Shown here piece by piece: positions 1 to 45,528 of a DNA stretch of 45,528 bases (the first letter of the stretch is position 1; each line of letters begins with the position of its first letter). Under the pieces are notes generated by a model. It ran no database searches. It saw only the letters and a program-made list of their open reading frames with translations, and was not told the DNA's origin. The position numbers were made by a program, and so were the translations under genes. Location: positions 1 to 45,528 of the forward strand of contig NZ_FNYY01000033.1 in assembly GCF_900109145.1 (NCBI RefSeq), read 5' to 3'. This DNA is from Marinovum algicola. Its GTDB lineage: Bacteria > Pseudomonadota > Alphaproteobacteria > Rhodobacterales > Rhodobacteraceae.

Positions 1-395
1 TGTCAGCCTGCCTGCAGCACAGAGCGACTGACCAGCTCGGCCCGCTTGAAAGCGCGAGGCCCACGGTGAGCTACACCACGTCCTGGGACATCATCAGGTG
101 AGGAAATGGCCCCTGATCTGAAACCGCTTTACGGTGACCGGCGCTTGGGCACGCCGATCCTGCGCGTATCGTGATGACACGGTGGGAATGCTCCTGCTCG
201 ATTGTCGCGCGATCCTTGCCGCACGCTTGTTCTTGGCCCGGAGTTTAGCAGCAGCGGATCCGCGTCGAAAGACCGGGCGCGGGTGCAGTCAACAAGAAAC
301 CGCCCCCCCGGTCGGCCAAACCTCGCTGGCACAAGATTGACCGCTTGCGTCAATCCGATCAACAGGGCGATTGGGGATGTTGTCGCGTTAACCCG
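1..395. other. Left flank, no gene recognised
   Basis: No open frame in this stretch has a recognisable domain, a convincing ribosome-binding site or typical codon use. It lies downstream of the dehydratase gene, whose stop is at 396-398. I found no hairpin followed by a T-run that would mark the end of operon 1. Confidence 0.4.
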
Positions 396-1586
396 TCAAC
401 TGAACGGCCCGGAACCGGACAAATCGAAATGATCGACCCCGGCGAAGCGGACCCCGCCTGACGGGTCCAGAACGCCATTGTTCAGCGCGATCCCCCACCC
501 CGCCGCGGCACCAATCGAAACCGCGCCATTGGTGGGCGTTTCCGGTGGCGTGATCAAAGCGGTGCCATAGGCCGGGCTTTCATCGAATTGCCGTTCGATC
601 ATGGTGGTGGAGGTCGCGCTGGCGGCCACGCTGAGCGAGATTGCATCCAGCACCGGCCCGGCGGGGTTGTGGACGGAAAACTCCAGGTCTGACTGCGTCA
701 CAAGGTTGGCGATGTCGCAGGCTTCGAACACACCGCCGCAGGATCGCAGATCCGGCATGAACACGTCCAACGCCCCGGCCCGGATGAAGGCGGCCACATG
801 GGCCAGGCTCGGAATATCTTCGGCGCCCGCCACGCGGATGCCTGCGGCATTTGCCGCCTGCCGGATCGCGCGGCAATCGTCCAGCGCGCCCAGCCTTTCG
901 TGGATCGGGGCTTCGATCCAATGAACGTCCCAGGCCGCCATTTCGCGGATCAGGTCAACAGCGGTCCATCGGTTGAAACGCCCATGCAGATCGACGTTCA
1001 GATAGACATTCGGCCCGATCGCCTCCCGCACCGCCGCGATGCAGGCCAGCCCATGATCAATCTTCGCGCGGCTGCTGCCGGACAGGGGATCGGCGGCGTC
1101 CACCCCGTCAAACGGCGCGATCTTGATCCCGGCGTATTGTGCGGCCACGGCAGCCTTGGCGCGCGCGGCCCAGCCCTTGGGGGTGCGATCCGACGTGCCG
1201 CGGTTGATATTGGCGTACATCATGACCTGATCACGCTGCCGCCCGCCCAGCAGTTCCGTCGCGGGCAGACCCAGCCCTTTGGCCCGGGCATCCACCAGGG
1301 CCTGTTCCATGCCGCTGTGAACGTGGCTCGACATGGCATCGCGCATCCGCTTGCGCCGCTGCGCCAGATGCGTCACCGCCTCGGACAGGGTCAGGCCGAC
1401 AAAGGACGGCATCGCCCCGGAAAGGTATTGCAGGACGCCGCTTTCGATCCCGAAATGCGACAGCTCTCCTGTCCCGGTCATCCCGTTGTCCATTCGGATT
1501 TCCAGGAAAAGCCAGACCGTCTTGGCCGAGACCTGACAGACATGGGTCACATGATCCCGAATGCGGCTGTGTTCCGTGGCGGTCAT
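396..1586 (-). CDS. Mandelate racemase / muconate-lactonizing (enolase superfamily) sugar-acid dehydratase-like protein
   Basis: This 396-residue protein has the full enolase-superfamily layout: an N-terminal capping domain (about 1-115) and a C-terminal barrel. The predicted Mg2+ ligands are D199 (VDLHGRF), E225 (IEAP) and E256 (AGAED). H306 (SVHNP) is a likely catalytic base. Family members abstract a proton alpha to a carboxylate, and many dehydrate aldonic acids to 2-keto-3-deoxy acids. The second-strand motif reads K155-I-A157, so the second lysine of the usual KxK pair is missing, which argues against racemase chemistry. The ATG at 1584-1586 follows a GAGGA ribosome-binding site and lies 10 nt after the stop of the DapA-like gene, so the two are probably translationally coupled. 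The pairing with an aldolase-family gene fits a sugar-acid pathway; the exact substrate is unknown. Confidence 0.85.
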   Translation of the reverse strand: MTATEHSRIRDHVTHVCQVSAKTVWLFLEIRMDNGMTGTGELSHFGIESGVLQYLSGAMPSFVGLTLSEAVTHLAQRRKRMRDAMSSHVHSGMEQALVDARAKGLGLPATELLGGRQRDQVMMYANINRGTSDRTPKGWAARAKAAVAAQYAGIKIAPFDGVDAADPLSGSSRAKIDHGLACIAAVREAIGPNVYLNVDLHGRFNRWTAVDLIREMAAWDVHWIEAPIHERLGALDDCRAIRQAANAAGIRVAGAEDIPSLAHVAAFIRAGALDVFMPDLRSCGGVFEACDIANLVTQSDLEFSVHNPAGPVLDAISLSVAASATSTTMIERQFDESPAYGTALITPPETPTNGAVSIGAAAGWGIALNNGVLDPSGGVRFAGVDHFDLSGSGPFS

Positions 1587-1596
1587 CGCGGTGTCC

Positions 1597-2541
1597 TCAT
1601 GTCAGGGCCGCTTCGCGGGCCGGGCGGTAATCCTTGTGCATCAGCGGCGCCAACCTGTTCAGGATGGTGTCAAGTCGGGCCGAGGCGACCGCATCCAAGG
1701 GCTGCGCGCCGGTCTGGCGAAACCCGGACGCGGCAATGACCCCGCGCCGGGTCAGAACGGATTTGTAAGTGGCAATGCCGTAGAGCGCCTCGAAAGACAG
1801 AAGCGGCAGCAGGGCTTCGAAAATCTCGCGCGCGGCTTCCGGGTCCTGCCGTTCCAGCGCCGCCCAGAGCCCCACGTGAATGTCCGGCGATTCACAGGCC
1901 GGCATCGTGCCACAGGCACCCCGGGCATGTTCCTCGAACAGATTGATCCCGGCAATCCCGCCCATCACCCCCTTGATCCGGTCCCCGGCAAGGGCCAGGA
2001 TTTCCGAGATGTAGGTGTTGGAGAAAGGCGTCTCTTCCTTCACGTATTCAATTTGCGGGATCGCTTCGACCAATGACAGGATCGCTGCGGGTGACAGGGA
2101 CGTGCCACCGGCCCCGGCATAATTCTGAAGCATGATCGGCAAGCGGGTCGCCGCTGCGATCTGGCGGAAATAGTCGACGATCTCGGGCTGGGTCGCCCTT
2201 TGAAAGGTCGGCGGCATGGCAAGGATACCATCCGCACCCTCGTCTTGGGCGACCCTGGCATGGGCCACTGCCAGCTTGGCGCAACTGCTGGACACGCCCG
2301 CAATGACGGGAACCCGGCCCCCGGCCTCATCGGTAATGGTCTGGACCACCTGTTTGCGCTCTGCGTCGGACAGGTAAGCGACTTCGCTGGCGTTCGCGGG
2401 GGCAACCAGCCCATGCACGCCGCATTTCAGGTTGAACCGGACCACGTTGCGCAATCCATCCAGATCGAGATTCAGATCATCATCAAAGGGCGTGGTGACA
2501 ATGACATAGACGCCACGCCATCGGGTGTCGGAAAGAGACAT
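1597..2541 (-). CDS. Dihydrodipicolinate synthase (DapA) family lyase/aldolase
   Basis: The product is 314 residues, a normal length for the DapA/N-acetylneuraminate lyase family of class I (Schiff-base) aldolases. The Schiff-base lysine is probably K168 (IEYVKEE) and the conserved tyrosine Y141 (LQNYAGAGG). The usual GTTGE pyruvate-carboxylate loop is replaced by PANASEVAYLS, so the enzyme is probably not a lysine-biosynthesis DapA. I chose the start at 2539-2541 over an upstream in-frame ATG because AGGAAA sits 8 nt before it and the residues upstream do not resemble the family. In operon 1 it probably cleaves or dehydrates the 2-keto-3-deoxy acid made by the neighbouring dehydratase; this role is inferred. 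Confidence 0.87.
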   Translation of the reverse strand: MSLSDTRWRGVYVIVTTPFDDDLNLDLDGLRNVVRFNLKCGVHGLVAPANASEVAYLSDAERKQVVQTITDEAGGRVPVIAGVSSSCAKLAVAHARVAQDEGADGILAMPPTFQRATQPEIVDYFRQIAAATRLPIMLQNYAGAGGTSLSPAAILSLVEAIPQIEYVKEETPFSNTYISEILALAGDRIKGVMGGIAGINLFEEHARGACGTMPACESPDIHVGLWAALERQDPEAAREIFEALLPLLSFEALYGIATYKSVLTRRGVIAASGFRQTGAQPLDAVASARLDTILNRLAPLMHKDYRPAREAALT

Positions 2542-2610
2542 GTTTGGTTTCCTGTTTGAAAAGGTCTGATCGGGCCGCAACCGGCGCGGCCCGGAAGATG
2601 CGGTCCGGTT

Positions 2611-3669
2611 CTACTCGCTCACGATTTCCTGCAAGGCTTCGGCCACGCCCGCGGGCATGTCACGGAACCCGGAGAACAGGCTTTCGGACATTTCGGTCGA
2701 GTTGAAGGTCGGCGGTTCCGAAATCGTTTTGCGGTATTCCGCCAGGTATTCGGGGTCCGATGTCGTCTGTTGAAAGGCGTCTTGCAGCACGTCCACAAGC
2801 CCCGGTTCCAGACCCGGAGGGGTGGTCAGCGCAATTGTGGCCGACATGATCCTGGACCGATACCAGACATAGGCATCCCACCACTGACCCGAAGGCGCGG
2901 CCCCATGCAGGGTTTCGTGCAACTCGGAAATACTGGGCAGGGTTTCCGGCAGGCTGGCGCTATCTCGGGGCAATTCTGCTCCCTGGGCGTCAAAGACCGG
3001 GTGGTAGTACATCGCACCGATGTCTTCGTGATCCCAGCCAAAGAACCGCAGAAAACCGGACAGGCCCGCATGGCCGGCATGCACCTCATCCGCCAGCATG
3101 GAGGCGGAAATCTTGGAAAATCCGCCATAACCCGGAATGTAGCGATAGTTGGCATCCAGAACCCGCAACCCGAGGTTCCCCATCGTGCCCATCGCACTGC
3201 CCGCGCCACGCCCGCCGATCAGCAAGGCGCTGTCGTCTGTCAGGCTGGCGGCGTCGGGCACCCGGTCCTTGCGTGCGGCAAAGACGAGGTTTGTCACCGC
3301 GCTGCCGATGATGTCCATGTTCTCTGGCACATAGCGAATGCCCGGCGCGTCGGCGATGACAGCCGCGGCATCAAACCCGCAATAGCACAGGGTGGTGCCG
3401 TCCTTCGTGCCGGTCTCATAGACGAAATTCATCGCCGCAGCCCCGCTGCCGCCGGTCTTGTTGATCACGATCACCTCGGGCGTGCCGGGCAAGTGGCTGC
3501 CAAAGTACTTCGCGAAAATCCGCCCGTGCAGGTCGCCACCGCTGCCCGGCGGGTTGGAGTTGATGATGGTGATGGTCTTGCCCGCGAAATCCTGAGCCTG
3601 CGCGACGGTTGCCGCCCCTGCAAGGGCCACGGCGATGGCCAGAAGCTGGGCCTTTTGTGTGATGGACAT
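2611..3669 (-). CDS. TctC-family periplasmic substrate-binding protein of a tripartite tricarboxylate transporter
   Basis: The 352-residue protein begins with a classical signal peptide (basic n-region, hydrophobic LLAIAVALAGAATV, probable cleavage after AQA near residue 25). The Bug/TctC fold follows, with the typical start KTITIINSNPPGSGGDLHGR. Such proteins capture small organic acids in the periplasm for the TctA/TctB membrane unit. The start at 3667-3669 has a strong AGGAGG site; longer in-frame starts would extend a hydrophilic tail ahead of the signal peptide. It lies 32 nt after the fused permease gene in the same operon. The ligand cannot be read from sequence, but the adjacent lyase and dehydratase suggest a sugar acid. 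Confidence 0.88.
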   Translation of the reverse strand: MSITQKAQLLAIAVALAGAATVAQAQDFAGKTITIINSNPPGSGGDLHGRIFAKYFGSHLPGTPEVIVINKTGGSGAAAMNFVYETGTKDGTTLCYCGFDAAAVIADAPGIRYVPENMDIIGSAVTNLVFAARKDRVPDAASLTDDSALLIGGRGAGSAMGTMGNLGLRVLDANYRYIPGYGGFSKISASMLADEVHAGHAGLSGFLRFFGWDHEDIGAMYYHPVFDAQGAELPRDSASLPETLPSISELHETLHGAAPSGQWWDAYVWYRSRIMSATIALTTPPGLEPGLVDVLQDAFQQTTSDPEYLAEYRKTISEPPTFNSTEMSESLFSGFRDMPAGVAEALQEIVSE

Positions 3670-3701
3670 ATCGGTCTCCTCCTTGGTGTTTCGGTTTGGT
3701 T

Positions 3702-5726
3702 TCAATGGATCAGCCACAGCGGCAGCCAATCGGGCACAAGCCCGTCAATTGGCTGGGCCAGAAGCGGCCGGATCCAGAGGATATGGACAATGCGGTCGTA
3801 AAAGAGCACGAGGATCGCCCAGCAGACGCAGGCATATCCGGCAACTGCCGCACCGCGAAAGCGCCCCCACCGCAGCAGGTAGATCGCCACAAAGGCCGGG
3901 ATCGCCAGCTTCTGCCCGATGAGCAGCGCCCCCGCGAAAAGCGCCAAAAGGTAGCCGATGAAAATCGCCGCCTTGCGGTTGGTGGGGTCGGCAATCGTGG
4001 CTTGCAGGGCCTTTTTGAGCGCCCCGGGCGCGCGGGCCAGTCGACGACTTTCGCCGGTCAACAGGACCAGCACGAGCGCCAATCCCGGCACCGCGGCGAT
4101 CAGCGGAAAGGCCCGCACAAACGTCGGCCAGACCAAGGCCGCCAGGCAGGCCCCGGCGAAGACTACCGCCAGCAACACCGCCGTCAGCAGTGACAGGGTC
4201 ATGTCTTCGTCGTCGTCGGCATCACTCAGGCTGGCGTTGACCGTTGACGTGGTCGCCTTTTTGCGCGCGGTGCGGATGGCGAAGGCGATGGTCAGGACCA
4301 CCACGATCCCAAGGACCACAACGATCGGACGCGACAGCCAGCCAACCCCCTGGTGGATTTTCCAACTCAGAAGAAACGAGTTTTCCATCAACCCGCCGAG
4401 GATGAAGGCCAGGATCACCGGAGGTCGGGCCCAGCCGCCGCGCTTCATCACGAAACCGATGGCCGAGAACGCCAGCAGCGACACCCAGTCACCAGTGTGG
4501 AAATTGGCCGACCAGGCCCCCATCAGGACAAACAGCATCACCCCCGGCACGATCCAGTGCGACGGAAGAAAGGCGAGCCTGGCGATATAGCCGCTCCAGA
4601 CCATCAACAGCCCAGCCGCCAGCACATTGGCGATGGCAATCGTCCAGACCATCGAAAAGGTGATGTCGAGATTGGTGGTCAGCATGGCGCGCCCGGGCTG
4701 CAAGCCCTGGATCAGCAGCGCTGACAGCAACAGGGCGTTCATCGCCGATCCGGGGATGCCGAAGGCCACGGTCGGGATAAGCGCCCCGCCGCGCACCGCG
4801 TTGTTTGCCGCCTCGGGCGCAATCACGCCGCGAATGTCGCCCTTGCCGAAGCGGCTGTTGTCCTTGCTGGACTGAAAGGCGTGGCCATAGGCGATCCAGT
4901 CCACCACCGCGCCACCCAGCCCCGGGATCATGCCGATATAGACCCCGATGGCCGAACACCGCAGCACCAGCCACCATTCGCGAAAGGCCGACCGCACCCC
5001 GGCCATCATCTCGCCCGATCCCCCGTCGCGGTTGTCGACCCTGGAGATCGAACTGTCGCGCAGCGCCAGATCCATGAGCTCTGGTACCGCGAAGAGGCCG
5101 AGGACCGCCGGGATCAGCGGCAGGCTGTCCAACAGATAGGGCGTTCCCAGCCAATACCGCGGGATCGAGGCGTCATCGGCATAGCCAACCGTCGACAGCA
5201 ACAGGCCGAGACAGGCGCCGATCAACCCTTTCACCAAGGACGCCCCACTGAGCGATGAAACCATCACCAACCCCGCAACCGCCAGCATGAACAGTTCGGG
5301 ATTGTTGAATTTAAGGATGATTGGCAGGGCCAACGGCAGCGAAACCGCCAGCATCAACGCGCCAAAAATGCCGCCGAAAGCCGAAACCGTGAAGGCCGCA
5401 CCAAAGGCCCGCGCGGCCTTGCCCGACTGGGCCAGCGGATGGCCGTCAAGCACGGTTGCCTGCGACGACGCGGTGCCGGGGATGCCCAACATGACCGAGG
5501 GGATGGTATCCGAGGTGGCGGTGACGGCGTAGATGCCCAGCAGCAGTGCAATGGCCTGTGCCGGCTCCATCCCGTAGGTGAACGGCAGGGCCAGCACGAT
5601 GCCCAGACCTCCGCCAAGTCCCGGCACCGCCCCCAGCCACAGGCCGACGAGGATCCCCAAAAGCAAGTATCCGAAGGCTGGCCATTCAAAGACCAGAAGC
5701 GCGCCTGAAATGAATTCCGAAAACAC
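3702..5726 (-). CDS. Fused TctA-TctB tripartite tricarboxylate transporter permease
   Basis: The 674-residue integral membrane protein joins two normally separate subunits. Residues about 1-500 are the large TctA permease, with the repeated glycine/proline-rich loops GAVPGLGGGLG and MIPGLGGAVVDW. After a charged linker (STVNASLSDADDDEDM, about 500-515) the C-terminal 150 residues carry about four helices resembling the small TctB subunit. No separate tctB is found in this operon, which supports a true fusion. The start codon is GTG (cac at 5724-5726), with only a distant GGGGA as possible ribosome-binding site, so the start is less certain. It is the first gene of operon 1, divergent from the LacI-type regulator. 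Confidence 0.88.
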   Translation of the reverse strand: MFSEFISGALLVFEWPAFGYLLLGILVGLWLGAVPGLGGGLGIVLALPFTYGMEPAQAIALLLGIYAVTATSDTIPSVMLGIPGTASSQATVLDGHPLAQSGKAARAFGAAFTVSAFGGIFGALMLAVSLPLALPIILKFNNPELFMLAVAGLVMVSSLSGASLVKGLIGACLGLLLSTVGYADDASIPRYWLGTPYLLDSLPLIPAVLGLFAVPELMDLALRDSSISRVDNRDGGSGEMMAGVRSAFREWWLVLRCSAIGVYIGMIPGLGGAVVDWIAYGHAFQSSKDNSRFGKGDIRGVIAPEAANNAVRGGALIPTVAFGIPGSAMNALLLSALLIQGLQPGRAMLTTNLDITFSMVWTIAIANVLAAGLLMVWSGYIARLAFLPSHWIVPGVMLFVLMGAWSANFHTGDWVSLLAFSAIGFVMKRGGWARPPVILAFILGGLMENSFLLSWKIHQGVGWLSRPIVVVLGIVVVLTIAFAIRTARKKATTSTVNASLSDADDDEDMTLSLLTAVLLAVVFAGACLAALVWPTFVRAFPLIAAVPGLALVLVLLTGESRRLARAPGALKKALQATIADPTNRKAAIFIGYLLALFAGALLIGQKLAIPAFVAIYLLRWGRFRGAAVAGYACVCWAILVLFYDRIVHILWIRPLLAQPIDGLVPDWLPLWLIH

Positions 5727-5757
5727 TGAAGCTGATCCCCGATTGATCTGAGGTTGC

Positions 5758-5777
5758 GATGATCATCGATGATCATC
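5758..5777. repeat. Tandem pair of the perfect palindrome GATGATCATC
   Basis: The 10-bp palindrome GATGATCATC occurs twice back to back, about 32 nt upstream of the tctA-tctB start. It overlaps a plausible minus-strand promoter: TTGACC (plus strand 5785-5790), a 17-nt spacer, then GATGAT. It may be a second regulator site, for example for the LacI protein, or promoter-proximal symmetry without a bound factor. Confidence 0.45.
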
Positions 5778-5795
5778 TGCTATTGGTCAACAGTT

Positions 5796-5808
5796 TTGGA
5801 CCAACCAA
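5796..5808. promoter_or_regulatory. Operator copy TTGG-N5-CCAA in the tctAB/lacI intergenic region
   Basis: TTGGACCAACCAA matches the 13-bp YTGG-N5-CCAR dyad found before operons 2 to 5. It lies just upstream of the predicted -35 of the minus-strand tctAB promoter and 128 nt before the divergent regulator. A half-site TTGGTC lies at 5783-5788. It links operon 1 to the same regulon, though only one good copy is present here. Confidence 0.55.
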
Positions 5809-5926
5809 TTGTAAGAAAAATCCAGCCCTTGACCTTCCGCCCGCTGAACAGGACACTTTTGCAGGATGGAAATGGCATGTCTTTCCTTCGGGAGAGGCCT
5901 TGCAAATGCGAGGCAAGCAATTGAAA

Positions 5927-5940
5927 TGAAATCGTTTTGA
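5927..5940. promoter_or_regulatory. Possible LacI-type operator overlapping the regulator start
   Basis: TGAAATCGTTTTGA is an imperfect dyad around a central CG, the usual form of LacI/GalR-family operators. It overlaps the predicted TTG start of the LacI-type gene. If bound by that protein it would give autorepression. The symmetry is imperfect (five of seven half-site positions), so this is a weak call. Confidence 0.3.
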
Positions 5941-6932
5941 AAAAAGACACCCTGAAAATCGAAGACGTGGCCAAGGCCGCCCAAGTCTCGCGGGCGACGG
6001 CTTGGCGCGCGCTCAACAGGCCTGACCAAGTGTCGGCAAAGACGGTTGAACGGGTCAAGATGGCGGCGCGGACCATTGGCTATGTGCCCGATATTTCCGC
6101 CCGGACGCTGCGCACAAATCAAAGCGGGCTGATCGCCATGATCGTGCCTGCCGTCGATTCGGGCTTTGGCCACGTGATCGAGAAAGTCAGCGAAGTCGCG
6201 CTGAACAACGGGCGCGAAATCATCCTTGGCGTCACCGGCTATGACACAGACAAGGAAAGCGAACTGATCCGCCAGATGCTCGGACGTCGAGCGTCGGTCC
6301 TGATCCTGAGCGGCAATGACCAATCGGACGACACGCGCGCCCTGATTGCAGCCTCCGGCGCGGCGGTGATCCAGATATGGGAAGTCGACGGAGCACCCAT
6401 TCAGACGATGATCGGGTTCTCCAATTTCCGGCTGGGATATGGCGCGGCAGAGTGCCTGATCGGGTCCGGTCGGCGCAACCTTGCACTGTTGTACGCGCCA
6501 CGACGGCCCCGCTCGGCGCGTCGGATTGCCGGGTTCCGCAAGGCGATAACCGATGCCGGCCTGCACGATTGCGACACGCGTTATGTGGCATTGCATGTCT
6601 CTCCCGAAGAGATGGGTCAAGCCGTTCGGGGCCTGTTGGAGCACAGCCCCGAGATCGACGGCATTTACGCGAACGGCGATGTTCTTGCCTTGATCTGCGT
6701 CTCCGAGTTGGTGTCCCAGGGCAAGCGGGTTCCTGAAGATGTCAGCGTCCTCGGCTTCGGCAACCCCTATTTCGCGGATTACGTGTCACCACGGCTAAGC
6801 CGCGTTGTGGTGCCCGAACGACGCATTGGCGACATGACCGCGGATGCGTTGGCGGAACTGCTGCAATCCGGCATCAACACCGATCAGGTCACGGATCTGG
6901 GGTTCGAAATTATCCGTCGGGACTCGGCCTGA
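5937..6932 (+). CDS. LacI/GalR-family transcriptional regulator
   Basis: The 331-residue protein has the family layout: an N-terminal helix-turn-helix (about residues 6-27, IEDVAKAAQVSRATAWRALN), a hinge-helix region (about 50-60) and a periplasmic-binding-like effector domain to the end. The helix-turn-helix starts where expected if translation begins at the TTG at 5937; nearby ATG codons are out of frame, so the rare start is accepted with moderate confidence. It is divergent from operon 1, which it probably controls in response to a sugar or sugar acid. Its 3' end overlaps the convergent DsbA-like gene by 23 nt. Confidence 0.88.
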   Translation: MKKDTLKIEDVAKAAQVSRATAWRALNRPDQVSAKTVERVKMAARTIGYVPDISARTLRTNQSGLIAMIVPAVDSGFGHVIEKVSEVALNNGREIILGVTGYDTDKESELIRQMLGRRASVLILSGNDQSDDTRALIAASGAAVIQIWEVDGAPIQTMIGFSNFRLGYGAAECLIGSGRRNLALLYAPRRPRSARRIAGFRKAITDAGLHDCDTRYVALHVSPEEMGQAVRGLLEHSPEIDGIYANGDVLALICVSELVSQGKRVPEDVSVLGFGNPYFADYVSPRLSRVVVPERRIGDMTADALAELLQSGINTDQVTDLGFEIIRRDSA

Positions 6933-7563
6933 CCGAACGCAGCCCCATGAACCAGGCGCACATGTCGATCCGGTCCTGACCAAAGAACACCTCGCCGCGG
7001 TAGCCAAGGCTGGGCGTGCCCCAGTGGCCCGCCGCCCGCAGTGCGTCCGCATTGGTCTGCAACAGCGCCTCGCGATCGGGCGCAAGCGCGGCGGTCTGGC
7101 TTCGAAATTGCGCGGGATCAGACCCGCAGCTGGCCAGCGCAGTATCAAGCCGGTCGGGCTCGGCCCAGCTTGGCCCACCCGCAAACAACAAACGGGCCAG
7201 CGCCAAGTACACCACAACGCCCCTGCCCGTCAGGCAGGCCGCCGCAACCAGGTGGCTGAGGTGGCGGATATGGGGCTGATCGTCGGCCACCCTTCCGGTG
7301 TCCAGGTCCTGCAGCACCGGGTCCGGGTCGGGCCAGCCGAAGGGGATACGCTCCATCGCCGCCACCCGTTCCGCATCGCGCCGCAGGTAGGCCAGCTTGG
7401 CCGGGTCGCCCTTCTCGAAAAACCCCGGGTCGCGCAGGGCGATCGGATAGACGGGCCGCAGGTGCAGCTCCACGCCGGCACGCTCCGCCAACGCAACCAC
7501 CCGGTCCGCCGCGAGATAGGAGTAAGGCGACCGCATGGTGATGTAGAAGTCGAGCCGCGCCAT
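6910..7563 (-). CDS. DsbA-fold protein, 2-hydroxychromene-2-carboxylate isomerase / kappa-GST-like
   Basis: The 217-residue protein matches the HCCA isomerase/kappa glutathione transferase branch of the DsbA fold. The active-site stretch SPYSYLA (12-18) carries serine in place of a CxxC motif, an all-helical insert fills the middle, and HWGTPSLGY supplies the cis-proline loop near the C terminus. It is therefore not a disulfide oxidoreductase. Members isomerise glutathione-linked or aromatic substrates, but its role in a sulfatase/TTT operon is unexplained. It is the last gene of operon 2, starting 1 nt after the sulfatase stop, and ends convergently with the LacI-type gene. Confidence 0.82.
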   Translation of the reverse strand: MARLDFYITMRSPYSYLAADRVVALAERAGVELHLRPVYPIALRDPGFFEKGDPAKLAYLRRDAERVAAMERIPFGWPDPDPVLQDLDTGRVADDQPHIRHLSHLVAAACLTGRGVVVYLALARLLFAGGPSWAEPDRLDTALASCGSDPAQFRSQTAALAPDREALLQTNADALRAAGHWGTPSLGYRGEVFFGQDRIDMCAWFMGLRSVRPSPDG

Positions 7564-7564
7564 C

Positions 7565-9046
7565 TCAGGCCGGGGCCACCCGGGGCGGCCCGGCGTCGAG
7601 CGTGCCCATCATCCGGTCCAGATGCCGGGCGATCAGCTCGGACTTAAGACCGGCCTTCCCCGGATCGTGCCACATGCAGTGGAATTCGCCAGGGTCTTCG
7701 TGCAGGTCGAACAACTCGCCCAGCCCGGGATGCGAATGATAGACAACCAGCTTGTAACGCCCGTCACAGGTCATCGAGGCGCGGGTGTCCTGCGTCACTT
7801 CGCTGGATCCCAGCGAGTCGTTGAAATCCGTCACCACCGTGTCCTTGTGCGCCGCCGCGCCGGCAAAGACCGTGCCGGTTAGGCTTTGGCCCTGGATGGC
7901 GTCGGAAATGTCGATCCCGGCGAGGTCCAGCAGCGTGGGCGCGATGTCGATGCTTTCCACCATCGCCTGCGACCGCTGCCCCCGGGGCACACCCGGCCCG
8001 GCGATGATCAGCGGCACATGCACCAGCCCTTCGAAAAAGCGGCAGCCCTTGTAGAGCAACCCGTGATCGCCCAGCATCTCGCCATGATCGCTGGTGAAGA
8101 TGATCACCGTGTTGTCGATCTGGCCGCTGGATTCCAGGTGGTCGAGGATGCGTCCGAATTGATGATCAAGGTTCTCGATCATCGCGAAATAGGCGGCTTT
8201 GACCGCCATGCCGTCGAACTCTTCGGGCGGTTTGGCACCGCGTTCGTCGCCCTCGGGGATGACATGCGCGGCGCGGGCCTCGGCACTCAGCACCGGGTTC
8301 ACCGCGCTGCGTTTCTGGCTGCGGACATTGGCAAACCGCACCTGGTGGGCAATGTCGCTGTCGCGGAACAGGGGCGGCGTCAGCCCGCTGCCGTCGCCAA
8401 ACCGCGCCATCGCCTCGGGCGGCGGGTTGAAGGGCGGGTGCGGGTCAAAGGGATTGAGGCTGAGCATCCAGGGGCCGTCGCGCGCCTCATCGACAAACTC
8501 GATGGCGCGGTCGGCGATCCAGGCCGCCTGGTGCAGCTCTGCCGGGACACCGATCGAAAGATACGGCGGCTTGCCGGGAAACATCTCCTCCGGGCGCAGC
8601 CCCTTGTCGCGCAGCCAGGTCCAATAGCCGTTGCTGCCCGGCACCTTTTCCCAGCCCGGGTTCTGGCACCAGTCAAACAGTCGATAACCATCGTCGGGCC
8701 GCGTCTCAAGCCGGGCGGCGGTGGACAGGTGCAGCTTGCCGATCAGCCCGCAATCATAGCCCGCATCGGCCAGTGTCTTTGTCACCAGCCGTTCGGTCTC
8801 GGGGAAATAGGCATTGCCGTTGCGATAGACCCTATGGGCCGCCGGATAGCGCCCGGTGAGAAAGCTGGCGCGGCTGGGGGTGCAGATCTGGTTCTGGACA
8901 TAGCAATTGTCGAAACTCGTGCCGCGCGCCACCAGCCGGTCGATATTGGGCGTCCTGATCTCGGCATTGCCAAGCGCCGAGATCGTGTCATGCCGCATCT
9001 GGTCGGCGCAGAACCACAGGATGTTGGGGCGTGTATCCGGTGTCAT
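7565..9046 (-). CDS. Type I (formylglycine) sulfatase
   Basis: The 493-residue protein belongs to the alkaline-phosphatase-like sulfatase superfamily. The modification motif CTPSR is at residues 55-59, where C55 would become formylglycine. D15 near the N terminus (FCADQMR) and the TSDHGEMLGDHG block around residue 320 supply metal ligands. There is no signal peptide, so it should act in the cytoplasm on an imported sulfate ester. It overlaps the upstream tctA gene by 4 nt (ATGA) and lies in operon 2, implying that the second TTT system imports its substrate or a related compound. No maturase gene is visible in the window. Confidence 0.9.
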   Translation of the reverse strand: MTPDTRPNILWFCADQMRHDTISALGNAEIRTPNIDRLVARGTSFDNCYVQNQICTPSRASFLTGRYPAAHRVYRNGNAYFPETERLVTKTLADAGYDCGLIGKLHLSTAARLETRPDDGYRLFDWCQNPGWEKVPGSNGYWTWLRDKGLRPEEMFPGKPPYLSIGVPAELHQAAWIADRAIEFVDEARDGPWMLSLNPFDPHPPFNPPPEAMARFGDGSGLTPPLFRDSDIAHQVRFANVRSQKRSAVNPVLSAEARAAHVIPEGDERGAKPPEEFDGMAVKAAYFAMIENLDHQFGRILDHLESSGQIDNTVIIFTSDHGEMLGDHGLLYKGCRFFEGLVHVPLIIAGPGVPRGQRSQAMVESIDIAPTLLDLAGIDISDAIQGQSLTGTVFAGAAAHKDTVVTDFNDSLGSSEVTQDTRASMTCDGRYKLVVYHSHPGLGELFDLHEDPGEFHCMWHDPGKAGLKSELIARHLDRMMGTLDAGPPRVAPA

Positions 9047-10542
9047 CCTTGGGCCACCTCGCCCCCGGCATGTCGTTTTCGCAGCCAGGTGCTGATGGCG
9101 GGCCAGCAGAGCGAAGCGATGGAGATGGCCAGGAAACTCGCGGCGAAGGGCCGGGTGAAGAGCGGCTCAAGGCTGCCGCCGGTGGACATGAGGCCGGAGC
9201 GCAGGTGTTCCTCGGCAATCGGAGCCAGGACAAAACCGATCACGAAGGGGCCGAGCGGCATCTTTGCCCGCTCCATCACGAAGCCCAGCAGCCCCAGCGC
9301 CAGCATCACCCAGACGTCAAAGAAGCTGTTGCCGACGGCAAAGATACCGATGACGCAGAACACCAGGATCGAGGTCAGCAGGAAGGCGCGCGGCACATAG
9401 AGCACCTTGGCGATATGGCGCACCGCCAGCATCATGATGGCGAACATGATCAGGTTGCCCACTAGATAAGCGGCGATCACGCCATAGGCCACCTCGGGCG
9501 CGTTGATGAACAAAAGCGGGCCGGGTTCGAGGTTGTGAATGATCAGCGCGCCGATCAGGATAGCGTCGACCACAGAGCCGGGGATCCCCAGCGTGATCAA
9601 CGGGATAAGCGCCCCACCCACCGCCGCGTTGTTGGCGGTTTCGGCGGCGACAACCCCCGGCTCATGGCCGGTGCCAAACTTCTGCGGCTCTTTCGACGCA
9701 CTGCGGGCGGCGGAATAGCTGAGCATCGAGGCGATGTTCGACCCGATCCCCGGCAGGATGCCGATCCAGGTGCCGATCAGGCTGGAGCGAAGGAAATTTC
9801 CGCTGTGCCGGCGCCAGTCGCCCGGCGACAGCAGCAGCTTGCCCTCGGCCAGGTCGGCCTTGGGCGGGCGGACGTCAATGTTGATGATGTCCTTGATGAT
9901 CTGGCTGATGGCAAAGGCGCCGATCAGCACCGGCAGGAGGCTCAGCCCGCCCTCGAAGGCGTCGACGCCAAAGGTCAGCCGCGGCGTGCCCGAGGACGGA
10001 TCGATCCCCGGCATATGGATCAGCATGCCCAGGCAGGCGGCGATCAGCCCCTTGAGCAGCGATCCCTGGCTCAGGCTGGACAGCATGACCAGCGCCATCA
10101 GCACCATGGTGAAATATTCCCAGGGGCCGAAGGTGATGGCCAGCCGCGAAAACGGCGGCGCCAGCAGCGCCAGCACGAGGAAGGAGATCATGCCGCCCAC
10201 AAAGGAGGCGGTGATGCCCAGACCCAGCGCGCGGGCCGCCCTGCCCTGTTGCGTCATGGGATAGCCGTCGAAGGTGGTCATGATCGACGAAGGCGTGCCC
10301 GGCATCCGCAACAGCGTGGCCGAGATCTGGCTGCCCGACACCCCGCCGACATACATGCCGACCAGCAGCATGATCGCGTTCACGCTGTCCATGAAGAAGG
10401 TCAGCGGCAGGGTCAGGGTGATCAGCATCGTGGTGGTCAGCCCGGGGATCGAGCCCACGACAATTCCAAGGGCCACGCCAAGGAAGACCAGCGCAAAGGG
10501 CAGCGGCGTCATCAGGTAGAAGAGCGCATCAAAGAATGGCAT
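9043..10542 (-). CDS. TctA-family large permease subunit of the second TTT transporter
   Basis: The 499-residue membrane protein has many hydrophobic segments and the TctA signature loops (IVVGSIPGLTTTM near the N terminus, GILPGIGSNIASML mid-protein). It forms the inner-membrane channel with TctB (10558-11046) and works with the TctC at 11116-12102. The TctB stop lies 15 nt upstream and its own stop overlaps the sulfatase start. Unlike the operon 1 permease, it is not fused to TctB. Confidence 0.92.
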   Translation of the reverse strand: MPFFDALFYLMTPLPFALVFLGVALGIVVGSIPGLTTTMLITLTLPLTFFMDSVNAIMLLVGMYVGGVSGSQISATLLRMPGTPSSIMTTFDGYPMTQQGRAARALGLGITASFVGGMISFLVLALLAPPFSRLAITFGPWEYFTMVLMALVMLSSLSQGSLLKGLIAACLGMLIHMPGIDPSSGTPRLTFGVDAFEGGLSLLPVLIGAFAISQIIKDIINIDVRPPKADLAEGKLLLSPGDWRRHSGNFLRSSLIGTWIGILPGIGSNIASMLSYSAARSASKEPQKFGTGHEPGVVAAETANNAAVGGALIPLITLGIPGSVVDAILIGALIIHNLEPGPLLFINAPEVAYGVIAAYLVGNLIMFAIMMLAVRHIAKVLYVPRAFLLTSILVFCVIGIFAVGNSFFDVWVMLALGLLGFVMERAKMPLGPFVIGFVLAPIAEEHLRSGLMSTGGSLEPLFTRPFAASFLAISIASLCWPAISTWLRKRHAGGEVAQG

Positions 10543-10557
10543 GTCGGTCCCTCCTGC

Positions 10558-11046
10558 TCAGGGCAGGTTGATGTAGAAAAAGCGCGTGAAGGCAAAGTCG
10601 CAGGCCATGACCAGAACGACCGCGTAACCGGCGATCCAGGGCAGCTTGCGCATGTCCCGGTGGGTCAGCAGGAAGCCGCAGAGGATGACAAAGCCGATCC
10701 CCGCGACCTTGAAGCTAGCCAGCCCGAAGTCCATCACAGCGACAAAGGCAAAGACGGCGATCAGCACCGCAACAGCCAGCTTGGGGTGTTGCCGGGGTGC
10801 TTCGGGGTCACGAGGCGCCGCAGTCGCGGGCTGGGCCTGCCGCAGGCCGGGCAGCAGGCGGATCACCCAGATGGCCGAGAGAAAGGCCATCAGCCCGGCC
10901 AGCATGCGCGGCACGGCGGCCGATCCCAGCGGTTCGAACCGCGGTTCGGGCAGCCCGGCGGCGCCGACGAAGATCACCCCGGAAAAGCCGATCAGCGCCA
11001 AGGCCAGCGCCAGTTCGATCTTCGGGTTTGCAGCAGATTTTTCCAT
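10558..11046 (-). CDS. TctB-family small membrane subunit of the second TTT transporter
   Basis: The 162-residue protein has four predicted membrane helices and begins MEKSAANPKIELALALALIGF, typical of the poorly conserved TctB subunit. I placed the start at 11044-11046 because GGGGGAG lies just upstream and the longer in-frame form adds only a polar arginine-rich tail. Its position between tctC and tctA matches the common order. Confidence 0.85.
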   Translation of the reverse strand: MEKSAANPKIELALALALIGFSGVIFVGAAGLPEPRFEPLGSAAVPRMLAGLMAFLSAIWVIRLLPGLRQAQPATAAPRDPEAPRQHPKLAVAVLIAVFAFVAVMDFGLASFKVAGIGFVILCGFLLTHRDMRKLPWIAGYAVVLVMACDFAFTRFFYINLP

Positions 11047-11115
11047 GGTCTCCCCCCTTGGAATTGGCCTCGCCCGCGCGGTGGGCACGCGGGCGAGGGA
11101 TGGAATGGCGCGGGC

Positions 11116-12102
11116 TCAGTCGGCGAGCCCGGCCTCTTCCGCCACGACCTTCAGCCGCGTCAGGACGTCGAGCGAGCTGGCCAGCGCGGCCGCGCCATCG
11201 GTCCAGTAGGGCTCAAGCGTGTTCTCGGTGAACCAGGCCTGCATCTCGTCGCTTTCCACGGCGGCCTGCAGCGCGGTGGTGATTATCTCTTCCGCTTCCG
11301 CATCGAGGTTGTCGGGCGCCAGCCAATACAGCGGGTTGGCCCAAACCACGTCGTAACCCAGTTCCGCGGCGGTCGGCACATCGCCGATGGCGGGCAACCG
11401 GTTCGCGCCGAAATAGGTCAGCGCGCGGATGCCGTTGGGCTTGTAGCTGAGGTATTCCGACCCGGAAAACAACGCGATATCGGCATTGCCGCCCAACAGC
11501 CGCGCCAGGCGGTCGGCGCCACCCGGTGCGCCGATCAGGCGGGTCTCGAACCCGGCCTTCCTGGCCAGCATGAGACCCACGATATGCGGTACAGTGCCGA
11601 TGCCCACCGCCTCGGTCAGGCTTTGCGGCTCGGCGCGCAGGGCGTCGATCAGCTCTTCCAGCGTCTGATAGGGAGCATCGTCGCGCACCGTCCAGACCGG
11701 GCTGCCGCCGCCGGTGAAGCCCAGCGAGGTGAAGTCCTCGGGGTGGATCTCGTTCACGCCGAGGGCGTTGGAGACCAGAACGCTGTGCGACCACATCATG
11801 ATGGTGTGGCCATCGGGCTCTGCCCCCAGCACTTCGCGCGCCGCATTGGCCGAGGCCGCGCCGGGCACATTCACGATGACCAGCGGCTGCGGCAGAAGGT
11901 TGTTCTCATTGATATAGGTCGAGATCTTGCGCGCCACGGTATCGGTGCGCCCGCCCGGACGATAACCGACGTAAACCTGGATCGGCTTTGACGGAAACTC
12001 TGCCGCTGCCGGTGTCGCGCTGGCGACAAGCGCGGCCGTGCCAAGGGTCGCGGCCACCGAAGCCGCCGCGATCCCGCGCACCATGGTCTGGATGAATGTC
12101 AT
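11116..12102 (-). CDS. TctC-family substrate-binding protein of the second TTT transporter
   Basis: The 328-residue periplasmic binding protein starts with a signal peptide (hydrophobic core AAASVAATLGTAALVASA, probable cleavage after AAA near residue 34). The TctC start FPSKPIQVYVGYRPGGRTDTVAR follows. The start at 12100-12102 has a GGGAGGA ribosome-binding site; an upstream in-frame ATG is rejected because it precedes the signal peptide. It is the first gene of operon 2, and its upstream region (12103-12333) carries three copies of the YTGG-N5-CCAR operator plus a minus-strand TATATT -10 hexamer. Confidence 0.9.
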   Translation of the reverse strand: MTFIQTMVRGIAAASVAATLGTAALVASATPAAAEFPSKPIQVYVGYRPGGRTDTVARKISTYINENNLLPQPLVIVNVPGAASANAAREVLGAEPDGHTIMMWSHSVLVSNALGVNEIHPEDFTSLGFTGGGSPVWTVRDDAPYQTLEELIDALRAEPQSLTEAVGIGTVPHIVGLMLARKAGFETRLIGAPGGADRLARLLGGNADIALFSGSEYLSYKPNGIRALTYFGANRLPAIGDVPTAAELGYDVVWANPLYWLAPDNLDAEAEEIITTALQAAVESDEMQAWFTENTLEPYWTDGAAALASSLDVLTRLKVVAEEAGLAD

Positions 12103-12149
12103 GAAGTCCTCCCGTTTTTGGTCATGGATGTCAGCTCTCCGTCTGACAA

Positions 12150-12162
12150 CTGGACCGACCAA
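12150..12162. promoter_or_regulatory. Operator copy CTGG-N5-CCAA, operon 2 promoter
   Basis: CTGGACCGACCAA fits the shared YTGG-N5-CCAR dyad. It overlaps the minus-strand -10 candidate TATATT (plus strand 12161-12166), the arrangement expected for repression of the tctC-tctB-tctA-sulfatase operon. A degraded copy with one arm altered (CTGTCTAGTCCAA) lies at 12181-12193. Confidence 0.6.
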
Positions 12163-12200
12163 TATAGTGAAATTTGCGATCTGTCTAGTCCAAAGCTGTT

Positions 12201-12213
12201 CTGGACCAACCAG
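12201..12213. promoter_or_regulatory. Operator copy CTGG-N5-CCAG, operon 2 upstream region
   Basis: CTGGACCAACCAG has perfectly complementary arms. It lies 51 bp from the 12150 copy (start to start), close to five helical turns, so cooperative binding from one DNA face is possible. Confidence 0.6.
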
Positions 12214-12295
12214 AGAAGATGGCCCTCAGCTCACACTACGTCCTGTTTTGTCAGTGGAGTTTGGCGCACTCCCTAACGCGCGGGTTGGCTGAAGC

Positions 12296-12308
12296 CTGGT
12301 CCAGCCAA
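12296..12308. promoter_or_regulatory. Operator copy CTGG-N5-CCAA between operons 2 and 3
   Basis: CTGGTCCAGCCAA lies 26 nt beyond the stop of the ABC permease gene and about 190 nt upstream of tctC. It is embedded in a wider inverted repeat (GGTTGGCT at 12283-12290 with AGCCAACC at 12303-12310). That repeat could also act as a weak terminator for operon 3. Confidence 0.5.
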
Positions 12309-12333
12309 CCCGTATCAGAATCGTTCACCGGGT

Positions 12334-13098
12334 CTATTTGCCCTGCCAATGCAACACGCGCCTTTGGACTGCGGAAATTGCCAACTCCCAGACGAGTCCG
12401 ATCAGTCCGATTATGATGATCCCGACATAGGTGACCGGCAAATTGAAGTATTGCGCCGAATCCAGGATCATGAAGCCCAAACCCGCCTGCGCACCGATCA
12501 ATTCGGAAGCGACCACCAAGGTCCAACTGATGGATGACGCCGCACGGATGGCGGTCATGATTGCGGGCAGGGCCGCAGGCAGAACCACCTTGAAGAACAA
12601 TTGCGTCCGCGTCAGCCCGATGTTTTCGCCCGCCCGGATGATCAGGTCGGGGATGTTGCGCACGCCTTCGGCACTGTTCAGCACGACGTACCAAAGGCAG
12701 GCCATAAAGATCAGCCCGATCTTTGGCCCCTCTCCGATGCCGAAATAGAACACGAACAAAGTGATGAAGGCGATCGGAGGGATTGGTCGAAAAAAGCCGA
12801 TGATCGGCGCGAAGACCGCTTCGAGCACCTTGTGTCTACCAATCAAGAGACCGAGAGGGACGCCGATCAGGATAGCCAGAGAAAACCCTGCAAGCGCCCG
12901 GAAAATGGAAACGCCGACGTGACTCCACAAGGGACTACCGGAATAGCCACGTGCAAGAAGATCCGCGAAAGTTTGCGCCAATGTCACAGGGCTTGGCAAG
13001 CTGCGTTCGTCCACCAGCCCGCTCAGCGTCAGGACCGACCAAAGAGCCAGCAACGCAGCGCCAGATGCCATCGAATACCAGCGGTAGGAAGTCGTCAT
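12334..13098 (-). CDS. ABC transporter permease, SsuC/TauC type
   Basis: The 254-residue membrane protein has about six helices and the binding-protein-dependent transport EAA loop (about 155-185, AGENIGLTRTQLFFKVVLPAALPAIMTAI, here split by reading only the AGENIGLTR and VVLPAALPA landmarks). Homologues move taurine, alkanesulfonates, nitrate or pyrimidine precursors. It overlaps the ATPase gene by 4 nt (ATGA) and ends operon 3. The transport of sulfur- or nitrogen-containing small molecules known for this family fits the sulfatase-rich setting but does not prove a sulfonate substrate. Confidence 0.9.
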   Translation of the reverse strand: MTTSYRWYSMASGAALLALWSVLTLSGLVDERSLPSPVTLAQTFADLLARGYSGSPLWSHVGVSIFRALAGFSLAILIGVPLGLLIGRHKVLEAVFAPIIGFFRPIPPIAFITLFVFYFGIGEGPKIGLIFMACLWYVVLNSAEGVRNIPDLIIRAGENIGLTRTQLFFKVVLPAALPAIMTAIRAASSISWTLVVASELIGAQAGLGFMILDSAQYFNLPVTYVGIIIIGLIGLVWELAISAVQRRVLHWQGK

Positions 13099-13880
13099 TG
13101 TCTTTCCTCCGGTTTCGCGCGCAGAAGCTCGACAATTTCAGCGCGCGCCTCGGCGAACCTGGGATCTGCGGTGATGGCATAGGTTCTGGGACGCTCAAAG
13201 GGGATGTCGTAAATCCGGGCAATCGTGCCCGGGTGCTGCGACATGACAATCACCCGATCCGCGAGGAAAAGCGCCTCTTCCACGTCGTGGGTGATGAACA
13301 GGATCGTGGGCTTGTATTCCTGCCAGACCGAAATCAGCAGCTCATGCATGTTGATCCGCATCTGGGCGTCCAGGGCCCCGAAAGGCTCATCCATCAAGAT
13401 AAGTTTCGGCCCGGCCACCAGAACGCGGGCAATCTGGGCACGTTGCTTCATGCCACCTGAAAGCTGATAGGGATAATGGTCGCGAAACTTTTCCAGGCCT
13501 ACGCTTTTCAGCACCCTGTCCGCCTCGGGCCCATAATCCCCGGGCTTGACGCCGCGCGACTTCGGGCCAAGCACCACGTTGTCATACACGCTCAGCCAGG
13601 GAAACAGGACGGGCTGCTGGAACACCACGCCCCGGTCGGGCGAAGGTCTGTTTATCTCTTCGCCCATGATTTCCAACAGGCCCGATGTCGGCTCAGTGAA
13701 CCCCGCCACCATGTCCAGGAACGTGGATTTACCGCATCCACTGGGCCCGACAATACAGATGATCTCTTCCGCCTCGATCACGAGGTTGAAATCGATCACC
13801 GCCTTGATGCGCTCTCCCGAAGCGCGCCCCGGACTGGAGAAGCACTTCTCCAGCCCCCTGGATACAAGCACCTCCGTCAT
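13095..13880 (-). CDS. ABC transporter ATP-binding protein, TauB/SsuB type
   Basis: The 261-residue ATPase shows Walker A GPSGCGKST, signature LSGGMKQRAQIARVL, Walker B LILMDEPFGALD and an H-loop ITHDVEEA. The start at 13878-13880 is preferred because it overlaps the binding-protein stop by 4 nt (ATGA); the longer in-frame form adds 59 low-complexity residues that are a shadow of that gene. It drives import by the neighbouring permease. Confidence 0.93.
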   Translation of the reverse strand: MTEVLVSRGLEKCFSSPGRASGERIKAVIDFNLVIEAEEIICIVGPSGCGKSTFLDMVAGFTEPTSGLLEIMGEEINRPSPDRGVVFQQPVLFPWLSVYDNVVLGPKSRGVKPGDYGPEADRVLKSVGLEKFRDHYPYQLSGGMKQRAQIARVLVAGPKLILMDEPFGALDAQMRINMHELLISVWQEYKPTILFITHDVEEALFLADRVIVMSQHPGTIARIYDIPFERPRTYAITADPRFAEARAEIVELLRAKPEERQ

Positions 13881-14872
13881 TGTGCGGCCATTTGCGCCGG
13901 ACCGGGGTTCAGAAAGTCGACGCCAGCCCCAGTTGCATTGATCAACCCTGCGGCCAGGGCCCTGTCCTCGACCCAGTCGATGATCGCGCCGCTTCCTTCT
14001 GGGCCAGTCAAAGAAAAGACATTGGATTCCGCAACCTGGTCGGTCACCGTCGCCCAATTGGTTCTGGCGATGACGCTTTGTGCCAGTTCCGGCTTGATTC
14101 CCGTCATCTCTTCGATCTTGGCAAGTGTCGGGCCCGGGTCTTGCTCATAGGCTTCGATCCCGGCTGTCAGGGCCCGGGATACCCGCGCCACGGCATCGCG
14201 GCCTTCCTCGCTCTCCACCCACTCTCCGCCTGCAGCAAGCCCGAAGACATCATGCAGACCGATCTCCGACGCGTTGCTCACCTGGACGGCGCCGTTTGCC
14301 TCGGCAATGGAAAGAAGCGGCTCCCACAGCCATGCCGCATCCACATTCCCGTTCTGAATGGCGGATACGGCCTGCGGCGGCGGCAGCGGCACAAAGTCGA
14401 CCCGATCGAAATCCAGCTCGGCATCCATCGCCTGAGAGACATGGAACAGGTGAAGGATGGACCCCGGAGGCGCGGTAATCGATTGATCCGCAAGGTCGGC
14501 GTAGGACTCAAGTGAGCTACCTTTGGAAAGGACGAGACCGGAAATCGCGCTGGCGTCACCGATGTTATAGACCCACTTCGCCTCCAGCCCGCGGGTGGAT
14601 GCCATGTAAAAGGCGGCTAGCGCCCCTTGTGCCAGATCGATGCTGCCCGCCTGCAAGGATTGGAATTGCGCGGGGCCGGAGGTGAATTTGATGAGCGTCA
14701 CATCGACGCCAAAGTCTTCGAACAGCCCGTGCGCCTCGGCGGCAAACAGCGGCATCGTCGGAACCGGCAGATATCCGTAGTTCACTTCGATCATGGCCTC
14801 TTGTCCCGCGCAGGCCCCCGCCAAGACGGTCATGGCGCCTATCGTGGCGGACTTGAAAGCGTTGAATTTCAT
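13877..14872 (-). CDS. ABC transporter substrate-binding protein, NMT1/TauA-like
   Basis: The 331-residue protein starts with an export signal (KSATIGAMTVLAGACAG; the cysteine might act as a weak lipobox). The NMT1/SsuA-like fold follows, with the typical phrases GLFEDFGVDVTLIKF, LQAGSIDLAQGALAAF and NGNVDAAWLWEP. It is the first gene of operon 3 and has a GGGAGGA site. The closest functional families bind taurine, aliphatic sulfonates or thiamine precursors; the ligand here is unknown. The region upstream (14873-15091) is shared with the divergent GntR gene and carries three copies of the regulon operator. Confidence 0.88.
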   Translation of the reverse strand: MKFNAFKSATIGAMTVLAGACAGQEAMIEVNYGYLPVPTMPLFAAEAHGLFEDFGVDVTLIKFTSGPAQFQSLQAGSIDLAQGALAAFYMASTRGLEAKWVYNIGDASAISGLVLSKGSSLESYADLADQSITAPPGSILHLFHVSQAMDAELDFDRVDFVPLPPPQAVSAIQNGNVDAAWLWEPLLSIAEANGAVQVSNASEIGLHDVFGLAAGGEWVESEEGRDAVARVSRALTAGIEAYEQDPGPTLAKIEEMTGIKPELAQSVIARTNWATVTDQVAESNVFSLTGPEGSGAIIDWVEDRALAAGLINATGAGVDFLNPGPAQMAAQ

Positions 14873-14946
14873 TTAGCATTCCTCCCTTGAAAACTTGGGT
14901 CCGCGATCGGACGGGTGGGTCCATTCAGGATCGGGATTCCCATCAT

Positions 14947-14959
14947 TTGGTCCAGCCAA
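14947..14959. promoter_or_regulatory. Operator copy TTGG-N5-CCAA between operon 3 and the GntR gene
   Basis: TTGGTCCAGCCAA is a consensus copy of the regulon dyad. It lies 75 nt upstream of the minus-strand binding-protein start, where it could block operon 3 transcription. Confidence 0.65.
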
Positions 14960-14979
14960 TATGCGAAATTGCACCCCAT

Positions 14980-14992
14980 CTGGCTAGTCCAA
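14980..14992. promoter_or_regulatory. Operator copy CTGG-N5-CCAA between operon 3 and the GntR gene
   Basis: CTGGCTAGTCCAA has good arms but a different spacer. The spacer CTAGT also occurs in the degraded copy at 12181-12193, suggesting shared ancestry of the two promoter regions. A degenerate TTGG-N5-TTCA follows at 15002-15014. Confidence 0.5.
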
Positions 14993-15042
14993 AATCCAAA
15001 ATTGGTTGGGTTCAGTCCACAATTTTCGCTCACTTCTGGCAT

Positions 15043-15055
15043 TTGGCCCAGCCAG
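15043..15055. promoter_or_regulatory. Operator copy TTGG-N5-CCAG just before the GntR gene
   Basis: TTGGCCCAGCCAG lies 36 nt upstream of the GntR ATG, an ideal place for autoregulation. Confidence 0.6.
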
Positions 15056-15091
15056 TGCCTATGCTCGCCCAAACCTCTGCGGAGCGCATGG

Positions 15092-15769
15092 ATGAGTCAG
15101 AAAGTCTATCAACGCATCGCCGGCGAGCTGGAACAGATGATCCGGTCCGGCGAATTGAAACCAATGAGCCGGCTTCCGGCGGAACGTGACCTTGCCGCCC
15201 AGTTCGAGGTCAGCCGAACCACGATCCGCGAGGCGCTGATGGTGCTGGAGGCGGGCGAAATCATCCGGATCAAGGACCGCTCCGGGGCTTATGTCCTTCC
15301 GGTGACCCGAAAATCCGCGGGTATCCTGCACTCCATCGAGGCGACACCGGGCCCGCACGAAGTGCTCCAGATGCGGCGGTTGATCGAGGGCGAGGCCTGT
15401 TTTCTTGTGGCGCTGAACGGATCGCGGCGGGCGATCGATGCAATTGTCGATGCCAATATGGCCAATGCCGAAGTGCCGCCAGACGACACGCCAGAATTCC
15501 ACGATGCCACGAAACAGTTCCACCTGAGCATTGCCCAGGGCTCGGAAAACAGCCTGTTCGTCGAGCTGCTGGAATACCTGTGGGAGCAAAAGAGCGGGCC
15601 GTTGTGGGAGAACTGGTACGGCAGCACGCGGTCACGGCAGAACCGGATTGCCGTGCTGGCCAACAACCAGGAAGTGACCGACGCCATCGTCGCACGCCGA
15701 CCTCAGGCGGCGCGCACAGCGATGCAGCGCCATATCGATTGGATGATTTCGCGCTTTCTCAGCTATTGA
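15092..15769 (+). CDS. GntR-family regulator, FadR/FCD subfamily
   Basis: The 225-residue protein has an N-terminal winged helix-turn-helix (about 5-70, with RLPAERDLAAQFEVSRTTIREALMVLEAGEII, landmarks PAERDLA and SRTTIREAL). An all-helical FCD effector domain follows, with candidate metal-binding residues in D-x-x-FH (FHDATKQFHLSIA) and a late histidine (MQRHIDWMI). Such regulators respond to carboxylic acids or sugar acids. I chose the ATG at 15092 because GGAG lies 8 nt upstream and the fold begins there; 59 extra upstream codons are intergenic. Its central position and the operators on both sides make it the best candidate controller of operons 2 to 5. Confidence 0.92.
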   Translation: MSQKVYQRIAGELEQMIRSGELKPMSRLPAERDLAAQFEVSRTTIREALMVLEAGEIIRIKDRSGAYVLPVTRKSAGILHSIEATPGPHEVLQMRRLIEGEACFLVALNGSRRAIDAIVDANMANAEVPPDDTPEFHDATKQFHLSIAQGSENSLFVELLEYLWEQKSGPLWENWYGSTRSRQNRIAVLANNQEVTDAIVARRPQAARTAMQRHIDWMISRFLSY

Positions 15770-16700
15770 CCGGCGGGTCCGCTGCCAGCCGGGCATGGTG
15801 GATCTCGGCCGCGCCCGCGGCAATGGCGGCGGCGCCGTCGATCACCTGTGCGGTCACGCCAAGCGCCCCCGCCGCCCGCGCGTAAAAGCCCGCCAGTTCC
15901 GGCTCTCCGACGATCAGCAGCGCCCGCGTGCCGGTGGCCTGTTGCATCGCCTGGATCTCGGATCCGATCAGCACGCCCGAGAGATAGCCGCGCCCGTCGA
16001 CCGGATCGACCCGGCCCGACAAGAGCGCGCGCGGCCGGGTGGAAAACGCCAGCAGCACCGCGCCCAGGCCCGATTGCGCCACCGTCACGCCTTCGTCGAA
16101 ACCGGCCAGCCCGGTGCCGCCCAATTCGCTGGTCACATGACCCTTCAGCACGCTGGCATGGCAGAGCAGGTCAAAAAGCTCACCTGTCATCGCGGTCGAA
16201 ATCCGCTGGATCGCGCCGCCGCGACAACTCACCCACTTGCTGTGGGTGCCGGGCAGGCAGACCAGCGCCTCTTCCTGACCGGCCAAGGCTAGCCCGCCGA
16301 ACACCTGCACCTCTTCGCCGCGTATCATCTCAGGGAAGCCGCCAAGCGAGGGCGCGCTGACCCCCGGCACGATATGCGCCGCCGTGCCGGGCAGTGCCAC
16401 CAACCTGGCCTGCACCGTGGCGCGGGTCTGGGGCGCGGGGTTCATCGCCACCTCCTGCCAGCCCAGATTGCTGCCGACCATGCCCACCAGAAGCGCCTGC
16501 CGACAGCCGAACTTGGCCTGCAATCGGTCCATGGCGCGCTCATAGACCCGAGGAAAGGCTTCGCGCTCGGTCTGCTTCACGCCCCGCCCCGAGATCCGTC
16601 CGAGGATGGCGCCGCGCGCGTCGACCGCGTAGGCGCGCAGGTTCGAGGTGCCCCAGTCAAACACCGCCAGCGGCCAGGGCGTGGCGTCAGAGCCCGTCAT
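15759..16700 (-). CDS. dgoK: 2-dehydro-3-deoxygalactonokinase (DgoK)-like sugar-acid kinase
   Basis: The 313-residue protein matches the DgoK family of the ASKHA kinase fold. It has the phosphate-binding start LAVFDWGTSNLRAYAVD (about 11-27), the CLPGTHSKWV block and GYLSGVLIGSEIQ near the C terminus. DgoK phosphorylates 2-keto-3-deoxygalactonate in D-galactonate catabolism. The start at 16698-16700 gives a family-typical length and overlaps the upstream dehydrogenase by 14 nt. Its 3' end overlaps the convergent GntR gene by 11 nt. A separate KDPGal aldolase (DgoA) is not seen; the DapA-like enzyme of operon 1 could fill that step, but this is a guess. Confidence 0.85.
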   Translation of the reverse strand: MTGSDATPWPLAVFDWGTSNLRAYAVDARGAILGRISGRGVKQTEREAFPRVYERAMDRLQAKFGCRQALLVGMVGSNLGWQEVAMNPAPQTRATVQARLVALPGTAAHIVPGVSAPSLGGFPEMIRGEEVQVFGGLALAGQEEALVCLPGTHSKWVSCRGGAIQRISTAMTGELFDLLCHASVLKGHVTSELGGTGLAGFDEGVTVAQSGLGAVLLAFSTRPRALLSGRVDPVDGRGYLSGVLIGSEIQAMQQATGTRALLIVGEPELAGFYARAAGALGVTAQVIDGAAAIAAGAAEIHHARLAADPPVNS

Positions 16701-17622
16701 CCAGCCCCTCCAGCGCGGCCCGCAGCCGCAGCAGGTTGCGGTCACGCCGGTCGAGGTAGTCGGCGGGCGCGCCGTCATAATCGTAAAAGCCGCGCCCAGC
16801 CAGCAGGCCGTTGGCCCCCTCGACCAGCAGGCTGTCGAGCCGTTTGGTGCCGGTCGGCTGAACCGGCGGCGTGTAGAGCCCGGCCGCATGGATGTCGCGC
16901 ACCACCTGAAGCCCGGTATAGTCGATCTTGCGGAACTGCCCCATCAGGCAGAGCCGCTGCGCCAGCCCGAAGCGGATGGCATCGTCGATATCCCCGACCT
17001 CGGCCACGCCCGCATCCAGCAAGCGAAAGACCTCCGCCTCAATGGCCATCTGCACGTTGTTGGCGATATAGCCGGGCACGAACTTGCGCAGCAGCACCGG
17101 CTTTTTGCCCATCGCGCGCAGGAATTCCACCATGCGCGCGGCAAGCCGCGGATCGGCATCAGGCGCGGGCACCACGTCGACCAGATCGATCAGGTAGGGC
17201 GGCGTGTACCAATGCACGATCAGCGTGCGGGTCGACAGGGCCTGGGGCACCAGCGGGAAGATATCCAGAAAGGAAGTATTGCTGGCGATGACAGCATCGG
17301 CGCGCACCAGCCCCGCAAGCTGGTCGAACAGCGCGCGCTTGGCCTCGGCATCCTCGACAATCGCCTCGACCACCAGGTCGGCCTCGGTCACGGCGCCCGC
17401 CAGGTCCACGGCATAGCCGATCCGTGCCAGCGCCTCCGGCGCCTCGGCCACGCCGGTATTGCCGGACTGCGCCAGATCCTCCAGCCGCGTCCGGGCCCAG
17501 TCCAGCCGCTCCTGCGACAGATCGCAGAGCGTCACCTCACAGCCCGCCATCGCATGGACCAGCGCAATCGCATGGCCCATCAGCCCGGCGCCGATCACGG
17601 TGACCTGTTCATACCCCGCCAT
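16687..17622 (-). CDS. 3-hydroxyacyl-CoA dehydrogenase-family NAD(P)-dependent oxidoreductase
   Basis: The 311-residue protein has the Rossmann motif GAGLMG (11-16), the SNTS loop (114-117) and the family C-terminal helical domain (FVPGYIANNVQMAIEAEVF). The region holding the catalytic histidine reads HWYTPPYLIDLVDVV (from H137), unlike the HFFNPP of true fatty-acid enzymes and closer to the branch that includes L-gulonate 3-dehydrogenase. It may therefore oxidise a hydroxy or sugar acid and not an acyl-CoA. I prefer ATG at 17620-17622, with GGAG 9 nt upstream, over GTG at 17628. It lies in operon 4 directly behind the ThDP enzyme. Confidence 0.83.
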   Translation of the reverse strand: MAGYEQVTVIGAGLMGHAIALVHAMAGCEVTLCDLSQERLDWARTRLEDLAQSGNTGVAEAPEALARIGYAVDLAGAVTEADLVVEAIVEDAEAKRALFDQLAGLVRADAVIASNTSFLDIFPLVPQALSTRTLIVHWYTPPYLIDLVDVVPAPDADPRLAARMVEFLRAMGKKPVLLRKFVPGYIANNVQMAIEAEVFRLLDAGVAEVGDIDDAIRFGLAQRLCLMGQFRKIDYTGLQVVRDIHAAGLYTPPVQPTGTKRLDSLLVEGANGLLAGRGFYDYDGAPADYLDRRDRNLLRLRAALEGLDDGL

Positions 17623-17624
17623 GA

Positions 17625-19292
17625 TCACAGGCTCCAGGCCGGTTCGGGGTTGCTGTCGGGGTCGGTGACCACATCAACAACCACCGGTTCGCGCAGGGCA
17701 ATCGCCTTTTCCAGAGTCGGGCGGATGTCGGCGGCGCGTTCGACCCGGAAGCTGCGGATGCCGAAGACTTGGGCCAGGTCGGCAAAGTTGGTCTTCCGGA
17801 ATTCAACCAGGTCGCCCAGGTTGCCGTCGCGACGTTCATAGAGCTTCTTGACCGAGCGCAGCCCCTGCCCCAGCGCCGAATTGTTGTTGACCACGATCAC
17901 CGCCGGGATGTTCCAGCGGCGCATCGTCTCGAGCTCGCCGATGTGGTAATAGAACGCACCATCGCCAGTGAAGCAGACGACAGGGCGGTTTTTGGCCCCC
18001 TGTTGCGCGCCAAGTGCTGCCGGAAAGGCCCAGCCCAGCGATCCGGCCGCCCGCAGGTAGGTCTGGCCCGGCTTGTCAAAGGCGGTGTATTGCGCCGTCC
18101 AGGTGGCCGAGAACCCGGTGTCCGCCACGACGATCCCGTTCTCCGGCAGGGCCTTGCCCAGCTCATGCGCCAGCAGCGGCGCCGGGATCAGGTCTTCCTG
18201 CCCGTCGAACTGGCCCAGCGAGCTGGCCAGCCATTCACGCGCCGCCGAGGTGCAGCGCGCCAGCCAGCCATTGCCGGACGTCTCGGCGCAGGTCTCGGCC
18301 AGCGCAAGCAGCGTCCGGTTCAGATCCCCCGCCAGCCCCAGCACGTCGGGATAGCCGCGCCCCAGCTCTGCCGGATCGGTGTCGATCTGGATGATCTTCG
18401 TGCCGGGGGTCGGGATGGTCCAGTTGGTGCTGATCTGGTCGCCCATGTGACAGCCGACATAGATCACCAGGTCGGACTGGGCCAACAGGGCGTTGGCATA
18501 GGGCGCCGAATAGGTGCCGACAACGCCGAAATGATTGGGATGCGACGTGGGGATCACCGAGCGGCCGCCCACGGATGTGGCTACCGGAAGGCCCAGCCTC
18601 TCGGCCAGCGCCATGACGCCGGGACCGGCCTTGTCGTACAGGCTGCTGACCCCGCAGACCAGCATGGGGCGGGCGGCCCCGGCCAGCAGCGCAGCCGCCT
18701 GGTCCAGCATGGCGCGGTCGGGCAGTGCCGGCGCGGATTGCCCCGAGGCCGGAAAGCCCAAAAGCGCCGGATCGCCGGTGAATGCCACCTCTTCCACCAT
18801 GTCGCCCTTCAGCCCGTCGAGATCCAGGTGCACCGGCCGCGGCGTGCCGGTCCGCCCGGCGCGCAGCGCATGGCCCAGCATCCGCGGCAGCTCGTTCACG
18901 TCGCGCACTTCGCCGGTGAACTTGGTGACGGGCCCGTACAGGGGTGCATGCGGCACCTCTTGATAGGCGTTGCGGTGTTGGTGGCTGTCGGGTTTGCGCC
19001 CGGTCATGGCCAGCATCCGCACCCGGTCGAGGTAGCCGTCCTGAAGGCCCGCGGCCAGGTTCGCCGCGCCCACCGCCTGGGCCATGCAGACCCCCAGCTT
19101 GCCGGTGGCGCGGGCATAACCGTCGGCCATGTAGGCCGCGGCCTTCTCGCTGTGGGCAAGGATGCGGGCGATGCCGCGATCCTCAAGCTCCAGCAGGGTA
19201 TGACGCAGCACGGCGTCCACGAAGAAGACACTGTCCAGCGCCTCCTGTTTCTCGATCACGTCGGCAAGGATCCGGGCACCGGTTTGGGTCAT
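17625..19292 (-). CDS. Thiamine diphosphate-dependent enzyme, acetolactate synthase-like
   Basis: The 555-residue protein shows the three-domain ThDP fold. E49 in AHSEKAAAYMADGYARATG is the expected activating glutamate; the ThDP/Mg motif starts at G443-D-G445 and ends in VVNNNSALG. It resembles the acetolactate synthase/benzoylformate decarboxylase superfamily but the N-terminal FGxPG loop is replaced by SVFFVDAVLRHTLLEL, so it is probably not a biosynthetic IlvB. It might cleave or ligate a 2-keto acid or aldehyde. I did not identify it as sulfoacetaldehyde acetyltransferase. It is the first gene of operon 4, with the operator-rich region 19293-19566 upstream. Confidence 0.85.
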   Translation of the reverse strand: MTQTGARILADVIEKQEALDSVFFVDAVLRHTLLELEDRGIARILAHSEKAAAYMADGYARATGKLGVCMAQAVGAANLAAGLQDGYLDRVRMLAMTGRKPDSHQHRNAYQEVPHAPLYGPVTKFTGEVRDVNELPRMLGHALRAGRTGTPRPVHLDLDGLKGDMVEEVAFTGDPALLGFPASGQSAPALPDRAMLDQAAALLAGAARPMLVCGVSSLYDKAGPGVMALAERLGLPVATSVGGRSVIPTSHPNHFGVVGTYSAPYANALLAQSDLVIYVGCHMGDQISTNWTIPTPGTKIIQIDTDPAELGRGYPDVLGLAGDLNRTLLALAETCAETSGNGWLARCTSAAREWLASSLGQFDGQEDLIPAPLLAHELGKALPENGIVVADTGFSATWTAQYTAFDKPGQTYLRAAGSLGWAFPAALGAQQGAKNRPVVCFTGDGAFYYHIGELETMRRWNIPAVIVVNNNSALGQGLRSVKKLYERRDGNLGDLVEFRKTNFADLAQVFGIRSFRVERAADIRPTLEKAIALREPVVVDVVTDPDSNPEPAWSL

Positions 19293-19312
19293 GAGGAAGG
19301 TTCCTGTCTGAA

Positions 19313-19325
19313 TTGGTTGAGCCAG
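19313..19325. promoter_or_regulatory. Operator copy TTGG-N5-CCAG before the ThDP gene
   Basis: TTGGTTGAGCCAG lies 20 nt upstream of the minus-strand start of the ThDP enzyme gene, inside or just below its likely promoter. Confidence 0.55.
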
Positions 19326-19345
19326 ACTTAACTGGATTCTTCATT

Positions 19346-19358
19346 TTGGTCCACCCAA
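19346..19358. promoter_or_regulatory. Operator copy TTGG-N5-CCAA, operon 4 promoter
   Basis: TTGGTCCACCCAA is a consensus copy. On the minus strand it follows a candidate -35 TTGATA (plus strand 19361-19366), so it would sit between -35 and -10 of operon 4. Confidence 0.62.
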
Positions 19359-19445
19359 ATTATCAAGGCATCCCAGATCTCATTGCACTATGCCCCTGGT
19401 TGGTGGGTCAATTGACTGTAATAAATGCGTATTTTCATCACTTCC

Positions 19446-19458
19446 CTGGTTGGTCCAG
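19446..19458. promoter_or_regulatory. Operator copy CTGG-N5-CCAG in the operon 4/5 divergent region
   Basis: CTGGTTGGTCCAG has perfectly complementary arms. It lies midway between the two divergent promoters and overlaps a second half-consensus (TTGGTCCAG). A further degenerate copy lies at 19400-19411. Confidence 0.58.
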
Positions 19459-19510
19459 CTTGCCGCTAATTCCGAGTTTCTGCCCCACCCAATTCACATC
19501 TCTTGACATT

Positions 19511-19523
19511 CTGGTCCATCCAA
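19511..19523. promoter_or_regulatory. Operator copy CTGG-N5-CCAA, operon 5 promoter
   Basis: CTGGTCCATCCAA begins 3 nt after a perfect plus-strand -35 hexamer TTGACA (19503-19508) and ends just before a weak -10 (TAACCT, 19525-19530, 16-nt spacer). A bound repressor would cover the core promoter of the second sulfatase operon. Confidence 0.62.
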
Positions 19524-19566
19524 TTAACCTGGGACTGAAATCCTCCTCCCCAAGTCAGGCCCCCTC

Positions 19567-21021
19567 ATGACCAGCGCGACCGAATCGACGGCCCCCAAAC
19601 GCCCCAACATCCTTCTGATCATCACCGACCAGCAGCGCTTTGACACGATCCGCGCCCACGGCCATGCGCATATGGACACGCCCAACCTCGACCGGTTGGC
19701 GCAGGAGGGGGTGTCCTTTTCGCAGTGTCACATCACCGCGCCCAGCTGCGTGCCAAGCCGCGCCAGCCTGTTCACCGGGTATTATCCGCATGTCACCGGA
19801 GTGATGGAGAACGAACAGTATTGGTCGAAAACCTGGGTCAGCGACCTGCGCAACTCGGGCTATACCTGCGTCAATGTCGGCAAGATGCACACCAATCCCT
19901 TCCTCGCCGAGGCCGGGTTCGACGAACGGTTCAACGTGGAAAACAAGGACCGCTACCTGCAAGGACGGCATTACCTGGATGAATGGGACAAGGCGCTGGC
20001 GGTGCATGGTCTGGTCAAGCAGCAGCGCGAACATTACCGCAAGCGCGACGATTATGGCCAGAGGCTGGGCGCTTTCGAATGGGAGCTGCCCGCGGCGTTG
20101 CATTCCGACACCTTCGTCGGCAACTTTGCCAAGTTCTGGCTGGACACCAAGCCGAACGCTGCCCCGCTGTTCATGCAGATCGGCTTTCCCGGGCCGCATC
20201 CGCCCTATGATCCGACGCCCGAGCTGGCCGAAAAATACATGGCGAAGGACAATATCCCCCTGCCCGTCGACTCGGACGAAGACCGCGCCGGACAGCCCTC
20301 CTACCTTGAGGAAAAGCGCCAGCATGATGCGCAGGTCGATCACGATTCCATCCTGTGGAACCCCGACCGCACGCCCGAGGATGAACGCCGCATGCGGGCC
20401 TGTTATTACGCCAATGTCGAAATGATCGACACCTCCGTCGGCGAGATCATGCAGGCGCTGGAACGCAACGGCTACATGGACGACACCGTGGTGATCTTTA
20501 CCTCGGACCACGGCGATTGTCTTGGTGATCACGGGTTGTCGCAGAAATGGTCGATGTATGACGTGGTGACGCGGGTGCCGTTGATCGTCTGGGCGCCGCA
20601 ACGGTTCCGCGGCGGGCGCAGCGTTGACGATCTGGTGCAGCTCTTTGACCTCGGGCCGACAATTCTTGATCTGGCCGGTGTGGCCTCGCCCGCCGACATG
20701 GAGGCGCAAAGCCTGCTGCCCGCGCTGACCAAACAGGCCCATACGCCGCGCCAACAGGTCTTCTGCGAACAGGCGGGGGACATGGTGATGACCGGCGCGG
20801 ATTTCATCACGATGGTGCGCGAAAAACGCTGGAAACTGGTCCATCTGCTGGGCTGCGACGAGGGCCAGTTGTTCGACCTGGAGGCCGACCCCGACGAGAT
20901 GCACAACCTTTGGGACGATCCCGCCCATGCGGTGGAAAAAGCCAGGCTAAAGCACGTTCTGCTGGAGTGGCTGGTGACCTCGAATTTCCAAACGCGCGAC
21001 CGAATGGCGGCTTTCAGGTGA
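19567..21021 (+). CDS. Type I (formylglycine) sulfatase, second copy
   Basis: The 484-residue sulfatase carries CVPSR at residues 61-65 (C61 is the predicted formylglycine), D21 in IITDQQR as metal ligand, and the FTSDHGDCLGDHG block around residue 305-320. It has no signal peptide, so like the operon 2 enzyme it should act in the cytoplasm. The two differ clearly in sequence outside the motifs, suggesting different substrates or positions on the same sulfated molecule. It is the first gene of operon 5, 17 nt before the lactonase. Confidence 0.92.
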   Translation: MTSATESTAPKRPNILLIITDQQRFDTIRAHGHAHMDTPNLDRLAQEGVSFSQCHITAPSCVPSRASLFTGYYPHVTGVMENEQYWSKTWVSDLRNSGYTCVNVGKMHTNPFLAEAGFDERFNVENKDRYLQGRHYLDEWDKALAVHGLVKQQREHYRKRDDYGQRLGAFEWELPAALHSDTFVGNFAKFWLDTKPNAAPLFMQIGFPGPHPPYDPTPELAEKYMAKDNIPLPVDSDEDRAGQPSYLEEKRQHDAQVDHDSILWNPDRTPEDERRMRACYYANVEMIDTSVGEIMQALERNGYMDDTVVIFTSDHGDCLGDHGLSQKWSMYDVVTRVPLIVWAPQRFRGGRSVDDLVQLFDLGPTILDLAGVASPADMEAQSLLPALTKQAHTPRQQVFCEQAGDMVMTGADFITMVREKRWKLVHLLGCDEGQLFDLEADPDEMHNLWDDPAHAVEKARLKHVLLEWLVTSNFQTRDRMAAFR

Positions 21022-21038
21022 AACAAGAGAAAGATACA

Positions 21039-21944
21039 ATGGTCCCGTTTTCGCACGCCGCTCCGGTCATGCTCGCCGATGGGCTGGCCTGGCCCGAAGG
21101 CCCGACGCTTCTGGCTGACGGGCGCATCGCCTTTGTCGAAACGTACCGCAGCCGCATTTCGGTGCTCGATCCCGATGGCCGAGTCCACCCGTTTGCTCAG
21201 GTCGGCGGCGGCCCCAATGCCGCGCTCGCCGGGACGCGGGGCGAGGTCTACCTGACCCAGAACGGCGGCGTGATCGGCCCTTGGCGGGCCGAGCAGATGC
21301 GCCCGCCTTCCATTCAGGTCGTGCTGCCCGATGGGCGGGTCGAACTGGTGGCAGATCAGGTCGGGTCGCATCAGTTGCGGGCGCCCAACGATCTGGCCTT
21401 TGGTCCGAATGGCTGGCTTTATTTCACCGATCCGGGCGGCGCCTTTGACCCCGTCACCCGCGACAATCCTGGCTTTATCTGTGCGTTGAAACCCAATGGC
21501 ACGGGGGTTTTGCTGGCCGAACTCCCGCCCTGTTATCCCAACGGCATCGTGGTTGAAGACACCGGCGATCTGGTCTGGGTGGAATCCTACACCCGCAAGG
21601 TCCAGCGCCTGAGCGACGGAACCATCACAACGCTTTGTACTCTGCCGAATAATTGCACGCCGGATGGCCTGAAAATCTCAGCCGACGGGCATTTCCTGAT
21701 CACCGGATGTGGCAGCGGCACTGTCGAGATCATCACCCGCGAGGGAAATCATGCGGGCCGCATCCCCATCGGCAAGATCCCGACGAATTGCCTGTTTGCA
21801 AGGGGCGGGCTGATCGTCACCGACGGCGGACGCCCCGGGCGCAGCACTGCCGCCAACCACGAGGGCGCGCTATGGCTTGTGCCGGCGCTTTCGATGACAG
21901 GTCAGGTGCCGTTTCCCGGGCACCTGAATGCGACTTCGATTTGA
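21039..21944 (+). CDS. SMP-30/gluconolactonase-family sugar lactonase
   Basis: The 301-residue six-bladed propeller protein has the expected divalent-metal ligands: E20 (LAWPEGPTLL), asparagines in APNDLAFGPNGWLYFTDP and CYPNGIVVED, and aspartate in TPDGLKISADG. Family members hydrolyse sugar lactones to aldonic acids. I place the start at 21039, with an AAGAGAAAG purine run upstream; a longer in-frame version would overlap the sulfatase. Its product would be the natural substrate of an enolase-superfamily dehydratase such as the one at 396-1586. No signal peptide is seen. Confidence 0.88.
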   Translation: MVPFSHAAPVMLADGLAWPEGPTLLADGRIAFVETYRSRISVLDPDGRVHPFAQVGGGPNAALAGTRGEVYLTQNGGVIGPWRAEQMRPPSIQVVLPDGRVELVADQVGSHQLRAPNDLAFGPNGWLYFTDPGGAFDPVTRDNPGFICALKPNGTGVLLAELPPCYPNGIVVEDTGDLVWVESYTRKVQRLSDGTITTLCTLPNNCTPDGLKISADGHFLITGCGSGTVEIITREGNHAGRIPIGKIPTNCLFARGGLIVTDGGRPGRSTAANHEGALWLVPALSMTGQVPFPGHLNATSI

Positions 21945-22072
21945 ACAGTCGCTCCTCTCGCCTGGCTCCATCATTCGCGAGAGCTGACGATTGTCGGCGA
22001 GCATCATCACGCCAGAAGACCAAGCGGGATTGCCAACTTGCTGCCGCCCTTGAAGCCGTCTAGCCGGTCGCG

Positions 22073-22157
22073 ATGAACATACCAGCTGTGATGCCGCGCC
22101 TGAAGGGCTACCGTTTCCCCTGCGAGATCATCACTTATGCCGTCTGAGCATACCATC
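22073..22157 (+). pseudogene. N-terminal remnant of an IS6-family-like transposase
   Basis: The frame starting at the ATG at 22073 reads RLKGYRFPCEIITYAV, then TGA (22145), then AYHR. This fits the YRFPxEIIxxAVWxYHRF start of IS6-type transposases with the tryptophan codon mutated to stop. Only about 28 codons survive before the sequence switches to another insertion-sequence remnant. Confidence 0.6.
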
Positions 22158-22232
22158 GGAGCAATCTGCGATCTATACGACCCAGCCGAGTGCTGGAACT
22201 ACTTCAAAGCCGCCGGATATGTCGCAGGTTAA
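22158..22232 (+). pseudogene. C-terminal remnant of an IS630-family-like transposase
   Basis: The frame from 22158 reads GAICDLYDPAECWNYF, then KAAGYVAG, and stops at 22230-22232. This matches the PxECxNYFxxAGY end of IS630-type transposases. It abuts the IS6-like remnant directly, so two mobile elements have decayed or recombined here. Confidence 0.6.
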
Positions 22233-22244
22233 TGTCGAAACGCT

Positions 22245-23174
22245 TTAGTCCGGCCGGACTTTCGGCAGCGATGCGAACGGCCACTCCCGTGAGTCGATCG
22301 CCTTTTCGACAAGTCTTGCAATCAGTTCCCTCGCAATGCGGCAGGCTGCCGTCTCTGGACGCTTCTTGTGGCGGACAATCTGCCATTCCACCGTCAACCC
22401 CTGGATCGGGGCGGCGGAAAGGTCATGAAGACGTCGCATCGAGATCAGGGCAGAATACGGCAGGACGGTATAGCCGGCCCCACGCGCCACAAGCGCACCG
22501 GAAAGCCCGGTATTTGTTTCCAGAACCAGTTTCGGAGCCGCGCCGAGCCCACCAAACGCCCGATCCGTGATCTTCCTCATGCTGTTGGGCTGCGGCGTCA
22601 GGATCAGCGGGAACTTCAACACGGCCTGGAGCGCGACGGGCTCCGACAGTTGTGCCGCCTCCGGCCCGATCAGCATCATCGGCTCGGTCACCAACGACCG
22701 CGTCACGATGTCATTGTCGGGCTCCATCGAGGTGACGATGGCAAGATCCAGGGTCTTCTGCAAAAGCGCCGCACGAAGACCCAGGCTCGTCCCTTCGACC
22801 ACGTAGACCTGTACCCTGGGTTGCTCGGCCCGGATTGCAACTGCAAACTCTTCCGTTATCGTTGCCGTAAAGGAATGCGGCAGTCCAACCGACAACGGCC
22901 CGGTGGGAATGGCCGCTTTCGACCTCATCAGATCTTCGAGATCATGTGCCTCTGCCAGAAGGTTCCTGGCATGTTCCAGAAAGATGAGGCCATGTTCGCT
23001 CAACTCGATTGTCCGGCCGTTGCGGGTGAACAGCTGAACCCCCAATTGGTCGGAAAGGCGCTTCATTTTCCGGCTGACGGACGGTTGCGCGATCTGCAAT
23101 TCGTTCGCAGCCGCGGTTACGCTGCGAAGTTCCGCCACTTTGACGAAGAGCGCCAGCGATCCCAGGTCGAGCAT
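22245..23174 (-). CDS. LysR-family transcriptional regulator
   Basis: The 309-residue protein has an N-terminal winged helix-turn-helix (about 4-62, LALFVKVAELRSVTAAANEL and IAQPSVSRKMKRLSDQLG landmarks) and a periplasmic-binding-like effector domain. The ATG at 23172-23174 is preferred because the domain starts at once (MLDLGSLALF); the 66 extra upstream in-frame residues are unlike any LysR. It lies 142 nt after the zinc dehydrogenase on the same strand, so it may be transcribed separately and may control that operon. Confidence 0.9.
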   Translation of the reverse strand: MLDLGSLALFVKVAELRSVTAAANELQIAQPSVSRKMKRLSDQLGVQLFTRNGRTIELSEHGLIFLEHARNLLAEAHDLEDLMRSKAAIPTGPLSVGLPHSFTATITEEFAVAIRAEQPRVQVYVVEGTSLGLRAALLQKTLDLAIVTSMEPDNDIVTRSLVTEPMMLIGPEAAQLSEPVALQAVLKFPLILTPQPNSMRKITDRAFGGLGAAPKLVLETNTGLSGALVARGAGYTVLPYSALISMRRLHDLSAAPIQGLTVEWQIVRHKKRPETAACRIARELIARLVEKAIDSREWPFASLPKVRPD

Positions 23175-23316
23175 CGAACGAATTCCCCTGAATGCGGTCC
23201 CGATGCCCTCTGCAAACGGAGGCCTATCCATAGGGTGCACACAAAAGCGGATCAATCGCCAAGCATTTCCTTTCGCCGAATGCTCCTGGTGAAGGGTTGT
23301 CCTTCGACTTGGACAT

Positions 23317-24321
23317 TCAGTCGCCGGGCGCCAGGACGAACTTGACGCCATCCGCATTGAAGGAATGGTCAAACGCCTTTTCCCAGGCGCGCACAGGCAT
23401 CACATCGGTGACCAGAGGTTTCAACGTCAGGCTGTCACCGTGCATCAGGCGCATGGCGCGTTTCCAACTGCGCGGCGTGGATGCAAAACCGGATGTGATC
23501 GTCAGTTCCTTGTAGCAGATCAGATCAGTCGGCAGGGTCGCCGGTTTGCCGCCGAGACCCATCTGCGCGATCCGGCCCGAGCGGCAGGCAAAATTCAACG
23601 CATCGGCATAGCCATGCCCGTTGCCGGAACACTCGACCACGACGTCGAACGACTCTTCTGGCAACACGTCACCGACGGTCGAGGTTTCGAACCCGATCTG
23701 TCTGGCAAGCTGCAGTCTCGCCGTGTCCGCTTCGGTGCCACGCAGGGTCACTTCGGCCCCTTGCACACCCGCCACCTGGGCGGCGATCAAACCGATCGCG
23801 CCGGGCCCGATCACCAGTACCTTCTGTCCCGGTTCAATGTGGGACGTCTCCCCGAAGAGGGAGTTCATCACGCATGCAAGCGGTTCCGCAAGACTGGCCG
23901 CGGCGTCGCCGATATTCTCGGGCACCTCATGCAGATTGCGCACCGGCACCTCAACCAAGTCCGTCATTGCCCCGTTCACATGACTTCCGATGGACTGGCG
24001 CTGTCGGCACAGATTGGGCCGCCCGTCGCGGCAGTGCGCGCAGGCGCCGCAGGTTGCGAAAAAGGTCTCGGCGACAAAGCGCCGCCCCTGCAATCCAGAA
24101 TCAACACCCTCTCCCATCCGCACCACTCGACCGCAGACCTCATGACCCAGAACAACTGGCGGGTTGCTAGCATATACGTTGCGATAGATGTGGAGATCCG
24201 TGCCACAGATTCCCGCGCTCAACACCTCCAGGACCACATGACCGGGCCGAGCGTCGGGTTCGGGCCAGTCAACCAGTGCGACGTCGCCGAGACTCTCACT
24301 TTGTTTCGTCACGCCGAGCAT
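23317..24321 (-). CDS. Zinc-dependent medium-chain alcohol/polyol dehydrogenase
   Basis: The 334-residue protein belongs to the MDR family. Catalytic zinc ligands are C39 (AGICGTDLH) and H60-E61 (LGHEVCG); the structural zinc cysteines lie in CGACAHCRDGRPNLC; the Rossmann motif is VLVIGPGAIGLIAAQ. It resembles sorbitol/threonine/galactitol-type dehydrogenases, so a polyol or hydroxy-acid substrate is likely. Its start overlaps the kinase-aldolase stop by 13 nt. Confidence 0.9.
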   Translation of the reverse strand: MLGVTKQSESLGDVALVDWPEPDARPGHVVLEVLSAGICGTDLHIYRNVYASNPPVVLGHEVCGRVVRMGEGVDSGLQGRRFVAETFFATCGACAHCRDGRPNLCRQRQSIGSHVNGAMTDLVEVPVRNLHEVPENIGDAAASLAEPLACVMNSLFGETSHIEPGQKVLVIGPGAIGLIAAQVAGVQGAEVTLRGTEADTARLQLARQIGFETSTVGDVLPEESFDVVVECSGNGHGYADALNFACRSGRIAQMGLGGKPATLPTDLICYKELTITSGFASTPRSWKRAMRLMHGDSLTLKPLVTDVMPVRAWEKAFDHSFNADGVKFVLAPGD

Positions 24322-26147
24322 GTTTCGGTCCTCTCCATGGTGAATGCCCCGACTAGACGGGAATAATTGTGCTGCATTGCGGTAACGGCCGACTCGTCAT
24401 TGATCAATCCGGCAAACCACTGCCTGGCCGCTTCCGCAAAAACCGTGCGCCCAACAGCGAAACCGGCACAGATCGTTTGCTGGCCCGCGGATCGCAGCCG
24501 GTCTTCCATGACCTCCATGGGTTCGGCGGCTCCCAAGACGATGATCCCGCGGTTCTGGGCGTCATGCGCCGCGATGGTCTCTGACAACTTTAACCAGCCG
24601 TCTTCAGTGGACAAGGCCGGCAATTTCCACCAATCGGGCATCAGCCCCGCCTCGTAGCATTGCTGCACGCCCTGACGCAGCGTTCTGTCATCACGCGGTT
24701 TTCCGGCCGGCGGGACCAGTTCCAGCATCCACTCTACGCCGGCCGACCGACAGGCGGCCTGAAGCCTGTGCAGAGTTTCGACCTGGTCGCGCATGAGCGC
24801 TTCCGGATCGTCCGGCGAATACCAGGCAAGAACCTTTGCCACCTGGCCAGGGCGCCAGGAATGAATGGACGCTGCGAGATTGGCGCCAGGTTCCAACCGC
24901 AATGGCCGGGACCCGGTGACCTCGACCGGCCGCCCGGTCCAAACCCCATCGTGTCCAAGCGCGTCCAGGACGTGCTGTCCAAACAATGGGTCCATCAACA
25001 TGCCCGCCCGATACCCTGTCAGCAGATCGCCCCCGGCCAACATCGCGCGGTGTACCAGCGACTTGAAGTGCCTGGCATCCTCGAAGCTTCGACCATGTTC
25101 AGACATCAGTTGGTGAAAGGGTTCACGGTGATCACAGGCCAGTGCCAGGATCCGGGCTCGATCGCGCGGCCGGGCACGGGACCGGTGCAGATGCGCCAGC
25201 GCCGGACTGTGCTGATCCGGATCGCCCAGAAAGTTCGAAATCTCTTCTGCGAACGGCATATCCGAAGCACAGCCATGCCGGGTTGCCACGATGGCGCCGG
25301 CCGCGTTCGCGCAGCGAAGCGCCTCATCCCGCGACGCACCGCTCACCCGCGAAGCTAGCAGGTTTCCCAGAAAGGCATCCCCCGCGCCAACCGGATTTAC
25401 GACTTCGATCGCATGGCCCGCAACTTGGTGCGGAGGCGCTTTGCCGGCTTTCCAGCTTGCGCCGTCGCGGCCAAGCTTGCGAACCAGTTCAAAATCGCCC
25501 TCGCAGGCCCCGCCATCAACCACCAGTGCGACCTCTTCGAGGTTCCCAACCACGATCTTGCAGCCGGGAAGAACGGTGCGCACCCGTGCAATGGCGCCTT
25601 CGAGCCCGCCGCTGCAAGCCGACCAGAGCGCAGCGCGATAGTCGAGATCCAGAACGACCTCGACGCCCGCCCTTGTTGCGGCGTCCACGATCGGGGATAC
25701 CCGCGCCCAGGTGGAAGGATCGGCAACATTTGTTCCGGTCAGCGCAAGGTACCGCACTCCGTTGAAGTAGTCGCCGGGCACAGCCGAGGGTTCGATCCAT
25801 TCATCGGCGGCATTGTCCCGATAATAGTCCAACCCGTCGATCTCGCTGCCCAACATGCCCAGAAACGCAAGTGCGGTTCTGTGTTCCTTGCGCACGGTGA
25901 GCGCACGGCAATCCACATTCTCGGCATCAAGGTACTTTCGCAGGTAGCGTCCCATCGGGTCGGCCCCGACCGCCGAAATCAAACCGACGCGCGCCCCGGC
26001 ACGGGCTGCCGCGATTGCGGTGTTCCCACTTGATCCGCCCGGATAACGTCGGAACGTGCGTGTGTCTTCCAGCGGCGTGTTCGCCTGTTCGCCGTAAAGG
26101 TCCACGGCGATCCGCCCCAGGCAGACAATATCCAGTTGCTTGTTCAT
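24309..26147 (-). CDS. Bifunctional PfkB sugar kinase / DUF2090 aldolase (IolC-IolJ-like fusion)
   Basis: The 612-residue fusion has a PfkB kinase at about 1-310 (YPGGSSGNTAIAAARAGARVG near the N terminus; catalytic NPVGAGDAF around residue 265) and a DUF2090 domain at about 320-610 (ILALACDHREPFHQL, DWWKLPA). Such fusions are annotated as 5-dehydro-2-deoxygluconokinase plus 5-dehydro-2-deoxyphosphogluconate aldolase in inositol catabolism. No iolB, iolD, iolE or iolG lies here, so the substrate may be another 2-deoxy keto acid. I chose the start at 26145-26147 because the PfkB fold begins there (MNKQLDIVCLGR); the ribosome-binding site is weak (GAAAG). Confidence 0.85.
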   Translation of the reverse strand: MNKQLDIVCLGRIAVDLYGEQANTPLEDTRTFRRYPGGSSGNTAIAAARAGARVGLISAVGADPMGRYLRKYLDAENVDCRALTVRKEHRTALAFLGMLGSEIDGLDYYRDNAADEWIEPSAVPGDYFNGVRYLALTGTNVADPSTWARVSPIVDAATRAGVEVVLDLDYRAALWSACSGGLEGAIARVRTVLPGCKIVVGNLEEVALVVDGGACEGDFELVRKLGRDGASWKAGKAPPHQVAGHAIEVVNPVGAGDAFLGNLLASRVSGASRDEALRCANAAGAIVATRHGCASDMPFAEEISNFLGDPDQHSPALAHLHRSRARPRDRARILALACDHREPFHQLMSEHGRSFEDARHFKSLVHRAMLAGGDLLTGYRAGMLMDPLFGQHVLDALGHDGVWTGRPVEVTGSRPLRLEPGANLAASIHSWRPGQVAKVLAWYSPDDPEALMRDQVETLHRLQAACRSAGVEWMLELVPPAGKPRDDRTLRQGVQQCYEAGLMPDWWKLPALSTEDGWLKLSETIAAHDAQNRGIIVLGAAEPMEVMEDRLRSAGQQTICAGFAVGRTVFAEAARQWFAGLINDESAVTAMQHNYSRLVGAFTMERTETCSA

Positions 26148-26196
26148 AATTCGACTTTCATTCAAGATCGCTCGTACAGACGCTTGCCCACATCCC

Positions 26197-27093
26197 TCAA
26201 CCGATTTTTTCCCAATCACGCGACGGCAATGGCGTTTCGCCCGCCTCGTACCGCCGCTTGATCACCTCGTGGATCCGCTTGTGATCCGCACAGCGGATCG
26301 TGCCGGTATCGCAATCGCACACTGTCTTGCGGCCGGGCATCATCGTCAGGCTCTTGTCCAGCGGTGTCAGTTCCGGCTCAATACCCGATATGCTTATTTT
26401 CAACCGGGCGAGGTATTCGATCTCGCCCGATTTGGTCATACGGAACGGCATGTCATGGCCAGGATATACTAGGTCGGCCGCATCCATGACCCGAGCCACA
26501 GTTTGCGCCGCCTTGGCTTCGTCCCAGAAGACCAACGGGTTTTCACCTGCCTGTGCGACCCAGGCGAAATGCAACGCGTCCGAGGTCACTGCCACACGGC
26601 CATCGTCGGTGTCGACCAGGGCGCCGATACTGCCAATGGAGTGACCGGTCATTTCCATGATCGTGACGCCGGGGATCACGACGTGTCCTTCGCCCACTTC
26701 CTCGATCGTCAGTTGTTCAATGATGAACCCGGTCCAGGACGGTGTGGCCCAATCGTCGACACGCGGCTGGTGCGCATAAAAACGTTCATCGCGGTGAAGG
26801 AGCAGCGTCGCATTGGTGAACAGGTCGACATTCTGGATATGATCCCAATGCGCATGTGTCCCCAGAACGTAATCAATATCGAGCGGTGTCAGATCGCGCT
26901 CTGCGAGCGCATCGACGATCATCAGACGACGGCCGACATGGGCGGTGTCCACAAGGATACGCCTGAGAACGCCATCGTTGTTCGCCCCCTCGATCAGCGT
27001 GACGCTGCCGAATGCTGCATGGCCCTGGTTGGCACAGCGCCAGCCGCTCCCGCAACAAGGCGTGGGGGACGGCTTCATCTGTAAACACAACAT
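26197..27093 (-). CDS. Metallo-beta-lactamase-fold hydrolase with a chimeric N terminus
   Basis: The frame encodes 298 residues with HAHWDH (80-85, preceded by GT), TGHS, TSDALH and YPGHD, a complete zinc-binding set typical of lactonase/glyoxalase-II-like hydrolases. The first about 21 residues lie in sequence that, read in another frame, matches a DUF1403 protein. The native 5' end is therefore probably lost at a recombination junction near 27030, together with the native promoter. Real translation may begin at ATG 27078 or not occur. It precedes the kinase-aldolase gene by 49 nt. AHL-lactonase activity is possible but not shown. Confidence 0.75.
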   Translation of the reverse strand: MLCLQMKPSPTPCCGSGWRCANQGHAAFGSVTLIEGANNDGVLRRILVDTAHVGRRLMIVDALAERDLTPLDIDYVLGTHAHWDHIQNVDLFTNATLLLHRDERFYAHQPRVDDWATPSWTGFIIEQLTIEEVGEGHVVIPGVTIMEMTGHSIGSIGALVDTDDGRVAVTSDALHFAWVAQAGENPLVFWDEAKAAQTVARVMDAADLVYPGHDMPFRMTKSGEIEYLARLKISISGIEPELTPLDKSLTMMPGRKTVCDCDTGTIRCADHKRIHEVIKRRYEAGETPLPSRDWEKIG

Positions 27094-27184
27094 GCAGGTG
27101 GTTCAGCGCCGCGCCTGATAAAAACGCCACATCTTTAAGGGTTTCAGCGCAAGCCACGGTGACCCAGGACGGCATCCGGGGTAC
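27029..27184 (-). pseudogene. Truncated DUF1403 gene (N-terminal part)
   Basis: The minus-strand frame reads PSWVTVACAETLKDVAF, then SGAALNHLHVVFTDEAVPHA and LLRERLALCQ, which fits the start of DUF1403 proteins common on Rhodobacterales plasmids. Similarity stops abruptly after LALCQ near 27029, where the metallo-hydrolase coding sequence begins in another frame. The open frame extends upstream to 27364 but that part overlaps the recombinase core-like dyad and is not convincing. Confidence 0.6.
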
Positions 27185-27301
27185 GTTGTTCACATCAATT
27201 GCTGGCGCAGGTTGGGCACGTATCATGCCGGGAGCCCACGCCAAGACGGCGCTTATGGCCAGCAAATTGCAGCAAAACCGCCCCACCCAGCGGCTCTCCG
27301 C

Positions 27302-27332
27302 TATGTCCAATAAGTTTGCATTATCGGACGTA
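27302..27332. other. Candidate tyrosine-recombinase core (attachment) site
   Basis: Two 12-bp arms (TATGTCCAATAA and TTATCGGACGTA) form an inverted repeat with 10 of 12 positions complementary, separated by the 7-bp spacer GTTTGCA. Arms of this length around a 6-8 bp spacer are the normal form of a crossover site. It lies 50 nt upstream of the tyrosine recombinase gene. Confidence 0.5.
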
Positions 27333-27382
27333 TAGAAGTATGCTGCGAGACAGTTCAATTTCATCGGCGGATTCAGTGAAAA

Positions 27383-28475
27383 ATGCCCTCCGAGATCGAG
27401 AAATCGACATCAGCGCGCTCTGATGGGCTTGATGATGCTCGCGTCGACGAGAGCGATCAAGAGGAAAGCGACGGCATCGCCCTGCCCTCGCATGTCGCCG
27501 GGTCTGGCAGCCTCGACCGGCTGGTCGACACCGCCCGCGACTATGCCCGTGCCGCGGCCTCGGAGAACACGCTGAAAGCATACGCGAAGGACTGGGCGCA
27601 TTTTGCGCGCTGGTGCCGGATTAAGGACGCCGAGCCACTGCCGCCGTCACCCGAAATGATCGGGCTTTATCTGGCTGATCTGGCCGCGGGCTTTGGCCCC
27701 TCCCCTAACGGTTAGCACCATCGACCGCCGCCTGTCGGGCCTCGCCTGGAACTACGCGCAGAAGGGATTCACCCTCGATCGCAAGAACCGCCACATCGCC
27801 ACCGTACTGGCCGGGATCAAACGCAAACACGCCCGTCCGCCGGCGCAGAAGGAAGCGATCATGGCCGAGGACATCCTCGCGATGTTCGCCACCTTGCCCT
27901 ACGACCTGCACGGTCTGCGAGACCGGGCCATCCTGCTCCTCGGCTATGCCGGGGGTCTCCGGCGCTCGGAAATTGTCAGCCTCGACGTTCACAAGGACGA
28001 CACGCCGGACTCGGGCGGTTGGATCGAAATCTTCGACAGGGGCGCCCTGCTCACCCTCAATGCCAAGACCGGCTGGCGCGAGGTCGAGATTGGCCGCGGC
28101 TCCAAGGAAAAGACCTGCCCTGTCCATGCGCTCGAACAGTGGCTGCACTTCGCGAAGATCGACTTCGGCCCGGTCTTCGTGGGCGTCTCGCGCGATGGCA
28201 AAAGGGCATCCGAAAAGAGATTAAACGACAAGCATGTCGCGCGCCTGATCAAGCGCACAGTCTTGGAAGCTGGCATTCGATCCGAGCTGTCCGAGAAAGA
28301 CCGCCTCGCCCTCTTCTTCGGCCACTCCCTTCGCGCCGGTCTCGCCAGTTCTGCCGAGGTCAACGAGCGCTATGTTCAGAATCAGCTCGGCCATACCACG
28401 GTCGAAATGACCCGCCGCTACCAGCGGCGTCGCGACAGGTTCCGGGTGAACCTGACGAAGGCAGCCGGGCTCTGA
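27383..28475 (+). pseudogene. Tyrosine-type site-specific recombinase, frameshifted
   Basis: Two overlapping frames together make one recombinase of about 363 residues. The first (27383-27715) holds the SAM-like core-binding domain (ASENTLKAYAKDWAHFARWC). The second, continuing from about 27699 to 28475, holds the catalytic domain with arginine in GYAGGLRRSEIVSLDV, HSLRAG (HxxR), LGH and a late RRY tyrosine. The switch is a net +1 shift in the C-rich run CCCCTCCCC (27697-27705). Removing one C restores a continuous reading GFGPS-LTVSTIDRRLSGL. It may be a broken gene, a sequencing error in the C-run, or (less likely) a programmed shift. Confidence 0.8.
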
Positions 28476-28533
28476 TCGCGCGGTCATTCGGTCGTTTAGT
28501 GGCGGTACATAAAACTGCAAAAAGACTGTTTTG

Positions 28534-29407
28534 ATGCCATTGATAGGCTACGCGCGCGTTTCAACCGAGGATCAAACCCCCCTGCCCCAGTCGCAGGCCC
28601 TGAAATCCGCAGGCTGCGCCGAGATCCATGAAGAACAGGCCTCTGGCGGCAATCGTGCGCGGCCGGTGCTTGGGCGGGTGTTGGAGCGCATCGGCAAGGG
28701 CGACACGCTGGTCGTCGTGCGGATTGACCGCCTCGCGCGATCCCTGTCGCATCTGCTGGAGGTGATCGAGCGGCTGGAGGCCAAGGGTGCGTTCTTTCGT
28801 TCCATTCAGGACCCGATCGACACCGGATCCCCGCAAGGCAAGTTCACGCTGCAGGTCTTGGGCGCTGCGGCCGAGTTCGAGCGCGCCCTGATCCGGGAAC
28901 GGACGAAGGCTGGCTTGGCCAGCGCACGCACAAAGGGCCGCGTGGGCGGAAACCCCGGACTGCGGGCCAAAGACCCTGCCGCTCTTCGCAAGGTGCGGTT
29001 GGCGCGACAGGACGGATACATGGAGCGTCTGAACGAGACGGCACAAGACTGGTTGCCCCATGTGCGCCGGTTGCGCCCCGACTTGGCCTGGGAAGACGTG
29101 GTGCGCATCATCAACGGAGGTACGTCGTTGGACCCAAGGCCGTCTCTTGCGCGCCGTGAAGGCCTATGTTCGCGACGGGTTCCTGCCCGCAGAGGTGCTG
29201 GCCCGTGCCGGGCGCCGCGAAGCAGACGACCGCCTGCCTGCGATTGTCGCCGCGATCAAAGGCGCAGATCCCGGCATCACGCTACGGGCGATCTGTGACC
29301 GGCTGGAATCCATGCGCGAGCGCACGCCGCGTGGACGCATGAGCTGGCAACCGTCGTCCGTGAGGATGCTGCTGGAACGGGCGGAGCGAATTGGGTTGTT
29401 GGAGTGA
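28534..29407 (+). pseudogene. Serine recombinase (resolvase/invertase family), frameshifted
   Basis: The first frame gives a normal resolvase domain: nucleophile serine in GYARVSTEDQ (about residue 10), DRLARS, and EFERALIRERTKAGL leading into the helical linker. Near 29125-29130 the frame is lost; adding one base back (reading TGG ACC CAA from 29129) restores the typical WTQGRLLRAVKAYVRDG segment and continues to a stop at 29405-29407. The intact protein would have about 290 residues. Start ATG at 28534 is preferred over TTG at 28531. The full catalytic domain could still be made, without its C-terminal DNA-binding part. Confidence 0.8.
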
Positions 29408-29451
29408 GTTTTGGCGCAAAGTGTGTTCATCACTTCAGGTTAATTCACAAA

Positions 29452-29480
29452 TTGGGCTGGAACTTTAGCGGCACAATAAT
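29452..29480 (+). promoter_or_regulatory. Putative promoter of the AAA/DUF4143 ATPase gene
   Basis: TTGGGC (29452-29457) and AATAAT (29475-29480) are separated by 17 nt, directly upstream of the dyad at 29486-29520. The match to the sigma-70 consensus is moderate. Confidence 0.4.
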
Positions 29481-29485
29481 TTAAC

Positions 29486-29520
29486 CTTGCAAATCTTCCA
29501 CATGATGGAGTAATTGCAAG
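29486..29520. promoter_or_regulatory. Large nested dyad overlapping the ATPase leader
   Basis: CTTGCAA (29486-29492) pairs with TTGCAAG (29514-29520), and inside them TCCA pairs with TGGA around the same centre. The 35-bp dyad lies between the putative promoter and the ATG, covering the ribosome-binding site. It could be an operator or a regulatory RNA hairpin that hides the AAGG site. Confidence 0.55.
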
Positions 29521-29528
29521 GTATGTAT

Positions 29529-30686
29529 ATGCGCCAAACTCATCAACTTGTGCAATCCGCGCTTGCGAACCAAGCCGCTGTTGTGCTCCTCGGTCCCCGG
29601 CAGGTTGGGAAGACCACGCTTGCTCTCGACATCGCTTCGGAGCAACCATCGGTATACCTTGATCTTGAACGTGACGCGGACCGGCAGATCCTGACCGAAC
29701 CAGATCTCTATCTGGATGAACAAACGGGAAAACTCGTCATCCTCGACGAAGTGCAGCAGATGCCCGGCCTCTTCAAGAGCCTGCGTGGTCAGATCGACCA
29801 GCGCAGGCGGGCCGGGTTTCGTACGGGGCAGTTTCTGCTCTTAGGGTCAGCCTCCAATGTTCTCCTGCAACAATCGGCAGAGTCCCTCGCTGGAAGGGTC
29901 CGGTATATCGAAATGCCCCCTCTGCAACTTACCGAAGTTGGGACTGATCAGTTGAATGCGCTCTGGTTACGTGGTGGCTTTCCTGACAGTTTCTTGGCTG
30001 CCAGCGATCAGGCCAGCATGGACTGGCGTCTAGATTTCCTGCGCACCTATCTGGAGCGTGACATCCCTGCCCTTGGACCGCGTATTCCGGCCGCAACCTT
30101 GCGGCGCTTCTGGACCATGTTGGCGCATGTGCAAGGCGGCCTGCTGAATGCTGCTGCCCTCGCAGAGGGGCTCGGTGTGTCGGGCCAAACCATCGGTCGT
30201 TATCTCGATCTGCTCGTCGATCTCATGCTGGTGCGGCGGCTGCAGCCCTGGCACGAGAATGTCGGCAAACGCCTGGTGAAATCGTCAAAAATCTATGTGC
30301 GGGACAGCGGGATCGTTCATGCGCTGTTGAGTATTGGTACAACCGAGGGCTTGCTCGGGCATCCTGTCGTCGGCGGCAGTTGGGAGGGGTTCTGCATCGA
30401 GACCCTTCTTGCCGCGACGCCCGCCGGCACCGAACCCTTCTTCTATCGCACCTCTGCCGGAGCCGAACTTGATCTGGTTCTGCGTTTGCCGGGTGGCGAC
30501 ATCTGGGCCGTCGAGATCAAGCGCACGACTGCGCCGAAGGTTTCTCGTGGTTTCCACACCGGCGCAGAAGACGTCAAAGCCAATCGGAAGCTGCTGATCT
30601 ACGCCGGAGAGCGTGATGTCCCCTTAGCAGAAGATATCCGGGCAATACCTCTCGAACAGGGAATTGGGCTGTTGAGAGCGCTTTAG
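29529..30686 (+). CDS. AAA_14 / DUF4143-family ATPase
   Basis: The 385-residue protein has Walker A GPRQVGKT (22-29), Walker B VILDEVQ, sensor-like FLLLGSAS, a winged-helix stretch in the middle (GLLNAAALAEGLGVSGQTIGRYL landmarks) and a C-terminal DUF4143 domain. That domain ends in a PD-(D/E)xK-like set (ELDLVL then VEIK). I place the start at ATG 29529, with AAGG 7 nt upstream; ATG 29523 is a close alternative. The function of this widespread family is not settled; links to toxin-like or mobile-element maintenance roles have been suggested. It is in the plasmid mobile segment, not the catabolic island. Confidence 0.85.
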   Translation: MRQTHQLVQSALANQAAVVLLGPRQVGKTTLALDIASEQPSVYLDLERDADRQILTEPDLYLDEQTGKLVILDEVQQMPGLFKSLRGQIDQRRRAGFRTGQFLLLGSASNVLLQQSAESLAGRVRYIEMPPLQLTEVGTDQLNALWLRGGFPDSFLAASDQASMDWRLDFLRTYLERDIPALGPRIPAATLRRFWTMLAHVQGGLLNAAALAEGLGVSGQTIGRYLDLLVDLMLVRRLQPWHENVGKRLVKSSKIYVRDSGIVHALLSIGTTEGLLGHPVVGGSWEGFCIETLLAATPAGTEPFFYRTSAGAELDLVLRLPGGDIWAVEIKRTTAPKVSRGFHTGAEDVKANRKLLIYAGERDVPLAEDIRAIPLEQGIGLLRAL

Positions 30687-31304
30687 CGCAGCGCTGGCTT
30701 TTCCCGCTGCGCGCCTGCGCGAGTTCCAAGGTATTTTCTTGTTTGGGTCAGTTTCAACAGAGTTTCCAATTTTCCTTGGTATCTTTCTCGACCGCCGGAC
30801 GTCTCCCGATGCGGCCCTGTTGCATGGAATGCACATCGCAGCGGCCGCCCCGTCTACAACGGCTGTGGCCCATCTTCCTCCCCTACCCTTCTATGCGGCG
30901 CTTCGCATCCAGCGTAGTCAGGCCTTGGTCAACCGCCCAGCTACCCTTCGGGCTGCATCAGTTTCACAAGAGCCGACAACGAACCCGTCAAAGGCTTCGG
31001 CTCAATCTGCATGTTGATCTCCGACCTGGAAATTACCATCGAACCCGTCGCGAGGTCGAACAGGACGGCCTTCGCGCAACGCGTCGCCGGACGCTCCCCG
31101 TAAGGCAAGCTGGCCGAGTGCGGCGGCATCTAGAAGATTCGGAAAGGGGAGTCCGGCGCTGGCTACTTCACGGTGAGCATCTGTGATCACGGCTTCAACG
31201 CAAACCTGGGCAAAGCCATGAACTAGGTCAGTCATCTCCTCGGGTCCGAAAGACGCGGCGTGTAACATGCAAGGTTGATCGGCTTCGCTCTGGTCAGCCG
31301 ACTT
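30687..31304. other. Gene-poor stretch between the ATPase gene and the replication region
   Basis: I see no convincing gene here. Short frames exist on both strands, but none has a recognisable domain with a credible ribosome-binding site. A GC-rich stretch with repeated GCGC (30677-30715) follows the ATPase stop and could form a hairpin without a clear T-run. The stretch may hold decayed plasmid genes. Confidence 0.4.
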
Positions 31305-31340
31305 AAACTCCAATCTTGAACGCGTTCAAGATTGGAGTTT
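31305..31340. promoter_or_regulatory. parS: Perfect 36-bp palindrome, probable centromere (parS) of the repABC partition system
   Basis: The sequence is exactly self-complementary over 36 bp. The left half runs AAACTCCAATCTTGAACG and the right half is its reverse complement, centred on CGCG at 31321-31324. It lies 134 nt upstream of repA. Its inner core TCTTGAA-CGCG-TTCAAGA recurs with one change inside repB (33563-33580). A position next to the partition operon and repetition of the core fit a ParB/RepB binding site. Confidence 0.7.
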
Positions 31341-31474
31341 CTGGAGCCACTGAGCCTCAAAATAAGCGCCTGAAAGCTATAGGCGCGTGGTATCTTTATC
31401 TTTTGCTCAGAACCGTGCTACCATTGGGGCAGAATCGAGTCGAACTCGGACCCAACCGAAGTCAGGGCTTATAA

Positions 31475-32830
31475 ATGAGCGGTAGTTTAGAACAGTTTTT
31501 GACGGATCTGTCACGTGGGCTTGAGCGCACGATGGTGGCAGTGAACAAGGAACTCACCTTGCGTCAGCGCATCAAGCGAACCTGGTCCATGCGCCAGTGC
31601 GCTAGGTTTCTCAATGTGAGTATTCAGTATCTGACCAAGTTCGCCAATTCGAGCGATGACTTTCCCGCAGGAGAATATGTTGGAAGAGAGCGTGTTTTCA
31701 CGCTTTCAGAATTGATGCACATGCGGGCCCTTCTGGCAGCCTCGGCAAAGCGGCCGTACGACTACCTGGCCTGGCGGAAGCCTGACGCACCTTTGCCCGT
31801 CATCTCGTTTGCAAGCCAGAAAGGCGGCACCGCCAAAAGTCTGAGCGCCGCGCATTTTGCCCAGTATCTCAGCTTGCACTACGGCATGCGTGTCGGTGTC
31901 ATGGATGCTGACCCCCAAAGTACAATAACGCTCTACTTCGTCGGGGGAGAGGGCCTTCCCCAAATGCCCGACGAAAACACCGCCTCCATGGTGGACTTTG
32001 CTGGACTCTTTCAGTCGGAAGACGCGCCATATACCGACCATGATGCGCAAACGCTCGACAGCTTCTTTCTCAAGACCTCCTGGCCAGGCCTGCGTCTGCT
32101 TCCAGCTCACGGCGAAACATCCGAGGGTGAGATCCAGATTGCGCGGCTTGTCCGCGAAGCCCCCGCAGGAAAGAGCTTTTACCGCTACCTACGCGATGCC
32201 ATCGACCGCTGGAAAGCGGGCCACCCACCGAAAACGCTACCCAACGAATTGGTAGTCGACGGCAAGGTCGACCAGGAGCGGCTCGACACCGCACTAACGG
32301 AGACGCTGGATGTCATCATCATCGACTATCAACCCGCGCTCACACTATTCCAGTTGAATAACGTGATTGCGTCGACTTCGCTGGTCATACCGCAAACCAT
32401 GAAGGGGTTCGACATCGCGACGTTGTCGACCTTTGTGACTGGTCTGCTTGGGATGCTTCAGCACATCCTGGCCCATGAAAGGATCGAGATCGGAACCGGT
32501 GCGAACATGCTGTTGCCAACGATCGTTCAACGGTCCAATGCGCAGGATCTTAACCACATCGGAAACCTGCTAGAACATTGCCCCACGGAGATTCTGCCCG
32601 TGTTTTATCTGCGTTCCGACGCGATCTCGAACGCGTCGGACGTCTATCAGTCCGTATACGAATACGAACCGGACACGCCCGGAAAGCGCAAGGGGATCAA
32701 CCGGTTCATCACGAATGCCGATGCCGTGAACGACGCCATAATATCGCGACTCTGGCCAGGACTCGAACGTGGCTACGCCAATACTTGGATGGACGAATTC
32801 TATGAAGATGACGGCGAGGGTGAAGCATGA
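31475..32830 (+). CDS. repA: RepA, ParA-type partition ATPase of the repABC module
   Basis: The 451-residue protein has an N-terminal helix-turn-helix (about 38-60, MRQCARFLNVSIQYLTKF) and a ParA ATPase domain: deviant Walker A QKGGTAKS (115-122), DADPQS (144-149) and IIIDYQPALTL around residue 280. The second glycine of the usual KGGxGKS/T loop is alanine (A120), and the switch motif lacks the usual IIDxPP, so ATP turnover may be altered. RepA proteins position plasmid copies and repress the rep operon. It overlaps repB by 4 nt (ATGA). Confidence 0.92.
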   Translation: MSGSLEQFLTDLSRGLERTMVAVNKELTLRQRIKRTWSMRQCARFLNVSIQYLTKFANSSDDFPAGEYVGRERVFTLSELMHMRALLAASAKRPYDYLAWRKPDAPLPVISFASQKGGTAKSLSAAHFAQYLSLHYGMRVGVMDADPQSTITLYFVGGEGLPQMPDENTASMVDFAGLFQSEDAPYTDHDAQTLDSFFLKTSWPGLRLLPAHGETSEGEIQIARLVREAPAGKSFYRYLRDAIDRWKAGHPPKTLPNELVVDGKVDQERLDTALTETLDVIIIDYQPALTLFQLNNVIASTSLVIPQTMKGFDIATLSTFVTGLLGMLQHILAHERIEIGTGANMLLPTIVQRSNAQDLNHIGNLLEHCPTEILPVFYLRSDAISNASDVYQSVYEYEPDTPGKRKGINRFITNADAVNDAIISRLWPGLERGYANTWMDEFYEDDGEGEA

Positions 32831-33849
32831 AACGCAGTATTCCAAGGTCGCTGGTCAGCAAGGCTACCAATCTCGATACAAACAAGGAACGTGCGAGCGG
32901 TTCCGAAGGCAGGACAGAATCGAGTGATGCTGTTTCGACTCCTTTTAAGGGGGCCGGCAGTGCCTGGAAATCAGGAGCGCTTGCGCAGTCGCAAGCTGCA
33001 GTAGAGCGAAGCAGAGCCGAGCTTTGTTTGGATATCCTCAACGGTCGCCACGAGATAAGCCTGTCGCCAGATCAAATCTCCGATCCGATGGGAACCGACC
33101 GCCGACAAGACTGGATGTCCCAGGAAGCCTTCAGGTCTTTGGTAAACAGCATCGCTTCGAACGGGCAGGACACGCCCATTCTAGTGTGGCCGGAGGATCC
33201 GGATTGGCAGCCGGATCCGTTGGACCCGTCGAATATCGCGGGGGTTCCATTCGTGATGCTGACAGGACGCCGCCGACTGGCTGCCGCGTCAGAGCTCGGT
33301 GTACCCCTTCGTGCAATCCTTGCCCCGCCTGACGCGCGAAACGCTGAGAACAGCAAGTTTGAGATGTTGTTTCTGCGGTTTCGCGAGAATGAGGAGCGCG
33401 AGAATCTCAGCCCTTTTGAGCGATTGGTTTCGATTGGAGAAATGTATGAGACGCTGGCTTCTGGCGAAGAGAAACTGACAGCTGTGGCCTTCGCCAAGAA
33501 AATTGGTGTGCATGAGAGCCTAGTCTCGCGAGCACGGTCCGTTTTCGCTGCGCAGGATCAAATCTTGAACACGTTCAAGAACGTCTACGACATGAGCTTT
33601 CGCGATTTACAGGGTGCCTTAGCGAGCTTGGAGAGAACGAACAAAGCCAAGCCAAAACCAAAGACAAAGCCCCAAAAACTCACCGTAAAGCGCAAGGTGG
33701 GCAACCGAAATCTTTCGGTCACTTCCGTCGATGGAAACCTATCAATCAAGGTTGCAGGAGTGCCGATTGACCAAGAGCGTCTCGAAAAGCTTGGAGACTT
33801 AGTCGCAAACTATTTGAACGTCGAAGACACGGAGAAAGATACCGACTGA
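32827..33849 (+). CDS. repB: RepB, ParB-type centromere-binding protein of the repABC module
   Basis: The 340-residue protein has the ParB layout: a CTP-binding N-terminal domain with the ParB box GRRRLAAASELG (about 140-152) and RFRENEERENLSPFE; a helix-turn-helix (TAVAFAKKIGVHESLVSRARS, about 220-240, landmark KKIGVHESLVSRA); a lysine/proline-rich linker (KPKPKTKPQK); and a C-terminal dimerisation part. It should bind the palindromic parS copies and work with RepA. A second parS-like core lies in its own coding sequence. Confidence 0.92.
   Translation: MKRSIPRSLVSKATNLDTNKERASGSEGRTESSDAVSTPFKGAGSAWKSGALAQSQAAVERSRAELCLDILNGRHEISLSPDQISDPMGTDRRQDWMSQEAFRSLVNSIASNGQDTPILVWPEDPDWQPDPLDPSNIAGVPFVMLTGRRRLAAASELGVPLRAILAPPDARNAENSKFEMLFLRFRENEERENLSPFERLVSIGEMYETLASGEEKLTAVAFAKKIGVHESLVSRARSVFAAQDQILNTFKNVYDMSFRDLQGALASLERTNKAKPKPKTKPQKLTVKRKVGNRNLSVTSVDGNLSIKVAGVPIDQERLEKLGDLVANYLNVEDTEKDTD
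33563..33580. promoter_or_regulatory. Second parS-like dyad inside repB
   Basis: TCTTGAACACGTTCAAGA repeats the core of the 36-bp palindrome at 31305-31340 with one base changed in the centre (CACG for CGCG). Its location within the coding sequence, with arms preserved, suggests selection for RepB binding in addition to coding. Confidence 0.55.
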
Positions 33850-33922
33850 AGACAGCGTTGGTGAGATGTTCTTCGGAACGATGAGGCAAGGAGCAAAAAG
33901 GAACGACAAGTGAATTAACGGC

Positions 33923-33958
33923 AAAAGAAAAGCCCCCAAGCGGTGTGGCCTGAGAGCT
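33923..33958 (-). terminator. Intrinsic terminator of the antisense ctRNA
   Basis: Read on the minus strand, AGCTCTCAG pairs (with G-U pairs) with TTGGGGGCT around a 10-nt loop, and TTTTCTTTT follows. This is a rho-independent terminator in the position expected for the repABC counter-transcribed RNA. Confidence 0.65.
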
Positions 33959-33977
33959 GATCTTAATGGTTTGGTCG
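33923..33977 (-). ncRNA. Counter-transcribed RNA (incompatibility RNA) between repB and repC
   Basis: A minus-strand transcript of roughly 50-55 nt is predicted from the promoter at 33983-34011 to the terminator at 33923-33958. In repABC plasmids a small antisense RNA of this size in the repB-repC gap pairs with the repC leader and limits RepC synthesis, setting copy number and incompatibility. The match in place, orientation and length is good. Exact ends are estimates. Confidence 0.7.
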
Positions 33978-33982
33978 CCTTC

Positions 33983-34011
33983 AAGATAGGTCTCACAGGA
34001 TTCACTGTCAA
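33983..34011 (-). promoter_or_regulatory. Promoter of the ctRNA
   Basis: On the minus strand, TTGACA (plus strand 34006-34011) and TATCTT (plus strand 33983-33988) are spaced by exactly 17 nt, close to the sigma-70 consensus. Confidence 0.72.
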
Positions 34012-34075
34012 CGACGAACGCTTCTGAGCGAACGGCTTTCTTTTGCCTCCACATAACCGGAGGTGAGATACAGGC

Positions 34076-35356
34076 ATGAAACATACAGGTTGGCGCAAGC
34101 CGACACCGGGTCTTGGGGTTGCTGAGCAGCTTGCCCAAGCCGGTGAAAAGGTAGCAGTACCTAAAACACGAGCATTTGTCGCGCTCAAACGCGTTGGGGC
34201 CCATATCGGCCTGAAGGCTGGCGACATGATGCTCCTCGATACCCTGGGGGCCTTCACTCAGGCTCAGGACTGGGCGGAGGGGCAGCGCCCGATCGTCTGG
34301 GCGTCGAACGCCTATCTGATGGAGCAGACGGGCTTTTCCCTGTCGGCCCTCAAGCGCCACGCGCGGCGTCTTGCTGAGATCGGCGTGATTTCCTTCCAGG
34401 ATAGCCCCAATGGCAAGCGGTGGGGCCGCAGGGACGCCGATGGGCGCATCATTGAGGCTTACGGCTTTGATCTGTCGCCGCTTTCAGCCCGTGTCGAGGA
34501 GTTCGAACAGCTTCATGCCGAGCTGCAGGCTGAACGCGAGCTCTGCCAGCGCCTGAAGCGCCAGATCACGGTTGCGCGCCGGATGATCCGAGCCCGGATT
34601 GAAGCGGCTATCAGCAGCGCGCTGCGCGGGCCCTGGAGCCAATTCACGGGGCTTTTTGAGGAGCTTCTGGACCGGCTTCCGCGTCGCCATGAAGCGTCCG
34701 AGCAGCTTGCTCGGCTCCTGACGTGGTTCAAGGAGCTCCAGGAGGGGGTCGAGGCGGCCTATCTCAAGGCAACTGAGGTCATTCAAACTGTGGAAAACAC
34801 GCCCGAAACCAAGGAACAAGTTTCTGGGAAGACTCAAGAAATGAACCCCAGGGAGGTCATTTCCGAACCTCATATACTAATTACAAATCAACTTAATCCT
34901 GTAACTAGTAATTCCTCTGAAAAAGAGGAAGCGGCAGGTGTGGTGCCCAATGCCGAACCCGAAGAGCGGGTTGATAGGGAGTTGGAAGACTGGGTTGCTG
35001 AGGTACGCAAGAAGCGGACAGCGCTCGACCTGCCGACAATCATGCAGGCCTGTCCGGAATTCGTGTCCTGGGCGCGCAATATGGGTGGATTCCTGAAGGA
35101 TTGGGGCGATCTGCACCGCGTTGCCGGGCAACTCAGGCCGATGATCGGGATCTCGGAGCATGCCTGGAACGTCGCGCAGGACCGAATGGGGACCCAAGTG
35201 GCCACGGCCGCATTTGCGCTCGTCTTCGAGAAGCACAGTACCGGTGAGGTTGCCTCTCCGGGTGGATATCTTCGGGGCATGGTGGAGAAGGCCGGGGCAG
35301 GGGAGCTGCATCTGGAGCGCAGCTTTTATGGCAGGCTCAACGGGCAGGCCGCATGA
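34076..35356 (+). CDS. repC: RepC replication initiator
   Basis: The 426-residue protein matches RepC of repABC plasmids: N-terminal GWRKPTPGL, a winged-helix DNA-binding region (about 60-140, SNAYLMEQTGFSLSALKRHARR landmark), a poorly conserved middle, and the conserved C terminus AAFALVFEKHSTGEVASPGGYLRGM. It initiates replication, usually from an origin inside its own gene. A GGAGGTGAG ribosome-binding site lies about 8 nt upstream. The middle section is AT-rich (34868-34926), the likely origin. Its synthesis should be limited by the ctRNA. Confidence 0.92.
   Translation: MKHTGWRKPTPGLGVAEQLAQAGEKVAVPKTRAFVALKRVGAHIGLKAGDMMLLDTLGAFTQAQDWAEGQRPIVWASNAYLMEQTGFSLSALKRHARRLAEIGVISFQDSPNGKRWGRRDADGRIIEAYGFDLSPLSARVEEFEQLHAELQAERELCQRLKRQITVARRMIRARIEAAISSALRGPWSQFTGLFEELLDRLPRRHEASEQLARLLTWFKELQEGVEAAYLKATEVIQTVENTPETKEQVSGKTQEMNPREVISEPHILITNQLNPVTSNSSEKEEAAGVVPNAEPEERVDRELEDWVAEVRKKRTALDLPTIMQACPEFVSWARNMGGFLKDWGDLHRVAGQLRPMIGISEHAWNVAQDRMGTQVATAAFALVFEKHSTGEVASPGGYLRGMVEKAGAGELHLERSFYGRLNGQAA
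34868..34926. other. AT-rich segment inside repC, putative replication origin (oriV)
   Basis: A run of about 60 bp with strongly lowered GC (for example CATATACTAATTAC and AACTAGTAATTCC) breaks the GC-rich repC sequence. It encodes a low-complexity linker (about residues 265-285). In characterised repABC plasmids the origin lies in such an AT-rich part of repC. Confidence 0.55.
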
Positions 35357-35729
35357 TCGGGCAAGATTGAGAAATACCACGCGTTCGCAGCTTTAAGCAG
35401 GCCTGTAGAGATATTCTTTGCCGATCTGGAGGGCCATCTAACTATTTGATCTATATCAATAATATCGAATCTGATGCGAGATACTGCCGATGCTCTTTGC
35501 CGATCTTTCATCCCCAACTGGCTCTGCTGATCCAAATCAAGAGCTTCGGTAGACGTGCCGGCATTGAGTCCTGTGGTGAGGACTCAATGGTTTTGCCAAG
35601 AACGGGTCCGGACCCGTAGAAAGTGAAAGTGTTCTTCGGGTTTTGTGACTGACGGATGAGGGGCTTTGGGGTCCCTCAGATGGGTCCGGGCCGGGTTCCG
35701 GTCTGCCGTTCCGGATGAAGGGCATTCCC
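35357..35729. other. Non-coding stretch after repC with an 11-bp perfect hairpin
   Basis: No gene is recognised in this stretch. CATTGAGTCCT (35562-35572) pairs perfectly with AGGACTCAATG (35579-35589) around a 6-nt loop. Only a short GTTTTG follows, so it is at best a weak terminator for the rep operon, or a protein-binding site. Confidence 0.5.
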
Positions 35730-36200
35730 ATGCAAACAGGTGTCTTGCGCGTGCTCCGCGCAACCGCCGCCTCCTGGTGGCGGCATAGAGAGCTGCGCCG
35801 AACTGGCCAGACGGCGCTGGCACAGCGGCTCGAACGCCAGACCGTCCTGCGTGATCTCGGCTATCTGAAGCAGGCGGCGTCATTGCCAAACGCGCATGTG
35901 ATCTGCGGGGAGAGTGGGACATTCCTCCATCTCGGTTGGACCACCGTGTCGACCTTCGCGCCGATCGAGCGCTTTCCCTCGGCCGCCCTCGCGGTCGCAC
36001 GAGGGACCCCGTGCATCGATATCCGACCCGTCACCGATGCCATCGCCTTCGCGAACCTGCCGCGGGTGGCGCAGGACGGGTCGGTCGACCTTGAACCTTG
36101 GGGTCCTGGCAAGTCCGTCTCGCTGACCACCTACATCGACATGGTCGAAGGGTTCGGCGCGAGGATCCTCAACGATCCGCGGTCCCATCAGTCAGCCTGA
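35730..36200 (+). CDS. Hypothetical plasmid protein (156 residues)
   Basis: I do not recognise this protein. The N-terminal third is basic and helical (VLRATAASWWRHRELRRTGQTALAQRLERQTVLRDLGYL landmarks RATAASWWRHRELRR), the rest mixed. I prefer the ATG at 35730, with AAGG 8 nt upstream, over the in-frame ATG at 35715. It lies 40 nt before the ArdC gene and probably belongs to the same plasmid accessory block. Confidence 0.6.
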   Translation: MQTGVLRVLRATAASWWRHRELRRTGQTALAQRLERQTVLRDLGYLKQAASLPNAHVICGESGTFLHLGWTTVSTFAPIERFPSAALAVARGTPCIDIRPVTDAIAFANLPRVAQDGSVDLEPWGPGKSVSLTTYIDMVEGFGARILNDPRSHQSA

Positions 36201-36240
36201 TCACCACTTACTCTCACCAAAACTCGAAAGGAGGCCAGCC

Positions 36241-37179
36241 ATGGCCCGATCCCGCACGACCAAATTTGATGCCTCCGAGGTCATCACAAACGAAATCATC
36301 CGTATCATCGGGCGCGGCGTGCTGCCGTGGCGAAAGCCCTGGACCGCAGGCGGCAGCTCTCGCCCCCTGCGCGTGGGCAGTGAACCCTACCAGGGAGTGA
36401 ACAACTTCCTGCTGACGATGCGGACCGTGATGGCGGGCCACAGCTCTCCCTTCTGGATGACGTTGCCGCAAGCCAATGCCTTGGACGCAAAGGTCCGTAA
36501 GGGCGAGAGGTCCTCTGTCGTCGTTTATTACGGTCAAAGCCGCAAAGACACGGGCGGCCAGGACGACCGCAGCGATGGCGATGATCGCTCCGAGGAAGCC
36601 CGCGTCTTCCGTTTCCAGAAATCCTATCGCGTGTTCAACGCCTGCCAGATCGAGGGCTTGCCCGACAGTTTCTACCCTGACCCGGAGCCCGTGCCCGAGC
36701 ATCCGCCTTCCGAGCCCATCCCGCACATGCAGGCGTTTTTCGATGCCATCGACATCACGACCGTCTTCACAGGAACGGAAGCGTACTACCTGCCGCCCGT
36801 GGACAAGGTCTACATGCCGTCCATCACGCGGTTTCAGGACCCGCGCAATTTCTACGGGGTCTGGGCCCATGAGCTGGCCCATGCCACGAAAGCCCCCCAT
36901 CGACTGAACCGTGATTTCGGTCTCTCGAAGTTTGGCAACACCTCTTACGCGCGCGAGGAGATCGTCGCGGAACTGACCTCGGTGTTCTTGGGGCAAACGC
37001 TCGGCTTCACGGCGCATACGCTGGAGATGAATGCCGCCTACCTGCACAACTGGTTGCGCGTCCTTCGGTCTGACAAAGGCGCGATCTTCCGGCACGCCGC
37101 CGATGCGCAGCGCGCCTGCGACTACCTGATCGCCAGATCGGAGGCGGGCAGGGCAGGGGAGGTCGACCAGGCCGCTTGA
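36241..37179 (+). CDS. ardC: ArdC-type antirestriction protein
   Basis: The 312-residue protein has an N-terminal ssDNA-binding domain (about 1-140, ITNEIIRIIGRGVLPWRKPW) and a C-terminal zinc metallopeptidase-like domain with HELAH at 210-214 and the downstream EEIVAELTS glutamates around 240. ArdC proteins protect incoming single-stranded plasmid DNA from restriction during conjugation. The ribosome-binding site is strong (AAAGGAGG). It is next to a DUF3768 gene and a ParB-like gene, a common plasmid grouping. Confidence 0.9.
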   Translation: MARSRTTKFDASEVITNEIIRIIGRGVLPWRKPWTAGGSSRPLRVGSEPYQGVNNFLLTMRTVMAGHSSPFWMTLPQANALDAKVRKGERSSVVVYYGQSRKDTGGQDDRSDGDDRSEEARVFRFQKSYRVFNACQIEGLPDSFYPDPEPVPEHPPSEPIPHMQAFFDAIDITTVFTGTEAYYLPPVDKVYMPSITRFQDPRNFYGVWAHELAHATKAPHRLNRDFGLSKFGNTSYAREEIVAELTSVFLGQTLGFTAHTLEMNAAYLHNWLRVLRSDKGAIFRHAADAQRACDYLIARSEAGRAGEVDQAA

Positions 37180-37249
37180 GGGAATGTGTCTCGGCAAAGG
37201 GAAAGCAGGCTTTGGGAAGGGTGTTTCAAACTTCTCAAAGGACAGACCC

Positions 37250-37639
37250 ATGACCTCCGTAGCACAGCCTCTGACAGACCGCCCAGACCCCGCCGTAATC
37301 GCCGATCAGAACGATGCTTTCCGCAAGCTCGCCTGCCTCGGGATAGCGCCAGAGGCGCCCATACAAGGCCGCATGCATGTGACTCGCTCGCTCATGGAGG
37401 CCGGTGAAGGCTTCATGGCCGAGGCGGTGAAGGCAACCGGTGAGTTTGCCACATTCGAGCCCGAGAATGATCCCGAAGGATGGCATGATTTCGGGGCAGT
37501 CACGGTCCGCGGCGAGACCGTGTTCTGGAAGATTGATCTCTATGAGGCAGATTCGGATTTCCGCTACGGGGCCGAGACCCCGGACAACCCCGCCACGACC
37601 ATGCGCGTGCTGACCATCCTGCTGGCGCGCGACTGGTAG
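37250..37639 (+). CDS. DUF3768 family protein
   Basis: The 129-residue protein fits DUF3768: IADQNDAFR near the N terminus, HDFGAVTVRGETVFWKID and TMRVLTILLA at the end. Function is unknown; the family is frequent on alphaproteobacterial plasmids next to ardC and large parB-like genes. The start at 37250 has AAAGGA upstream; a longer in-frame form is not supported. Confidence 0.8.
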   Translation: MTSVAQPLTDRPDPAVIADQNDAFRKLACLGIAPEAPIQGRMHVTRSLMEAGEGFMAEAVKATGEFATFEPENDPEGWHDFGAVTVRGETVFWKIDLYEADSDFRYGAETPDNPATTMRVLTILLARDW

Positions 37640-37680
37640 GCGAGGGGACACCCCCCAAACCTTACACGTCAAGCAATGAC

Positions 37681-37721
37681 GGCCCACTGACCCCTCAAAG
37701 GGAAAGTGGGCCTTTTGTTGT
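37681..37721 (+). terminator. Intrinsic terminator after the DUF3768 gene
   Basis: GGCCCACT (37681-37688) pairs perfectly with AGTGGGCC (37705-37712), followed by TTTTGTTGTGTT. A shorter, less perfect relative of this sequence (GAAAGCGGGCTTTTTG) occurs at about 42620-42640, before another gene of the block. Confidence 0.7.
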
Positions 37722-37797
37722 GTTGATCCCTGAAGACGGGGATTGGCCGCGCATCTGAATGCGCGGGCCGCTCCAAACCCACCGAAAAGGAAACCCC

Positions 37798-39780
37798 ATG
37801 ACCACAAGCTTCAAACCCGTCTCCGTCGCCATCGGCGATCTGGTCCCACATCCCGCCAATGTGCGCAGCAACTCGCCGGAAACTTATGAGCCCGAGAACA
37901 TCGCGCATCTGAAGGGGAGCATCGCTGTGCTGGGCCTGCTCCAGCCGCTTCTTGTCCAGAAGCTCGACGGCAAGTACGCTGTCCTCGCCGGCGGCCGGCG
38001 CCATGCAGCCCTGAAGGAGCTGATCGCCGACAATGCCAGCAAGGGGTTCACGGCGAAAACCAAGGTGGACTGCCGCCTTGTGCCGGAGGAGTGCGACGTC
38101 ACCACGGCGCTGTCACTCGCAGAGAACATCACCCAGGCACCGATGAATGCCATCGACGAGTTTGAGGCCTTCGCCCGAATGATGGAGGTCGACGGCCAGA
38201 CGCCCGAGACGATCGCAAAGACCTTCGGCACCACGGTGGCGGCCGTGAAAGGCCGGTTGCGCTATGGCCTGATCCACCCCGACATCCGCGCCGCAGCCCG
38301 GGGCAAGGTGATCACGCTCGACACGATGAAGGCCTTCGCTGAGCATCCAAGCCAGGAGGCGCAGCGCGAGGTCTTCGAGGCGCTCACGAAAGACGGCGGC
38401 TATCTGCAGGCCTATACCGTGCGTCAGGCGCTCAAATCCCGCGGGGTGCAGGTCAGCGATGATATCGGGGCCTTCGTGCGTGCGGACTACGAGGCACGCG
38501 GCGGCGCTGTCGCGGCTGACCTTCTGGAAGAGCATTCCGTGCTTGAGGATACGGCGCTGGTCGAAACCATCCTGCTCGAGAAGCTCGGTGCCGCCGCCGA
38601 GGAGGCCCGTGTGAGGTTGGGCTTTGCCTGGGCCGATGCGGTGGTGCTCTATGATTACGCGACCATGGCCGACTACGGCCGCGTCTATCCCGGCCCGATC
38701 GAACCGGATGAGGCTGCCCAGAAGCGCATTGAGGACATCACCGCCGAACTTGAGAAATTGCAACTCGAGATGGAGGATGAGGATCTCGAGGACGGTGCCT
38801 ACAATGCCCTTTACGAGCGCGTCGACGCTCTGGAAGAGGAAGCGTGCGATCTGCAGGAGGCCTACAGCGCCGAGGACCTCGCACGGTCTGGGGTGATCGC
38901 CTCGTGGCAGGGTGGGCAGATCACGCTCCATGTTGGCCTCGTCCGCCCCGAGGACACCGTCAAAGAGGAGGGCGCACGCGGCTCCTCAAGTAACCCGACG
39001 GGGGAGGAGGCCCCGGACGCCGGCGAAATCACTTATCAAGCTTCACTGGCCGAGGACCTCAAGACCGAGCGAGCCATGGCCCTTGGCGCCGCGATGGCGC
39101 TGCATCCGGAAGCCACGCTCGATCTGACGCTCTTCAAGCTGGTCAGTGACGTTCTGGCCAGCGGCCTGAGTGTCACGCAGGCGATCAAGATCGATGCCCG
39201 CAAGGAATACCGCAGCCATGCCAAGATGGACGAGATCGACGAGACCTCGCTCGAGCAGGTGGCGGCGGCGCATGATGCGCTTGATCTGTCCTGGCTCGAT
39301 GACACCCGCGCGCCCGCCGATCAGTTCGCGGCGTTTCGCGCGCTGGAGGCCGGCGAGAAGACCAAGCTCGTGGCCTATGCTACGGCCAGCACCACGCAGT
39401 CCTGCTTCGCGCGGGACCGCCAGCGCGACAGCCTGATGCATGCGTTCGAGATCGAGATCATGCCCGACATCCGCGCCCACTTGACGCCGAATGCGGCGCT
39501 CTTCAACCGCTTCAAGAAGGCTTGGCTCCTGAAGATCCTCGGCGAGGATCTGGGTCTCGCCCAGGAGGCGGTGACGCTGGCCTCGTCGAGCAAGAAGGAG
39601 ATCGTCGCCTTTTGTGACAAGCTCTTCGCCGAGCCCTTCGCCACGCTTACGGACGCGCAGCGCGCTGCCGTAGCCGCCTGGTGCCCGCCCATGATGCAGA
39701 CCGCCGGTGTCGCCTGTGATGAGGCGGAGCCCGCTGCGGAAACCCCCGAGCCTGACAGCGAGGTCGCGCAAGCGGCCTGA
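37798..39780 (+). CDS. Large ParB/RepB/Spo0J-family protein (660 residues)
   Basis: The N-terminal 210 residues match ParB: IGDLVPHPANVR, the ParB box AGGRRHAALKEL (about 62-73), LSLAENITQAPMNAIDEFEAF, and a helix-turn-helix around 140-160. The long C-terminal part, with an acidic coiled-coil segment (ITAELEKLQLEMEDEDLED, about 315-335), is not a usual ParB dimerisation domain. No ParA partner is adjacent and the rep module already has RepB, so it is probably not the partition protein; related large proteins recur in conjugative-plasmid blocks. The start has AAAGGA upstream. Confidence 0.82.
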   Translation: MTTSFKPVSVAIGDLVPHPANVRSNSPETYEPENIAHLKGSIAVLGLLQPLLVQKLDGKYAVLAGGRRHAALKELIADNASKGFTAKTKVDCRLVPEECDVTTALSLAENITQAPMNAIDEFEAFARMMEVDGQTPETIAKTFGTTVAAVKGRLRYGLIHPDIRAAARGKVITLDTMKAFAEHPSQEAQREVFEALTKDGGYLQAYTVRQALKSRGVQVSDDIGAFVRADYEARGGAVAADLLEEHSVLEDTALVETILLEKLGAAAEEARVRLGFAWADAVVLYDYATMADYGRVYPGPIEPDEAAQKRIEDITAELEKLQLEMEDEDLEDGAYNALYERVDALEEEACDLQEAYSAEDLARSGVIASWQGGQITLHVGLVRPEDTVKEEGARGSSSNPTGEEAPDAGEITYQASLAEDLKTERAMALGAAMALHPEATLDLTLFKLVSDVLASGLSVTQAIKIDARKEYRSHAKMDEIDETSLEQVAAAHDALDLSWLDDTRAPADQFAAFRALEAGEKTKLVAYATASTTQSCFARDRQRDSLMHAFEIEIMPDIRAHLTPNAALFNRFKKAWLLKILGEDLGLAQEAVTLASSSKKEIVAFCDKLFAEPFATLTDAQRAAVAAWCPPMMQTAGVACDEAEPAAETPEPDSEVAQAA

Positions 39781-39789
39781 GTCCTCACG

Positions 39790-39821
39790 CGACCCGCGCG
39801 AGGCATTCCCCGCGCGGGTCG
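39790..39821. repeat. Perfect 11-bp GC-rich hairpin between two block genes
   Basis: CGACCCGCGCG (39790-39800) pairs with CGCGCGGGTCG (39811-39821) around a 10-nt loop. No T-run follows, so it may shape mRNA stability or attenuate read-through. Confidence 0.5.
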
Positions 39822-39852
39822 ACCCTCCCACACCCAACCGAAAGACATCCTC

Positions 39853-40446
39853 ATGGCTATTCTCAAGTTCTCTGCGTCCGCTGTTGCGGCACAGATCGCC
39901 CATGCGCGCGCCTGCAAAACCTTCCTGCCCAACTGGAACGGGCCCGTGGACAGGCCCGCCCTGATCCTGATCGTCGGCAATGGTGTGCATCTGCGCTCAA
40001 ACGGCATCGATGGCACGACCACCCGAATCGTCACCACCGAACAGGCCGATCCCTCTTTCGCCTTCGCCGACGGCCTGAACCCGTTTCGGGACACCGACTG
40101 GATGGCGCAGCGCCGCATGGCGTTTCGCGATCTGACCGGCCAGTTCTACACCGACATCCTGGATGACGTGCAGGTGCTCATCGACCGGGGGCGAGGGGCC
40201 ATCCGGCTCGCCACCGATGGCCACAGCATCCGCGTCTTCGTGCGCCGGGCCTCGGATTATCTCATCGGCGGGACCTACGAAGTGCCCTCGGGCCTCGGGG
40301 GCACCTTCCGGGTCATCCTCAAGGATGCCTGCGACACCTTCGCGATCGTGCAGAACTGCGGCAATTGCGAGGATTTCGACGCCATGCAGCCCTACCGCGT
40401 GCCGCTCGATGCCCTGATGGAAATCGATGACCGGAGGGTGGCGTAA
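39853..40446 (+). CDS. Hypothetical plasmid protein (197 residues)
   Basis: I do not recognise a named domain. The protein is soluble, without signal peptide or membrane segment, and has a C-terminal CGNCEDFD cysteine pair. Codon use matches the neighbours. Only a weak purine tract (GAAAG) precedes the ATG. It sits between the ParB-like gene and the next hypothetical gene with short spacing, so it is probably co-transcribed. Confidence 0.65.
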   Translation: MAILKFSASAVAAQIAHARACKTFLPNWNGPVDRPALILIVGNGVHLRSNGIDGTTTRIVTTEQADPSFAFADGLNPFRDTDWMAQRRMAFRDLTGQFYTDILDDVQVLIDRGRGAIRLATDGHSIRVFVRRASDYLIGGTYEVPSGLGGTFRVILKDACDTFAIVQNCGNCEDFDAMQPYRVPLDALMEIDDRRVA

Positions 40447-40549
40447 CCCGCCCTTTCTCAAACAAGCATCGCCAATACCCTGCCGCGCCTGCGGCCCTTT
40501 CGGGACATTGGCGACAACAATTTTCCCAAACGAGAGAAAGGACTCTGAG

Positions 40550-41203
40550 ATGGGTTGGCTCTTCTACACCGACGGCCGCGTCCAGACCTACGCGGATGAG
40601 AAAGCGGAAATCGCCCGGCTCTGCACCTCTCATGGCGACACGCGCAAAACCGAACTGGTCAAGGCCTGCAAAGTCGGCTCAACCTGGTATGCGGCGGCAA
40701 GGGTCACTAATCTCGACGGGACTGCTGTCGAAGACGCGACCTATGTGACCGATGCGGATGGCTCCATCACGTTCGGTGCTGTCTTCCTCACCCGATACGA
40801 TGACGGCTGCTGGGGCTACAAGGACATGGAGGAAAGTGCTGGCCCGAACGAATCTCGTGCCCCGCTTGGGCTGATCGAGCTTCTCTCCGACCTGAAAGAC
40901 CCGGACAGCTACGCCCAGGACTGGCGTCAGCGCTGCCGGGACTGGGCGTCGATCCCGGACTACGAGGAAGGCGACAAGATCAGGCTCGCGGCTCCTGTGA
41001 CGCTCACCGATGGCGGCACCTGCCAGATTGTCACCGCGACGCACTACAAGCGGGGGCGGCAAAAACGCCGCTGCTACCGCATCGAGGAAACCGGTGGGCT
41101 CGTGCGCTTGTCGAAGGCCTCGCTTGCGGGCTCGGAGCTGCTCAGCTCCGCAAAAGGCGATGCCAGTCCTGTGCTGGCGGAGTTTCTGGCGGGGCGAAAT
41201 TAG
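40550..41203 (+). CDS. Hypothetical protein, possibly DUF6927 family (217 residues)
   Basis: The start MGWLFYTDGRVQTYADEKAEI and the segment VFLTRYDDGCWGYKDMEESAGPNESRAP (landmarks YDDGCWGYKDMEESAGP) look like a conserved plasmid family that I tentatively assign to DUF6927. Function is unknown. Start at 40550 has AAAGGA upstream; longer in-frame starts overlap the preceding gene. It ends 126 nt before the toxin-antitoxin operon, whose promoter begins at 41261. Confidence 0.7.
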   Translation: MGWLFYTDGRVQTYADEKAEIARLCTSHGDTRKTELVKACKVGSTWYAAARVTNLDGTAVEDATYVTDADGSITFGAVFLTRYDDGCWGYKDMEESAGPNESRAPLGLIELLSDLKDPDSYAQDWRQRCRDWASIPDYEEGDKIRLAAPVTLTDGGTCQIVTATHYKRGRQKRRCYRIEETGGLVRLSKASLAGSELLSSAKGDASPVLAEFLAGRN

Positions 41204-41260
41204 GCCCTGCGCCGGACGGTTCATCGACCTGCCAGGCGACAGCAGATCCTGCGGCTTATC

Positions 41261-41289
41261 TTGACAAGGCAATGCAAATGCATTACCTA
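41261..41289 (+). promoter_or_regulatory. Promoter and operator of the prlF-yhaV operon
   Basis: TTGACA (41261-41266) and TACCTA (41284-41289) are 17 nt apart. Between them, AATGCA-AA-TGCATT (41271-41284) is a perfect dyad. An AbrB-type antitoxin complex bound there would block the promoter, as expected for autoregulated toxin-antitoxin operons. Confidence 0.68.
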
Positions 41290-41329
41290 TCGCAGGCAGC
41301 AAAGACCCCCATTCTTTCAGGAGACTGCC

Positions 41330-41656
41330 ATGACAGCCCTCGCACAAGATGTCTCGAAACTCACGGATCGGTATCAGACGACCGTTCCGGCGGGTGTGCG
41401 CAAGCAGCTCAAGCTGGGCAAGGGCGACCAGATTCGCTACTGCACCGAGCCGAGTGGCAGGGTCTATATCGAGCCCGTGCGCAGCGAAGAGGAAGATCCC
41501 GTGCTCGGAGCATTTCTCGATTTTGTCGAGGCCGATATCAAGGCGCATCCGGACCGCATTCGGGCGTTCGATGGGGCTTTGCATGACCGTCTTGCAGCAC
41601 TGGTCGGAGACGTTGACGTCGATCTCGATGCGCCGCTATCGCTCGAGGATGAATGA
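41330..41656 (+). CDS. prlF: PrlF-type (SpoVT/AbrB) antitoxin
   Basis: The 108-residue protein has a swapped-hairpin AbrB DNA-binding domain (LTDRYQTTVPAGVRKQLKLG, about 10-29, and GDQIRYCTE) and an acidic C-terminal half likely to wrap the toxin. The start at 41330 follows CAGGAGA. It overlaps the toxin gene by 4 nt (ATGA), and should neutralise YhaV and repress the shared promoter. Confidence 0.9.
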   Translation: MTALAQDVSKLTDRYQTTVPAGVRKQLKLGKGDQIRYCTEPSGRVYIEPVRSEEEDPVLGAFLDFVEADIKAHPDRIRAFDGALHDRLAALVGDVDVDLDAPLSLEDE

Positions 41657-42171
41657 CCGGCGATAGCGTGCCCGCCCAAGCGCCCCTTGTCGTAAACGGA
41701 TGGTCGATTTATGCGCATCCGCTCTTTCTGGACCAGCTCGAAGGGCTGATCGAGGAAGTCGAGGCGCGTAAGGCACGCGATCCAAAGACATGGCGCAAGA
41801 AAAACTCGACGAAACGGCTGGCCGCCATCTTCAAGCTGGTCACCGAGGCCATACCGGCAGATCCGAGTGCCGCCGCCTACCGGCAAGGCAGCACACTTGG
41901 CGATCAACGCAAGCACTGGTTTCGGGCGAAATTCTTCCAGCAGTATCGGTTGTTCTACCGCTTCAACAGCGATGCCAAGGTCATCGTAGTGGCCTGGGTG
42001 AACGACGATAAGACCCTGCGCGCCTACGGAAGCAAGACGGATGCCTATGCGACGTTCAAAGGGATGCTGGAAGATGGAAATCCACCTGACAATTTCGACG
42101 CGCTCTTGAAAGAAGCTGCAGCGGCGGGCAAGCGGTTCGAAACTTCCCTTGAAGCGGTGCCCGATCGGTAA
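41653..42171 (+). CDS. yhaV: YhaV-type ribosome-dependent RNase toxin
   Basis: The 172-residue protein matches YhaV: VVNGWSIYAHPLFLDQLE at the N terminus, a basic middle (TWRKKNSTKRLAAIFKL) and HWFRAKFFQQYRLFYRF (landmark RLFYRF) followed by VIVVAWVNDDKTLRAYGS. It cleaves RNA and arrests growth unless bound by PrlF. The pair probably stabilises the plasmid after cell division. Confidence 0.9.
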   Translation: MTGDSVPAQAPLVVNGWSIYAHPLFLDQLEGLIEEVEARKARDPKTWRKKNSTKRLAAIFKLVTEAIPADPSAAAYRQGSTLGDQRKHWFRAKFFQQYRLFYRFNSDAKVIVVAWVNDDKTLRAYGSKTDAYATFKGMLEDGNPPDNFDALLKEAAAAGKRFETSLEAVPDR

Positions 42172-42265
42172 GTGGGCCAGCTTGCTGTGACCCTTTGGCA
42201 TTATCGTTTACGACGCCGCGCTGGAAGATGTAGCATCGGCTGATAATACGGTCGGAGAAAGCACA

Positions 42266-42430
42266 ATGATTGAGGCGGAAAAGGATAGGCAGCACCTCGG
42301 GCTAGAGGAGCAATGCGCGCCTGACCTGACGGGGCACCGTTTCCCAATTGCTGTGCACGTTGCAGACATGCCCGATGACCTCGGCAAGCTGCTGGATATC
42401 GGGCTCGAGGAGCATTTCCGTGGCGGCTGA
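42266..42430 (+). CDS. Small protein of 54 residues before an orphan antitoxin
   Basis: The ATG at 42266 has a good GGAGAAA site and the frame runs to TGA at 42428-42430. The product is acidic, with no recognised domain (ends KLLDIGLEEHFRGG). It overlaps the next small gene by 11 nt, suggesting coupled translation. It may be a real gene or an untranslated leader frame. Confidence 0.45.
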   Translation: MIEAEKDRQHLGLEEQCAPDLTGHRFPIAVHVADMPDDLGKLLDIGLEEHFRGG

Positions 42431-42572
42431 TGTCAATTCGTATGACGCGTGGTTTCGCGCGAAGGTGCAGGCCGCGCTGGAGGAGGAATGCACGGGAACA
42501 TCTCAAGTTCAGGTGATGCAGGCCGCACAGGCATTGATTGATGCGAAACGGGAGGTCCAACCCAAGTCATGA
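42420..42572 (+). CDS. Small stability-determinant/antitoxin-like protein (50 residues)
   Basis: Starting with GTG at 42420 (GAGGAG 8 nt upstream), the product reads VNSYDAWFRAKVQAALEE, fitting the YDAWFRxxVQxAL start of small antitoxins paired with RelE/ParE-type toxins. An ATG overlaps its stop (42569, ATGA), as expected for a following toxin gene. That frame begins MTKPWR, like several such toxins, but then loses similarity at about 42587. The toxin appears deleted, leaving an orphan antitoxin. Confidence 0.6.
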   Translation: MAADVNSYDAWFRAKVQAALEEECTGTSQVQVMQAAQALIDAKREVQPKS

Positions 42573-42675
42573 CCAAGCCTTGGAGGTCAGCGCGGTCTGA
42601 CCCCCGTCACCCTGAAAAGCGAAAGCGGGCTTTTTGTCCTTTGGAACTCAGACCCTGTTCCAAAGGAAAATCCCC

Positions 42676-45240
42676 ATGTCCAAACCCAGAACGGCCAACG
42701 CGGCTCTCGCAATCTCCGAAGCCGATCTCGCCTCTGCGCTAGCGCTTATCGGCACAGAGATCCACCACCAACCCCTGCGCAGCTCAGCGCTCGCGCGCGT
42801 CATGCGCGAGACGTTTCTTGGCAGCGATGCCGGCGGTGCCTGGGACTGGCGCATGGCATATGACCTGATGCAGGCCGCGGCTGTCCAGGTGCTGCTGCGT
42901 GGGAACGGCGTGGCAGGTGACATCGCCGCTGCAAAGCTGCTTGCCTCGCGGCTGCTGACGGAAACCCGCCGGTCAGAGCAGCAGATCCGGCTGCAGCAGT
43001 TTTCCACGCCGTTGCCTTTCGCGGCACTGGTCGTGCGGGCGGCAGCCGTTCGCAAGGGCGAGACTTTGCTGGAGCCCTCGGCTGGCACCGGTGCCCTGGC
43101 TGCTTTCGCTGCCCGGGCGGGTGCCACGCTTTTGCTCAATGAAATCGACCCCTTTCGCCAGCACCTCCTGCGCGCGGTTTTCGGTGGCGAGGTGACGGGC
43201 CATGACGGCGAGCATATCGACGATCTGCTGCAGTCGCCGGTTCTACCCGACGTCGTGGTGATGAATCCGCCCTTCGCCTCCTCGGTCGATCGCTCCCGGG
43301 ACAAGTACATCGCCGCCAAGCATCTCATCGGGGCTGCAAAGCGTCTCGCACCCGGCGGGCGGCTGGTGGCTATCATGCCGCCGGGGTTTAGCCCGGATCG
43401 TGATGGCGCGCATTGGTCGCGCGCCTGCGGTCTCCTGACGCCGCGCTTGGCGTTGACGATGCCGGGGCAGGTCTACCGCAAGCTCGGCACATCTGTCGAA
43501 ACCCAGCTGATGGTCTTCGACAAGATGCAGGAGGACGGCGAGATGATCCGCGCCAATGTCCGGGATCTGGATGAAGCCTTGGCATATGTCGACGCCGTGG
43601 CCGCAACACGGACCGAGATGCGCCCCGCCCAACGGACTGAAGCGAACCCTCATGCTCGGCCGGTCGGTCCAGCATCTGTCCCGCGCAAGACCGCTGCCGG
43701 TGTTCTCACCGCCCCCACAGCCCGGGCCAATGCCGTCCGCCCGCTCAGCTTCACAAGCTTCGATGTTCCGCGCGACAACACGCCCGTCTCGGATATCTAT
43801 GCGCGCTACCGTCCGCAGCGGATCGAGATTGCGGGTGCGCAGGAACATCCCACGCCGCTCGTTGAAAGCATCGCCATGGCCTCGGTTGCCCCGCCCATGC
43901 CCTCAAACACGGGCAGTGATGACTTGCGCCTGCCTGCCCGGTTGATCGAGGAGGGACATCTCTCCGAGGCGCAGCTGGAAACCATCATCATGGCGCATGA
44001 TGCCCATGGGCGTGATCTGCCCGGTCGGTTTACCATCGATGACGACCAGACCAAGCTGACGCGCGCCGATGATGACCCTAATGCACGGGCCTATCGCCTT
44101 GGTTACTTCCTCGGCGACGGCACAGGTTGCGGCAAGGGGCGCGAATGCGCGGGGCTCATCCTTGTCAACTGGCTGGCCGGACGCAGAAAGGCGATCTGGG
44201 TCTCCAAATCCGCCACGCTGATCGAGGACGCCATCCGCGACTGGACCGATCTCGGCGGCTCGCCTGCCGACATTCAGCCGCTTTCCAAATGGAAACCGGA
44301 CCAACCCATCCCGATGGGCGACGGTATCCTCTTCGTCACCTACGCCACGCTGCGGTCCGCGGGCAAATGCGGCACCACGCGGCTGAGCCAGATCCTCGAC
44401 TGGATGGGCGAAGACTTTGAAGGCGTCCTCGCTTTTGATGAGGCCCATGCCATGCAGAACGCGGCCGGGTCCGAGCAGGGCAGGGGGGTCAAACCCTCCC
44501 AGCAGGGCCTTACCGGGCTGCGGCTGCAACTGGCAGCACCCCGCGCCCGCGTCTTCTACATCTCGGCCACGGGTGCCACGAGCGTGCACAACCTCGCCTA
44601 TGCCGCGCGGCTGGGGCTCTGGGGGCAGGGCCCCGAATACCCCTTCCCGAGCCGCGAGGGTTTCGTTTCAGCGATGGAAGCCGGCGGCGTGGCTGCCATG
44701 GAGGTAGTCGCGCGTGATCTCAAGACGCTCGGCCTCTACACGGCCCGTGCCCTCAGCTTCGACGGCGTGGAATATGACGTACTCGAACACGCGCTCACCC
44801 CGGCCCAGATCGAGATCTACGACGCCTACGCTGGAGCGTTTCGCACCATCCACCATAATCTCGAGGCGGCGCTGACGGCGACCGGTGTCAACGACGCCTC
44901 GGGAGAGACCAATGCGTCGGCCGCACGCGCCTCGGCCAAGTCCCGCTTCGAGAGCACGAAGCAGCGCTTCTTCAACCATCTCCTGATGGGCATGAAAGCC
45001 CCGAGTATCATCCGCGCGATCAAGGACGATCTTGCGGCGGGCAAGGCTTGCGTCATCCAGGTGGTCTCGACGGGTGAGAGCCTGCTGAAACGCCGGCTTG
45101 AGACAATGGACCCGGAGGATGAACTCGTTGAGGGCGCGCTAACGCCGCGCGACTATGTTTTATCCGGAACTCCGGATAAGACACAATATGCCGCGTCACC
45201 GTTATGCGGAGTTCGGGATTTCAACCTGTTGTTCTGCTGA
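42676..45240 (+). pseudogene. Strawberry-notch/DarB-like methylase-helicase, C-terminally truncated
   Basis: The frame encodes 854 residues. An adenine-methylase domain is first (AGTGALAAFAA around 140-150; catalytic NPPF at 197-200), then an SF2 helicase domain with Walker A around K487 (GTGCGKGRE) and DEAH at 588-591. Intact relatives have about 1400 or more residues including the second helicase half. Native sequence appears to end near PRDYV (about residue 827, 45157); the last 27 residues come from inserted DNA. The DarB-like architecture is known from antirestriction and defence contexts. Without its second RecA-like lobe the helicase should be inactive, although the methylase part could fold. 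The start at 42676 has AAAGGAAAA upstream. Confidence 0.85.
45160..45221. repeat. Two related dyads at the left end of the inserted element
   Basis: TTATCCGGA-AC-TCCGGATAA (45160-45179) is a perfect 9-bp inverted repeat. Forty-two bp further, TTATGCGGA-GT-TCGGGATTT (45202-45221) matches it at 14 of 20 positions. They begin within about 3 nt of the point where the methylase-helicase loses its native sequence. They are probably recombinase-binding repeats at the end of the element. Confidence 0.55.
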
Positions 45241-45308
45241 TTCATTTTCGGGTTTCCGCTTTGGATAATCATGATGCCTCTGCTCTCATCCGCAGAAGGA
45301 CATCCTCC

Positions 45309-45528
45309 ATGAACTCCCCCTCCAACTCTCCGCTCGGTGGCCGTGCCGGCGCTGACGACGTCGCTCTGGTCAGCGCCTATCTCGCAGACAATCCCCGGCT
45401 CTCGAAGGGCGCCGTGGGTGCCGCCCGGCATTTTCTGAAGTGGGCACGCGCCCGGAAGATCCCGACCAGAGACCTCGATGCATCGGCGGTGGATCGGTTC
45501 CTACGCCATCGCTGCCGTTGCGGCCGCT
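45309..45528 (+). CDS. Tyrosine recombinase, first gene of a probable RIT element (partial, runs off the window)
   Basis: The ATG at 45309 follows AAGGAC. The 73 visible residues form an N-terminal core-binding-like region (DDVALVSAYLADNPRLSKGAVGAARHFLKWA, landmarks VSAYLADN and AARHFLKWA) and end with VDRFLRHRCRCGR. A CRC-type motif at this place resembles the first recombinase of recombinase-in-trio elements. The catalytic domain lies outside the window, so the family is inferred. Confidence 0.65.
   Translation, partial: MNSPSNSPLGGRAGADDVALVSAYLADNPRLSKGAVGAARHFLKWARARKIPTRDLDASAVDRFLRHRCRCGR

Follow-up and report, generated by a model that had tools for sequence, protein, structure and literature searches.

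A 13-bp motif shared by six transcription units of a catabolic cluster and its candidate FadR-type GntR reader

Six transcription units of a catabolic gene cluster share a 13-bp dyad, YTGG-N5-CCAR, as a candidate operator, and the proposal that a GntR protein of the FadR/FCD type reads it is well supported. Sites are present in all of the promoters and are conserved across genomes, the pattern of a single regulon. The first-pass annotation had proposed control of at least five operons of an undescribed regulon; the shared operator stood, while gene directions indicated that the four intergenic regions carrying it serve six transcription units including gntR, and 'undescribed' holds within the literature searched, where no description was found. 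The regulon is new, of a known kind, and would tie one regulator to two TTT importers, an ABC importer, two sulfatases and sugar-acid enzymes.

Gene content and distribution of the motif

The cluster lies on a bacterial plasmid and was analysed within a DNA stretch of 45,528 nt (the window). Operon 1 (396-5726, minus strand) encodes a TctA family protein (tctA1, 3702-5726), a TctC-like protein without Pfam match (tctC1, 2611-3729), a DHDPS-family protein (1597-2580) and an MR/MLE galactonate-dehydratase-like protein (396-1586), all on the minus strand, and a LacI-family gene (5937-6932) diverges from it. Operon 2 (6910-12102, minus) comprises tctC (11116-12102), tctB, tctA, a sulfatase gene with CTPSR and a gene for a DsbA-like protein; operon 3 (12334-14872, minus) encodes an NMT1/SsuA-like binding protein, an ABC ATPase and a permease. 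The gntR gene (15092-15769, plus), whose product is the proposed reader of every site, is followed by operon 5 (15759-19292, minus), with a ThDP enzyme, a 3HCDH-type dehydrogenase and a 2-keto-3-deoxygalactonokinase (DGOK), and operon 6 (19567-21944, plus), with a sulfatase carrying CVPSR (19567-21021) and an SMP-30-type lactonase (about 21039-21944). The probable role of these six gene sets is import and degradation of a sulfated sugar acid.

Both sulfatases matched Pfam Sulfatase (1e-49 and 8.6e-50), and their CTPSR and CVPSR stretches conform to CxPSR, the modification motif of formylglycine (S1-type) sulfatases; both also look cytoplasmic. Among solved structures, the DHDPS protein was closest in sequence to L-2-keto-3-deoxyarabonate dehydratase, sulfatase 2 to choline-sulfatase and the 3HCDH protein to 3-hydroxyacyl-CoA-type dehydrogenases. 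For the MR/MLE protein an MR/MLE-like protein ranked first and a putative D-galactonate dehydratase next; for the ThDP enzyme BbmA came before acetolactate synthases. Scanning the window for Rfam families and tRNAs gave no hit.

The motif occurred 15 times in the window, relative to a mean of 3.60 (maximum 9) in 100 dinucleotide shuffles. Eleven matches fell within the four intergenic regions (5727-5936, 12103-12333, 14873-15091 and 19293-19566; 934 bp in total), as against four (at 3749, 5321, 28910 and 33111) in the remaining 44,594 bp; dinucleotide shuffling of the four regions (n=2000) gave a mean of 0.15 and a maximum of 3. These eleven are the sites listed in the first-pass annotation, every one an exact match, and its observation of a 13-bp motif concentrated between genes is confirmed; TTGGTCCAGCCAA, which it had called the commonest type, is present once among them. 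When spacers of 0-20 were compared, N5 stood out with 11 intergenic matches, followed by N1 with six, which are apparently the inner TGGWCCA of the N5 sites. The genome was searched both by pattern and by individual stretches. YTGG-N5-CCAR is found at 305 places in 5.40 Mb, a number that could suggest chance or base composition; however, the density contrast, the shuffles and the conservation described below refute this explanation, and the reversed control pattern is commoner than the motif (537 places), leaving chance a negligible probability. The tighter pattern YTGGWCCANCCAR occurs at 10 genomic places, seven in the four regions and three elsewhere, an enrichment that is partly circular because the pattern was derived from these very sites. 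With one mismatch allowed the motif becomes common (82 matches in the rest of the window).

Sites, spacing and promoters

A single site, TTGGACCAACCAA (5796-5808), lies upstream of operon 1 and the divergent lacI, with 13 of 13 bases the same in the orthologous cluster of Primorskyibacter sedentarius (L031). Operon 2 is preceded by a proximal candidate operator, CTGGACCGACCAA (12150-12162), and, 31 bp away, by a distal one with one mismatch, CTGTCTAGTCCAA (12181-12193), whose right half overlaps by eye a -35-like TAGACA on the minus strand; two further exact sites in this region are CTGGACCAACCAG (12201-12213) and CTGGTCCAGCCAA (12296-12308), the latter a doubtful operator within a hairpin (13-bp stem) that follows operon 3. 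The proximal and distal candidates of operon 3, TTGGTCCAGCCAA (14947-14959) and CTGGCTAGTCCAA (14980-14992; TTGGATAGACCAA in L031), are 33 bp apart, as are those of operon 5, TTGGTTGAGCCAG (19313-19325) and TTGGTCCACCCAA (19346-19358), a pair kept with the same spacing in L031 and in the cluster of Phaeobacter sp. J2-8 (L032). As the annotation had stated, gntR has a copy in its own promoter, the exact site TTGGCCCAGCCAG (15043-15055), 36 bp upstream of the start codon, through which we propose autoregulation. Upstream of operon 6 are CTGGTTGGTCCAG (19446-19458), the one-mismatch site CTGCCCCACCCAA (19480-19492; its neighbours lie at distances of 34 and 31 bp, and its L031 counterpart is likewise one mismatch off, with distances of 33 and 31 bp) and CTGGTCCATCCAA (19511-19523), which falls within the spacer of two boxes read by eye, TTGACA and a -10-like TAnnCT; this TTGACA is identical in the window, L031 and L032. 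The annotation's site list thus holds in its matches, with 12296 placed in doubt by the overlapping hairpin and the one-mismatch sites 12181 and 19480 absent from it.

Five of the nine spacings between adjacent sites are 31-34 bp (0.50 expected, P=2e-5), a class picked after the data were seen and including two one-mismatch sites. In front of operons 2, 3 and 5, a -35-like box coincides in part with the right half of the distal site, and a -10-like box directly adjoins the left edge of the proximal one. These boxes were taken by eye because the automatic promoter scan of the window gave no more promoters than shuffles (4 matches versus 3.4), so that the claim of several copies covering -35/-10 boxes agrees with visual reading in operons 2, 3, 5 and 6 but not with the scan, in which no promoter overlapped an operator. 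The promoters of operons 2 and 3 are alike between their operators (P=0.0014, single-base shuffling). This likeness lends support to a tentative idea, in our estimate rather improbable, that operator pair and promoter form one fused portable element, with the distal right half as -35 box, the proximal left edge as -10 box and 31-33 bp between sites, which might have been copied in front of newly acquired operons during expansion of the plasmid cluster; a sulfated-sugar-acid pathway would then have been built by spreading a ready-made repressible promoter.

Conservation and the regulator

The motif was kept in both orthologous clusters, a comparison proposed in the first-pass annotation. In L031, 10 of the 11 sites match exactly. 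With six core bases taken for each site, 65 of 66 are identical, compared with 557 of 791 for the remaining intergenic bases (Fisher test P=7e-9, bases treated as independent), while the outer Y/R bases (17 of 22) are conserved no better than this background; the promoters of operons 1 and 3 were compared with L031 only. The cluster in L032 is rearranged, with no orthologue of the ABC importer genes, ThDP enzyme or dehydrogenase of operons 3 and 5 in the 20.7-kb stretch, and holds six exact sites in two equivalent intergenic regions, spaced by 33 and 64 bp where the window has 33 and 65. The matches to gntR and sulfatase 2 in L032 are broken across reading frames, so this copy may be in decay or wrongly assembled, and recent inheritance alone may account for its sites. 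Tight-pattern matches outside the clusters were considered as extra regulon members and rejected: the three in the own genome and six in the relatives (two of nine places in the L031 genome; four in the L032 genome, besides three in its cluster) are all inside mechanical ORFs of at least 100 aa, and the stretches around six outside places (L041-L046) contained no window homologue at E 1e-8, bar a weak LysR match in L043.

A separate tctCBA-gntR-sulfatase operon is found in the same genome, in a relative and on plasmid p599725 of Paracoccus seriniphilus (L037, L040 and L062). Their GntRs are 35-38% identical to that of the window, with VSRTT[IV]REAL in common, and upstream of each tctC is a site pair with at most one mismatch per site, 31-32 bp apart. 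Together with the pairs of the 12150/12181 type in the window, L031 and L032, all six GntR-linked tctC promoters, representing about three independent lineages, carry the pair, in contrast to none of nine control upstream stretches from eight loci (TctA 50-57% identical, fetched stretches lacking any GntR of more than 25% identity), although four of the nine hold single one-mismatch sites (five in total). Seven of the eight control loci also had a sulfatase match. All six promoters have one mismatch in the distal site, and L037 and L062 have one in the proximal site as well.

More broadly, 49 GntR homologue loci were examined, of which four were skipped (upstream stretch already counted or too short), after L001, L002, L049, L050, L057, L061, L063 and L076 (the window gntR, its orthologues and C22/G028 repeats) had been left out beforehand. 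YTGG-N5-CCAR occurred within 300 bp upstream in 7 of 45; each of 12 other spacers did so in 0-3 of 45, and a downstream control gave 2 of 45 for N5. This amounts to a family tendency only. A Catenovulum GntR locus was dismissed as a further example, its neighbourhood not being a tct-sulfatase operon.

The window GntR matches Pfam GntR (6.9e-21) and FCD (2.4e-20), the domain pair of the FadR subfamily, and PdhR is among its nearest PDB sequences. UxuR (95.6 bits, cutoff 442), PdhR (93.9, cutoff 330) and ExuR (92.8, cutoff 396) were the best NCBIfam models, all far below cutoff; the 25 listed of 29 matching models included these, NanR, LldR and GlcC and none named DgoR, for which NCBIfam may hold no model. 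FadR-subfamily operators are palindromic with TKGT/ACMA boxes and usually 3 nt between GT and AC (PMC4494728), and this GT-N3-AC norm has the geometry of TGG-N5-CCA. The motif therefore fits this protein type in spacing but not in full consensus: GT or AC is present in one half of nine of the 11 sites, neither in two and both in none, with the T in nine of 22 half-sites.

Proposed mechanism and alternatives

Sites, placement, conservation, pair spacing and co-occurrence with the GntR clade form the computed basis on which we infer binding, repression, ligand and substrate. The dyads are probably operators of the GntR/FCD repressor, which would exclude RNA polymerase until a sugar acid releases it. 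GntR dimers would bind the sites, often paired 31-33 bp apart, which is about three helical turns and would set paired dimers on one DNA face; as sites overlap the -35-like and abut the -10-like boxes (operons 2, 3 and 5) or lie between them (operon 6), bound GntR would exclude RNA polymerase. Binding of a sugar-acid intermediate, probably of the galactonate/2-keto-3-deoxy-aldonate group, to the FCD domain would relieve this likely steric repression and free two TTT importers, the SsuA-like ABC importer, two sulfatases, the catabolic enzymes and gntR itself. With the regulon tied to one regulator the substrate becomes testable, since the GntR ligand, likely an intermediate, could be found by an operator-based reporter.

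The LacI-family protein could read the motif instead: it adjoins site 5796, resembles sugar-acid regulators and is kept at 92% in L031, and its top NCBIfam match, at 229 bits and short of the cutoff of 400, is NF052440, a model for a LacI-type HTH regulator named GntR. LacI operators, however, are usually centred on CG, the gntR promoter itself contains motif sites, and tblastn (E up to 1e-4) found no LacI match in the fetched site-bearing stretches of L032, L037, L040 and L062. The 13-bp spacing is moreover of the FadR type (PMC4494728), and we consider a LacI reader quite improbable. GntR as the reader thus keeps the support of the intergenic contrast, the orthologous promoters and the co-occurrence with distant GntRs. 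An activating or dual role of GntR at some promoters is unlikely, if less so: the single site 5796 stands upstream of a promoter-like TTGACC-17-GATGAT match, a possible activator position, and sites 12201 and 19446 lie further upstream, yet in operons 2, 3, 5 and 6 the sites overlap or fall between the by-eye boxes, the usual repressor placement.

It is about as probable as not that only the promoter-proximal sites are operators, leaving out 12296 and perhaps 12201. The hairpin around 12296, just after operon 3, has a predicted energy of -27.8 kcal/mol (z=-3.8), its L031 counterpart -28.8 (z=-2.4; 3 of 200 shuffles as good), and the two stems differ by a U-A to C-G change read by eye; at site 12201, L031 departs from the motif by one base, and the corresponding place in L032 has no match. 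Against this, 12296 is exact in L031 too, including a CTGG half only partly inside the stem. Of the annotation's interpretation, the operator common to six units and its proposed GntR reader are well supported, with one site doubtful and the consensus incomplete.

Among known systems, the Paracoccus seriniphilus p599725 operon (and L037 and L040) has the same importer-regulator-sulfatase set and operator pair upstream of tctC, but as a small core without the six-unit regulon and with most sites one mismatch off; lineages thus share this core together with its operator pair, and the window system illustrates a way in which a plasmid-borne regulon may gain genes. The FadR-subfamily members UxuR, ExuR and PdhR give the best NCBIfam models for the window GntR but no equivalog match, and UxuR sites have a GT-AC gap of 2 nt (PMC4494728) versus 3 in the window. 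DgoR of E. coli, a GntR/FadR repressor of D-galactonate metabolism with two closely spaced inverted repeats over its promoter (PMC12288454), is alike in subfamily and in its promoter-overlapping repeat pair, and the window regulon likewise includes DGOK and a galactonate-dehydratase-like enzyme. The two differ in the operator core, TTGG-N5-CCAA in the window versus the DgoR repeat TTGTAGTACAA given in PMC12288454, and in the extent of the window system, with its six transcription units, sulfatases and TTT/ABC importers.

Proposed operator sites and the genes they serve

The 13-bp dyad YTGG-N5-CCAR was matched exactly 15 times in the window, relative to 3.6 matches expected from dinucleotide shuffles. 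Eleven of these matches lie in four intergenic regions (5727-5936, 12103-12333, 14873-15091 and 19293-19566; 934 bp in total) whereas the rest of the window (44,594 bp) has four, and all 11 site coordinates of the first-pass annotation are correct (5796, 12150, 12201, 12296, 14947, 14980, 15043, 19313, 19346, 19446 and 19511). When the four regions were shuffled 2,000 times, the motif was found 0.15 times on average and three times at most. Across spacers of 0-20 bp, clear enrichment was seen for N5 only; the six matches with a 1-bp spacer apparently derive from the inner TGGWCCA of the same N5 sites. In the whole genome (5.40 Mb) the motif was present at 305 places and a reversed control pattern at 537. 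The tighter form YTGGWCCANCCAR, whose count is partly circular because it was taken from the sites themselves, occurred at 10 places in the genome, seven in the four regions and three inside mechanical ORFs elsewhere. The genomes of two relatives, Primorskyibacter sedentarius and Phaeobacter sp. J2-8, held it at nine places (seven in the cluster) and seven places (three in the cluster), respectively, and the six places outside their clusters were all inside ORFs.

Judged from gene directions, the four regions lie upstream of six transcription units, gntR included, which sharpens the earlier count of at least five operons. Operon 1 encodes TctA, a TctC-like protein (without a Pfam match and labelled from its sequence and position), a DHDPS-family protein and an enzyme of the MR/MLE type close to galactonate dehydratases; operon 2 is TctC-TctB-TctA-sulfatase-DsbA; operon 3 encodes an SsuA-like binding protein, an ABC ATPase and a permease; gntR (15092-15769, forward strand) is its own transcription unit; operon 5 encodes a ThDP enzyme, a 3HCDH-type dehydrogenase and a 2-keto-3-deoxygalactonokinase; and operon 6 encodes a sulfatase and an SMP-30-type lactonase. 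The CxPSR motif is present in both sulfatases, and by eye neither has a hydrophobic leader at its N-terminus, which suggests that a sulfated compound is imported first and then desulfated in the cytoplasm. Together with the galactonate-dehydratase-like enzyme, the 2-keto-3-deoxygalactonokinase, the lactonase and a relative of L-2-keto-3-deoxyarabonate dehydratase also present in the gene set, the sulfatases suggest that the substrate is a sulfated sugar or sugar acid. The genes at 22245-27093 (LysR, a zinc alcohol dehydrogenase, an IolC-DUF2090 kinase/aldolase-like fusion and a metallo-hydrolase) contain no exact operator copy and are therefore apparently outside the regulon. Plasmid-maintenance and mobile-element genes adjoin the catabolic cluster at 27693-35356 (integrase, resolvase, an ATPase with DUF4143, a ParA-like protein and RepC); given its RepC-type and ParA-like proteins, the contig is probably a repABC-type plasmid.

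Conservation and promoter architecture

The cluster was found in both named relatives, and the operator is conserved in their orthologous promoters. The P. sedentarius cluster is 90.8% identical in DNA to the window across 16.9 kb and keeps 10 of the 11 sites exactly, site 12201 having one mismatch. Of the 66 invariant core bases (six per site), 65 were identical, versus 557 of 791 other intergenic bases (Fisher P=7 × 10−9, treating bases as independent), with 48/55 spacer bases and 17/22 outer Y/R bases identical; the centre of site 14980 changes from CTGGCTAGTCCAA to TTGGATAGACCAA and both half-sites still match. The Phaeobacter cluster is rearranged, the tct-sulfatase operon adjoining gntR with the ABC importer absent from between, and the ThDP and dehydrogenase genes had no match within the 20.7-kb stretch. 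Six exact sites are kept there in two equivalent regions, at spacings of 33 and 64 bp (33 and 65 bp in the window), and 21 of 24 core bases of the operon 5/6 region were identical to those of the window, versus 132 of 222 others (P=0.0046). The matches to gntR (10001-10676) and sulfatase-2 (11925-13375) in this stretch are each broken into two parts that lie in different frames, and two TGA codons were counted inside gntR of this genome; the copy may be decaying, or it may reflect misassembly or sequencing error.

Five of nine distances between adjacent sites were 31-34 bp, relative to 0.50 expected by random placement (P=2 × 10−5, for a class picked post hoc and with the one-mismatch sites 12181 and 19480 included). 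In the aligned promoters, as read by eye, the right half of the distal site overlaps a −35-like hexamer (TAGACA, TGGTCA, TGGACA, TGTACA, TAGCCA and TATCCA; TGGACC in operon 5), and the left half of the proximal site abuts a −10-like hexamer (TATATT, GATATT and CATATT among others). This overlap with the −35-like box may explain the drift of the distal tctC sites from CCA to (A/T)CA. At operon 6, the operator is flanked by TTGACA, identical in all three genomes, and a TAnnCT box. The automatic promoter scan did not score these boxes as promoters. Between their operators, operons 2 and 3 have similar sequences (P=0.0014, single-base shuffling), a hint of promoter duplication.

Site 12296 may be an RNA element instead of an operator. 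It lies within a strong hairpin a short way downstream of operon 3 (12282-12311; −27.8 kcal/mol, z=−3.8, unequalled in 200 shuffles), which is GC-rich with a 13-bp stem; a hairpin is kept in P. sedentarius (z=−2.4, 3 of 200 shuffles as good), where by eye the stem shows a U-A to C-G change. Because no T-run follows the stem, it is not, on sequence grounds, a classic intrinsic terminator.

Candidate regulator

The first-pass annotation pointed to the GntR protein as the reader of the operator and also named the LacI protein (5937-6932) as a possible binder; co-occurrence favours GntR. Three loci located via the GntR protein, independently of the motif, carry a separate tctCBA-gntR-sulfatase operon: L037 in the genome of the window (contig C22, 384000-395000), L040 in a relative and L062 on Paracoccus seriniphilus plasmid p599725. 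Their GntR proteins are 35-38% identical to that of the window, and the HTH-domain stretch VSRTT[IV]REAL is common to all five GntR proteins aligned. Each of these operons has two sites upstream of tctC at a spacing of 31 or 32 bp, neither with more than one mismatch. Once the window and the P. sedentarius and Phaeobacter clusters are added, such a pair is present in six of six loci, representing about three independent lineages, with the distal site one mismatch off in every case. As a control, eight loci with TctA 50-57% identical and no GntR match above 25% identity within the stretch examined, seven of them with a sulfatase match, gave nine upstream stretches (two from one locus of the window's own genome); none had the pair or an exact site, and four had one or two single one-mismatch sites. 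More broadly, 7 of 45 GntR homologues had the motif within 300 bp upstream; when 12 other spacers were tried, each gave 0-3 of 45. The LacI protein had no match in four site-bearing stretches (the Phaeobacter cluster, L037, L040 and L062), which makes GntR the better candidate reader.

L037 is a second such operon of the same genome with one-mismatch operator copies, and cross-regulation between its GntR and that of the window is possible. A sister cluster, also in this genome (locus L079 on contig C55, 2826-13022), has DGOK (43%), DsbA-like (38%), TctA (57%) and sulfatase (52%) matches and a different GntR (25% identical to that of the window), with neither an exact operator copy nor a pair upstream of its two tctC-like genes.

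Beyond the computed site statistics, conservation and co-occurrence, we infer that GntR dimers most likely occupy the operator sites; bound GntR would keep RNA polymerase off six promoters, gntR's own included, until binding of a sugar acid to the FCD domain releases GntR from the DNA.

Relation to known systems

Searches of the open-licence literature turned up no paper that, by title or abstract start, had this regulon, or GntR with TTT importers and sulfatases, as its topic; within that scope its earlier description as undescribed holds. FadR-subfamily operators are usually GT-N3-AC, DgoR, ExuR, FadR, GlcC, LldR and PdhR being named (PMC4494728). The suggested fit of the dyad to FadR/FCD-type GntR proteins holds for the spacing, which the window sites share, but not for the full consensus: GT and AC occur together in none of the 11 sites, one of them in nine and neither in two. 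DgoR, too, has two inverted repeats across its promoter (PMC12288454). We file the system as a new regulon of a kind already known, with a slightly relaxed operator.
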